From an uncultured Alistipes sp. (lineage in GTDB: Bacteria > Bacteroidota > Bacteroidia > Bacteroidales > Rikenellaceae), in contig CALUMM010000018.1 in assembly GCA_944321755.1 (NCBI GenBank), positions 1-46,029 on the forward strand: a stretch of DNA of 46,029 nt, in the 5' to 3' direction. Below the pieces are notes generated by a model. It had not been told where the DNA came from. It saw only the letters and a program-made list of their open reading frames with translations, and searched no databases. The stretch's first letter is position 1. Each line of letters begins with the position of its first letter. Both the position numbers and the translations under genes were made by a program. Positions 1 through 46,029 of this stretch are shown here, one piece after another.

Positions 1-177
1 GCCTACGAGCGCATCAACGACAGCGCCCTGGAGGAGGTGATCGTCACCGACACCATTCCGCTCAACCCCGACAAGGACCTGCACAAGTTCACGGTACTCT
101 CGGTGGCCGACATCTTCGCCGACGTCATCGAGCGCGTCCACAACTACAAGGAGATCTCCTCGATCTTCTTCAAATAG
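1..177 (+). CDS. prs: Ribose-phosphate pyrophosphokinase, C-terminal end (partial)
   Basis: Only the last 58 codons are in the window, ending in TAG at 175-177. The fragment reads AYERINDSALEEVIVTDTIP, then LNPDKDLHKFTVLSVADIFA, then DVIERVHNYKEISSIFFK. The VTDTIP segment followed by a short strand, the LSVADIFAxVIxRVHN helix and the ISSIF end is the typical C-terminus of PRPP synthetase, which makes phosphoribosyl pyrophosphate from ribose 5-phosphate and ATP in the cytoplasm. It is a housekeeping gene and marks the left border of the heparin locus. The stop codon is followed within three bases by a run of nine Gs and a long purine-rich repeat tract. The catalytic part lies outside the window. 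Confidence 0.88.
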   Translation, partial: AYERINDSALEEVIVTDTIPLNPDKDLHKFTVLSVADIFADVIERVHNYKEISSIFFK

Positions 178-179
178 AC

Positions 180-609
180 GGGGGGGGGCTGAGAGGGCCA
201 ACCGGAGAGGGGCCACCGGAGGAAGATCAACCGAAGAGGGCCAGTTGGAGAGAACCGACCGGAAGAACTGCCCGGAGAGGAGAGAGGGCACCGGAGAGGG
301 CCAGTTGGAAAAAGCCGACCGGAAGAACTGCCCGGAGAGGAGAGAGGGCACCGGGGAGAGGCCACCGAAGAGGGCCAGTTGGAGAGAACCGACCGGAAGA
401 ACTGCCCGGAGAGGAGAGAGGCCACCGGAGAGGGCCAGTTGGAGAGAACCGACCGGAAGAACTGCCCGGAGAGGAGAGGGCCAGTTGGAAAAAGCCGACC
501 GGAAGAACTGCCCGGAGAGGAGAGAGGCCACCGGAGAGGGGCCGACCGCATAACCGGAAAGCAGATCAACCGAACTGCCCCTGACCGCAACACAACCGCA
601 TACGAAAAT
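180..609. repeat. Purine-rich tract with five copies of a 46-bp unit
   Basis: This non-coding stretch begins with nine Gs (180-188) and is strongly purine-rich on the + strand. It holds five copies of a roughly 46-bp unit starting GGGCCAGTTGGA and containing GACCGGAAGAACTGCCCGGA. The copies start at 238, 298, 372, 432 and 478, so the spacing is 60, 74, 60 and 46 bp because a GA/CC-rich filler of variable length follows each unit. Copies differ mainly at five bases after GTTGGA (GAGAA or AAAAG). Open frames across it only reflect the repetition. It lies between two genes that point toward each other. Confidence 0.85.
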
Positions 610-647
610 CTCCCCTGCCGCAACCCGCGACAGGGGAGAATTTTTTT
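610..647 (+). terminator. Rho-independent terminator
   Basis: The stem is CTCCCCTG (610-617) paired with CAGGGGAG (631-638), with a 13-base loop, followed by AA and seven Ts on the + strand. It could end transcription from the prs side after an unusually long 3' region of about 430 nt. On the other strand it is followed only by a short T run, so it is at best weak for the regulator gene. Confidence 0.7.
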
Positions 648-657
648 GTTTCGGGCC

Positions 658-835
658 GAACCCGCCGCACCGGACAATTTCGAATCACTCCGACCCGGAC
701 CCGCCGACCCCGGACAACCCGATCCACTCCAGGTCGAACCCGCCGCACCGGACAATTTCGAATCACTCCGACCCGGACCTGCCGGACCCGAACAACCTGA
801 TCCACTCCAGGTCGAACCCGCCGCCCCCGGACAGC
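658..835. repeat. 78-bp tandem repeat, two full copies and a partial third
   Basis: Copies start at 658, 736 and 814, giving a period of 78 bp. Each begins GAACCCGCCGC and the full copies include GGACAATTTCGAATCACTCC. The third breaks off after about 20 bp. The unit is unrelated to the 46-bp repeat on the left. No gene is supported here. It lies just beyond the stop codon of the regulator gene. Confidence 0.8.
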
Positions 836-850
836 CCGAACCGCCGGATG

Positions 851-3800
851 CTATTCACCGTCGCTCTCCCGCTCCCGGCCCCGCTCCCGATCCTTGTCGC
901 GCTCCTTGTCACGCTCCTTGTCACGCTCCTTGTCACGCTCCTTGTCCCGGTCGCCGCGCGTGCGGGTGCGGACATACTCCGTGGGCAGGCACCCCACGTG
1001 CTTCTTGAAACTCGTGGCGAAATAGGAGGGCGAATTGAAGCCCACCATCGAACTGATCTCCGAAATCGAATACTTGCGGTCCATCAACAGCTTGCAGGCG
1101 TAGTTGAAACGGATCTTGCGAATGAACTTCGTGGCCGATTCGCCCGTGATGGACTTCATCTTCAGGTGGAGGTTCGAGCGGCTCATGCACAACGCCTTGC
1201 TGAAATCGTTCGACGAGAACTCCTCGTTGTCCATGTTCTCCTCGACGATCCGGATCGCCTTCTTCAGGAACTCCCCGTCCATCGAATTCGAGGTGATCTT
1301 GTCGGGATCGATCTCCCCGTCGTCCGAATAGTGGTGACGCATCCGGTAACGGGACTTCAGCAGGTTCTGAACCTTGGCCGACAGCAGCGAGATCGACAAC
1401 GGCATCGGCAGATAGCTGTCCGCCCCGGCCTCGATGCCCGAAATCTGCTCTTCGAGGCTCCCCTCCGTGGCGAGAATCACCACCGGAATATGACACGTGC
1501 GGATGTTCTGCTTCACGGCCTGGCAGAGTTTCAGTCCGTCCAGTCCCGGCAACAGCCGGTCGGCAATGATCAGGTCGGGCTCCAGGCTCTTCAGACGCTC
1601 CTGCGCCTCATTTCCGTCGGCGACCGACACGACGTGGTAACGGGTCCGGAAATAGTCGGCGATATAACGCGCCACATCGGGGTTGGCCTCCGCAACGAGG
1701 ATCGTTCCGCGCTTCTCCTCCCCGGACTCCTCAACCGGAAGCTGTCCGCTTCCGTTCCCCGACCACTCCTCGGGCAGGAACTTCTCCGCATCGCGGATGA
1801 TCGTCGCACGCACGTCGTTCTCCCGAGCCCGTTTCTCCGCGGGATAGCTCTCCAGGTCGTCCGACAACGTGATCGTGAACTCCGTATAGCGGTTCGGTTC
1901 GCTGCGCAGGGTGATCGTACCCTGATGGAGCTCCACGATGCGCTGCACGATCGAAAGCCCGATCCCGGACCCCGCATAAGACTCGTTGCCCTGGTAAAAG
2001 CGCTCGAAAATATGCTTCTGCTGCTCGGCCGTAATGCCGATGCCGCTGTCGCGCACCTGGATGCGGAAACACCCTTCGCCGCGCTGCAGCGCCACACGGA
2101 TGATCCCGCCGTCGGGCGTGAACTTGAAGGCGTTCGACAGCAGGTTCGTCAGCATCATTTCGAGGAACATCCGGTCCACGGGAAGCACCTCGCCCCGCAG
2201 ATCGGAGTTGAGAATATAGTCCATGTCGCGGTTCTGGGCCACCTCCTCGAACATCGAGAAGACCTCCGCAACGATGGCGTCCACATCCTGCACGGCAACC
2301 CGCATCCGGAACATGCCCAATTCGGCCTTGCGGTAGTCCAGCAGCTGGTTGACGATATGCAGGAGCTTGAGGCTGTTGCGGTGGATGTAGTCGAGCCGCG
2401 AGGCGACGTACCGGTCGACCGTTCCGTGGTCGCGGATCTCCTGCAGCGGCGAGAGGATCAGCGTCAGCGGCGTGCGGAGCTCGTGCGAAAGGTTGATGTA
2501 GAAGCGGATCTTCTCCTGGCTCAGCTCCGCGACGGACTCCTTCTCCATGCGTTCCAGCCGCAGCTGCACCTTCATCTTCATGCGGCCGAAAACCGCAGCA
2601 AGCACACCCCCGACAGCCCCGAGAGCCAGGACAATCCACAGGAGTTTCGCCGCCAGCGTCTGCCACCACATCGGCAGCACGCGGATCTCGACCGCCGTCT
2701 CCCCGTCGCACCAGCGTCCGTCGTTGTTCGCGGCCCGGACCTTGAAGAGATAGCGTCCGGGCTTGAGGTTCGAGTAGCTGGCTTCGAGGTAGGAGGTCTC
2801 GTACCATCGGGTATTGAAGCCTTCGAGCTTGTAGGCAAAGGTGTTGCGGCCCCCGGCCAGCGGATTGACCGCGACGAACTGCACCGAGAAGATATTCCGC
2901 ACCGACGGGAAGGCGGCCCGCACGACCCTTCCCAGCGAATCGCGTTCGATCCGCACCCGGCGGTCGTTCCCCGCATCGGCGACGGTGACCTCCGTAATCC
3001 GGGCCTCCGGAGCGAAGGGATTGTCCACCAGATCGTGGGGGCGGAACCAGGTGATACCCCCGATTCCCCCGAACCAGAAGACGCCGTCGCGGCTCCGGCA
3101 ATAGGAGTAGGGATTGAACTGGTTGTTGGCGATCCCGTCGCGCAGGGTGTAGTTGCGGAAGGTGTTTTTCGGCACGTCGAAGCACGCCAGGCCGGCATTG
3201 GTCGAGATCCACAGGCGCGACAGCTCATCCTCCAGAATGCCGTACACCACGTCGTTGGGCAGTCCGTCGGCTGCGGCGAAGCGCGTGAAGCCGTGGTCCG
3301 CGGCATTGAAGCGGTAGAGTCCCTGGCGGGTTCCGATCCAGACGTTGCGGTGCGAATCCTCGGCGACGCACAGCACGGCGGCCTCCTTACGAAGGGGGGG
3401 GGAAATGCACTGGTCCGAAGTGGTCAGGTCGCAGGCCAGCACCTGCCGCTGATCGGGCAGCCAGAGGTAAAGCCCCGCCTGGGTGCCGATCCAGACCCGG
3501 TGTTTCGAATCGCGGAAAAGTGTCGTGATCGGCAGCGAACCCAGCCGGGGTTCGTAATCGGTGCACGGATGCCGCGAGAATCGCCCCGTCGCGGGATCGA
3601 ACGACAGCAGTCCGTTGAGCGTCCCGGCCCACAGCGTGCCGTCGTCACCGTCGAGCAGGGCATAGCAGCTGTTGTTGATCGGGATCGAGGCGTTGACCGA
3701 ATAGTGGCGGGTCCGGTGCGAGGAGGCATCCATCCGGGTCAGGCCCCCGGCGTGGGTGCCGATCCAGAGGTTCCCGCGGCCGTCGGGAAGGATGCACTTG

Positions 3801-4972
3801 ATATTGTTCGACAGCAGGGCGCCGTTCGCCGTATTGAACTCCGCAAACCGGCCCGTGCGGCGGTCGTAGCGGTTCACGCCGTCGTCGTTGGTCCCCACCC
3901 AGAGACTCTCCCCTGCGGGGTCCTCGACGATGCAGCTCACCGTATTGTCGCCCAGCGAATTGCGGGCCGGATCGTGGCGCAGCACCCCGAAACGCCGCGC
4001 CAGCGGATGGTAGTAGCTCACCCCGCCGTAATAGGTGCCGAGCCAGACGCCCCGCTGGTCGTCGATGAAGATCGCACGGATGGAGTTGTGGCTCAAGGCC
4101 CCGGGGCGGGGCGAATAGACATATTTTTCGAAGCGGTCCGTGCGGGGGTCGAGGATCGACAGCCCGTCGAAGGTCCCGATCCACAGGCGCCCTTCGGAGT
4201 CGCTGCGCAGCACGCGGATGTAGTCCGATGCCAGTCCGGGATACTCCGCTGCCGTATAGCGGGCAACGACCTGCAGGGCCGAATCCAGCCGGTAGAGACC
4301 GTTTCCGTGGGTGGCGACCCAGTAGCCGCCGTCGGCCGGAATGATGCAGGCGATGTCGAAGCGGGCCATCTGCGGAAGCACCCGGATTGCGTTGCCGTAG
4401 GTCGACGAGTAGGTATAGACGCCGTCGGAGGTTCCGACCAGAAATCCGTCGCGCGAAGGGCACACGGTATGGACGCTGATCCCCTTGAGGTAGGTGCGGA
4501 TTTCGAGCGAACGGCTCGCCCGGTCGAAGAGAACGATGCCCAGGTCCGTGGCCAGCAGCAGGTTTCCGTCGCTCTGGCGTGCGATGTCGGAGACCTGCAT
4601 GTTGTAGCCTTCGAGCCGGAAGTTCTCGAAACGCTGCGTCGCGGCATCGTAGCACGAAAGCCCCGAGGAGGTTCCGACCCAGAGTTTCCCGCCGTCGGCG
4701 AGCAGGGCGCTGATCGCATTGTCGCCCAGGCTCTGCGGATCGTTCTCGATGTGGCGGAAAACCGTGAACGAATAGCCGTCGTAGCAGTTCAGACCGTCCT
4801 GCGTACCCATCCAGATGCGGCCCAGCGGGTCCTGGGCGATGGCCAGCACGGTCGATTGCGAGAGTCCGTCGTTGACCGACAGCGTCCGGAATTCAATGGC
4901 CGCGAAAGCCGGAACGGCGAACAAAACAGCAAACAGACCAAAGAGCGTGTATCGGAATTTAAGCATGGGCAT
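851..4972 (-). CDS. Hybrid two-component system regulator (HTCS), predicted heparin/heparan sulfate sensor
   Basis: The protein has about 1373 residues and is a membrane one-protein two-component regulator that switches on PUL transcription when its periplasmic part binds an oligosaccharide. It has a signal peptide (LFGLFAVLFAVPAFA), then a long two-component-regulator propeller series (many WIGT/WVGT blades) to about residue 700. A Y_Y_Y-type domain, one membrane helix at about 777-800, HisKA with LSHELRTPL (His830) and HATPase with intact N and G boxes follow. Then come a receiver with Asp1138 and an AraC-type DNA-binding domain (about 1217-1338). The receiver looks degenerate: the acidic pair is EA rather than two acids, and the usual Lys is Met1190. 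The protein ends in a charged KERD-repeat tail. A run of nine Cs on the coding strand lies in the propeller region. Start: the first of two ATGs (4972 or 4966) before the signal peptide; a TTG at 5044 would add an unlikely leader. Heparin as ligand is inferred from the neighbouring genes. Confidence 0.93.
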   Translation of the reverse strand: MPMLKFRYTLFGLFAVLFAVPAFAAIEFRTLSVNDGLSQSTVLAIAQDPLGRIWMGTQDGLNCYDGYSFTVFRHIENDPQSLGDNAISALLADGGKLWVGTSSGLSCYDAATQRFENFRLEGYNMQVSDIARQSDGNLLLATDLGIVLFDRASRSLEIRTYLKGISVHTVCPSRDGFLVGTSDGVYTYSSTYGNAIRVLPQMARFDIACIIPADGGYWVATHGNGLYRLDSALQVVARYTAAEYPGLASDYIRVLRSDSEGRLWIGTFDGLSILDPRTDRFEKYVYSPRPGALSHNSIRAIFIDDQRGVWLGTYYGGVSYYHPLARRFGVLRHDPARNSLGDNTVSCIVEDPAGESLWVGTNDDGVNRYDRRTGRFAEFNTANGALLSNNIKCILPDGRGNLWIGTHAGGLTRMDASSHRTRHYSVNASIPINNSCYALLDGDDGTLWAGTLNGLLSFDPATGRFSRHPCTDYEPRLGSLPITTLFRDSKHRVWIGTQAGLYLWLPDQRQVLACDLTTSDQCISPPLRKEAAVLCVAEDSHRNVWIGTRQGLYRFNAADHGFTRFAAADGLPNDVVYGILEDELSRLWISTNAGLACFDVPKNTFRNYTLRDGIANNQFNPYSYCRSRDGVFWFGGIGGITWFRPHDLVDNPFAPEARITEVTVADAGNDRRVRIERDSLGRVVRAAFPSVRNIFSVQFVAVNPLAGGRNTFAYKLEGFNTRWYETSYLEASYSNLKPGRYLFKVRAANNDGRWCDGETAVEIRVLPMWWQTLAAKLLWIVLALGAVGGVLAAVFGRMKMKVQLRLERMEKESVAELSQEKIRFYINLSHELRTPLTLILSPLQEIRDHGTVDRYVASRLDYIHRNSLKLLHIVNQLLDYRKAELGMFRMRVAVQDVDAIVAEVFSMFEEVAQNRDMDYILNSDLRGEVLPVDRMFLEMMLTNLLSNAFKFTPDGGIIRVALQRGEGCFRIQVRDSGIGITAEQQKHIFERFYQGNESYAGSGIGLSIVQRIVELHQGTITLRSEPNRYTEFTITLSDDLESYPAEKRARENDVRATIIRDAEKFLPEEWSGNGSGQLPVEESGEEKRGTILVAEANPDVARYIADYFRTRYHVVSVADGNEAQERLKSLEPDLIIADRLLPGLDGLKLCQAVKQNIRTCHIPVVILATEGSLEEQISGIEAGADSYLPMPLSISLLSAKVQNLLKSRYRMRHHYSDDGEIDPDKITSNSMDGEFLKKAIRIVEENMDNEEFSSNDFSKALCMSRSNLHLKMKSITGESATKFIRKIRFNYACKLLMDRKYSISEISSMVGFNSPSYFATSFKKHVGCLPTEYVRTRTRGDRDKERDKERDKERDKERDKDRERGRERESDGE
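889..948 (-). repeat. 12-bp in-frame minisatellite in the regulator tail
   Basis: Five consecutive 12-bp units (GCTCCTTGTCAC and close variants on the + strand) encode the KERD repeats at the C-terminus of the regulator. Because the unit is four codons long, slippage would change tail length without shifting the frame. Confidence 0.85.
3394..3402 (-). repeat. Homopolymer tract (C9 on the coding strand) inside the regulator gene
   Basis: Nine consecutive Gs on the + strand are nine Cs in the coding strand, encoding the SPPL segment near residue 524 in the propeller domain. Gain or loss of one base would truncate the protein before its kinase and DNA-binding parts. Confidence 0.8.
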
Positions 4973-4986
4973 CGTGTTATCAGGAG

Positions 4987-4994
4987 TAAAATTA
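4987..4994 (-). promoter_or_regulatory. Weak candidate -7 box for the regulator gene
   Basis: TAATTTTA on the - strand resembles, but does not match, the Bacteroidetes TAnnTTTG box. It is the best candidate in the roughly 70 bp between the preceding terminator and the regulator start. No operator-like ACAAA pair was seen here. Confidence 0.3.
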
Positions 4995-5042
4995 CGTTTT
5001 TTTTCGGAGAATTCCGCACCTTCGGCGGGTTTTTCGTCCGCC

Positions 5043-5078
5043 AAAAAGAGGACCGCCGGAGGTCGGACCTCCGGCGGT
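5043..5078 (-). terminator. Rho-independent terminator of the sulfatase/PL15 operon
   Basis: A perfect 12-bp stem, ACCGCCGGAGGT (5052-5063) with ACCTCCGGCGGT (5067-5078) and a 3-base loop, is followed on the - strand by CCTCTTTTT. It sits 18 bp beyond the stop codon of the PL15 gene and separates that operon from the regulator gene. Confidence 0.9.
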
Positions 5079-5096
5079 TATCGTAAAACAGGATCG

Positions 5097-7754
5097 TCAG
5101 CGGACCGAAGCCGGGACGACATCGACCAGTTCGCGGTCCGCCTCCCCGGGGGTGCGGACGAGGGTGCTGCCCTCGACGGTCGAGGCCTCCGTAGCGTAAA
5201 GCACGGCATGGCCGCGCGGGTCCGAGATTTCGAGCCGGGCGGGTCGCGAGGCGTCGAGTTCGGCGCGGACGGTCCACGCCCCGACCGTGAGGCTGCCGTC
5301 GGCATGACGCACCAGCGGCAGCGCCTCCCGACCCGCAGGCGTGATGCGGAACACCGCCAGGAAACGCTGCGCACGGCTCTTCGCCGGGGTTGTGAACTCC
5401 GAATGCCACTGGTTTACATACTCCATCACCTTGCCGTCGGGGCCTGTGCGCTTCTTCCAGTTGATCGCCGGGGAGAAGAATGCGTCGGTGATATTCACCT
5501 CCAGACCGCTTGAGGTAAAGAGGTCCATCCGCCCCACCGCCAGTCCGTTATCCGCCTCAACGGCCGTCGCATCGCCGGGCTGCGTCAGCCGGTGGTGGCT
5601 GTGCAGCAGCCACGTCCAGGTAATCGGTTCGCGGGCCGCCAGCTCGTCGTAGAGGACGATCACGTCGGGCTTCAGGAAGAGGAAGTGGCGCCGGAAGCGC
5701 GTCACGCCCGGATCCCCGAGGCCGTTCTCGCGCGTATAGGCCACGCCGGACTTCTCCATGCGGTCGATCCAGAAGGGTGTGCGGATCGAGTCGTAGGCGT
5801 GCGAGGCGTCGCCCAGCGTGTAGGTCAGCGCCTCGGTATCGGCGAAGCGCGCCAGCCAGCCGTAGCCGTTCTCGCCGATCACCTGCGCCAGTCCGTCGGC
5901 CAGGATCGTATTGTGCCCCCGCGAGCGGTAGTGCAGCAGCGTATGCTTGTCGTTGAAGTTCGAGTAGTAGCCCGTGCCGCCGAAGAGCTGACGACCGCCG
6001 TAGTTGATCGTGAAGCCGTTGTGCGCCGCGTGGGCGTGGCCCGTCGAACCGAACGGCAGTGCGAAGAAGGCCGCCATCAGGTCGTCCGACGCATCGGCCG
6101 GGTCGGTGTGCATCAGCGAAAAGCCCGCATCGGGATAGAACCGCGACGTATTGCGCGCCGGAGCCACGGGAGCCACGCAGTCGAGGGGTTTGTCCGTCAG
6201 GATGCGGTAGAGCGTGAAGCCCTTCGAGCGGTAGAGGTTCTGCGGGTCCGGGCCGATCAGCTGGTCGGCATACCAGCGTGCCTCGCCGCTGCCGGTCTCA
6301 CGCGCCAGCGCATCGGCAAAGCCCATGTAGAGTTGCGACGGCGTGGTCATCTTCTCGTAGTCGTCGCCGAAGCCCGTGGCGTAGGAGCCCTTCGGGAAGG
6401 AGTAGACCAGGAACGACGGCAGGTTGCGGTACCACGGCAGCGCGAAGAAGTCCGTTCCCGTCAGGCGCGTCAGTACGAACGGCACGTAGATGAAGGTCAC
6501 CAGATTGGCCTGCATGTAGCTGCTGCCGTCGTGCCAGCCGCCGTCGTCGCCCCCGAGGATCGGGAAGCGTCCGCACCACACCTCGTAGCAGTAGCGCAAC
6601 CACTTCTCGGCTTCGGGCAGGTCGCCCAGCGTCGCAATCGCCGTGAAGAAGAAGTTCCGGAAGGTATGCTGCCAGACGTGGTTGTCCATCGAATGGCACT
6701 CGAAATCGCGCACGTACTGCCGGTAGAAGCGTTCGCCGCGCACGCGGATCGCTTCGAGCACCGCCGCACGCTCCTCCGCCGTCATGCGGTCGCACGCCGT
6801 GTCGTAGCCGAAGGCCAGTCCGTACATGATCGCCGAGCGGTTGAAGTCCTCCGACGTGGCGTCGCTGTCGACGGGCATCGCCGCCACATGCCGCGCATGG
6901 CGAACCACGGCGTCCAGGAAGGCATCCTCGCCCGAAAGCAGCCACGCCAGCGAAAAGTCGACGATCGGCTGGGTGGCCACCTCGCCGAACTTGTGGTACA
7001 TGAAGTTGATGAGCGAGCGTTTCTGGAAGGGCGACATCCCGGTCGTGTCGCGCGGCCGCGTCGGGGCGATCGGCACCAGGCCCATGTCGATGCGTTTCCG
7101 CGCACGGTCGAGGAACTCCCGGGCCTCGGGATTCGACGCCGTGCGGGTGCGGAACGACTGGAGGCCGTCGCGCGTGACGTAGAGTCGGTGGTGGGGCGTT
7201 GCGGCGATCCGGCGCACGAGCTCGTCACCCGTCGGGGTGGCGAAGCGCCGCGCGGTGTCCGCAACGGTGAAGTCGCAAGCCGCGGAGCGTTGCGACGCCC
7301 CGTCCCGCGTGAAGGTCGTCACCCGCCACCAGTAGCGGCCCGGCGCCAGCGGCCGGTGGAGTGCCCAGACGGCCCACTCCTGATCGCAGGTCAGCGTCCT
7401 GTCGGCCGGGAAGTCGGGCGACGGGGCCAGTTCGACCCGGTAGCCCGTGACCTCCTTCCCGCCCGCAGGCCAGAGCAGCGACGGCGGATTCTGCGTCACG
7501 CAAACCCCTCCGGCAGGCTGCATCCATGCCCGGTAGCGGGGGCGCAGCGCCTGTTTGTCAAGGTGTTGTTCGGCGGCCGGGATTCCGGCAGGCTGCCCGG
7601 CGGCCGGGATATCGGAAGGGCGGCCCGCAGCGGGTTCATTGGCGGGTTGTGCCGCGGATTGTGTCGCAGGCTGTGCCGCGGATTGTGCTGCGGATTGTGC
7701 TGCGGCCCCGGAAGCCGTCAGCAGCAGCGCCAGCAGCGTGATGGTTCGTTTCAT
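5097..7754 (-). CDS. Heparinase II/III-family lyase, PL15-like, with DUF4962-type N-terminal domain
   Basis: The 885-residue secreted protein starts with a signal peptide (MKRTITLLALLLTASGAAA), followed by a Q/S/A/P-rich linker of about 45 residues. A DUF4962-like segment (VTQNPPSLLWPAGG, WRVTTF) comes next, then an alpha/alpha toroid containing MDNHVWQHTFRNFF near residue 355. The heparinase II/III beta-sandwich follows, with HAHAAHNGFTINYGG near 570 and a histidine-rich TWLLHSHHR segment. The domain order is that of PL15 enzymes such as the known exolytic heparinase BT4652, so a periplasmic exo-acting lyase on heparin/heparan sulfate oligosaccharides is likely. It is the last gene of its operon, and its ATG overlaps the stop of the transporter gene (ATGA). 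The linker is encoded by 12-bp repeats. Alginate-type specificity of other PL15 members is less likely given the neighbours. Confidence 0.85.
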   Translation of the reverse strand: MKRTITLLALLLTASGAAAQSAAQSAAQPATQSAAQPANEPAAGRPSDIPAAGQPAGIPAAEQHLDKQALRPRYRAWMQPAGGVCVTQNPPSLLWPAGGKEVTGYRVELAPSPDFPADRTLTCDQEWAVWALHRPLAPGRYWWRVTTFTRDGASQRSAACDFTVADTARRFATPTGDELVRRIAATPHHRLYVTRDGLQSFRTRTASNPEAREFLDRARKRIDMGLVPIAPTRPRDTTGMSPFQKRSLINFMYHKFGEVATQPIVDFSLAWLLSGEDAFLDAVVRHARHVAAMPVDSDATSEDFNRSAIMYGLAFGYDTACDRMTAEERAAVLEAIRVRGERFYRQYVRDFECHSMDNHVWQHTFRNFFFTAIATLGDLPEAEKWLRYCYEVWCGRFPILGGDDGGWHDGSSYMQANLVTFIYVPFVLTRLTGTDFFALPWYRNLPSFLVYSFPKGSYATGFGDDYEKMTTPSQLYMGFADALARETGSGEARWYADQLIGPDPQNLYRSKGFTLYRILTDKPLDCVAPVAPARNTSRFYPDAGFSLMHTDPADASDDLMAAFFALPFGSTGHAHAAHNGFTINYGGRQLFGGTGYYSNFNDKHTLLHYRSRGHNTILADGLAQVIGENGYGWLARFADTEALTYTLGDASHAYDSIRTPFWIDRMEKSGVAYTRENGLGDPGVTRFRRHFLFLKPDVIVLYDELAAREPITWTWLLHSHHRLTQPGDATAVEADNGLAVGRMDLFTSSGLEVNITDAFFSPAINWKKRTGPDGKVMEYVNQWHSEFTTPAKSRAQRFLAVFRITPAGREALPLVRHADGSLTVGAWTVRAELDASRPARLEISDPRGHAVLYATEASTVEGSTLVRTPGEADRELVDVVPASVR
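7639..7698 (-). repeat. 12-bp in-frame repeats in the PL15 linker
   Basis: Five 12-bp units (GCCGCGGATTGT and variants on the + strand) encode the QSAA/QPAT/QPAN repeats that follow the signal peptide. The segment after it (PSDIPAAGQPAGIPAAEQ) is also internally repetitive. Confidence 0.75.
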
Positions 7755-9019
7755 GATCGGTTCGTTTTACGGAAAAGGTCCCGGAGTCGGTAGCGTTTGT
7801 TGTCGATGAGCGGCCGCGCCCAGAAGGCGATGCTGACGATATAGCCGATTGTCAGGCAGACGAAGAGCAGCGCCCCGCGCAGCCCGACAAGGTCACCCAG
7901 CCACCCCACGATCAGCGGCCCGAGCGCTCCGCCGGCGATTCCCGTACAGAGGATTCCGGCGAATGACCCGTGGTAGCGGTCGACGGAGTTCAGGCCCAGC
8001 GACATGACGATCGAAAACATCACCGAGATCGAAAATCCCACCGCCGGGAAGGCCGTCAGGGTGACCCGGGCACTGCCGAACAGCGCCGCCAGCAGCGAGG
8101 CGATGGCCAGCACTCCGGCCACCTTCAGCACGTCGCGTGCATCCCAGAGCTTGAGGGCGAACAGCCCGACGAGGCACCCCACGGACATGTAGCCCCAGAA
8201 GCGTCCGACGGTCGGGGCGCCCACCGTCTGCGGGTCGAGGCCGTGGTACTGGCGCAGGAACTCCGAGATCCAGTTGGCAACGCCCTGTTCCGAGGCCGTA
8301 TAACAGAGCATCCCGAGGAAGAAGAGGTAGACATACTTGTTTTTCAGCAGTTCGCGGTAGGAGTGGAGTCCGCCGCTGCGCTCGCTCTCCTGGAGTTCGA
8401 GCCGCGGGAAGCGGACCAACAGCACCACAACGATCACCGCCACGAGGATCACGGCGAAGAGCCAGTAGAGCGAGACCCACGGCAGCGAGGGCGGCGTGAG
8501 CGACTGCAGCCAGCCCGTGAAGCCCGTGAGGGTCTCCCCCGAGGTGAGGCGTTCGACCAGCCCCGCGTAGACGAAGGGGCTGACGAACGACGCCGCACCG
8601 AAGACCAGTTGTCCCATGACCGAGAAGAAGGCGAAGTTCTCCTCGCCGCCCGCCACGCGCGTCAGCGGATTGATCGTCGTCTGCAGCATGGCCATGCCCA
8701 GCCCGATGGTGAACGACGAGGCCAGCAGCACCGGAAAGGTCGGGAAAAGGGCGAAGAGCAGCGAGCCGACGAGCGGCAGCGCAAAGCCCACGCCCAGCAC
8801 GAACTTCTGGCTGAAGTGCTCAATCAGCAGACCGGCCGGAATCGACATGATGCCGTAGGCCAGGAAGAACGACATGGGGATGAAGCCTGCCAGCGCCAGG
8901 TGCTGCAGGCGGAAGTTGTCGATGATGTCGGGAATCAGCGGCCCGATGATGTTCGTGATGAACGAGATCACGAACCAGAAGAGCATGATCAGCCCCACCA
9001 GTGCATAGTTGCGTCTCAT
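7751..9019 (-). CDS. MFS sugar transporter
   Basis: The 422-residue inner-membrane protein has about twelve hydrophobic helices, starting MRRNYALVGLIMLFWFVISF, with the long hydrophilic middle loop typical of the major facilitator superfamily. It most resembles FucP/NagP-type sugar:proton symporters. In this operon it probably imports the monosaccharides or disaccharides released from heparin in the periplasm; the substrate is inferred. The start was chosen two bases after the ROK gene's stop; the longer open frame upstream lacks transporter character. Its stop overlaps the PL15 start by four bases, so a cytoplasmic-membrane transporter and a periplasmic lyase are translationally coupled. Confidence 0.85.
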   Translation of the reverse strand: MRRNYALVGLIMLFWFVISFITNIIGPLIPDIIDNFRLQHLALAGFIPMSFFLAYGIMSIPAGLLIEHFSQKFVLGVGFALPLVGSLLFALFPTFPVLLASSFTIGLGMAMLQTTINPLTRVAGGEENFAFFSVMGQLVFGAASFVSPFVYAGLVERLTSGETLTGFTGWLQSLTPPSLPWVSLYWLFAVILVAVIVVVLLVRFPRLELQESERSGGLHSYRELLKNKYVYLFFLGMLCYTASEQGVANWISEFLRQYHGLDPQTVGAPTVGRFWGYMSVGCLVGLFALKLWDARDVLKVAGVLAIASLLAALFGSARVTLTAFPAVGFSISVMFSIVMSLGLNSVDRYHGSFAGILCTGIAGGALGPLIVGWLGDLVGLRGALLFVCLTIGYIVSIAFWARPLIDNKRYRLRDLFRKTNRS

Positions 9020-9021
9020 CG

Positions 9022-9948
9022 TCACGCCTCCTTTCCGAGAATCAGTCCCGCGGCCCCGAGGCTCCCGGCCCGGTTGCCGAGCTGCGCGGCCACAATTTCG
9101 GTCTCCGCACCGCACACATCCATCATCTGACGCCGCACGCCTTCGCGCAGGCGTTCCAGATAGAAGGGGCCCGCCTCGGAGATCCCGCCCCCGACGACGA
9201 CCCGCTGCGGCGCGAAAAGGTTGATCATCGAGGCGATGCCGTGCGAGAGATACATCCAGTGCTCCTCCAGCGCCCGGACGGCCGCCGCATCCCCCGCTTC
9301 GTAGCGGCGCACCACCTCGCGGCCGTCGGCCTCCGACGCACCGCTCAGTTCGCGGAAACGACGCACCAGCGCCGAAGTCGAGGCGTAGTGCTCCAGGCAC
9401 CCCACCCCGCCGCAGGCACAGCGTTCACCGTCGCACTTGACCGTGATGTGGCCCATCTCCATGCCGCGGCCGCGGTAGCCGCGGAAGAGGCGGCCGTCGA
9501 TCAGCACCCCACAGCCGATCCCGGTTCCCACCGTCACGAAAACCACGTCCGTAGCCCCCCGGGCCGCCCCGTAGAGCGTCTCGCCCAGCGCCATGGCGTT
9601 GGCGTCGTTCCCGGCCACGGTCCCCAGTCCCGTGGCCGCCTCAATCCGCGACGCGAGCGGGACGTTCTCCCAGCCCGCGATATTCTCCGCACCGCCCAGT
9701 ACCGTGCGGCCGTCGGCCGAGACCACGCCCGGAGTGCCGATCCCGACCCCCGCAAGCTCCAGCCCCGCCCCGGCGGCATACGCCCGGCAGGCATCGATGC
9801 CCTTTATGATCTGTTCCAAAACCGCGTCGGCACCCTCCGCAGCCCGGGAGCCGTGCTCCCCGCTGAAGAGAATACGCCCCGACGCGGCGACCACGGCGTA
9901 CTTCACCGAAGTACCGCCGAGGTCGATTCCTATGGCATGGCGTTCCAT
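9022..9948 (-). CDS. ROK-family sugar kinase
   Basis: The 308-residue cytoplasmic protein starts MERHAIGIDLGGTSVKYAVV, the ATP-binding signature of ROK kinases. GTGIGCGVLIDGRLFRGYRG and EMGHITVKCDG follow, then CACGGVGCLEHYAS near residue 175, the CxCGxxGCxE zinc site of true ROK kinases. There is no N-terminal helix-turn-helix, so it is an enzyme, not a repressor. The context points to phosphorylation of a heparin-derived amino sugar such as glucosamine or N-acetylglucosamine. The gene lies 2 bp after the PHP-like gene and 2 bp before the MFS gene, so the three are tightly coupled. Confidence 0.9.
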   Translation of the reverse strand: MERHAIGIDLGGTSVKYAVVAASGRILFSGEHGSRAAEGADAVLEQIIKGIDACRAYAAGAGLELAGVGIGTPGVVSADGRTVLGGAENIAGWENVPLASRIEAATGLGTVAGNDANAMALGETLYGAARGATDVVFVTVGTGIGCGVLIDGRLFRGYRGRGMEMGHITVKCDGERCACGGVGCLEHYASTSALVRRFRELSGASEADGREVVRRYEAGDAAAVRALEEHWMYLSHGIASMINLFAPQRVVVGGGISEAGPFYLERLREGVRRQMMDVCGAETEIVAAQLGNRAGSLGAAGLILGKEA

Positions 9949-9950
9949 CG

Positions 9951-11597
9951 TCAGGCCCGTTCCACCCAGATCGGCGACGACCAGCCCCACTGTCCGTCAC
10001 GCTGGCGCACCCGCACGTAATAGTAATCCGTATCGCGCTGCGCCTCCGTGTCGACCATGCGGTGACCGACGCAGAAGGCCGCCTCGGGCTGCGCACGCTC
10101 GAACTGGACCGCCTCCGAAAGCCAACCCCGCAGGAAGTGCGCCCGCGAACCCTCCAGCAGCTCGGCGAGCGTATGCTCGTAGCTCCGGCCGTTGAACTCC
10201 GCCACGAGCCGCGCCGTGCGCGGAGCCGTGATGTCGAGCACCACGCCCTGCATCGCCGGGGTCATCACGTTGGGATTCTTCGACGAGTAGAGGTCCAGCG
10301 CCACATGCCGCGCGTCGCGCTCCACGACGCGGTTCACCCGCGTGCGGAACTTCGTCTCGCCCGGCTGCGGCGAGGTGAACGCCGCCCCGCGGAAGCAGGT
10401 CTGCAGGTCGGTGATCTCCCCTTCGGTCAACCGAAGGGCGCCCGTCCAGTGGACGTACTCCTCCTCGCGGTTCCAGCCGAAGTTGACCTTCACCTTCGTG
10501 CGGATCACCTCGTCGGAGGGGGCCGCAGCCCGGTGCGGGCCGTTCAGACGCGCCACGCACTGCCCGTTCTTGATCAGATCCACGTAGTCGATGGCGTTCT
10601 GCGCCTCAACATTGAGGTAGATCTCCCGGCGAGAGGCCCGGATCACGTCACCCCCTACCCCGCCGTTGATGCGGAAGTCGATCTTGATCTTGTCGCCCGT
10701 CACGCCGCAGACGTGCCGTTTGCCCATCTGCTCCCACAGCGCATTGCGCTCCAGCGACGGGGCGTAGACGCCGATGCGGCCGTCGCCGTAGCTGCCCGGG
10801 TAACCGGCGTGCTGGTCCGTCGAGCACATCAGGCCGAACTTGTGGCCCTGCTCCAGTCCGTACTGGATCGACCCCTCCCAGATGCGCGGGCCCATGTCGT
10901 GCAGGTAGTCGTAGTCCCCCGTGTCGCTCTCCGCAAGGCCGTGTCTCGAAAACATCTCCACGAACGGCAGCTGCGGGTCGTTATCCGAAAAAGCCGCCCA
11001 GTTGTAGCCCCGGAAACCCGTAATGTAGCCCATGTGGTGCGGTGTGACGTAGCAGGCGTACTCCCGAAGCCGCTCCTTCAGGTCGGGAACCGACGTGCAC
11101 TCCACCAGCGGCACGTCGAAATCCCGGAACAGCGCCACATGGTCGCCGTGCTCCATGCTGTGGCACTCGTAGGAGACGAACGTCAGGAACTCGCCCGGGC
11201 GGTTCGCCGCCTCGACCATCCGGCGGTACTTCTCATAGCCCCCGGCCCGCAGGCGCTTGAAGGCCTCGGTGTGGTAGCCGATGACCCAGTTCAGCCGCGG
11301 GTCGTTCTCGCCCGGGATGTCCGGCCACAGCGCGTGCGGCGTCACCGACACGAAGTCGAGCTGCTGCGCCGCGGCCGCCAGGGCATCCGACAGGTCACCG
11401 TGGCCGTAGGTCACGTTGCAGTGGTTGTGCACATCGCCCCAGAAGACCTTCAGGTCCCGGAGCGAGGGAAAGCCCTTCTTCACCTCGTCGGGAAGCGACT
11501 CCCGATCCCCGAGGCGCGAGCAGCCCGGCAGAGCGTTCACCGCCGCCAGACCCAGCAGGGTCCATCCCGAAGTTTTCAAAAATTCTCGTCTGTCCAT
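9951..11597 (-). CDS. PHP/DUF3604-like metal-dependent hydrolase, Tat-exported lipoprotein, function unknown
   Basis: The 548-residue protein has the N-terminus MDRREFLKTSGWTLLGLAAV followed by NALPGC: a twin-arginine motif (RREFLK) directly before a lipobox. It should be folded, probably with metal, before export and then lipid-anchored. FWGDVHNHCN (about residue 50), VTPHALW, HGDHVALF, TPHHMGY and STDQHAGY form a set of His/Asp motifs like PHP-type phosphoesterases and DUF3604 proteins. The C-terminal part looks like a beta-sandwich. The reaction is unknown. Its place between two sulfatases and a sugar kinase suggests it acts on a heparin substituent or breakdown product. It starts 76 bp after the sulfatase and ends 2 bp before the kinase. 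The start at 11597 was chosen because the Tat signal begins there. Confidence 0.7.
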   Translation of the reverse strand: MDRREFLKTSGWTLLGLAAVNALPGCSRLGDRESLPDEVKKGFPSLRDLKVFWGDVHNHCNVTYGHGDLSDALAAAAQQLDFVSVTPHALWPDIPGENDPRLNWVIGYHTEAFKRLRAGGYEKYRRMVEAANRPGEFLTFVSYECHSMEHGDHVALFRDFDVPLVECTSVPDLKERLREYACYVTPHHMGYITGFRGYNWAAFSDNDPQLPFVEMFSRHGLAESDTGDYDYLHDMGPRIWEGSIQYGLEQGHKFGLMCSTDQHAGYPGSYGDGRIGVYAPSLERNALWEQMGKRHVCGVTGDKIKIDFRINGGVGGDVIRASRREIYLNVEAQNAIDYVDLIKNGQCVARLNGPHRAAAPSDEVIRTKVKVNFGWNREEEYVHWTGALRLTEGEITDLQTCFRGAAFTSPQPGETKFRTRVNRVVERDARHVALDLYSSKNPNVMTPAMQGVVLDITAPRTARLVAEFNGRSYEHTLAELLEGSRAHFLRGWLSEAVQFERAQPEAAFCVGHRMVDTEAQRDTDYYYVRVRQRDGQWGWSSPIWVERA

Positions 11598-11673
11598 ATC
11601 CGTTGCAGTTTTGGGTCGGGGCCGGAACATCGCCCGCACCCCGAATCGATTATTGATGGTTCGTGTTCGTTCG

Positions 11674-13344
11674 TCAGAGTTTGTCCGCCCCCTGGAAGAA
11701 TTCGTACTCCTGTTCACACGGGTCCGTATCCCCGCACTCCCGCTGGAGCTTTTCGAGCTCCCGGTGGAGTTCCTGGCGGATGTCGGCGTAGGCCGGGTCC
11801 CCGTAGACGTTCTGCATCTCGTGCGGGTCGCGCTTCAGGTCGTAGAGCTCCCACTCGTCGACGTCGTTGTAGAAGTGGATGAGCTTGTAGTCGGCGGTCC
11901 GGATGCCGTAGTGGCGCTTCACGGAGTGCCACGACGGGTATTCGTAGTAGTGGTAGTAGACCCCCGTGCGCCACCCCTCGGGAGCCTGGCCGCCCGAGGT
12001 CAGCACCCCGCGCAGCGAACGCCCCTGCATGTCGTCGGGAACCGCCAGCCCCGCCATGTCGACGAACGTCGGCGCCAGGTCGATGTTCATGGCCAGCGCC
12101 CGGCTCCGCGTCCCGGCCTCCACGGCCTTCGGATAGCGCACCAGCAGCGGCGTGCGCTGGCACTCCTCGTACATGAAGCGCTTGTCGAACCAGCCGTGCT
12201 CGCCCAGGAAGAAGCCCTGGTCCGACGTGTAGACGATGATCGTGTTGTCCAGCTCGCCGATCTGCTCCAGGTAGTCCAGCAGGCGGCCGACGTTCTCGTC
12301 CACGGCCTTGATCACCGCGCAGTAGTCCTTCATGTACTGCTGGTACTTCCAGCGCGTCATCTCATCGGGCGTGGCCGTCCGCTTCAGTTGCTCGTACTCG
12401 GCGATGCGCGGCGCGTAGGCCTCGTTCCAACGCGCCTTCTCGGCATCGGTCATGCGGTTGTAGGCCGCCTGGTACTGCATCACGCTGCTCCGCCAGTCGT
12501 TCGCACGCGACACGTCATCCCTGTTCGCGTCGCCCGTCGTCTCCAGCTCGTAGGACTGCGCCAGTTGCTCGGGCGTCATCAGCTTCAGGTCCCACTCGGG
12601 CCACATGTCGCGCCCGATCTCCATCGCCTGCTCGCGCGCGGCGCTCCCGCGTCCCGCGTAGTCGTCCAGCAGGTTGAAAGGCTCGGGGTAGACCCGCGCA
12701 TCGTTCATCCCCAGGTGGCGCTGCGCAGGCATCCAGTTGCGGTGCGGCGCCTTGTGGTAGTAGAGCATCGCAAAGGGCCGCGAAGGGTCACGCCCTTCGA
12801 GGAACGAGATCGCCTTGTCGGTGATGATGTCCGTGACATAGCCCTCCTCGACGCGCTCCTCACCGTTTTCGATAAATTGCGGAGCGTAGTATTCGCCCTG
12901 GCCCACGAGGATGCTCCAGAAATCGAAGCCCTGCGGCGCGGAATTGAGGTGCCACTTGCCGATCATCGCCGTCTGGTAGCCCGCCGCATGGAGCAGTTTG
13001 GGGAAGGTCTGCTGGTCGCCGTCGAACGTGCGCGAATTGTCCGTGAAGCCGTTCACGTGGCTGTACTTGCCCGTGAGGATGCAGGCTCGCGAAGGTCCCG
13101 AAATGGCGTTCGAGACGTAGCAGTTCTCGAAGAGCATCCCTTCGCGCGCCAGGCGGTCCAGGTTCGGGGTCTCGACCAGCAGGCTCCCGTAGCAGCTCAT
13201 GGCCTGCGCCGTGTGGTCGTCGGTCATCATCACCAGAATGTTGGGGCGCTTGGGCTGCCCCCCGCCGCAACCCGCAAGGGTCGCCAGCGTCAGCGGTACG
13301 GCGGCGTAACGAACGCCCGTCCGCAAGGTTTCGAGGTTTTTCAT
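11674..13344 (-). CDS. Sulfatase (S1 family), likely GlcNAc/GlcNS 6-O-sulfatase of the S1_11 type
   Basis: The 556-residue lipoprotein (LATLAGCGGG) has the arylsulfatase fold. RPNILVMMTDDHTAQAMSCYG is the metal-binding N-terminus, written here as its start: NILVMMTDDHTAQ. AISGPSRACILTG carries Ser82, the formylglycine precursor of Ser-type sulfatases, which needs an anaerobic maturase not present in this window. YTSDQGFFLGEHGWFDKRFMYEE is represented by DQGFFLGEHGWFDK, and the C-terminal YKLIHFYNDVDEWELYDLKR segment is typical of the family. Length and motifs resemble the known heparin 6-O-sulfatase BT4656. A periplasmic role removing 6-O-sulfate from glucosamine is inferred. The start at 13344 precedes the lipoprotein signal; the longer frame upstream is repetitive intergenic sequence. 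Confidence 0.82.
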   Translation of the reverse strand: MKNLETLRTGVRYAAVPLTLATLAGCGGGQPKRPNILVMMTDDHTAQAMSCYGSLLVETPNLDRLAREGMLFENCYVSNAISGPSRACILTGKYSHVNGFTDNSRTFDGDQQTFPKLLHAAGYQTAMIGKWHLNSAPQGFDFWSILVGQGEYYAPQFIENGEERVEEGYVTDIITDKAISFLEGRDPSRPFAMLYYHKAPHRNWMPAQRHLGMNDARVYPEPFNLLDDYAGRGSAAREQAMEIGRDMWPEWDLKLMTPEQLAQSYELETTGDANRDDVSRANDWRSSVMQYQAAYNRMTDAEKARWNEAYAPRIAEYEQLKRTATPDEMTRWKYQQYMKDYCAVIKAVDENVGRLLDYLEQIGELDNTIIVYTSDQGFFLGEHGWFDKRFMYEECQRTPLLVRYPKAVEAGTRSRALAMNIDLAPTFVDMAGLAVPDDMQGRSLRGVLTSGGQAPEGWRTGVYYHYYEYPSWHSVKRHYGIRTADYKLIHFYNDVDEWELYDLKRDPHEMQNVYGDPAYADIRQELHRELEKLQRECGDTDPCEQEYEFFQGADKL

Positions 13345-13448
13345 AAAGTTTTGGTTCCGGTCAACGGTTGTTGGTTGTTCGTTGCAAGGGTTTCGCCGGT
13401 CGGCCGACGGAGCGGAGTGTTGAGTCCGCAGGTCCGGGCCGTCCGGAT

Positions 13449-13472
13449 GTCGGGTCGGCTGTCGGGTCGGCT
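13449..13472. repeat. Two copies of a 12-bp repeat between the sulfatase genes
   Basis: The unit GTCGGGTCGGCT occurs twice in a row just past the stop of the upstream sulfatase, within the 137-bp gap between the two genes. No terminator or promoter was recognised in this gap. Confidence 0.6.
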
Positions 13473-13481
13473 GTCGACAGT

Positions 13482-14891
13482 TCACTCCCCGGGTTGGGCG
13501 TAAGGGGTCAGGTTCCGGATCAGGCGCTGCTCGCCGATCCGAACGCCCCACTCGTAAAGCGCCCGGCGCAGGCGGGCAAGCTCCCCGGCATAGCGGCCAT
13601 CGACGGCCAGATTGACCATCTCGCCCGGATCGGCCTGCAGGTCGTAAAGCGCCTCGCGGTTGCGGCCCCACTGGTAGAGCACATACTTGTAGCGGGGCCC
13701 GACGATGCTCCAGCCGCGCATCCCGACGCCCGAAAGCAGCGTCTCGACGAAGACCTCCTCGTGGAGCGTCTCCGCACGCCCTTCGGCCACGGGGCGCAGG
13801 CTCCGGCCCCGGTAACGCGCCGGATCAAGCGCAACGCCCGCATAGTCGCACACCGTGGCGTAGAGGTCCAGCCCTACGTTCGACAGCGCCGCGGTGTTCA
13901 CCGCACCCCGCAGCCCCCGGCCCTTCGGCGACTTGACGATCAGCGGCACGTTGACGACCTCCTCCTGCAGGTTCCATTTCTGGTTCCAGCCGTGGGCCGC
14001 CACGCCGTCGCCGTGGTCCGATAGGAAGAGGATCACCGCATCGTCGTAAAGACCGTATTTTTTGAGCACCCCGACGATCCGCCCCACCTCGCGGTCGACC
14101 CGCTCGACAAAACGGTAGTAGGCATAAAGGTAGCGGCGCCAGTCGTCCTGGGTGTAGGTGTAGGTGTCGTGGTAGCGGGGCGAGGCGGCGCGTTCCAACG
14201 TCAGGGCCTCGGCCGCATAGGTCGAGGGCATGAAGTTCGCCGGAAGGTTCGGGCACTCCCCGGTCGCGAAGGGTTCCAGTTCGCCGTATTGAAGGGTCTC
14301 GTTGCGGCCGTATTCGCAGATCTCGTGCGGATTGAGCAGCGACGCCACCAGGAAGAGGGGTTTGTCGCCGTCGTAATCCCCGAGCGCCTCGTCGCACGCC
14401 GCAGCCAGCGTCGGATCGCCCATCTCCGCGATGCGCCGGAATCCCGTCCCCGAATCGGGGAGGTTCACCTCCGGGACGTGCCACTTCCCGGCGTAGAGGC
14501 ATTCGTAACCCGCCGCCGCGATGCGGTGCCCGATCCCTTCGCGCATGGCTTCGGCCGTCGGGCGCACGCCGTTGTCGGTGGCCCCCACCTCGAAGGGCAT
14601 CCGGCCCGTAATGAGCGAAGCCCGGCACGGTCCGCTCAGCGGATAGGGGCAGTAGGCCCGCGTGAAACGCACGCCGTCGGCCGCCAGGGAATCCATCGCC
14701 GGGGTCCGGACCCACGGATTCCCGGCACACGACAGGGCTCCGGCGGTCTGCTGGTCGGTCATGATGACGATGATGTCGGGTTGTCGCCCCGCAGAGGTTG
14801 CGGGTTTCGGGTCGGGAGCGGCGGAGGCATTCGCGGCCCCCGCCAGGGCGGCAAGAGTCGCCGCCAAAGCGGAAGTGTTCAGGTCGGTCAT
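13482..14891 (-). CDS. Sulfatase (S1 family), second heparin sulfatase of uncertain specificity
   Basis: The 469-residue protein has an Ala-rich N-terminal signal region (SALAATLAALAGAANASA) and the sulfatase motifs DIIVIMTDQQTAGALSC and YPLSGPCRASLITGR. Ser86 is the predicted formylglycine residue (S-x-P-C-R). LFLSDHGDGVAAHGWNQKWN holds the conserved metal and substrate-side residues. It is shorter than the neighbouring sulfatase and has a different C-terminus (YKYVLYQWGRNREALYDLQA). It could be the 2-O-sulfatase (S1_9) or an N-sulfatase that the pathway otherwise lacks here; sequence reading alone does not decide. It is the first gene of the six-gene operon, with about 118 nt of leader after the predicted promoter. 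The next gene starts 137 bp later. Confidence 0.82.
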   Translation of the reverse strand: MTDLNTSALAATLAALAGAANASAAPDPKPATSAGRQPDIIVIMTDQQTAGALSCAGNPWVRTPAMDSLAADGVRFTRAYCPYPLSGPCRASLITGRMPFEVGATDNGVRPTAEAMREGIGHRIAAAGYECLYAGKWHVPEVNLPDSGTGFRRIAEMGDPTLAAACDEALGDYDGDKPLFLVASLLNPHEICEYGRNETLQYGELEPFATGECPNLPANFMPSTYAAEALTLERAASPRYHDTYTYTQDDWRRYLYAYYRFVERVDREVGRIVGVLKKYGLYDDAVILFLSDHGDGVAAHGWNQKWNLQEEVVNVPLIVKSPKGRGLRGAVNTAALSNVGLDLYATVCDYAGVALDPARYRGRSLRPVAEGRAETLHEEVFVETLLSGVGMRGWSIVGPRYKYVLYQWGRNREALYDLQADPGEMVNLAVDGRYAGELARLRRALYEWGVRIGEQRLIRNLTPYAQPGE

Positions 14892-15015
14892 AAGCGGTTT
14901 CAGGTTTTCGGAGGACCGGGGTTCGAGCAGCCGTGCACGACGCCTCCCCGAAGCAGGCGGGTCGGCGGCAGGCCGCAGCGGCGGAACCGGAGGTCCGTGC
15001 GGTTTTTCAGTATGG

Positions 15016-15023
15016 CAAATTTA
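15016..15023 (-). promoter_or_regulatory. -7 promoter box of the sulfatase/PL15 operon
   Basis: TAAATTTG on the - strand matches the Bacteroidetes TAnnTTTG box. Transcription would start near 15010, giving a leader of about 118 nt before the first sulfatase. No -33 TTTG box is present at the right distance, which fits an activator-dependent promoter. Confidence 0.75.
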
Positions 15024-15093
15024 GGAAAAAGCACACTTCCGTGCCACGGCGTTTGTCCCCAAAATCCCGGATCGTGTGCAAAACTCTTTCGAT

Positions 15094-15121
15094 TTTGTAG
15101 AATCGAATCCCAAATTTGTCC
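15094..15121 (-). promoter_or_regulatory. Predicted regulator operator, copy 1 (for the - strand operon)
   Basis: On the - strand two half-sites, GACAAAT and ACAAA, start at 15119 and 15098 (the A of ACAAA), 21 bp apart. The second starts exactly 75 bp upstream of the T of the -7 box at 15023. The same element occurs at 15159-15186 and 32252-32279. Across the 27 positions from the G before the first ACAAA to the end of the second, 18 are identical in all three. With the 32 kb copy the wider match is 29 of 36 bases. Two more phased half-sites lie downstream (ACACG at 15077 and ACAAA at 15056). Direct repeats two helical turns apart suit an AraC-family dimer. Confidence 0.75.
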
Positions 15122-15158
15122 TAAAACCCCGCCGGAAACCCCTCCCGAGGCCGAAATT

Positions 15159-15186
15159 CGACAAATGCGGCATCCGGTTGCACAAA
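15159..15186 (+). promoter_or_regulatory. Predicted regulator operator, copy 2 (for the three-lyase operon)
   Basis: On the + strand the half-sites GACAAAT and ACAAA start at 15161 and 15182 (the A of ACAAA), 21 bp apart. The second starts exactly 75 bp before the -7 box at 15257. The inner sequence shares the G, ATCC and RTT positions with the other two copies. It points the opposite way from copy 1, so each divergent operon has its own site. Confidence 0.75.
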
Positions 15187-15256
15187 TCTGATACTCCTTT
15201 GCAGAATTTCCGCCGAGGTTTGTGAGATTCTGATAAAAGAGCTCGCCGCTTTGTCG

Positions 15257-15264
15257 TATCTTTG
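15257..15264 (+). promoter_or_regulatory. -7 promoter box of the three-lyase operon
   Basis: TATCTTTG matches TAnnTTTG. The leader to the first PL12 gene would be about 100 nt. No -33 box is seen at the expected distance. The remaining divergent region (14892-15369) holds no other gene. Confidence 0.75.
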
Positions 15265-15369
15265 TCTTTGCGCCGGAATCCCCGGAATCCGCGGTCCGGC
15301 CGCGGAATCCGAAGTCCGCAGACGCCTCCGAAACCCTGAAACCACCCAAACCGAAAACCTGCGACACCT

Positions 15370-17307
15370 ATGAAAACCGCCAAACTACTCGCTCCGCTGC
15401 TGGCCCTGCTCCTCGGCCTGCCGGGAATGGCCCAAACCGATTCGACCGTCTTCGCCCTGCTCGACCTCACCCGCCCCGGACTCGAAGAAGTCGCCCGGTA
15501 TCACGCCGCAGGCAACGACCCGGCAGCCGCCGACGCCCTGCTGGCCTATTTTCGCAACCGCACCTCGGTCCGCTGCCCCGGAGTCGAGACCGACGCCCCG
15601 GAGATCACCCCCGACGAGCAGCGCTGGGCAGACGAAGCCCTCGAACACCGCTTCTTCGTCCATTCGGGCTACCAGCCCTCCTATTTCTATGGCGACGACA
15701 TCGACTGGCAGTACTGGCCCGTGCGGGACAACGAACTCCGCTGGCAGCTCCACCGCATGAAGTGGTGGGTCCCCATGGGAAAGGCATACCGCCGCTCGGG
15801 CGACGAACGCTACGCCACGGAGTGGTGCGCCGAATACCTCGACTGGATCCGCAAGAACCCCCTCACCGAGTATGACGAAAGCCAAATCGGCGACTGGACC
15901 TCGGCCGACAACGTCTACTTCGCCTGGCGGCCCCTCGAAGTGAGCGACCGTCTGGAGTTCCAGATCCACCAGTTCCTCTACTTCCTGCCCGCCCGGGCAT
16001 TCGACGGGGAGTTCCTCCTGCAGTTCCTCGAAAACTACCACCGTCACGCCGAACACATCACCCGCCATTTCTCCGCCTCGGGCAACCACCTGCTGTTCCA
16101 GGCCCAGCGGCTGCTCTTCGCCGGGGCCTTCTTCCCCGAGTTCCGCGACGCCGCACGCTGGCGCGCCACCGGCGTCGAGATCCTCAACCGCGAAATCCGC
16201 AAACAGGTCTACGACGACGGTATGCAGTACGAACTCGACCCCCACTACCACCTGGAGTCGATCAACATCTTCTTCAAGGCCCTGCAGATGATGGACGCCA
16301 ACGGCTACCGCGGCGAATTCCCCGCCGAATACCTCGCCACCGTCGAACGCATGATCGACGTCCACCTCAACTGCTCCTACCCCGACTACACCACCCCGCT
16401 CTTCAGCGACAACCGTCAGCAGGAGAAGGCACACCTGCTCGAATCCTACCGCGAATGGCTGACGGTATTCCCCGAAAACACGTTCATCCGCGAACGCGCC
16501 ACACAGGGGGCCGAAGGCGCCGTGCCGACATACCTCTCGCGGGCGTTCCGCACCTCGGGGTTCTACGTCCTGCGCAACGGCTGGGACAACGACGCCACGG
16601 TGATGATCCTCAAGGCCGGGCCCAAGGCATTCTGGCACTGCCAGCCCGACAACGGGACCTTCGAAATCTGGCACCGCGGCCGCAACTTCTTCCCCGATTC
16701 GGGCAGCTACGTCTACGGCGGCGACAGCGCCGTGCTCGCCCAGCGAAACTGGTTCCGACAGACCCGCGTACACAACACCCTCACGCTCGACGGCCGCAAC
16801 CTCGATGCAACAGACTCGAAGTGCCTCCGCTGGGAGACCGTCGGCGGAACCGACATCCTCACGGTTGAGAACCCCTCCTACGAGGGCCTTACGCACCGGC
16901 GCACGGTGTGGTTCGTCGACCGGCGCTTCTTCGTCATCGAGGATGTGGCCACGGGCGAGGCCGCGGGCCGCGTCGCCCTGCACTACAACCTCGCGGAGGG
17001 CCAGCCCGAAGAGGAGCTCGCGGCAGGGCGCGTCGCAACCCGTTTCGAGGATGGGAACAACCTCCTCGTGCAGGTCTTCGGGGCCGAAGCTGCGGAGCCG
17101 CAGGAGGGGTGGGTTTCGCACGTCTACCGTTCGCGCAACCCCCGTCCGGCCTACGCCTTCACGGCAGAGAAACAGCCCGGCAGGGAGGTGCGTTTCATCA
17201 CCGTCCTGCTCCCCGCCGAGCACCCCGCCGAGGCGAAGATCAAGGCCGAACGTCGCCGCGGCACCATCCGTGTGACGGTCGACGGCCGGAAATACGATCT
17301 GAAATAG
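15370..17307 (+). CDS. Heparinase III-type lyase, PL12 (first tandem copy)
   Basis: The 645-residue protein has a signal peptide (MKTAKLLAPLLALLLGLPGM) ending in a signal peptidase I-like AQ and no lipobox, so it is probably periplasmic. The toroid carries SGNHLLFQAQRLLFAGAFFP, with the Asn expected to neutralise the uronic acid, and MQYELDPHYHLESI with the catalytic Tyr. The beta-sandwich carries FWHCQPDNGTFEIW and RVHNTLTLDGRN with conserved His residues. This is the full residue set of PL12 heparinase III, which cleaves low-sulfated heparan sulfate to unsaturated products. It is the first gene of a three-lyase operon, 39 bp before a second PL12 gene to which it is clearly related, with stretches of near-identical DNA. 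Confidence 0.92.
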   Translation: MKTAKLLAPLLALLLGLPGMAQTDSTVFALLDLTRPGLEEVARYHAAGNDPAAADALLAYFRNRTSVRCPGVETDAPEITPDEQRWADEALEHRFFVHSGYQPSYFYGDDIDWQYWPVRDNELRWQLHRMKWWVPMGKAYRRSGDERYATEWCAEYLDWIRKNPLTEYDESQIGDWTSADNVYFAWRPLEVSDRLEFQIHQFLYFLPARAFDGEFLLQFLENYHRHAEHITRHFSASGNHLLFQAQRLLFAGAFFPEFRDAARWRATGVEILNREIRKQVYDDGMQYELDPHYHLESINIFFKALQMMDANGYRGEFPAEYLATVERMIDVHLNCSYPDYTTPLFSDNRQQEKAHLLESYREWLTVFPENTFIRERATQGAEGAVPTYLSRAFRTSGFYVLRNGWDNDATVMILKAGPKAFWHCQPDNGTFEIWHRGRNFFPDSGSYVYGGDSAVLAQRNWFRQTRVHNTLTLDGRNLDATDSKCLRWETVGGTDILTVENPSYEGLTHRRTVWFVDRRFFVIEDVATGEAAGRVALHYNLAEGQPEEELAAGRVATRFEDGNNLLVQVFGAEAAEPQEGWVSHVYRSRNPRPAYAFTAEKQPGREVRFITVLLPAEHPAEAKIKAERRRGTIRVTVDGRKYDLK

Positions 17308-17346
17308 AACCCACGGGAACGAACCGAAAAACCAACTATACCAAAT

Positions 17347-19353
17347 ATGAAACGAATTCTGATGATCGGCTGCGCCCTGCTGGCATTCGCCACGGCAGCG
17401 GCAGCCGCGGAACCGGTAAAACCGGCGCTCGGCGATGAAAAATCGCTCTACGACCTGCTGGACCTCGAACGCCCGGAGCTCAAGAACGTGAAAAAGGCCG
17501 TCGAGAAGGGGAACATCCCCGCCGCTGACAAGGAGCTGCTCAAGTATTTCCGCACGCGAAAACCCGTGCAGCTCTTCGGGCTCGACCTCGAAAACATCAA
17601 GGTCAGCAAACTCGAACAGCGCCAGGCCGACGAAGCCCTCGAACACAAATTCTACGCCCACAAGGGCTATCAGCCCTCCTACTTCTACGGCGACGACATC
17701 GACTGGCGATACTGGCCCGTGCGGGACAACGAACTCCGCTGGCAGCTCCACCGCCACTACTGGTTCATCCCGCTGGCCAAGTGCTACTACCTGACCCGCG
17801 ACAACCGCTACATCGACGCCTGGATCGACCAGTACACCGACTGGGTGAAGAAGAACCCGCTGGACGGCGTCGAGCGTCTCAAGGCCGCCGGAGCCTCCGA
17901 GGAGGAGATCGCCGCCGAACGCGAAAACATCCGTTTCGCCTGGCGGCCCATGGAGGCCGGACGCCGGCTGCAGGACCTGCTGACGGAGTTCGCACTGACC
18001 ATTCAGTCGCCGCGCTTCTCGCCCGAATTCCTCAACCTCTTCCTGCGCACCTACCGCCAGCACGCCGACCACATCCTGCACAACTACTCGAAGCAGGGCA
18101 ACCATCTGCTCTTCGAGGCCCAGCGGATGCTCTTCGCCGGGATCTACTTCCCGGAGTTCCGCGAGGCCGCCGAGTGGCGCCGCAGCGGCATCGAGATCCT
18201 TAACCGCGAAATCGGCGTCCAGGTCTATCCCGACGGGATGCAGTTCGAACTGGACTTCGGATACCACATCGCCGCCATCGACATCTTCCTCAAGGCCCTC
18301 GGCATGGCCCGTCAGAACGGTTTCGAAAACGAATTCCCCGCCTCCTACATCGAGACCGTCGGAAAGATGACCACCGTCACGTGGAACCTCCTCTTCCCCG
18401 ACTACTCCAACCCGATGTTCGGCGACACGAAGAGCCACGACAAAGCCTCGCTCAAGAAGCAGTTCCGCAGTTGGAGCCGCGTCTTCCCCGACGACCACCA
18501 GCTCCAGTGGTTCGCATCCGAAGGCCGCAAGGGGGCTCTTCCCGACTACACCTCGCAGCAGTTCCCCGCTTCGGGATTCTACGTCCTGCGCACGGGTTGG
18601 GACACGGATGCCACCGTCACGGTCGTCAAGGCCGGGCCCCCGGCCTTCTGGCACAACCAGCCCGACAACGGAACCTTCGACTACTGGCGTCGCGGCCGCA
18701 ACTTCTTCCCCGATTCGGGCAGCTACGTCTACGGAGGCGACAGCGCCGTACTCGCCCAGCGCAACTGGTTCCGCCAGACCCGCGTGCACAACACCCTGAC
18801 GCTCGACAACCGAAACCTCGACTCGACCGACTCGAAACTCCTCTTGTGGAAGGCCGCGCCCGAAGAGACCGTACTCGTCACCGAGAACCCCTCCTACGAG
18901 GGCCTCACCCACCGCCGGGCCTTCTTCGCCACGCAGGACGGGCTGCTCGTAATCGCCGACCTCGCCACGGGGGCGGCTGCCGGGACCGTCGGCGTGCACT
19001 TCAACCTCTGCCCCGGCAAGGTGGAGTTCGCCAAGGACGGCACGCTCCGCACGCTCTTCGACGACGGAAACAACATCCGCATCAAGAGCACGGGCAGTGC
19101 TCCACTGAAGATCCAGCAGGAGGAGGGCTGGGTCTCGAACGCCTACCGCAAGAAGGAGGAGCGTCCGGCCTACGCCGTCGAGATGCCCAAGAAGGCCGGG
19201 GAGAGTCTCTGGCTCATCACCGTCATCACACCCGACGACGATGCCCGGAAGGGTTCGATCGCCATCGTCCCCGACCAGGAGAATACCGGCAGCCGGTTCG
19301 GCGTCGCAATCCGCGTCGGCGGCAAAACCTACCGTTTCGGCTATGAACTTTAA
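17347..19353 (+). CDS. Heparinase III-type lyase, PL12 (second tandem copy)
   Basis: The 668-residue protein has a signal peptide (MKRILMIGCALLAFATAAAA). Key segments are QGNHLLFEAQRMLFAGIYFP (Asn), MQFELDFGYHIAAI (Tyr), FWHNQPDNGTFDYW and RVHNTLTLDNRN (His). All predicted catalytic residues of PL12 are present. It differs from its neighbour around the active site (DFGYH instead of DPHYH) and has an extra KAAGASEEEIAAEREN stretch, so the two may prefer different chain sulfation or length. Two DNA stretches of 44-45 bp are identical to the upstream copy, suggesting gene conversion. Its stop is one base before the likely PL13 start. Confidence 0.92.
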   Translation: MKRILMIGCALLAFATAAAAAEPVKPALGDEKSLYDLLDLERPELKNVKKAVEKGNIPAADKELLKYFRTRKPVQLFGLDLENIKVSKLEQRQADEALEHKFYAHKGYQPSYFYGDDIDWRYWPVRDNELRWQLHRHYWFIPLAKCYYLTRDNRYIDAWIDQYTDWVKKNPLDGVERLKAAGASEEEIAAERENIRFAWRPMEAGRRLQDLLTEFALTIQSPRFSPEFLNLFLRTYRQHADHILHNYSKQGNHLLFEAQRMLFAGIYFPEFREAAEWRRSGIEILNREIGVQVYPDGMQFELDFGYHIAAIDIFLKALGMARQNGFENEFPASYIETVGKMTTVTWNLLFPDYSNPMFGDTKSHDKASLKKQFRSWSRVFPDDHQLQWFASEGRKGALPDYTSQQFPASGFYVLRTGWDTDATVTVVKAGPPAFWHNQPDNGTFDYWRRGRNFFPDSGSYVYGGDSAVLAQRNWFRQTRVHNTLTLDNRNLDSTDSKLLLWKAAPEETVLVTENPSYEGLTHRRAFFATQDGLLVIADLATGAAAGTVGVHFNLCPGKVEFAKDGTLRTLFDDGNNIRIKSTGSAPLKIQQEEGWVSNAYRKKEERPAYAVEMPKKAGESLWLITVITPDDDARKGSIAIVPDQENTGSRFGVAIRVGGKTYRFGYEL

Positions 19354-19354
19354 G

Positions 19355-20491
19355 ATGAAAACGATCGGAATCCTCGGGGCGCTGCTCGTCGGGATGTCGG
19401 CAGCGGCCCAGCAACCCCAACTGCAACCCCTCTCCGAACGGGTGAACATCCAGGGCGATTCGGCCCGCCGTGAACAGGTGATCGACGGGGAGTGGGTCGC
19501 CGTGGGAATCCGCAAACCCGAGGCGCTGTGCCGCGACTACTCCCGTCTCTATGACGGAAAACCCTCCTACCGTTTCACGCTCGGAAGCGGGGACAACACC
19601 CTCAAGGGGTACTCTCCCGGCGAAACCAAGGGACGGTCGGAACTCGCGTACTGCTACGCCGTGGCGGAGGATTTCGCCGCGTTGACGCCCGACGCCTATG
19701 CCGATGCGCAGAAGATGAAGACCGTCTACCACCACGGCAAGGGGATCTGTCCCCAGGGTACCTCGTGGCGATACACCTTTGCCGTGTACGTCCCCGCGGA
19801 GCTCGACAGCCGGGTATCGACCATCTTCGCACAGTGGCACGGTATGCCCGACCGCACGCTCGTGACCGCTCCGGACGGCCGGGTCCGGCAGCTCTCGACG
19901 AAGGAGTTCGTCGCGCTCTACGATACGGTTGTCATCAAAAAGGATGTCGCCTACCGCCGCATCCAGGCCACCGACCGCAAGGGCCGCACGATCTGGAAAG
20001 CCGGAGAACCGACCGGCTGGAAGGTCGAACAGGGGGGTTATCCTCCGCTGGCGTTCGGATTCTCCGGCGGGTGGTTCTACATCAAGGCCAACTCCGACCG
20101 CCGCTGGTTCACCGACAAGGACGACCGTTGCAACGCCAACCCCGAAAAGGTCGGGGTAATGCAGCCCGTCACCTCGGAATTCAAGGTGTCGACAATCGCC
20201 GCCAAGATGCCCTTCGCGGAGTTCCCCAAGGATTGCTGGGTCACCTTCACCGTCGAGGTCCACTGGACCCGCTACGGCGGTGAGGCCGAAACGATCCTGC
20301 AACCCGGACGCCTCGACGTGGCGATGTCGTGCAACGGCCGGACCCGCAAACTCGTCGACAACCAGAAAATCCTTATCGGACGCAACGACGAAGCCGGATA
20401 CTACTTCAAATACGGCATTTATCGCGTGGCCGGAAGCACCGTGCCGGTCAGCTACAACCTCGCCGCATTCTCCCAGCAGCCAATCGAGTAG
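19355..20491 (+). CDS. Heparin lyase I, PL13
   Basis: The 378-residue protein has a signal peptide (MKTIGILGALLVGMSAAAQQ) and closely follows heparinase I of Pedobacter and Bacteroides in order and length (about 380). Matching segments are NIQGDSARREQVIDGEWVAV, SYRFTLGSGDNTLKGYSPGE, FAQWHGMPDRTLV with the catalytic His (residue 162), GWKVEQGGYPPLAFGFSGG and YYFKYGIYRVAGSTVPVSYN. The enzyme cleaves highly sulfated heparin endolytically in the periplasm. An ATG at 19343 in the same frame would add four residues and overlap the PL12 stop; 19355 places the signal peptide normally. It is the last gene of the operon and is followed by a strong terminator. In B. thetaiotaomicron the PL13 gene is separate from the main locus; here it is inside it. 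Confidence 0.95.
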   Translation: MKTIGILGALLVGMSAAAQQPQLQPLSERVNIQGDSARREQVIDGEWVAVGIRKPEALCRDYSRLYDGKPSYRFTLGSGDNTLKGYSPGETKGRSELAYCYAVAEDFAALTPDAYADAQKMKTVYHHGKGICPQGTSWRYTFAVYVPAELDSRVSTIFAQWHGMPDRTLVTAPDGRVRQLSTKEFVALYDTVVIKKDVAYRRIQATDRKGRTIWKAGEPTGWKVEQGGYPPLAFGFSGGWFYIKANSDRRWFTDKDDRCNANPEKVGVMQPVTSEFKVSTIAAKMPFAEFPKDCWVTFTVEVHWTRYGGEAETILQPGRLDVAMSCNGRTRKLVDNQKILIGRNDEAGYYFKYGIYRVAGSTVPVSYNLAAFSQQPIE

Positions 20492-20515
20492 CCGGCCGGA
20501 ACCGGTTCCGGCCGG
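20492..20515. other. 24-bp perfect palindrome after the PL13 stop codon
   Basis: CCGGCCGGAACC is followed directly by its reverse complement GGTTCCGGCCGG, starting at the base after the stop codon. There is no loop and no T run, so it is not a standard terminator. Short GGGAGAGT/TTTCGTCCG repeats follow it up to the terminator. Confidence 0.75.
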
Positions 20516-20567
20516 GAGGATTTCGTCCGGGAGAGTCTTGCCGGGAGAGTTTCGTCCGAAGCATGTG

Positions 20568-20605
20568 AAAAAGCCCTGCCACCGTGAAGTGGCAGGGCTT
20601 TTTTT
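20568..20605 (+). terminator. Rho-independent terminator of the three-lyase operon
   Basis: A 13-bp stem, AAAGCCCTGCCAC with GTGGCAGGGCTTT, has a 6-base loop and ends in a run of seven Ts. It lies about 80 bp after the PL13 stop. Confidence 0.93.
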
Positions 20606-20606
20606 G

Positions 20607-20840
20607 AGCGCAGGAGGGGGGGGGTAGAGAGGCAGAGAGGGAGGGAGGCAGAAGCAACAGAAGAGGAAGAGGAAGAAGGCCGCGGCGATGAACAGGAAGA
20701 GACGCAAAAAGGGCGAAAGAAGGCAAAGAAGGGCAAAGAAGAAGCGGGCTGTGTCAAGGCTGTGTCCGTCACGCAGTGCAGAAAGGGACGATCAAGGGTG
20801 CGGAAAGGATCGGTCATGGGTGCGGAAAGGATCAGTCAAG
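20607..20840. repeat. Purine-rich low-complexity tract in a convergent intergenic region
   Basis: It begins with nine Gs (20616-20624), followed by GAGAGG/GAGGAA repeats to about 20745. Near 20807-20840 GGGTGCGGAAAGGATC occurs twice. The + strand is almost all purine in the first part. No gene is supported; frames here are artefacts of composition. Confidence 0.75.
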
Positions 20841-20916
20841 GATCAGTTAAGGCCGTATCCGCCGTACAGGGCAGGAGGCTCCAGGAGCGGCATGTCCCGA
20901 AGCGGCTGTCACTTCA

Positions 20917-20954
20917 TGAAAAATCCCGACCGGAATCGCTCCGGCCGGGATTTT
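20917..20954 (-). terminator. Rho-independent terminator of the SusC/SusD operon
   Basis: AATCCCGACCGGA (20922-20934) pairs with TCCGGCCGGGATT (20940-20952), with one G-T type mismatch. A run of As on the + strand gives a T run on the - strand. It is 22 bp beyond the SusD stop and may also work in the other direction. Confidence 0.85.
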
Positions 20955-20975
20955 CCCGGATAAATGGAATCGGAT

Positions 20976-22616
20976 CTATTCCCAACCCGGATTTTGCTTG
21001 CACTTCGTCATCAGGTCGAGGTCCCGCTGCGGGATGGGCAGCAACTCGTGACGCCCCTCCACCGTAAAGCGCGCAACCGTATAATTGGCATTCGTAAACC
21101 AGTTCACCAACTCCTGGGCCGTGTTGCGGATCGTCGTGTAATAGATCCCCCAACGGATCAGGTCCTGCTTGCGGTGACCCTCGAAGCAGAGTTCATAGGC
21201 CCGCTCCTTGCGGATCGCCTCCCGCAGCTCCTCCTGCGAAAGCCCGTAGGAAAGATCGTGGGCCGTATCCCCGAAGCCCCGGCGCCGAACCGCGTTCACT
21301 GCATCCACTGCATCCACAACCGAACCGCCCGACTCGTTCAACGCCTCGGCAAACAGCAGCAGCACGTCCGAATAACGCAGGATATACCAGTTGATGCACG
21401 ACTTGTCGTTGTTGATCATGTAGTTCGCCGAATTGACGTACTTCTCCGTATCCCACTTCGCCGGGGTGAAGATCTGACGCTGTTTGTTCAGATTATCCTC
21501 CGTCGGGTTGCTCACCGTCGAGAAGTAGGTGACAGGCCCGTCGCCCTTCGACGAGTCGTACCGATAGTCGGCAATCGACAGCGCCATGCGCGGGTCTTTA
21601 TGCGACTCCCACTCCCGCGTGAAGGTGTAGACTACCTTCCAGTTCGCGGCGTTACGTCCGCGCTTGCCCTCAACCGCATCGGCCAACACGCCGTTCCACT
21701 TGCCGATACGTCCGGCCGTCATGTCGCTGTCCAGGCTCGTCGGCGAGTAGAACGACACCTCGATCAGGCTCTCGCCCGCATCCCAGATCCCGTTGCAGGT
21801 GTTCGACCAGACGGTCTCGTAATCCGGAATCAGACGGTGCTTGCCCGACTCCACGACCTGACGAGCTGCCTTTGCGGCCTCGGCCCACTTCGACTCGTCG
21901 CGCACCGGATAACCCGCCCACGTGCAGTAGACCTTCGCCAGCAGTCCCAGCGCCGCACCCTTCGAAAAACGGTAGGCGTTCGACGAACGTTTCGTATCGT
22001 CAACGGCCCACGGAAGAACCTCCGCAGCATATTTCAGATCCTCCTCGATGAAGGCATAGACCTCCTTCGGATCGGACTGCACATACTCCGTGGCCGGAAT
22101 GTTCGACTCCGCCGTCGACTTCACCAACACCACGTTCCCGTACCAGCGGACCAGTTCGAAATAGAACAACGCCCGCAAAGCCCGCGCTTCGCCCAGGTAG
22201 ATCGTCGCCAGCTCCCGGTTCGAGGAGTTCCAGCCGTCCAGACGCGACGAAACCGTCTCGATGAAGTCGTTGGCGTCGTAGATCGACGAATAGAGTTTCT
22301 GCCACGTCTGCTCGATCTGCGGGGTCGACGGGTTGTGCGAGTTGGTCGGAATCTCACGGAACGAGGAGGTCGTACTGCCCTCGCACTGCGCAATGTCCGA
22401 CGAAATAGTAAACAACAGCGACAGATGAAAGGAGTAGAGGTAGTCGTTGGTCAGGTTCTTGTAGATGCCCATCAGCACCGTCTCAGCCTCCGAAACGTTG
22501 TTCAGGTAATTATCCTTGCCGACCTCCGTATAGGACTCCTCCTCCAGCAGATCGGAGCACGATATCCCGAAAAGAAGCCCCAGCGTCGATAAACCGTATA
22601 ATAAGATCTTTTTCAT
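20976..22616 (-). CDS. SusD-family outer-membrane glycan-binding lipoprotein
   Basis: The 546-residue lipoprotein (LLFGISCSDLLEE) has the SusD/RagB architecture: an N-terminal helical region with NVSEAETVLMGIYKNLTNDY, a middle with GEARALRALFYFELVRWYG and the SKGAALGLLAKVYCTWAGYP helix pair (TPR-like). The C-terminal RKERAYELCFEGHRKQDLIRWG segment is the most conserved SusD motif. It forms the extracellular lid of the SusC channel and helps capture heparin oligosaccharides. The start was moved to the ATG before the lipoprotein signal, three codons inside the longest frame. It is the last gene of the uptake operon, 17 bp after SusC. Confidence 0.95.
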   Translation of the reverse strand: MKKILLYGLSTLGLLFGISCSDLLEEESYTEVGKDNYLNNVSEAETVLMGIYKNLTNDYLYSFHLSLLFTISSDIAQCEGSTTSSFREIPTNSHNPSTPQIEQTWQKLYSSIYDANDFIETVSSRLDGWNSSNRELATIYLGEARALRALFYFELVRWYGNVVLVKSTAESNIPATEYVQSDPKEVYAFIEEDLKYAAEVLPWAVDDTKRSSNAYRFSKGAALGLLAKVYCTWAGYPVRDESKWAEAAKAARQVVESGKHRLIPDYETVWSNTCNGIWDAGESLIEVSFYSPTSLDSDMTAGRIGKWNGVLADAVEGKRGRNAANWKVVYTFTREWESHKDPRMALSIADYRYDSSKGDGPVTYFSTVSNPTEDNLNKQRQIFTPAKWDTEKYVNSANYMINNDKSCINWYILRYSDVLLLFAEALNESGGSVVDAVDAVNAVRRRGFGDTAHDLSYGLSQEELREAIRKERAYELCFEGHRKQDLIRWGIYYTTIRNTAQELVNWFTNANYTVARFTVEGRHELLPIPQRDLDLMTKCKQNPGWE

Positions 22617-22633
22617 AATGCTCAAGCGTTTTT

Positions 22634-25600
22634 TTAGAATGTCAGGTCAAGTCCGACCGTATATACTTTGCTGCGCGGATAGGCTCCCCAGTCAAGCGAC
22701 GGTGTCATCGGGTTCGAGGAGCGCATGTTCACCTCGGGATCGTAGCCCGTGTAGCCCGTCACCACGAAGAGATTCTGGCCCGAGAAGTAGACGCGCAGTT
22801 TCGAAACGTAGAATTTCCGCGTCCAGTGCTGCGGAAGCGTATAGCCCAGCGTCAGGCTCTTCAGTCGCAGGAACGAACCGTCCTCGATGAACCGCGAGTA
22901 GATCTCGTTCTTTACGTAACCGTCCCAGCGCGGCACGCTGTTCGATGCGTTCGTCGCCGTCCAGCGGTCGGCAACCTCCGCCATCAGGTTCGCACGCTGG
23001 TCCTGCGACTGCGATGCGTAGATCCGCGTGGCGTTGTAAACGTCGTTGCCGTAGTTGAACTGGAACATGAAACTCAGATCCACACCCTTGTAGGAGAAGG
23101 TATTCGTGATACCGCCGTACCACTTCGGCGTACCGTTGCCGATCACCGTTCGATCCGCAGCCGTGATCTTCCCGTCACCGTCGATATCCTTGTACTTCAC
23201 CACGCCAGGACCGAATTCGCCGCTCGTATAGTGCGTCGACATGTCCACAACGCCCTCACGCAGACGCATCTCGCCCGTAGCCGCATCGACTACGAAATCC
23301 GACGACTGGTAAACTCCGTCGAACTGGTAGCCGTAAATCAGCCCCAGCGACTGGCCGATTTGGGCCATGTAGTCATAACCCGTATAGTCGCTGTTCCACG
23401 ACGCCGAGGTGTACATCGTCGCACCGTTGGCCAAAGCCCGCAGTTCGTTGCGGATAAACGAGATGTTGAAGTCCGTCGTCCAGCGGAATCCGCTCGGAGA
23501 GACGATGTTCGTCGAGTTGATCACCAGTTCGAGACCCTGGTTGCGGATCTTGCCCACATTCTGCCACTGTGTCTTGAAACCCGAAACATACGCCTTGTTG
23601 GCCTCCATCAGCAGGTCCTTCGTATCCTTGAGGAAGACATCCGCCGTGATGTTCAACCGGTTGCGGAACAGACCCAGGTCGATACCGATATTCGTACTCT
23701 GCGATGCCTCCCACTTGAGGTCCTCGTTCGGAAGCTGCTTGGGCGAAAGCACCGTGATCAGGCTGTTCCCGTAGCCGTACTTGCCCTGCGAATAGAGCGT
23801 CAGCGAAAGGTAGTTCGTGATGCGGTCGTTACCTACCATACCCCAGCCGGCACGCAGCTTCAGGTTCGAAACCACGTCCTGATTCTTCATGAACGGCTCC
23901 TCCGAAATACGCCACGCCGCCGAGAACGAGGGGAAATAACCCCACTTGTTGTTCTTCGAGAAAACCGTGGAACCGTCGGCCCGGATCGTCGCCGTGAAGA
24001 GGTAGCGGTCCTTGTAACTGTAGTTCCCGCGGGCGAAGAACGAAACCAGCATGTTGTCCGAACGGGACGAGGTCACCTGGCTCGGCGTGGCGCCCAGACT
24101 CAGATTGTTGTTCCCCAGGTTGTCGAACGGAAAGTCCGTCGACTGACCCTTGAGGTACTCCGTACCCTTGAACGAGGTCTCCTGGCCCAGCATCACGTCG
24201 AAAGCATGGCCGTTCTTCTTCTCATACTTGTAGGTCAGGTAGTTGAAGTTCGTCCAACGCACGTCGCGCGTCATCTGCGTCGAACCGTAGGGAGTCTGGC
24301 CGTTGCGGTAGGCCTCCTTCGAACCGTCGTAATAGAACTGGTAGTAGCGCGTATTGGTCGTGAAGTACGAACCCGCCGTGCGGAAGCTCCACCCCTTGCC
24401 GAGATTGAAGTTCAGGGCCACGTTTCCGGACCACATCTCCGCCTTGCGCGTGTTGGTCACCGACTCGGCCTGCTTGATCGGGTTCACCTGCGAAAGCGAC
24501 TCCGACGACTCCAGCTCCAGCGGGTCGATTGCCAAATTCAACAACTCCTCGTCGGTCATCCGAATGCCGCCCGTCGGACGCGCACGCAGAATCTGACCCA
24601 GCATGTTGAAACGTCCGTTGTCACCCGAAGTACCCACACCGCGCTTGTCCGTGAAGGCGTAGTTCACCGTGGCGTCAACGGTCAGCAGTTTCGAAACCTT
24701 GTGGCTCACGCGCATCTTCGCCGTGATCTTGTTGAAGGCGCTGTTCCTGAAGATACCGTTCTCCAGGAAGTCCGAGAACGAGAAGGCATACTTCGTGCGG
24801 TCCGAACCGCCCGACACCGAGACATTGTGATCCTGCGACCACGTCGGCTGGAAGGTCTCGCGCTGCCAGTCGATGCCCGAAACCCCGATGTAGTCGTCAA
24901 TCGTCTGGTAACGATACGGATTGCCGTTATCGTCGTTGCCGACCTTGTAGTAGGTGTCGCCGAACTTGTCGGGCCACGCCTCGGTCTGCAGACGCACGAA
25001 TTCGTAGGGCGAAAGCAGGTCGAGCGTCTTCGAGATCTCACGGTAGCTCGCAGAACCGTTGTAGGTCACCACCGGGCGGCCCTTCTTACCGGACTTGGTC
25101 GTCACCATCACCACACCGTTCGCAGCACGCGAACCGTAGATCGCCGACGACGAGGCATCCTTCAGCACCTCGATCGAGGCGATGTCCGAATTCGAAAGGT
25201 AGTCGATGTTGTCAACCTGGAAGCCGTCGACGATGTAGAGCGGCGTGGTGTCCCCGTTGACCGACCCGATACCGCGGATCTTGATGTCGAAACCCGCACC
25301 CGGCGTACCGTCCGTCGCCGTGATCTGCACTCCCGCGATCTGGCCTCCCAGCGCCTCCATCACCGAGCCCGACTTGAAGCCCTCGACATCCTTGGCCGAA
25401 ACCGAAGCAATCGAACCCGTCAGGTCGCTGCGCTTCTGCGCACCGTAACCCACCACAACCACTTCATCCATGATGTTGGCTTCGGGCTCCAGCGTCACAT
25501 TGATCGTCGTCTGAGTCGAAACCGTAATCTCCTGCGATTTGTAGCCCAGGTAGGAGAAAACCAGCACCGAACCCTTCTTCACCGAGAGATTGTACACACC

Positions 25601-25789
25601 GTTCAGGTCCGTCGAGACTCCCTGCGTCGTGCCCTTCACCACGACGTTGGCTCCGATGGCCGGCTGTCCGTTCTCGTCGACCACCTTGCCCGTTATCTTG
25701 TTCTGGGCCGTGGCCGCGAAGGCCACTACCAGGGCGAGAAGGGTCAGAACCCCTCTCAGCCCGAATGCCCGTTTCTTCATATCTTTCAT
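22634..25789 (-). CDS. SusC-family TonB-dependent outer-membrane transporter
   Basis: The 1051-residue protein has a signal peptide (LTLLALVVAFAATAQ). A carboxypeptidase-regulatory-like domain follows (ITGKVVDENGQPAIGANVVV to about residue 115), then MDEVVVVGYGAQKRSDLTGS, the usual entry to the plug. The plug (SIEVLKDASSSAIYGSRAAN) and a 22-strand barrel complete it, ending in an aromatic residue (VGLDLTF). It imports heparin oligosaccharides across the outer membrane using TonB energy, together with SusD. No sigma/anti-sigma signalling domain precedes it, in line with control by the hybrid two-component regulator. Starts at 25789 and 25780 are both possible. The stop of the glycan-binding gene is 18 bp upstream. 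Confidence 0.96.
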   Translation of the reverse strand: MKDMKKRAFGLRGVLTLLALVVAFAATAQNKITGKVVDENGQPAIGANVVVKGTTQGVSTDLNGVYNLSVKKGSVLVFSYLGYKSQEITVSTQTTINVTLEPEANIMDEVVVVGYGAQKRSDLTGSIASVSAKDVEGFKSGSVMEALGGQIAGVQITATDGTPGAGFDIKIRGIGSVNGDTTPLYIVDGFQVDNIDYLSNSDIASIEVLKDASSSAIYGSRAANGVVMVTTKSGKKGRPVVTYNGSASYREISKTLDLLSPYEFVRLQTEAWPDKFGDTYYKVGNDDNGNPYRYQTIDDYIGVSGIDWQRETFQPTWSQDHNVSVSGGSDRTKYAFSFSDFLENGIFRNSAFNKITAKMRVSHKVSKLLTVDATVNYAFTDKRGVGTSGDNGRFNMLGQILRARPTGGIRMTDEELLNLAIDPLELESSESLSQVNPIKQAESVTNTRKAEMWSGNVALNFNLGKGWSFRTAGSYFTTNTRYYQFYYDGSKEAYRNGQTPYGSTQMTRDVRWTNFNYLTYKYEKKNGHAFDVMLGQETSFKGTEYLKGQSTDFPFDNLGNNNLSLGATPSQVTSSRSDNMLVSFFARGNYSYKDRYLFTATIRADGSTVFSKNNKWGYFPSFSAAWRISEEPFMKNQDVVSNLKLRAGWGMVGNDRITNYLSLTLYSQGKYGYGNSLITVLSPKQLPNEDLKWEASQSTNIGIDLGLFRNRLNITADVFLKDTKDLLMEANKAYVSGFKTQWQNVGKIRNQGLELVINSTNIVSPSGFRWTTDFNISFIRNELRALANGATMYTSASWNSDYTGYDYMAQIGQSLGLIYGYQFDGVYQSSDFVVDAATGEMRLREGVVDMSTHYTSGEFGPGVVKYKDIDGDGKITAADRTVIGNGTPKWYGGITNTFSYKGVDLSFMFQFNYGNDVYNATRIYASQSQDQRANLMAEVADRWTATNASNSVPRWDGYVKNEIYSRFIEDGSFLRLKSLTLGYTLPQHWTRKFYVSKLRVYFSGQNLFVVTGYTGYDPEVNMRSSNPMTPSLDWGAYPRSKVYTVGLDLTF

Positions 25790-25807
25790 AAGATTCTTTC
25801 AGTTAGG

Positions 25808-27967
25808 TTAAAATTTCTCGTCGAACCATACGACCATGTAGATAAAGGTCTTTGTTCCCGAAGCATCAAGAGTCGAGAATGTTCCATCCAGCGTATAGGG
25901 GGCCTGGAAAATCAGAACTCCGTTGGCATACGCCCCATCGAGCATCCATTTACCGGCCGGAATATACATCTTCGAGTCGTTGCCGCAGTCGATATATCCG
26001 ATTTTGTTCGTCAGATTCGTCGCCACACTGCTGCTGTTCAGATCGTAGTACGACATCGGTTCCCGACTGCCGGCATTGACCGCTCCGTTTGCCCACGGAT
26101 AGGTAGCCCACATCCGGAAAATAAACGTATTGGTTGCCGATGACGAAAGCTGACCGCTCACGTGCGACGACGGACCGTTGAAGTTGTAGTAGAAAATATT
26201 ACGCTTCAACGAAATCATGAACTTCGACTTGTCTCCGTCAATCGTCGGTGCTTCGGAGTATCCGCCCGTCCGCGGGTTGATACAAATGACCATCGGCTTG
26301 TAAACCACCGCCTTGTCGATCGCCGTCTGCGTCTTTACAAAGAGATAGGTCGAACGGGTAATGGCCGTCTCTCCCGAACCGATCGTCGCATCGATCTTCA
26401 ATACGCCGATCTGGCCCGCACGGTCATTGCGGAAGGTCAGATGGAGAGATCCATCATCCGTAATATAGGTCAGCGTGGATTTCGTCCGGAACGGGTTGTT
26501 GTGAATAAGCGTCATCTTGAAAGTGACATTCCGCCCGTTGAAATCTTCATGCGCCACCGGAATATCCACGGTCGTATCCCCACTCGCACCCCCGTCCATA
26601 TCAAAGACATGCTGATCGGCATTCGTCGTCCAATCCAGTCCAAGGTTATTCCCGTAACTGAATGTCGTGAACATATTCGGGTTGGCAATAACCTTCAGCG
26701 TGAAGACCGCCTCTGCGGGAGACTCACTCTTAATATTCGAAGCCTGAACCGGAATCTGATACTCGCCCGGATCGGCCATAATACCGGAAAGCGATGAGAT
26801 TTCGCCCGTCGCGGCATCGATCGTCAATTGTCCGGCCAAAGCTTCGGGAAGCTCTCCCAACGCGAAGATCACTTCGTCGCCAACAAAGCCGTCGGCTTTC
26901 GGCGCCTTGAAATTCGTACCTTCAACCACCTCGACCATCGCATAGGAGAAGGTCTCCGGCTCAATCGGGGCGATATAATCGACCACCGTCAGCATGAAGG
27001 CCCCGTCGAAATCCGCAGACCCGAAGTCGTTCGTCACCGTCAGATCCAGCGTATAGACCGCTCCGACGGGCAGGCCGTTGCCCGCATCCACCGAGATGAT
27101 TCCCGTTGCAGGATCGATCTTGATCAGATCCGTCTCGGGGCTGTTCTCCCCCGGACGAACCTGCCGAATGGACCAGGCAACTCCGTCGGGAGAACCCTTC
27201 AGTGTCGGGGTCGTGCTGCTGAAGGCCATGTCGGTCTCGATACGTCCGGCCGACGTGGGATAGCTCACCGAAAGCGGAAGACTCGTAATCCGCGCCGTCA
27301 GCACATTTTCAAAAGTCTTCGTCCCGGCATAAGTCTCGATCTTCACCGAAATCGGATAATTCCCCGGCATCACCTCGCCCTCAAAATTTTCATCGAGCGT
27401 TATGACTCCATCCTTAGAGATGGTAAAATATTCGAATCCCTTCTCCTGAACCAGCGAATAGCTTTGGATCGTAACCGATTCCCCGACCGGAGTCACGGTC
27501 ACCGAAGCCTCACTCGTCTCCAGATCGGCATAGGGTATCTCCAGCGTCGAAGCGCTCAATTCGATCTCCTCAGGGGTTGCCGAAACCATTTGGATGACAA
27601 AAATATCCTTGAACGTATAGCTCCCGCCGCCGGCCTGACACGAAATCGTCAGTTTATAGGTCCCGGTCGCCAGTTCCGAAGTGTTCGAAATGCTGACCAT
27701 ACCCGTATCGGCACTGATCGAGAAACTGTCGCTCGTAACAGCCTGACCATTCAGCGTAATGCCCACAATCGCAAAATTCCCCGGTTTGGGCCCGTAGTAG
27801 GTCGGAACACCCGATACGAAATTCATCGAGGGACCGATATTCACAACCTCCGAATAGTAGAGGTCCAAAGCATCCGACGTTTCGTCGTCCTTACAGCCCG
27901 CAAAGAGCACCGCACCCAGCAAAAACGCCGTGACGGCAAGGCTGATATTTCGAAACATTGATTTCAT
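25808..27967 (-). CDS. Surface glycan-binding lipoprotein (SGBP), heparin PUL
   Basis: The 719-residue lipoprotein (LLGAVLFAGCKDDE, with acidic residues after the Cys that suit surface export) is built of repeated beta-sandwich/cadherin-like segments. Sequence such as FSISADTGMVSISNTSELAT, LIKIDPATGIISVDAGNGLP and LTIDAATGEISSLSG recurs at roughly 90-100 residue spacing. The last 250 residues form a different, Asn/Thr/Tyr-rich domain that probably binds glycan. Position before SusC matches BT4661, the known heparin-binding surface protein of B. thetaiotaomicron. No catalytic motif was seen. Its G+C and codon use look a little lower than those of the neighbouring enzymes. An ATG three codons downstream is an alternative start. 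It is the third gene of the uptake operon, 21 bp after the PL12 gene. Confidence 0.8.
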   Translation of the reverse strand: MKSMFRNISLAVTAFLLGAVLFAGCKDDETSDALDLYYSEVVNIGPSMNFVSGVPTYYGPKPGNFAIVGITLNGQAVTSDSFSISADTGMVSISNTSELATGTYKLTISCQAGGGSYTFKDIFVIQMVSATPEEIELSASTLEIPYADLETSEASVTVTPVGESVTIQSYSLVQEKGFEYFTISKDGVITLDENFEGEVMPGNYPISVKIETYAGTKTFENVLTARITSLPLSVSYPTSAGRIETDMAFSSTTPTLKGSPDGVAWSIRQVRPGENSPETDLIKIDPATGIISVDAGNGLPVGAVYTLDLTVTNDFGSADFDGAFMLTVVDYIAPIEPETFSYAMVEVVEGTNFKAPKADGFVGDEVIFALGELPEALAGQLTIDAATGEISSLSGIMADPGEYQIPVQASNIKSESPAEAVFTLKVIANPNMFTTFSYGNNLGLDWTTNADQHVFDMDGGASGDTTVDIPVAHEDFNGRNVTFKMTLIHNNPFRTKSTLTYITDDGSLHLTFRNDRAGQIGVLKIDATIGSGETAITRSTYLFVKTQTAIDKAVVYKPMVICINPRTGGYSEAPTIDGDKSKFMISLKRNIFYYNFNGPSSHVSGQLSSSATNTFIFRMWATYPWANGAVNAGSREPMSYYDLNSSSVATNLTNKIGYIDCGNDSKMYIPAGKWMLDGAYANGVLIFQAPYTLDGTFSTLDASGTKTFIYMVVWFDEKF

Positions 27968-27988
27968 ATTCGTTTTGCAGTTTTAGGT

Positions 27989-30907
27989 TTACAGCGTATA
28001 GGAGAGGTTGTAGGTCTTGCCGTCGACCCGAACCGATATCGAGGCTCCCGTCTCCGACCACTCGCCCGTATTGATCTCGACCGTCTGGGCCGCAGCATCC
28101 GTCGTCGGAAGCAGAACCGTCACGTAACGGACCGCTGCATCCGAAGCGCTCTTCTCAATGTTGAGCTGATAGGCCTTGCGCTCGATCTCCTTGTAGGAGT
28201 CGGTCACGATGTTGTAGGCCACGAAGCCATCCTTCTCGGCAAAGGTGAACGCCTTGTCCGATGCCGTCCGGACCAGCAGGTTGTTGCCATCCGAGAATGC
28301 CGTATGGAAGCCGCCTTCGGCCGTATCCAGCACCACCTGCGAATCGTTGCCCTCCACGACGTTGAAGTTCAGGTTCACCGTACCCTCGGCCGAGCCGTAG
28401 CCCTCGTCGAGAATCACGTAGAACTTATCGTTCACCAGGAAAACCGAACGGCGGTGCGTCAGACCCGCGTAGGAGGGGTTCTCCAGCACCAGAATATCGT
28501 AGGAATAAGAGGAGGTCGATCGGGTCTCCTGCTTGAGCATCCGGCCCGCACTCGTCACGTTCTTACCATTGAGTGTCAGCGTATTGTGCGCCGTCGTGGC
28601 AGCATAACGGGAACGTATTGCATTCGACTGCGAGTCACCTCCGTAAGAACCGGCACCCGAATCGGGGAAGAAGTTCCGGCCCTTGACCCACAGTTCGAAC
28701 GTATTGTTATCCGACTGGCGGTGCCACTGGTCCACATCCACGTCGGGTCGGTTCTGCAGCACCATCATCATATCCTGCATCGTCCAGCCCGTGCGCATCA
28801 TGTAATAGCCGCAGTCCGCATAGCACTTCACCCGCGTCGCGGGAGCCGTCCCCTGGGTTCCCCCGGTCGCCATCCACGCCAGCTCCGCATTGTCGGGGAA
28901 AAGCGTCAGGTAGTTCGTCAGGTTGCGCTTCAGCACGCTCTCCGTCCACGAGGAGGCCCGCGTGTCGGCCATGTTCGGAACCGTATAGTTCGGGTAGATC
29001 ATGTTCATCACCACGTCCACCATCTTCTGCATCGACGAAACGTAATTCGACGGGAAGTAGCTCTCGCCGTTGTTGAGCTGCGCTACCAGCAGCGCCGAAC
29101 GGAAATCCTCGATACTCGAAATGTGGTACGAGAAGTCGCCGTCCTTGAGCCAGCCGTCGTCGAAATACTGCTCCGTGATCTGGCGTCCCAGCACGCCCGG
29201 GCCGTTCGTCCGCCACGTTGCGGCATTCTTCAGCTCGGGGAAGAGCATTCCCGCGAAGGTCACCGCCTGAGCCTGCGTGATCAGGTGGTTCGTCGACGTC
29301 GAATAGTTGTTCATGATGTGGTTCACCTGCTCGTCGAAGTGCTTCAGAACCGTCGACAGCCACTCGCCCGTCATCGTCTCCGACGGCTGGTAATACTCCA
29401 GCAGCGCGCACTGGTCGACCACACGAGCCGCAACGTCCAGCGGACGCCAGTTCCATGAATTCGACACATCGGTACCCTGTTCCGGCTTGGGATTTTGGCG
29501 GATCCAGTCACCGTAGACCTCCATCCAGTTCTCGACGTAGCGTTCGTCGCTTGTCGCGTTATAGGCCTTGCCCTGCATGATCATCCACTGGTGGCGGTGC
29601 AACTGATAACGTTGTTCCTGCTCTTTGGTCGGCCAAATCGTCCAATCGATACCCGTGCCGTCCATGTTCATGTACGAATAGGGAACGTTCGTCCCGGCCG
29701 ACGTGTCGAAGTAGTTCTTCACGTAGAACCGGTAGCCGTTCTCCCGGAAGGCGTAGTCCGCCCAACTCTTCTCCGAGGTCGTCGCCTGGTCGCTCTCCAC
29801 CTTCACGTTGGGGTTCCGGCCGTGGGTCCGCGCCCGGTAGGCGTTCAGCAGCTCCTGCTGCGCCAGCCGGTAGTCCCCGGCCGCACACGCTGCCGCAACC
29901 TTCGAAAGTCCTCCGTAGGAGAGGTCCAGCAATTCGAAGACCGAAACGTCGATTCCGCCGTTCATCGCCACCGAACCGCTCTCGACCCACGCCTTCGCAT
30001 CCTTCATCTCGGGGAAGATCGTGCCCGCACGGTAGACAGCATAGGACTCCTGGGCCAGTTCGTCGCCATCCGCCGCATAGTGGTTCATCACATGCCCCAC
30101 CTGCTCGACCAGATTCGACAGGTACGATGAAAGCAGCTGCGGCGTAAACGACGAAGACTGCATGAAATAGTAGAGCAGGTCGCACTGCGCCTCAACGCGG
30201 TACGACACGTCGATCGGACGCCACGCATAGAGCGCCTCCCGAACCGCTTCGGGCTGGCCCGACGGATCGGCATTGAAATCGTAATCGCCCTCCGGAAGCG
30301 GGAAGGTCTCCAGCCAGCTCTCGTAGACCGATGCCCACGACGTGACGTAAGTCTCGTCGAGCGACGTGCGGTAGGCTTTGCCCTGCGGGACCATCCACTC
30401 CAGGCGGTGCAGGCGGAAACGCTCCTCGGTCTCGCCCGCCGAACGGGCCTTCCAGTCGAGCTTGCCGCTGGTGTTCTGATAGGAGTAGGGTTTGTCTCCG
30501 TCGAGGTACCCCTCGACATAGAATCGGTAACCGTCCTTCGCGTCGCCCGTAGCCGGAAGCGCGTAGTCGGCCCACGACTGCTCCTGGGTCGTGATCGTCG
30601 GCGCGATCAGATTGACGTTGCCGTTGACCAGACTCCGCGAACGGAAATAGTTCAACAGGGCCTGCGCCGCCAGATAATACTGGTCGGATTCGTAGTAGGC
30701 CTTCACGGAGGCGAGTTCCGGAAGATCCAGGTTCAACGCCTTGAAGACGCGGGCGTCGATCACACTGTTTCCGGGAATCGTCGAATCGGTCGTTTGCGAA
30801 CCGTTGCTCTCCTCGCTGCCCATCACTTCGTCCCCCAGGCACCCTACGGTGAGGGCCGACGAGACAACGAGACAGAACAACGAGATCTTCGTAAAGATTC
30901 GTTTCAT
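27989..30907 (-). CDS. PL12 heparinase lipoprotein with a duplicated, apparently inactive N-terminal toroid
   Basis: The 972-residue lipoprotein (VVSSALTVGCLGDEVMGSEE) is far longer than the 645- and 668-residue PL12 enzymes in this locus, because the N-terminal part of the toroid is present twice. Copy 1 is about residues 54-311 and copy 2 about 323-568. Paired segments include VFKALNLDLPEL/VFELLDLSYGGL, SWADYALP/SWADYAFR, RFRLHRLEWMVPQGKAY/RYQLHRHQWMIMQGKAY and AGTIFPEM/AGMLFPEL. Copy 2 keeps Asn540-His541 (STNHL), followed by FSYHISS and the beta-sandwich His residues (QWHRQSDNNTF, TTAHNTLTLNGKN). Copy 1 has Asp282-Glu283 there and lacks the Tyr segment, so it should be inactive and perhaps binds substrate. 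A surface endolytic role like BT4662 is inferred. It lies 28 bp after GH88. Confidence 0.9.
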   Translation of the reverse strand: MKRIFTKISLFCLVVSSALTVGCLGDEVMGSEESNGSQTTDSTIPGNSVIDARVFKALNLDLPELASVKAYYESDQYYLAAQALLNYFRSRSLVNGNVNLIAPTITTQEQSWADYALPATGDAKDGYRFYVEGYLDGDKPYSYQNTSGKLDWKARSAGETEERFRLHRLEWMVPQGKAYRTSLDETYVTSWASVYESWLETFPLPEGDYDFNADPSGQPEAVREALYAWRPIDVSYRVEAQCDLLYYFMQSSSFTPQLLSSYLSNLVEQVGHVMNHYAADGDELAQESYAVYRAGTIFPEMKDAKAWVESGSVAMNGGIDVSVFELLDLSYGGLSKVAAACAAGDYRLAQQELLNAYRARTHGRNPNVKVESDQATTSEKSWADYAFRENGYRFYVKNYFDTSAGTNVPYSYMNMDGTGIDWTIWPTKEQEQRYQLHRHQWMIMQGKAYNATSDERYVENWMEVYGDWIRQNPKPEQGTDVSNSWNWRPLDVAARVVDQCALLEYYQPSETMTGEWLSTVLKHFDEQVNHIMNNYSTSTNHLITQAQAVTFAGMLFPELKNAATWRTNGPGVLGRQITEQYFDDGWLKDGDFSYHISSIEDFRSALLVAQLNNGESYFPSNYVSSMQKMVDVVMNMIYPNYTVPNMADTRASSWTESVLKRNLTNYLTLFPDNAELAWMATGGTQGTAPATRVKCYADCGYYMMRTGWTMQDMMMVLQNRPDVDVDQWHRQSDNNTFELWVKGRNFFPDSGAGSYGGDSQSNAIRSRYAATTAHNTLTLNGKNVTSAGRMLKQETRSTSSYSYDILVLENPSYAGLTHRRSVFLVNDKFYVILDEGYGSAEGTVNLNFNVVEGNDSQVVLDTAEGGFHTAFSDGNNLLVRTASDKAFTFAEKDGFVAYNIVTDSYKEIERKAYQLNIEKSASDAAVRYVTVLLPTTDAAAQTVEINTGEWSETGASISVRVDGKTYNLSYTL

Positions 30908-30935
30908 ATGGTTAATGGTTTTAGGGATTGCTGTT

Positions 30936-32132
30936 TCAGAGCTGCAGAGGATCCACGCCCCGCAGCGAAAGATAACGCTGGATAGCCTCCAGATAGTAGT
31001 AGTCCGCGTAGTTGAGCGGCGTGTCGATCTCGCTCTCGGCGGGCAGATGACCCACGCTGTGCTTCAGGATAAAGCCCCCGTTGGTGCCCTTCCCGGCCAG
31101 GTAGGCATCCGACGACAGGCTCATCAGCATCGCTTCGGCCCGTTCGAAATAGGCCTTGCCCTCGCTCTCGGGAACCAGCGTCGACAACTCGAAGAGCGCC
31201 GAGGCGATCACCGCCGCAGCCGAAGCGTCGCGCGGAGCGTTCGGAATGTCCGGAGCGTCGTAGTCCCAGTAGGGAATCAGATCCTCGGGCGTCCGCGGAT
31301 GGTTCATGATGAACGCGGCGATGCGACGCGCATGGTCCAGATATTTCGTGTCGCCCGTCTCGCGGTAGCACATCGTATAGCCGTAGAGGCCCCAGCCCTG
31401 GCCCCGGGCCCAGGCCGAAGCGTCGGAGTAGCCCTGGAACGTCCCGCGGCTCTCGACCGTGCCGTCGTCGTTGTAGCTCACCACGTGGTACGAGCTGGCG
31501 TCCTCACGGAAGTGGTTCTGCAGCGTGATGTCCGCATGGCGAACCGCCACGTCGCGGTATTTCGGGTCTCCCGTATGCTTCGAGGCCCAGAAGAGCATCT
31601 CCAGGTTCATCATGTTGTCGATGATCACCGGGTAGTTCCACTCCCCGAAGTCCCACGAGCGGATCACGCCGATGACCGGATCCTGACGCGAAATGAGGCT
31701 GTTGGCCGCCTCGACGATCACTTCGGCCGAATGCGCGTCATGAAGCGCCTGCTGCTGCTGTCCGTAGCTGCAGAAGACCATGAAGCCCAGGTCGTGCGTC
31801 CCCTTATAATATTGTATGCCTTCGAGCCGCGCGGTGAATTTCTCGGCCTCGGCGCGCAGGTGCTCGTCGCCCGTCAGGCGGTAGGCTTCCCACAGCGTAC
31901 CCGGATAGAAGCCGCTGGTCCAGTCCTTCGGGTCCACGACCTTGAATTTCGGCATCAGCGAGCGCGGAAAACCCGGCAGCGAATCGAACTCCGCAGCGGA
32001 GAGTTCCAACTGGGCGTGGGCAACGTCGATGGCCCGCTTCACGGCGTCGATCTTCGGATCGGACCCCGTGTGGCAGGAGCTCAGCACAAAAAGGGAAAAA
32101 AGTCCCGGAATCAGGAGGAGGTTTTTTCTCAT
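30936..32132 (-). CDS. Unsaturated glucuronyl hydrolase, GH88
   Basis: The 398-residue lipoprotein (LFSLFVLSSCHTGS) shows GH88 segments in order: TSGFYPGTLWEAYRLTGDEH, HDLGFMVFCSYG with Asp114, YPVIIDNMMNLEMLFW with Asp172 and SDASAWARGQGWGLYGYTMC. The two Asp residues match the paired catalytic acids of the family in context and spacing. The enzyme removes the 4,5-unsaturated uronic acid that lyases leave at the non-reducing end, in the periplasm. It is the first gene of the uptake operon and is preceded by the predicted promoter and operator; BT4658 is the counterpart in B. thetaiotaomicron. Confidence 0.95.
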   Translation of the reverse strand: MRKNLLLIPGLFSLFVLSSCHTGSDPKIDAVKRAIDVAHAQLELSAAEFDSLPGFPRSLMPKFKVVDPKDWTSGFYPGTLWEAYRLTGDEHLRAEAEKFTARLEGIQYYKGTHDLGFMVFCSYGQQQQALHDAHSAEVIVEAANSLISRQDPVIGVIRSWDFGEWNYPVIIDNMMNLEMLFWASKHTGDPKYRDVAVRHADITLQNHFREDASSYHVVSYNDDGTVESRGTFQGYSDASAWARGQGWGLYGYTMCYRETGDTKYLDHARRIAAFIMNHPRTPEDLIPYWDYDAPDIPNAPRDASAAAVIASALFELSTLVPESEGKAYFERAEAMLMSLSSDAYLAGKGTNGGFILKHSVGHLPAESEIDTPLNYADYYYLEAIQRYLSLRGVDPLQL

Positions 32133-32173
32133 GGATGGTTCAGGTTTTTGTATTCAGGTTGTTTTGACGAATA

Positions 32174-32181
32174 CAAAAGTA
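32174..32181 (-). promoter_or_regulatory. -7 promoter box of the uptake operon
   Basis: TACTTTTG on the - strand matches TAnnTTTG, giving a leader of about 35 nt before GH88. As at the other two PUL promoters, no -33 box stands at the usual distance. Confidence 0.75.
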
Positions 32182-32251
32182 CCCATAAGCCCCCGGAGAG
32201 ACCCCGAGAATTGAAGAATTGATTTTTAAAACCGCTCAAATAACCTTCAAT

Positions 32252-32279
32252 TTTGTGCAATGGAATGCGGAATTTGTCC
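32252..32279 (-). promoter_or_regulatory. Predicted regulator operator, copy 3 (for the uptake operon)
   Basis: On the - strand GACAAAT and ACAAA half-sites start at 32277 and 32256, 21 bp apart. The second starts exactly 75 bp upstream of the T of the -7 box at 32181. Orientation and spacing are identical to those at the other two PUL promoters. The stretch lies between the terminator of the upstream SDR gene and the promoter and carries no gene. Confidence 0.75.
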
Positions 32280-32368
32280 AAAAACCGCCCGGAAAGACTG
32301 TCCAAAGGGGATTTCGAAAAACGTCCCGCGAGCCCTCCCGGACGGGTTTGCAGGAGACTTCCCGGGAC

Positions 32369-32400
32369 AAAAAAAGGGGTGCCCCTTTCGCGGCACCCCT
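32369..32400 (-). terminator. Rho-independent terminator of the SDR/MBL unit
   Basis: AGGGGTGCC (32375-32383) pairs with GGCACCCCT (32392-32400); on the - strand the stem is followed by seven Ts. It lies 22 bp beyond the SDR stop and insulates the PUL from upstream transcription. Confidence 0.9.
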
Positions 32401-32422
32401 TGTCTGCGGCCTTCGCGGACCC

Positions 32423-33238
32423 CTATTTCAGCGGCGAATCCGGTTCGCGGGACATCACCAGGTAGAACATCCGGTCGAGGAAGCCCGGCGCGAACTTCTT
32501 CACGAAGTGCGTCGCACGCCCCTCCGCCTCCATCAGGCACAGCCGCTTGCGGCGCACGATCCCCCGCCCTACGATCCGGGCCACCTGCTCGGCGGTCATC
32601 ATCTTCGATTCGTCGCGCGGCGTCTCGCCCTGCTGCGAACCGTCGGCCGTCAGCGCCGAAAAACGCACGTTCGAGGCCGTGAACCCCGGGCAGGCGATCA
32701 TCACGTGGAGACCCTTCTTGAGATTCTCGATGCGCAGCGTCTCCAGGAAGCCCGTCATGGCGTATTTCGACGCCGAATAACCCGTGCGGCCGGGCAGTCC
32801 GTGCAGTCCGGCGACCGACGAGATGCCGACGATCGAGCCCTTCGTCCGCTGGAGGTACGGCAGCGCATATTTGCAGCAGTTGACCGTGCCCCAGAAGTTC
32901 ACATCCATCAGGCGGTGCAGCACGTCGAGCTCCACGTCGTCGAAAATCGCACGCATCGAGATCCCCGCATTGCAGATCAGCACATCCAGACGCCCGAACT
33001 CCCGGACGGCCGTCTCGATCAACTCGCGGCACTCCTCGGGTTGGGTTACGTCCACCCCGCAGTAGGCCGCCTGGCCCCCCTGCGCGCGGATTTCACCCGT
33101 CAGCAACTGGAGCTTCTGCACGCTCCGCGCCCCGAGCACCACCTTCGCGCCCTGCGCCGCATAGACCTTTGCCATCGCCTCGCCGATCCCCGACGAGGCG
33201 CCCGTGATGACAATCACGCGATCCTTCAATGTCTTCAT
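32423..33238 (-). CDS. Short-chain dehydrogenase/reductase
   Basis: The 271-residue cytoplasmic protein has the Rossmann motif TGASSGIG at residue 13, NAG at about 91, a catalytic Ser in GISSVAG and YSASK as the Tyr/Lys pair. It reduces or oxidises a small substrate with NAD(P)(H); the substrate is unknown. The C-terminal part (RGIVRRKRLCLMEAEGRATH, FLDRMFYLVMS) is typical of DHRS7-like SDRs that may touch the membrane. It follows the metallo-beta-lactamase gene by 48 bp and ends in its own terminator. There is no evident link to heparin use. Confidence 0.9.
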   Translation of the reverse strand: MKTLKDRVIVITGASSGIGEAMAKVYAAQGAKVVLGARSVQKLQLLTGEIRAQGGQAAYCGVDVTQPEECRELIETAVREFGRLDVLICNAGISMRAIFDDVELDVLHRLMDVNFWGTVNCCKYALPYLQRTKGSIVGISSVAGLHGLPGRTGYSASKYAMTGFLETLRIENLKKGLHVMIACPGFTASNVRFSALTADGSQQGETPRDESKMMTAEQVARIVGRGIVRRKRLCLMEAEGRATHFVKKFAPGFLDRMFYLVMSREPDSPLK

Positions 33239-33286
33239 ATCGTTTGTTTACGCTTTGTTTTCGATTTCACGCCACAGCCCGGAGCC

Positions 33287-34072
33287 TCAATCCGCGCACT
33301 CGACCGTCAGCGTGTCGCAGGCCATCCGCACCCCCGGCGGCAGCGTCGGTTCCGTCTCGGCCTGCAGCCCGATGTCGTGCGACATGTGCGTCAGCCACGC
33401 CTCCCGAGGCCCCACCCGACGGATCAGCTCCAGCGCCTCCGCCACGTTGAAGTGCGAGTAGTGCTCCGCAAAGCGCAGCGCATTGACCACCAGCACCTCC
33501 ACACCCCGGAGTTTCTCCACCTCCGACTCCGCGATCGTCTTGAAGTCCGTCAGGTAGGCCAGCCGTCCGATCCGGTAGCCCGTCACGGTGAAGCGCTCCG
33601 AATGGTGCCCCGAAACGGGGATGATCTCGACGCCCTGAATCGTGAAGGGACGCTCGACATCGATCTCGTGAAGCGCGATCTCCGGGACCCCGCGGTACTT
33701 GTCCTGCGCGAAGGCGTAGTCGAAATCCTTGCGCACGCACGCCGCGGTCCGCGGCGAAGCGTAGATATCCACGCGGTGGACCGTCGGGGGATAATCCACG
33801 AAATTGAACGCCCGCACGTCGTCCAGACCGCCGATGTGGTCCTTGTGTTCGTGGGTCAGCAGGATGCCGTCGAGGTGGCGCACCCCCGTGCGGAGCATCT
33901 GGTAGCGGAAATCAGGCCCCGCGTCGATCACGAGCCGCACGCCCCGGGTCTCGACCATCGCCGAGGTGCGCAGACGGTGGTCCCGGGGGTCGGCCGAGGT
34001 GCAGACCCGGCAACGGCACCCGATGACGGGCACGCCCTGCGAGGTTCCGGTTCCCAGAAAGGTGAGTTTCAT
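33287..34072 (-). CDS. Metallo-beta-lactamase-fold hydrolase, PhnP-like
   Basis: The 261-residue protein begins MKLTFLGTGTSQGVPVIGCR and carries the metal motif THEHKDHIGG, then PVSGHHS, YLTDFKTI and LTHMSHDIG. This pattern is that of PhnP-like phosphodiesterases and related RNase Z-fold proteins. The CRCRVC cluster near residue 20 is an extra metal-binding feature also known in PhnP. The natural substrate is unknown. A -7 box lies so close to the start codon that the mRNA may be almost leaderless. It is probably co-transcribed with the SDR gene. Confidence 0.88.
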   Translation of the reverse strand: MKLTFLGTGTSQGVPVIGCRCRVCTSADPRDHRLRTSAMVETRGVRLVIDAGPDFRYQMLRTGVRHLDGILLTHEHKDHIGGLDDVRAFNFVDYPPTVHRVDIYASPRTAACVRKDFDYAFAQDKYRGVPEIALHEIDVERPFTIQGVEIIPVSGHHSERFTVTGYRIGRLAYLTDFKTIAESEVEKLRGVEVLVVNALRFAEHYSHFNVAEALELIRRVGPREAWLTHMSHDIGLQAETEPTLPPGVRMACDTLTVECAD

Positions 34073-34077
34073 GGTTG

Positions 34078-34085
34078 CAAAGGTA
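34078..34085 (-). promoter_or_regulatory. -7 box directly upstream of the MBL gene
   Basis: TACCTTTG on the - strand ends only 5 bp before the ATG, so transcription would start at or within a base or two of the start codon. Confidence 0.5.
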
Positions 34086-34223
34086 ACTATTTTCGCGAAA
34101 AATGCCGCGGCCCGCCGCCGAAAACACCTCCGGGACTCTTCCCGGAGATGCCGCCGCCGAATCCATCGTCCGAAAAAACGTTTGCAGGATCGGGATATTT
34201 TCAGTATTTTTACGAACTGACAG

Positions 34224-34231
34224 TACCTTTG
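34224..34231 (+). promoter_or_regulatory. -7 promoter box of the GH97 gene
   Basis: TACCTTTG matches TAnnTTTG and lies 23 bp before the start codon. No ACAAA pair occurs 75 bp upstream, so this promoter is outside the predicted heparin regulon. Confidence 0.65.
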
Positions 34232-34254
34232 AAGCAAACCCAAACGCATAACGA

Positions 34255-36249
34255 ATGAAAAAAACGATCTTCCTCGCCGCGGCGCTGCTGCTGGCCGCCG
34301 CAACCCAGGCCCTGCCCCGGAAAACCTACACCCTCGCCTCTCCCGACGGTCGGCTGCAGACAACCGTCACGGCCGCCGAGGAGCTGACCTACGACATCGT
34401 CCGCGACGGACGCACGCTGCTGGAGGCTTCGCCCGTAGCCATGACGCTCGACAACGGCGCCGTGTGGGGCGCCGCACCCCGCGTGACCAAAGCCGCCCGC
34501 ACCAGCGTCGACCGGTGGATCGCCTCGCCCCTCTACCGCGCCGATTCGATCCGCGAAAACTACAACGCCCTGACCCTCCGCATGAAGGGAGACTGGAGCG
34601 TGGAGTTCCGCGCCTACGACGACGGCGTGGCCTACCGGTTCGTGAGCCATGCCCGCAAGCCCTTTCACGTCGTGAACGAATGCGTCGAGTACCGCTTCCC
34701 CGCAGATTTCCAGACCACGGTCCCCTATGTCACCGCAGGGTCCGACGGCGATTTCGACTCGCAGTTCTTCCACTCGTTCGAGAACATCTACACCGAGGCA
34801 CCCCTCTCGCAGATGAATCCCGGGCGCCTGGCCTTCCTGCCCCTCGTGGTCGATGCCGGGCAGGGCGTGAAGCTCTGCCTCTCGGAGAGCGACCTCTGCG
34901 ACTATCCCGGGCTCTATCTCCGCAAGGCCGACGGCAAAAACCGTCTGACGGGGATGTTCGCACCCTGCCCCGACCGGCTCGAACAGGGCGGGCACAACCA
35001 GTTGCAGATGGTCGTCCGCACACGCAAGGGGCACATTGCCGAGGTCGCCGCTCCGCGGAGCTTCCCCTGGCGCATGGCCGTCGTGGGCAGCGACACGCAG
35101 ATCGCCGCCTCGAACCTGAGTTACCTGCTCGCCGCCCCCTCGAAGATCGACGACACGTCGTGGATCCGTCCCGGAAAGGTCGCCTGGGAGTGGTGGAACG
35201 ACTGGAACCTCGCCGGCGTCGACTTCCGCACCGGCGTCAACAATGCCACTTACAAATACTACATCGATTTTGCCGCCGAAAACGGCATCGAATACGTCAT
35301 TCTCGACGAAGGATGGGCCGTCAACCTCCAGGCCGACCTGATGCAGGTCGTGCCGGAGATCGACCTGCGCGAACTCGTCGAGTACGGCGCCGCCCGCAAC
35401 GTCGGGATCATCCTCTGGGCCGGGTATTACGCCTTCGACCGCGACATGGAGCGCGTCTGCCGCCACTACGCCGAGATGGGCGTCAAGGGATTCAAGGTCG
35501 ACTTCATGGACCGCGACGACCAGCAGATGACCGCCTTCAACCACCGCGCCGCTGCTACCGCCGCGAAATACCGGCTCCTGATCGACTTCCACGGAACACA
35601 CAAGCCCGCCGGGCTGAACCGCACCTGGCCCAACGTCCTCAACTTCGAGGGCGTGCACGGCCTGGAACAGCTCAAATGGCGCCCCGCATCCCACGACCAG
35701 GTGAAATACGACACCCAACTCCCCTTCATCCGCCAGGTCGCCGGGCCGATGGACTACACCCAGGGCGCGATGATCAACGGCACGCGCCAGAACTACCGCC
35801 CCTCGAATTCGGAACCCATGAGCCAGGGAACCCGCTGCCACCAGCTCGGACTCTACATCGTGCTGGACTCCCCGCTCAACATGCTCTGCGACTCCCCGAC
35901 CAATTACCTCAAAGAGATGGAGTGCACGCGCTTCATCGCCGCAATCCCGACCGTCTGGGACGAAACCCGCATCCTCGCGGGTGAAATCGGCGAGTACATC
36001 GTCACCGCACGCCGCAAGGGCTCCACGTGGTACATCGGAGGTATCACCGACTGGACGCCCCGCGATCTCAAGGTCGACCTTTCGTTCCTCGGCGGAACCC
36101 GCCCCGCAGAACTCTTCCGCGACGGCGTGAATGCCGACCGCAAAGCCTCGGACTACCGCCGCGAGGAGATCCGGATCGATACCTCCCGCCCCTTCGAGGT
36201 GCATCTCGCTCCCGGAGGCGGCTTCACCCTGAAGGTCGAGGCCGAATAG
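34255..36249 (+). CDS. GH97 glycoside hydrolase, retaining alpha-galactosidase type
   Basis: The 664-residue secreted protein (signal MKKTIFLAAALLLAAATQA) has the GH97 layout: N-terminal beta-sandwich, a TIM barrel from about residue 300 (WEWWNDWNLAGVDFRTGVNN) and a C-terminal beta domain. GFKVDFMDRDDQ holds Asp416, equivalent to the nucleophile of retaining GH97 members such as BT1871, and NFEGVHGLE holds Glu465 as probable acid/base. Inverting SusB-type members have glutamates instead, so alpha-galactosidase is the better prediction. It has its own promoter and terminator and is not obviously part of heparin use. Confidence 0.88.
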   Translation: MKKTIFLAAALLLAAATQALPRKTYTLASPDGRLQTTVTAAEELTYDIVRDGRTLLEASPVAMTLDNGAVWGAAPRVTKAARTSVDRWIASPLYRADSIRENYNALTLRMKGDWSVEFRAYDDGVAYRFVSHARKPFHVVNECVEYRFPADFQTTVPYVTAGSDGDFDSQFFHSFENIYTEAPLSQMNPGRLAFLPLVVDAGQGVKLCLSESDLCDYPGLYLRKADGKNRLTGMFAPCPDRLEQGGHNQLQMVVRTRKGHIAEVAAPRSFPWRMAVVGSDTQIAASNLSYLLAAPSKIDDTSWIRPGKVAWEWWNDWNLAGVDFRTGVNNATYKYYIDFAAENGIEYVILDEGWAVNLQADLMQVVPEIDLRELVEYGAARNVGIILWAGYYAFDRDMERVCRHYAEMGVKGFKVDFMDRDDQQMTAFNHRAAATAAKYRLLIDFHGTHKPAGLNRTWPNVLNFEGVHGLEQLKWRPASHDQVKYDTQLPFIRQVAGPMDYTQGAMINGTRQNYRPSNSEPMSQGTRCHQLGLYIVLDSPLNMLCDSPTNYLKEMECTRFIAAIPTVWDETRILAGEIGEYIVTARRKGSTWYIGGITDWTPRDLKVDLSFLGGTRPAELFRDGVNADRKASDYRREEIRIDTSRPFEVHLAPGGGFTLKVEAE

Positions 36250-36266
36250 CTGCCGGAATCCTTCCT

Positions 36267-36308
36267 ACGAAAAGTCCCCCGCACAGTCAGGTGCGGGGGA
36301 CTTTTCGT
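36267..36308. terminator. Bidirectional rho-independent terminator
   Basis: An 18-bp perfect stem, ACGAAAAGTCCCCCGCAC with its complement at 36291-36308, has a 6-base loop, with A/T-rich bases at the stem foot in both directions. It ends GH97 transcription and may also stop the efflux operon coming from the right. Confidence 0.88.
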
Positions 36309-36420
36309 GGGGGGGGGCGGAGAGGAACGGAAAGGGGGGGGGAGAGTGAAGAGTGAAGAGTGAAGAGAGAGGAGAGGTCGGAGAGGTCGGAGAGGGAGGA
36401 GAGGGAGGAGAGAGTGGAAG
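36309..36420. repeat. Purine-rich low-complexity tract
   Basis: It starts with nine Gs (36309-36317), has a second run of nine Gs (36334-36342), then GAGTGAA three times, GAGAGGTCG twice and GAGAGGGAG twice. The + strand is nearly all purine. It fills the gap between two converging genes and contains no gene. Confidence 0.8.
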
Positions 36421-36422
36421 GC

Positions 36423-36716
36423 TCAAAATCCCCCTTCGATATTCCAGTAGAAGGCCCGCGAGCCCTGCATCTTCGTGGCGGCATCCATCGCCCGGAACGC
36501 CTCCATGAGCGGCGCAACCTGTTCGTCCTCGACAATGGCCAGGATCGAGGCGTTCATCGACGGCCAGGCGTGCGTCCCGTAGTGGGGTTCGCCGTCCACC
36601 GAACCCCGGCCCTCGGTCAGAGCCCACTTCGTGAAGCCCCGGATCCCCTGTTCATCCAGAATCGCGTGGACCCGGTCGGTCAGCGCCTGGTTATAGGATA
36701 AAAATACGGCTTTCAT
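36423..36716 (-). CDS. PII-like efflux-associated protein (PG0541 type)
   Basis: The 97-residue cytoplasmic protein, MKAVFLSYNQALTDRVHAIL to NIEGGF, has the small ferredoxin-like PII/CutA fold pattern (strand, helix, strand, strand, helix, strand). It is the last gene of an RND efflux operon, 32 bp after the pump gene. The same order (TolC, adaptor, RND pump, PII-like) is known in Porphyromonas gingivalis PG0538-PG0541. Its role is unknown, perhaps sensing a ligand for the pump. The start at 36716 was chosen because the longer frame continues into the pump gene. Confidence 0.75.
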   Translation of the reverse strand: MKAVFLSYNQALTDRVHAILDEQGIRGFTKWALTEGRGSVDGEPHYGTHAWPSMNASILAIVEDEQVAPLMEAFRAMDAATKMQGSRAFYWNIEGGF

Positions 36717-36748
36717 TTTTCGATTTCGTTTTTTCGGTTTCACATCCC

Positions 36749-39700
36749 TCAATGGCGGCTTGCCTGGTGCGCCGCAGCTAAACGGGCCTGACGCTCCTGC
36801 TCCTTGCGCTGCGCACGGTGCACCAGAATCGAATAGAGCACCGGCACGATGAAGAGCGTCAGGATCGTCGAGAAGGTCAGACCCCCGATCACCGCGATAC
36901 CCATCGGCTGCCACGTCTCCGACCCGGCTCCCGTGCCGATCGCCAGCGGCAACATGCCCAGCACCGTCGTGAACGACGTCATCAGCACCGGACGCAGACG
37001 GCTCTTCCCGCCCGCAATCACCGCGTCGAAAACCCCCGATCCCCGCTCGATCAGAAGGTTCATGTAGTCCACCATCACGATGCCGTTCTTCGTCACGATG
37101 CCCACCAGCATGATCGCACCGATCAGTGCAATGAGCGACAGCGGCGTGGAGGTCAGCCACAACGCCAGGAATACCCCCGTGAAGGCAAACGGAATCGTAA
37201 ACATGATGATGAACGGGAACTTCAGCGACTCGAACTGCGTGGCCATCACGATGTAGACCAGGATCACGATCAGCACGAAGAGCGTCATCAGGTCCGTGAA
37301 GGCGTCGCCCTGGTCCTCGACCGTACCGCCCACTTCGAGATCCACGCCGTCCGGCGTCGGGTAGTCGGCAAGCAGCCGGTTCACCTCCGTCACCACGTCG
37401 CCCAGCGCAACGCCCGCCCCGAGGGTCGATTCCACCGAAATGACCCGCTGGCGGTTCTCCCGCTCGATCTCCGGCGCGGCGTACTCCTCAACGACCGACC
37501 CCACCTCCTTGAGCTTCACGGGGCGTCCCTGCGCATTGTACAGCGTGATGTTCTCGACATCCTCCACCCGCCGACGGAACGGCTCGGCGTAGCGCACCAC
37601 AATGTCGTACTCGTCGCCGTCCTCGCGGTATTTCGATGCCACAAGACCGTCGATGCGGTTCCGAACGGCCTGCGACGCCGTGGCGCTGTTCATCCCGTAG
37701 TACGACAGCCGGTCGCGGTCGAAAACCACGTTGTACTCCGGACGCAGGTCGTCGCGCGAAAGCTTCACGTCACGCACGCCCGGCAATCCGCGCATCTTCT
37801 CCTTCAGATCGTTCGCAACCGCGTTCGTCAGGTCCATGTCGTAGCCGAACACCTTGATGTCTACCGTGGAGGCGCCGCCCACCATGCCGCCCATCGCTCC
37901 GCCCGGCGTGATCGTATACTGCCGGATCTCCGGAATCCCGTCGAGGTCCTGGCGCAGCAGGTCCGAAATCACGTAGATCGAACGCTCGCGCCCCTCGACA
38001 TCCGTCAGACGGATGTTGTAGTTGATGATGTGCGACCCCGTGGTCTGCATCGCCGCAAAGGCGTTGTCCGAAGAGTTCGCTCCGGCCGACGCCGAAACCA
38101 GAATCACCTCGGGATATTTCGCATAGATGATGCTGTCGATCTGACGCGCAATCCGCGACGTGTACTCCACCGCAATGTTCTGCTCCAGCTCGACGGTCGC
38201 CGCAATCCGGTTGTTGTCCGACGGCGGGAAAAACTCCGTCGGAACCTGCGTCAGAAGCCCCAGCGACACCACGAAGACCGACATCATCGAGAAAACCGTA
38301 ATCCGGCGGTGATGGACCACCCAGTTCAGCGCCCGGGCATAGGCCTCGTCCAGCCACGTCAGCGCCCGGTCGATCGGTTTGTAGACCACGCCCAGACCCT
38401 TGTAGTCGTGCACGCCCCCTTCGAGACGGAGCATGTAGGCCGACATCATCGGCGTAAGCGAAATCGCCGCCGTCGTCGAGACGCACACCACGATCGTCAC
38501 GATCCACCCCAGCTCGCGGAACAGGATGCCCGCCATGCCCGGGACCATCGTCAGCGGAAGGAACACCGCAACCACCACCAGCGTCGTGGCAATCACCGAC
38601 AGCCACACCTCGTTCGTGGCGTAGATCGCCGCCTCCTTCGGGTTCGAGCCCCGCTCGATGTGCGTCGTGATGTTCTCCAGCACCACGATGGCGTCGTCGA
38701 CCACCATGCCGATGGCAATCGACAGCGACGACAGCGAGATGATATTGAGCGTCGAACCCGTGGCGAAGAGGTAGATGAACGAACAGATCAGCGACACCGG
38801 AATCGTCATGCAGATGATCAGCGTCGCACGCCACCGTCCGAGGAAGATCATCACCACCAGCACCACAAAGACAAACGCATAGAGAATCGTCTCCGACAGC
38901 GAATGGATGGCGTCGGTGATCTCCTGCGAACCCTCGAAGATCAACTCCATCTTCACGTCCCGCGGCAGCGTCTTCTGGATCGCCGGCAGCCGCGACTGGA
39001 TCTCGTGGACGATATTCACCGTGTTGGCCCCCGACTGCTTCTGGAACATCACACGGACGCCCCGCTGGCCGTTCACGCGCTCGTCCATGGTCGCCTTCTC
39101 CAGCGTGTCGCGGATCTCCGCCACGTCCGAAAGCATCACCGTGCGCCCCCCGGCGTTCGAAACCACCACCTTGCGCAGCTCGTCCGAGAGCTTGAACTCC
39201 CCGTCGGCCTTGATGTTGAACGTATTGTTGCCGATGTCGATCGTCCCGCTCGGGATGTTCACGTTCTCCGCGGCGATGATCTGGCCCAGCTGCTCGACCG
39301 TCAGCCCGTAGGCGTCCAGACGCACCGGATCGACATTCACCTGCACCTCACGCTCCGGAGCCCCGATCACCGACACGGCTCCCACACCGTCCACGCGGTT
39401 CAGCACGTTCACCAGCTTGTCGTCCAGAATCTTGCTCAACGCCGGGTAGCTCTCCTCGGCCGTCACCGCAAGCATCATGATCGGCATCATCGACGTCGAA
39501 AACTTGAAGATCGTCGGGTACTCGATCCCGTCCGGAAGCATCGACTGCACGCGCGAAACCGCATCCCGGATCTCGTTCGCACCCTCGTCCAGGTCCGATC
39601 CGTACTCGAACTCCACGTTGATCATCGAAACGTTGTCCTGCGATTTGGAGGTCAGCTTCTTGAGGTTGCTCACCGTATTGAGGTTGTCCTCCAGCACCCG

Positions 39701-39892
39701 CGTGATGTTGGTCTCGATCTCCGCGGCATTCGCCCCCGGGTACATCGTGATGACCGAAATCTGCGGAATCTCGATCTCCGGATACTGGTCCACGGCCAGG
39801 TGCGACAGCGAGAAGAGCCCGAAGACCATCACGCCGAGGAACAACAGCACCGTAGAGATCGGCTTCCGTACCGCACTTTCGTATATTTTCAT
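36749..39892 (-). CDS. RND efflux pump inner-membrane subunit (AcrB/HAE1 type)
   Basis: The 1047-residue protein starts MKIYESAVRKPISTVLLFLG, the N-terminal helix of RND pumps. A large periplasmic loop follows (QYPEIEIPQISVITMYPGAN), then the TM4 motif SIAIGMVVDDAIVVLENI with the two Asp of the proton relay. A second periplasmic loop and the C-terminal helices (GIVTKNGIVMVDYMNLLIER) complete the pump. The paired Asp and overall motifs indicate a drug or hydrophobic compound exporter rather than a CusA metal pump. It works with the adaptor and TolC-like protein encoded just upstream. The gap to the adaptor gene is 16 bp. Confidence 0.95.
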   Translation of the reverse strand: MKIYESAVRKPISTVLLFLGVMVFGLFSLSHLAVDQYPEIEIPQISVITMYPGANAAEIETNITRVLEDNLNTVSNLKKLTSKSQDNVSMINVEFEYGSDLDEGANEIRDAVSRVQSMLPDGIEYPTIFKFSTSMMPIMMLAVTAEESYPALSKILDDKLVNVLNRVDGVGAVSVIGAPEREVQVNVDPVRLDAYGLTVEQLGQIIAAENVNIPSGTIDIGNNTFNIKADGEFKLSDELRKVVVSNAGGRTVMLSDVAEIRDTLEKATMDERVNGQRGVRVMFQKQSGANTVNIVHEIQSRLPAIQKTLPRDVKMELIFEGSQEITDAIHSLSETILYAFVFVVLVVMIFLGRWRATLIICMTIPVSLICSFIYLFATGSTLNIISLSSLSIAIGMVVDDAIVVLENITTHIERGSNPKEAAIYATNEVWLSVIATTLVVVAVFLPLTMVPGMAGILFRELGWIVTIVVCVSTTAAISLTPMMSAYMLRLEGGVHDYKGLGVVYKPIDRALTWLDEAYARALNWVVHHRRITVFSMMSVFVVSLGLLTQVPTEFFPPSDNNRIAATVELEQNIAVEYTSRIARQIDSIIYAKYPEVILVSASAGANSSDNAFAAMQTTGSHIINYNIRLTDVEGRERSIYVISDLLRQDLDGIPEIRQYTITPGGAMGGMVGGASTVDIKVFGYDMDLTNAVANDLKEKMRGLPGVRDVKLSRDDLRPEYNVVFDRDRLSYYGMNSATASQAVRNRIDGLVASKYREDGDEYDIVVRYAEPFRRRVEDVENITLYNAQGRPVKLKEVGSVVEEYAAPEIERENRQRVISVESTLGAGVALGDVVTEVNRLLADYPTPDGVDLEVGGTVEDQGDAFTDLMTLFVLIVILVYIVMATQFESLKFPFIIMFTIPFAFTGVFLALWLTSTPLSLIALIGAIMLVGIVTKNGIVMVDYMNLLIERGSGVFDAVIAGGKSRLRPVLMTSFTTVLGMLPLAIGTGAGSETWQPMGIAVIGGLTFSTILTLFIVPVLYSILVHRAQRKEQERQARLAAAHQASRH

Positions 39893-39908
39893 CGGATCAT
39901 CGTTTTTT

Positions 39909-40925
39909 TTAGTCCTGTTTGATCTCCACGCGGGCACCGTCGTAAAGCTTCGACAGCGCCGTCACGGCCACCTGCTCGCCGGCCGCCACGCCCTGCAGGA
40001 TGTCCACCCGGTCACCCACCTGGCGACCCACCTCCACCGAACGCCGTTCGGCAACCGTGTCCCCCACGATGACGTAGACATAACGCTCGGACGAACCCAC
40101 CTGCTTCTGGATGGCGACGTCCGGAACCATCACGCCCTCCTTGCTGCCCATGTCGAACGTCGTGCGGGCATACATCCCCGGGCGCAGCGTCCCCTCGCCG
40201 TTGGGAACCGTCACCTCCACCTTGAAGGTCCGCGTCGTGGCGTCCAACGCCGGGTAGATCAGCGAAACCCGTCCCGCAAAAAGCCGGTCGGGAAAGATCT
40301 CCACAGACAGATCCACCGGCATCCCGACCTTCACCTGCCGGAAAAACTGCTCCGAAATGTTCACGATCACCTTCAACGGGTCGATCTGCATGATGTGAAG
40401 GATCGGCTGCTGCGCGAAAAGGTCCCCCGATTCGTAGTTCCGGGCCGTGACGACCCCCGTGATCGGAGAACGCACCTCGATGTTCTTCTTCAGGTTCGCA
40501 ACCACCTCCCGCTGCACGTCCAGCTGCGCCTTGGCCTGCTCGATCTGCTGCGCCGAGATGCCCCCCGCCTCGTAGACCGGAAGCAGCCGGTTGTAGTCGC
40601 TCTCGACGGTCTGCAGCTGCACGAGCTGCTGCGTGTACTGCGTCGGGTCCAGCGAAACCACCAGCTGACCCTCCCGCACCGCGTCGCCCACCTCAACCAG
40701 AATCCGGTCGATATGCACACCCGACGCCGCCGGCGTAATGTCGTTCTCCCGGTACGGCTCGATCTCCGAGGTGAACTCCTCCAGGAGCTGCACCGTCGCA
40801 CCCTCGGCCTCCATACTGCGGGTCAGAACCGCCGTCTGCTCCGATTCCGGAGCCGTCCGCTTCCCCCCGCCGCCGCAGCCGCACGTCACCGCAGCCACAG
40901 CCATCATCAGCAGAATTTTTCTCAT
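39909..40925 (-). CDS. RND efflux periplasmic adaptor (membrane fusion) lipoprotein
   Basis: The 338-residue lipoprotein (AVAAVTCGCGGGGK) has the HlyD/MexA order. A lipoyl half (GVHIDRILVEVGDAVREGQL), a coiled-coil hairpin (QLVQLQTVESDYNRLLPVYE), the second lipoyl half (VRSPITGVVTARNYESGDLF), a beta-barrel and a C-terminal membrane-proximal domain follow. It links the RND pump to the outer-membrane channel. The start at 40925 gives the lipoprotein signal; much of the longer frame upstream is antisense-type sequence. It lies 26 bp after the TolC-like gene. Confidence 0.93.
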   Translation of the reverse strand: MRKILLMMAVAAVTCGCGGGGKRTAPESEQTAVLTRSMEAEGATVQLLEEFTSEIEPYRENDITPAASGVHIDRILVEVGDAVREGQLVVSLDPTQYTQQLVQLQTVESDYNRLLPVYEAGGISAQQIEQAKAQLDVQREVVANLKKNIEVRSPITGVVTARNYESGDLFAQQPILHIMQIDPLKVIVNISEQFFRQVKVGMPVDLSVEIFPDRLFAGRVSLIYPALDATTRTFKVEVTVPNGEGTLRPGMYARTTFDMGSKEGVMVPDVAIQKQVGSSERYVYVIVGDTVAERRSVEVGRQVGDRVDILQGVAAGEQVAVTALSKLYDGARVEIKQD

Positions 40926-40951
40926 ATCCGTCGTCTCTTTTTTTCGTTGCC

Positions 40952-42274
40952 CTATCGTTCGCGCCCCACGATCCGGTCGTACTCCGCCTTCGCCGTGAGG
41001 TAATCGTAGATCGCCTGCGAATAGTTCAGCTGCGCCTGCGTCTGCGACAGCTGCGCGCTGTTCAGTTCGAGGATCGTGCCCGCCCCGGCCCGGTAGCGCG
41101 TGTCCGAAATCCGGTAGGCCTTGCGCGCCTGCTCCACGGTCTTCTCCTGCGCGAACATCGTCTCCCGCGCCGTCAGCAGGTCGTTCAGCGCCGAACGGAC
41201 CTGCACGTCCAGCTGCTGCCGCGCGTAGACCCGCTGCAGGGTGATCTGCGAAAGCTGGTTCTTCAACTCCCGCGACCGGTTCATCCGCGTCAGCCCCGCA
41301 AAGATCGGAACCGACAGCTGCACCCCCACCGAAATCGGATGCGTCCAGAAATAGCGCGAATCGTCGCCCGCCCCCATGTTCAGGAAGGGCTCCATGTCGT
41401 TGCCCGTCCAGGAGGCCGTCCCGAAGGCCGCCAGCGTCGGCAGACGACCCGCATTGGCCGCCCGCAGCGACCGTTCGAGCAGCTCCTCCTGCAGTTCCAG
41501 CGACCGCAGACTGCTGTTCTGCGAAACGTCCGCCGTCAGCCCCTCGGTCCCCGCCAGCACCTCGTCCCGCATGGCATCCAGCTCGCCCTCCACCTCGATC
41601 TCCACCTCCTCGGGTAGCGAAAGGTACATCTTCAGCATCAGTTTCGCCAGCTTGATCGAATTCTCGGTCTGCAGGATCGTCGGACGCAGGTTGCTCAACT
41701 GAACCTGAGCCGTCAGCAGGTCGTACTCCGAAGCCAGGCCGTTGCGGTACTGCACCCGCGTGTCGTCGACCGTCCGCTGCACCGTGGCCTCCGATTCGCG
41801 CAGCACAGCCAGCGACTGTTCGGCCAGCAGGATGTTGTAGAACGCCTTGCGCACCTCGGCCGCCAGGTCGATGCGCGACGAACGAGCCGCCTCGACCGCC
41901 GCGGCCCGCTGCGTGTCGTTCATCTTCAGCGTCCGGTAGACCGACGGCGCAAAGAGCGGCAGCGTCAGGTCCCCCTGCACGGCAAACGTATTGTCCGCCC
42001 CGAACGAAATCCCGCCCCGCATCTCCGACTTCACGATCGACCGCGTGTAGCTGCCCGAAGCCGTAAGCTGCGGAAGCAGACTCCCCCACGTCTGACGCTT
42101 CACATAGTCGTAGCGCTCGACCTCCATCTCCGCAACACGCACGGTCGGGTTCTCGCTCAACGCAATCTCCAACGCCGCGGGAAGCGTCAGACGCAGCTGC
42201 GCCGAAACGCCGGAAAGCCCCGAAAAAAATACAAGCCCCGCAGTCAGAAACATGGTCTGTACCCTCTTTTTCAT
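40952..42274 (-). CDS. TolC-family outer-membrane efflux protein
   Basis: The 440-residue protein has a signal peptide (FLTAGLVFFSGLSGVSAQ) and two related halves. Each starts with a LxxAxxxALxxNPxV-type helix (LTLPAALEIALSENPTVRVA; later LEQARKAYRISDTRYRAG-like). Long amphipathic helices follow, as in TolC. It provides the exit duct for the RND pump. It is the second gene of the operon, 40 bp after the TetR gene. Confidence 0.93.
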   Translation of the reverse strand: MKKRVQTMFLTAGLVFFSGLSGVSAQLRLTLPAALEIALSENPTVRVAEMEVERYDYVKRQTWGSLLPQLTASGSYTRSIVKSEMRGGISFGADNTFAVQGDLTLPLFAPSVYRTLKMNDTQRAAAVEAARSSRIDLAAEVRKAFYNILLAEQSLAVLRESEATVQRTVDDTRVQYRNGLASEYDLLTAQVQLSNLRPTILQTENSIKLAKLMLKMYLSLPEEVEIEVEGELDAMRDEVLAGTEGLTADVSQNSSLRSLELQEELLERSLRAANAGRLPTLAAFGTASWTGNDMEPFLNMGAGDDSRYFWTHPISVGVQLSVPIFAGLTRMNRSRELKNQLSQITLQRVYARQQLDVQVRSALNDLLTARETMFAQEKTVEQARKAYRISDTRYRAGAGTILELNSAQLSQTQAQLNYSQAIYDYLTAKAEYDRIVGRER

Positions 42275-42314
42275 ATCTGTCTGTCCGATATTTTCCTTTG
42301 ATTGCCCCGCCGGC

Positions 42315-42941
42315 TCAAACCCCGGTCCCGGAGGCGTTCAGGCTCCGACGGTAGTCGTCCACGAGACGGGCCCCCTCGGGCGTCGAGATCCCCCGGAAAA
42401 AGTTGCTCACGATCTGCACGAAGGCCTCGCGTTCGCTCATCCCCTCGGGCAGCAGCAGATCCTTGCGGTCGGTAATCGCCGACGCCGTATAGTATAGCAC
42501 CGTAATGGCCAGCTCGACGTTGATCGTCTCCACGAACAGCCCGTCGGCAATCCCCTGCCGGAGCATGTTCCCCAGATCGCAGCGGCTCTTCGCCGAGCCT
42601 TCGCGCAACAGCCGCTCGTGAACCCCCGGATAAAACTTCCGAAGATTCCCCAGCAGGCGGTGGATCACCTCCGAATCCTCCATGATGCACCCCAGCACCC
42701 GGAACATCGCTTCAAGCACATTCCGAGCCCCGACACACGCCTCCCGGCGTTCGAGACGCTTACACTCGAAAAAATACTCCATCGACAGGTAGAGCAGGCT
42801 CTCCTTGTCGCCGAAAAATTCGTAGAGCGTGCGCTTCGAAACGCCCAGCTGCTGCGCGATGTCGTCCATCCGCACAGACTTGATCCCCTGCGAGACGAAC
42901 ATCCGCATGGCCTGAGCTATGATCCGTTCTTTCTGAGTCAT
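42315..42941 (-). CDS. TetR-family transcriptional regulator
   Basis: The 208-residue protein begins MTQKERIIAQAMRMFVSQGI and has a helix-turn-helix, VRMDDIAQQLGVSKRTLYEF, at about residues 22-42, followed by a helical ligand-binding domain. As first gene of the efflux operon it probably represses its own promoter until a pump substrate binds. The promoter lies just upstream, with a leader of about 14 nt. Confidence 0.93.
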   Translation of the reverse strand: MTQKERIIAQAMRMFVSQGIKSVRMDDIAQQLGVSKRTLYEFFGDKESLLYLSMEYFFECKRLERREACVGARNVLEAMFRVLGCIMEDSEVIHRLLGNLRKFYPGVHERLLREGSAKSRCDLGNMLRQGIADGLFVETINVELAITVLYYTASAITDRKDLLLPEGMSEREAFVQIVSNFFRGISTPEGARLVDDYRRSLNASGTGV

Positions 42942-42961
42942 GGATCCCGGTGTTGATAAGA

Positions 42962-42969
42962 CAAATATA
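42962..42969 (-). promoter_or_regulatory. Promoter of the TetR/efflux operon
   Basis: TATATTTG on the - strand is a perfect TAnnTTTG box, with TTTTTTGG about 22 bp upstream as a plausible -33 element. Unlike the PUL promoters, this one has both elements. Confidence 0.75.
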
Positions 42970-43031
42970 GCAAGAAAACCTGAGAAACCAAAAAAGTTTT
43001 CCGGTTTTTTGCACCCCCTCCCTCCGGGTCG

Positions 43032-43062
43032 AAAAAAGCCCGGACGACAATCGTCCGGGCTT
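43032..43062 (-). terminator. Rho-independent terminator of the peptide transporter gene
   Basis: AAGCCCGGACGA pairs with TCGTCCGGGCTT across a 3-base loop; the - strand continues with a run of six Ts. It lies about 25 bp beyond the stop codon. Confidence 0.9.
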
Positions 43063-43085
43063 CCCAGAGGCGGAGACGGCCGGCA

Positions 43086-44774
43086 TCAGGCCGCCGTAGC
43101 GTTTTCGAGTTTGCGCATGATCGAGAAGATGAAGAGCGCCGAGAGCAGGCACAGCACGATCAGCACGCTCCAGACCATCCACAGCGCCATGCCGCTGCCC
43201 CAGAGGTAGCCGATGAGCGACGTGGCGTAGTTGCCGATGGCCGTGGCCGCGAACCAGCAGCCCATCATCATGCCCTTGTACTTCGGAGGCGCCACCTTCG
43301 ACACGAACGAGATACCCATCGGCGAGAGCAGCAGCTCGGCGAACGTCAGCACCAGGTAGGTCGAGATCAGCCAGTTCTGCGACACGAACGTATCGCTGGC
43401 TCCGGCGGCCTTCACCTCCACGGGAGACATCAGACCCAGCGAACCGATCGTCAGGATCAGGAACCCGAAGGCCGCGATGATCATCCCGAGGCCGATCTTG
43501 CGCGGGGCCGAAGGCTCCTTGCCCTTGCGGGCCAGGGCCGTGAAGATCGCCACCGAGATCGGCGTAAGACCCACGACATAGAAGGGGTTGAACTGCTGGA
43601 ACTCCTGCGGCAGGATGTGAACCGGATCGGGCGTGAGCGTATAGCGGTAGATCAGGGCTCCCGCGGCGACGGCGAAGGCTGCGGCGCTGATGAGTTTGCC
43701 GCGGCCCTTCTCCGACTGGAAGAAGCCCACGATGCCGTAGACCCCGACGAGCACCAGCACGAGGTTGAAGATGTCGAAGCCCATGCGGGTGACGCCCGTA
43801 GCCTCGGAGGTCGTGTAGTCGCGTGCGAAGAAGGTCATCGTCGAGCCGTTCTGGTGGAAGGCCATCCAGAAGAAGATCACCACGGCGAAGACCAGCATCA
43901 GCGCCGTGATGCGCGACTTGGTCTGCGCGGGGGTCAGCTCAACGGGTTTCGCACCGGCGGCCGTAGCGGCGGCAGCCTGCTGCTTGGCCGTCACGTCGGC
44001 GTGCTTGAAGGTCCGCCGGAAGCCCACGTAGATCAGGTACGAAACGATCAGCGACACGCACGCAACCCCGAAGCCCATGTTGTAGGCCGTGGAGAGTTTT
44101 TCGATATAATGGCGCGAGAACTCGCCCAGGTCGGCGATCGAAGAGCCCATCGATGCGGCCAGTTCCTGCAGCTTGGCCAGCGGCTCGGCGGGCATCTGTT
44201 CGCCCAGTTCGAGGTACTGGTGCGCAAGGGCCGGGATCTGTCCGTTATAGACCAGTCCGTCCTGCGCCAGGAAGTGGTTCGTGATCCACTTGGCCATCGC
44301 CGGAGCGAACATCGCACCGATGTTGATCGCCATGTAGAAGATCGAGAAGGCGTTGTCGCGCTTCGACTGGTAGGCCGGATCGTCGTAGAGATTGCCCACC
44401 AGCACCTGCAGGTTCCCCTTGAAGAGACCCGTGCCGCAGGCAATCAGGGCCAGGGCCCCGAACATCATCGCCTGACCCGCGAATCCCGTTCCCGTCGGGA
44501 TCGAGAGCAGCGCATAGCCCGCGAACATCACGAAGATGCCCAGCGTGACCATCTTCCCGAAGCCGAAACGGTCGGCCAGAATGCCCCCGAAGAAGGGCAT
44601 GAAGTAGACCGCAGCCAGGAAGATACCGTAGATCTGGGTCGTGACGGCCTCCGTGTAACCGAATTTCGCCTGCAGGAAGAGCGTGAAGATCGCAAGCATG
44701 GTATAGTAGCCGAAACGCTCGCCCGTATTGGCCAGCGAAAGGGCGTACAAACCTTTGGGTTGTCCTTTGAACAT
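43086..44774 (-). CDS. POT-family peptide:proton symporter
   Basis: The 562-residue inner-membrane protein begins MFKGQPKGLYALSLANTGER followed by FGYYTMLAIFTLFLQAKFGY, the ExxERFxYY-like signature of the POT/PTR2 family (here NTGERFGYY). At least twelve helices follow, with a longer loop between the halves (residues about 190-300). It imports di- and tripeptides with protons. The start at 44774 was chosen at the POT signature; the longer frame contains the promoter. It is a single-gene unit. Confidence 0.9.
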   Translation of the reverse strand: MFKGQPKGLYALSLANTGERFGYYTMLAIFTLFLQAKFGYTEAVTTQIYGIFLAAVYFMPFFGGILADRFGFGKMVTLGIFVMFAGYALLSIPTGTGFAGQAMMFGALALIACGTGLFKGNLQVLVGNLYDDPAYQSKRDNAFSIFYMAINIGAMFAPAMAKWITNHFLAQDGLVYNGQIPALAHQYLELGEQMPAEPLAKLQELAASMGSSIADLGEFSRHYIEKLSTAYNMGFGVACVSLIVSYLIYVGFRRTFKHADVTAKQQAAAATAAGAKPVELTPAQTKSRITALMLVFAVVIFFWMAFHQNGSTMTFFARDYTTSEATGVTRMGFDIFNLVLVLVGVYGIVGFFQSEKGRGKLISAAAFAVAAGALIYRYTLTPDPVHILPQEFQQFNPFYVVGLTPISVAIFTALARKGKEPSAPRKIGLGMIIAAFGFLILTIGSLGLMSPVEVKAAGASDTFVSQNWLISTYLVLTFAELLLSPMGISFVSKVAPPKYKGMMMGCWFAATAIGNYATSLIGYLWGSGMALWMVWSVLIVLCLLSALFIFSIMRKLENATAA

Positions 44775-44820
44775 AATTGTGATTTGGTATTTTAAGTAAA
44801 CGGTTTTTCCGGTTCGCCGA

Positions 44821-44828
44821 CAAAGATA
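44821..44828 (-). promoter_or_regulatory. -7 promoter box of the peptide transporter gene
   Basis: TATCTTTG on the - strand matches TAnnTTTG and lies about 46 bp before the start codon. It is part of a compact divergent promoter pair. Confidence 0.65.
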
Positions 44829-44841
44829 GAAAAATTTTTCA

Positions 44842-44849
44842 TATATTTG
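44842..44849 (+). promoter_or_regulatory. -7 promoter box of the branching enzyme gene
   Basis: TATATTTG on the + strand matches TAnnTTTG and lies about 98 bp before the start codon. The two divergent -7 boxes are only 13 bp apart, so the two polymerases could compete. Confidence 0.6.
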
Positions 44850-44947
44850 TAAGAGACAGGATACGCCGCGGCAAAATTCACAGGCCAATCCGCCTTTTTT
44901 GCTGCCGCCGGTCCCGATTTTAACCCGCTTGATGAAAAAATGCCGTC

Positions 44948-46029
44948 ATGGACATGGAAAAAACCGATAAAAGACTCCCGATCGTCGAACGCGACGAGTG
45001 GCTCCAGCCCGTCGAGGAGCAGATGAACCGCCGACACGAACGCTACACGGCTAAAATGGAGGCTATCGAGCACGCTGCCGGGTCGATCGTCGACTACGCC
45101 AACGGATACCGTTATTTCGGCTGGCAGTGGGACGAAACCCTCGACGGATGGTGGCTCCGAGAATGGCTCCCCGGCGCCCAGGACGTCTACGTCTTCGGCG
45201 ACTTCAACAACTGGCAGCGCACCGAGATCCGGATGCACCGCGATGCCGCGGGCGTCTGGAGCGCCTTCTTCCCCGCGGCGATGTACCGCGACCGCCTCAC
45301 ACACGGGTCCCTCTACAAGATCCACGTCCACGGCGACAACGGCTGGATGGACCGCATCCCGGCCTACGCCCGCCGCGTGGTCCAGGACGACGCGACCAAA
45401 GACTACACGGCGCAGTTCTGGCAGCCCGCCGAGCCTTTCGACTGGCAAGGCGACAACTTCGACGCCTCGAAGAACGGGAGCCTGCTGATCTACGAGGCCC
45501 ACGTCGGCATGGCCCAGGAGCGCGAGGGCGTCGGAACCTACCGCGAATTCACCGAAAAGATCCTCCCGATCATCAAGCGCGACGGATACAACGCCGTGCA
45601 GCTCATGGCCATCGCCGAACACCCCTACTACGGGTCGTTCGGATACCACGTGTCGAGCTTCTTCGCCCCCACGTCGCGCTGCGGGACCCCCGAGGAGCTG
45701 AAGGAGCTGATCCGACGCGCCCACGAACTCGGGCTGGCCGTCATCATGGACCTCGTGCACGCCCACTACGTCAAGAACCTCAACGAGGGGATCAACGAAC
45801 TCGACGGAACCGACCACCTCTACTCGAAACCCGGCGAGGCCGGAAACCAGCCCTACTGGGATTCGAAACTCTTCGACTACGGAAAGGAGGAGGTCCAGCA
45901 CTTCCTGCTCTCGAACGTCAAGTACTGGCTCGACGAGTTCCACTTCGACGGCTTCCGCTTCGACGGCGTGACCTCGATGATCTACCACCACCACGGCTAC
46001 GTCTCGTTCGACGCCCGCGAGCGCTTCTT
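44948..46029 (+). CDS. glgB: 1,4-alpha-glucan branching enzyme (partial, runs off the window)
   Basis: The first 360 codons are present. An N-terminal carbohydrate-binding module (YRYFGWQWDETLDGWWLREW, FGDFNNWQRTEIRM) is followed by the GH13 barrel. SLLIYEAHVGMAQEREGVGT, FGYHVSSFFAPTSRCGTPEE, MDLVHAHYVKN (region I) and FDGFRFDGVTSMIYHHHGY (region II, with Asp339 as nucleophile) identify a branching enzyme of the type shared by Bacteroidetes and eukaryotes. It makes alpha-1,6 branches in glycogen. An ATG two codons later is a possible alternative start. The C-terminal part is beyond the window. Confidence 0.93.
   Translation, partial: MDMEKTDKRLPIVERDEWLQPVEEQMNRRHERYTAKMEAIEHAAGSIVDYANGYRYFGWQWDETLDGWWLREWLPGAQDVYVFGDFNNWQRTEIRMHRDAAGVWSAFFPAAMYRDRLTHGSLYKIHVHGDNGWMDRIPAYARRVVQDDATKDYTAQFWQPAEPFDWQGDNFDASKNGSLLIYEAHVGMAQEREGVGTYREFTEKILPIIKRDGYNAVQLMAIAEHPYYGSFGYHVSSFFAPTSRCGTPEELKELIRRAHELGLAVIMDLVHAHYVKNLNEGINELDGTDHLYSKPGEAGNQPYWDSKLFDYGKEEVQHFLLSNVKYWLDEFHFDGFRFDGVTSMIYHHHGYVSFDARERF

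Follow-up and report, generated by a model that had tools for sequence, protein, structure and literature searches.

The closest described counterpart of the locus analyzed here is the HTCS_Hep (BT4663) regulon of Bacteroides, which is alike in combining a related HTCS with a direct repeat upstream of heparin operons, and alike in content, with lyases, SusCD-type uptake and sulfatases (PMC3878776). The HTCS_Hep motif, which lies upstream of BT4662, BT4675 and BT4658 (Ravcheev et al. 2013, PMC3878776), is presented, in the part of that article available to us, as a two-site direct repeat in four Bacteroides genomes. For 16 Bacteroides HTCSs, the same source gives predicted direct-repeat motifs with an average distance of 21 bp and proposes that the dimers sit on one side of the DNA, so that HTCS operators generally appear as direct repeats two helical turns apart, as they do here (PMC3878776). 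In EMSA with the B. theta protein, BT4663-RR binds the bt4662 promoter, and does so better when phosphorylated (2024; PMC11253607). The promoters of sigma-ABfr, in turn, are characterized by TAnnTTTG (the -7 box) and a TTTG near -33 (PMC7366714). The promoters considered here have the same -7 box, whereas inspection by eye finds no TTTG at the -33 place, which is taken by the last unit of a repeat array. A further precedent is provided by the tandem boxes of the PhoB/OmpR type, phosphorylation-activated direct-repeat arrays that stand in for the -35 element, with a winged-helix fold, another sigma factor and a soluble regulator. Such arrays would work alike in reaching the polymerase site, whereas the output domain here is of the AraC type.

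Compared with HTCS_Hep as published, the locus examined here belongs to Alistipes and comprises three operons with four units each, at a fixed distance of 75 bp from the second unit to the -7 box. In the accessible portions of the open-access literature, we came across neither units beyond the second nor a constant distance to the -7 box, and the available text of PMC3878776, PMC11253607, PMC5061871, PMC7366714, PMC10994844 and PMC12125979 holds nothing on either. The type of HTCS operator is itself already published, whereas the phase-locked array was not found in print within these portions.

A heparin-type locus and its presumed regulator

The window, that is, the whole 46,029-nucleotide stretch of DNA that was analyzed, corresponds to positions 1-46029 of a contig in a 2.88-Mb draft genome of the genus Alistipes and, judging by gene content, carries a PUL of three operons that we call heparin-type, heparin being the presumed substrate. 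Domain matches assign to the sulfatase operon (S1, minus strand) two sulfatases, a protein with a single, marginal match, an MFS protein and a DUF4962/heparinase II-III-like protein; to the lyase operon (S2, plus strand) a PF14099 lyase and two Hepar_II_III proteins; and to the uptake operon (S3, minus strand) a GH88-like protein, a Hepar_II_III lyase, a BT4661-like SGBP, a TonB receptor and SusD. The respective -7 boxes are TAAATTTG at 15016-15023 (minus strand; first ATG at 14891), TATCTTTG at 15257-15264 (plus strand; first ATG at 15370) and TACTTTTG at 32174-32181 (minus strand; first ATG at 32132).

The presumed regulator of the three operons is the HTCS encoded at 851-4972 (minus strand, with the ATG at 4972 as the chosen start). 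By Pfam it is complete, with a periplasmic propeller/Y_Y_Y sensor (Reg_prop, Y_Y_Y), a kinase (HisKA with HELRTP, HATPase), a receiver with TCHIP in which the receiver Asp is present, and an AraC-type output domain (HTH_18). Residues 40-797 of the sensor match PDB 4a2l, which we take to be BT4663, with 609 bits, the next HTCS scoring 264, and the protein is 41-43% identical over 1335-1372 aa to the HTCSs encoded beside BT4661-like SGBP genes of Bacteroides. Judged by similarity and context, the window HTCS is orthologous to BT4663. In a search that scored at most five candidates per genome, an ortholog of the sensor (E < 1e-120) turned up in every one of the 14 locus-bearing Alistipes genomes and in 0 of the 166 others, and an ortholog with the output domain is encoded at 20 of 36 loci outside the Alistipes set. 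On reading the alignment, the output domains of these HTCSs closely resemble one another in both recognition helices. In the receiver, the S/CHIP motif, which accompanies phosphorylation-gated DNA binding (PMC11253607), takes its CHIP form.

The HTCS gene may have its own promoter, without an array. That the HTCS regulates itself by being the final gene of the S1 operon is unlikely because a terminator-like hairpin (5052-5078, minus strand) lies between the two; moreover, the strict pattern finds no pair there. As side observations on this gene, the tail that follows the AraC domain is a DKER run encoded by a 12-bp tandem repeat of 4.7 copies (891-946, minus strand) that is absent from 20 other aligned HTCSs, and the gene is closely followed on its downstream side by a dense block of tandem repeats (191-833; periods of 14 to 134 bp). 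In another genome (G073:C5:204861-207138), the HTCS sensor is split into two overlapping frames of 583 and 825 aa while three operators are present; this copy may be broken, or the split may be an assembly error.

Four repeats in phase with the -7 box

A direct repeat of about 21 bp lies upstream of all three heparin operons. The original prediction had described it as a pair of half-sites with ACAAA starts at 15119/15098 (minus strand), 15161/15182 (plus strand) and 32277/32256 (minus strand), 21 bp apart in each case, with the second ACAAA 75 bp before TAnnTTTG at every promoter and 18 of 27 named positions identical across the three sites, and our recount reproduces each of these figures. 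The claimed lack of a -33 box likewise stands on inspection by eye: taking the spacing from the -33 TTTG to the -7 box as 19-21 bp, there is no TTTG at that distance upstream of any of the three boxes. The exact pattern ACAAAT-N15-ACAAA has five matches in the 2.88-Mb draft genome, three of them being the S1, S2 and S3 pairs, and the same pattern read backwards has none.

The sequence shared by the three promoters extends past the 27 bp originally described, with TTTG at +37 in all three; the common columns cluster in the repeats and the box; and, beyond the pair, two further, weaker repeats run towards the box. The pair appears to form the strong half of a set of four direct repeats with a 21-bp pitch and a unit that approximates TTGnACAAAATCGAAAT. 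With distances counted from a unit's ACAAA up to where the -7 box begins, the ladder reads 96, 75, 54 and 33 bp. To rank these units, a matrix was made from units 1 and 2 of ten other genomes (28 sites) and applied to 86 positions per promoter. At S1 (minus strand), the strong units 1 (15107-15123; ACAAA at 15119, 96 bp) and 2 (15086-15102; ACAAA at 15098, 75 bp) rank second and first, followed in third and fourth place by the weak units 3 (15065-15081; ACACG at 15077, 54 bp) and 4 (15044-15060; ACAAA at 15056, 33 bp). The order is the same at S2 (plus strand), where the strong units 1 (15157-15173; ACAAA at 15161, 96 bp) and 2 (15178-15194; ACAAA at 15182, 75 bp) again rank second and first, and the weak units 3 (15199-15215; 15203, 54 bp) and 4 (15220-15236; 15224, 33 bp; with TCTGATA as in unit 2) third and fourth. 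At S3 (minus strand), strong units 1 (32265-32281; ACAAA at 32277, 96 bp) and 2 (32244-32260; ACAAA at 32256, 75 bp) rank second and first, weak unit 3 (32223-32239; 32235, 54 bp) fifth, and weak unit 4 (32202-32218; TCAAT at 32214, 33 bp) third. All four units of a promoter are accordingly found among the top four of 86 positions at S1 and S2, and at ranks 1, 2, 3 and 5 at S3.

The same periodicity is apparent in a profile of 40 sites, which has T at 21-bp intervals (-4/-3, 17/18, 38/39 and 59/60, numbered from the first ACAAA) and is conserved also at 48 and at 64-67, with the box at 96. When matrices derived from units 1 and 2 with one genome left out at a time were used to average the scores at the 47 offsets between unit 2 and the box, 33 bp ranked first and 54 bp second among the 42 Alistipes sites; for 35 sites of other genera, 33 bp was again first and 54 bp third, an A-rich 44-bp offset ranking between the two. 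None of 300 column-permuted matrices reached the sum of the 33- and 54-bp scores in either set. Taken by class, S1 and S2 each have 33 bp first and 54 bp second; in the S3 class alone, which includes one S1 site (from G071), 33 bp is fourth of 47 and 54 bp third. In individual promoters outside Alistipes, 33 bp is the single best offset in 5 of 35, with 0.7 expected, and is among the top three in 19 of 35.

Since units of the same kind stand at 54 and 33 bp, the distance of 75 bp can be decomposed into 33 + 2 x 21, and a lone pair working over that distance is probably not the full operator. Of the original half-site claim, then, the direct half-sites two turns apart hold and fit the published form of HTCS motifs, whereas the notion of an isolated pair at that distance probably does not, given that the units continue towards the box. 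In these promoters, which have no -33 box, the unit at 33 bp coincides in position with where TTTG would stand.

So could the two downstream repeats be anything other than HTCS sites? Their scores range from -8.6 to 1.6 bits, against 18.9-24.4 for units 1 and 2, and they may perhaps be unbound; because these absolute scores are low, we label units 3 and 4 as weak and retain a rival explanation. Under the latter, the upstream pair would be the sole HTCS operator and act at a distance, with the conserved columns at -48 and -33 belonging to the site of another regulator, such as a protein resembling Cur (BT4338), or to a polymerase contact. The gap in score fits this scenario, the 1-bp difference between 74 and 75 bp among non-Alistipes sites arises after unit 2 and before the -48/-33 columns, which would suit a separate module, and BT4338 is known to be required for full expression of arabinan genes (PMC5061871). 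Nevertheless, we consider this scenario unlikely: under one and the same matrix, 54 and 33 bp come out in phase with 75, T is present in unit 4 at the five sites where units 1 and 2 both carry it, and elsewhere the strong units themselves sit at 54 and 33 bp.

Conservation within Alistipes and in other genera

In a sample of 180 Alistipes genomes, the locus was located by a GH88 search, in which 47 genomes had a match at 1e-60. The matches show a gap between 76% and 55% identity, and 14 genomes keep the ortholog, two of them (G188 and G191) being counted through partial GH88 matches. These genomes are drafts, and related ones among them are not independent. Together they hold 42 sites, three each, of which 40 have the box at 75 bp and two at 76 bp, the latter both being S2 sites (in G071 and G192). 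A pattern accepting boxes at 70-80 bp recovers 40 of the 42 (38 at 75 bp and two at 76 bp); the remaining two, likewise with the box at 75 bp, are S3 sites whose second unit reads ACGAA. Leaving the box distance free up to about 150 bp gave identical distances for the sites covered. The S3 sites were located through the gene, with the exception of that of G188, which, like the S1/S2 pairs of seven genomes, was located by a pattern allowing 61-91 bp.

A search for the paired half-site across the genus, which the original prediction had suggested as a check, shows the 75-bp spacing concentrated in the genomes that hold the locus. With the gap between the pair and TAnnTTTG left free, the 180 genomes yield 94 matches. 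Inside the 14 locus genomes there are 41, with 37 at 75 bp, two at 76 bp and two elsewhere (70 and 80 bp); the 53 in the other 166 genomes are scattered over 62-88 bp, with three at 75 bp. We therefore reject the idea of a genus-wide motif unrelated to the PUL, the matches outside the 14 genomes being rare (53 in 166 genomes) and scattered in spacing. A chance origin of the pair and its spacing is likewise rejected by these genome counts, together with the distances in other genera. More broadly, chance or a recent duplication of one promoter region could be invoked to explain why the three promoters share sequence; however, the common columns are concentrated in the repeats and the box, and the arrangement recurs in 42 of 42 sites and in other genera, so that this account is refuted by the counts and hardly deserves credence.

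Two further features of the Alistipes sites should be mentioned separately. The divergent S1 and S2 arrays are 42 bp apart, ACAAA to ACAAA, in 12 of the 14 genomes and 32 bp apart in G188 and G191, so that the gap between them (15123-15157 in the window) is one turn less in the latter; their relative helical phase may be preserved as well. An inverted repeat at S3, TTGAAG/CTTCAA, was considered as a separate site and dropped, being broken in G181 and G176.

Outside Alistipes, 36 loci were analyzed: of the 38 named loci obtained in a single profile scan with three SGBPs, four from Alistipes were removed, and the regions of G044 and G055 were added. These loci are not fully independent, in that L132 and L074 have identical sites on contigs of equal length, L058 and L080 come from one bin, and L063 and L064 from one species. 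When the best-scoring pair at each locus was chosen with a matrix made from Alistipes only, a strict TAnnTTTG in the next 20-130 bp occurred solely at 33, 53, 54, 74 and 75 bp. This matrix finds 25 boxes, with 22 of the 36 loci having one at 74-75 bp, two at 53-54 bp and 12 none at these distances. A leave-one-out matrix, the 12 training sites of which were chosen partly for a box at 74-75 bp, finds 28 boxes, with 23 of the 36 loci at 74-75 bp, two at 53-55 bp, two at 32-34 bp and nine without. Some of the boxless loci (L066, L081 and L087) have near-boxes at those distances.

A set of 36 non-Alistipes sites was then picked for a box or near-box at 74 bp (18 sites) or 75 bp (18 sites). The A at -33 and the T at -48, neither of which was used for selection, are invariant, in 36 of 36 sites each. 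In the five sites with ATAAA in both units 1 and 2 (four from Dysgonomonas and one from Prevotella), unit 4 has T too; the remaining 31 have C in its place, including those in which only one of units 1 and 2 has T (L056, L073, L075 and L078). These observations bear on two other accounts. A plain operator of two half-sites 75 bp from the box, with no specific element in the intervening stretch, as originally proposed, would explain why the pair and its spacing are exact and conserved; it would leave the invariant -48 and -33 columns, the peaks of the matrix scores and the 33- and 53-54-bp distances seen in other lineages without explanation, and we regard it as quite improbable. Could units 3 and 4 instead be remnants of an ancestral box-proximal array, new strong units having arisen upstream? 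Such a history would fit the strong units that end at 33 bp in Pedobacter, Sphingobacterium and Proteiniphilum, and the Bacteroidales sites that are strong at 96 and 75 bp. Remnants, however, should not have preserved both columns, the A at -33 and the T at -48, throughout all 36 sites, which makes this possibility very improbable indeed.

Arrays of two or three units occur at Pedobacter, Sphingobacterium and Proteiniphilum promoters and at some promoters of Bacteroides or Phocaeicola. In 13 such sites, chosen by score and by eye among the pairs without a box at 74-75 bp, the last unit is 33 bp from the box in 11 (six with a strict and five with a degenerate box) and 34 bp in one, whereas the thirteenth (the second site of L083) has its box at 55 bp. 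Related units are found also in B. xylanisolvens and B. congonensis. On our reading, lineages hold the box and the last unit fixed, while the number of upstream units, and which of them are strong, vary.

Is this arrangement a general property of HTCS promoters? Among 302 boxes at 83 loci around the HTCS genes of four Bacteroides species (G204, G205, G207 and G208; L133-L217), repeats precede the box with a lag of 21 bp in 45 cases and of 22 bp in 42, against 8-23 for 17 other lags (8-18, apart from lag 31 with 23). These 21- and 22-bp repeats lie at scattered distances; neither a fixed repeat position nor a clear excess of additional units was found among the 302 boxes. A fixed 75-bp rule for all HTCSs is therefore rejected, the 21/22-bp lag being general and the position not, and the claim of an array is confined to the heparin-type HTCS. 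The 22-bp class of repeats before -7 boxes near other HTCS genes is a separate observation; it might represent a second type of operator.

A possible mode of HTCS action and its significance

Computation across these genomes gives units in phase, a fixed box distance, conservation across genera and co-occurrence with the HTCS. Lying on one face of the DNA and ending where the -33 box is missing, such an array would fit an activator that substitutes for this element. The scenario that we consider probable is that a BT4663-type HTCS activates the three operons through the four-unit, 21-bp array as two dimers, with the last unit replacing the -33 box. In this chain of events, the HTCS encoded at 851-4972 would switch on each of the three heparin operons, its AraC-type output domains binding four direct repeats at 21 bp, or two helical turns; with this spacing all units face one side of the DNA. 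The strong upstream units, at 96 and 75 bp, would anchor one HTCS dimer phosphorylated upon the appearance of heparin fragments, and contact with this dimer would bring a second one onto the weak downstream units, at 54 and 33 bp. Unit 4 would overlie the position at which a -33 box can occur in Bacteroides promoters, which would leave it to the second dimer to contact RNA polymerase. We infer that all four units are bound by the HTCS, that the two dimers cooperate and that unit 4 substitutes for the -33 box. The more general formulation, in which two membrane-tethered kinase dimers assemble on a phase-locked array of two, three or four units with the last one fixed at 33 bp, could as easily hold as fail.

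The HTCSs are a major class of glycan-foraging switches in gut Bacteroides. The phase-locked array predicts a contact between the HTCS and the polymerase in which a second dimer substitutes for the -33 element, and it names the exact bases to change, which turns the switching of HTCSs into a testable picture. Furthermore, the array can serve as a strong rule when Bacteroidales and Sphingobacteriales are searched for heparin regulons.
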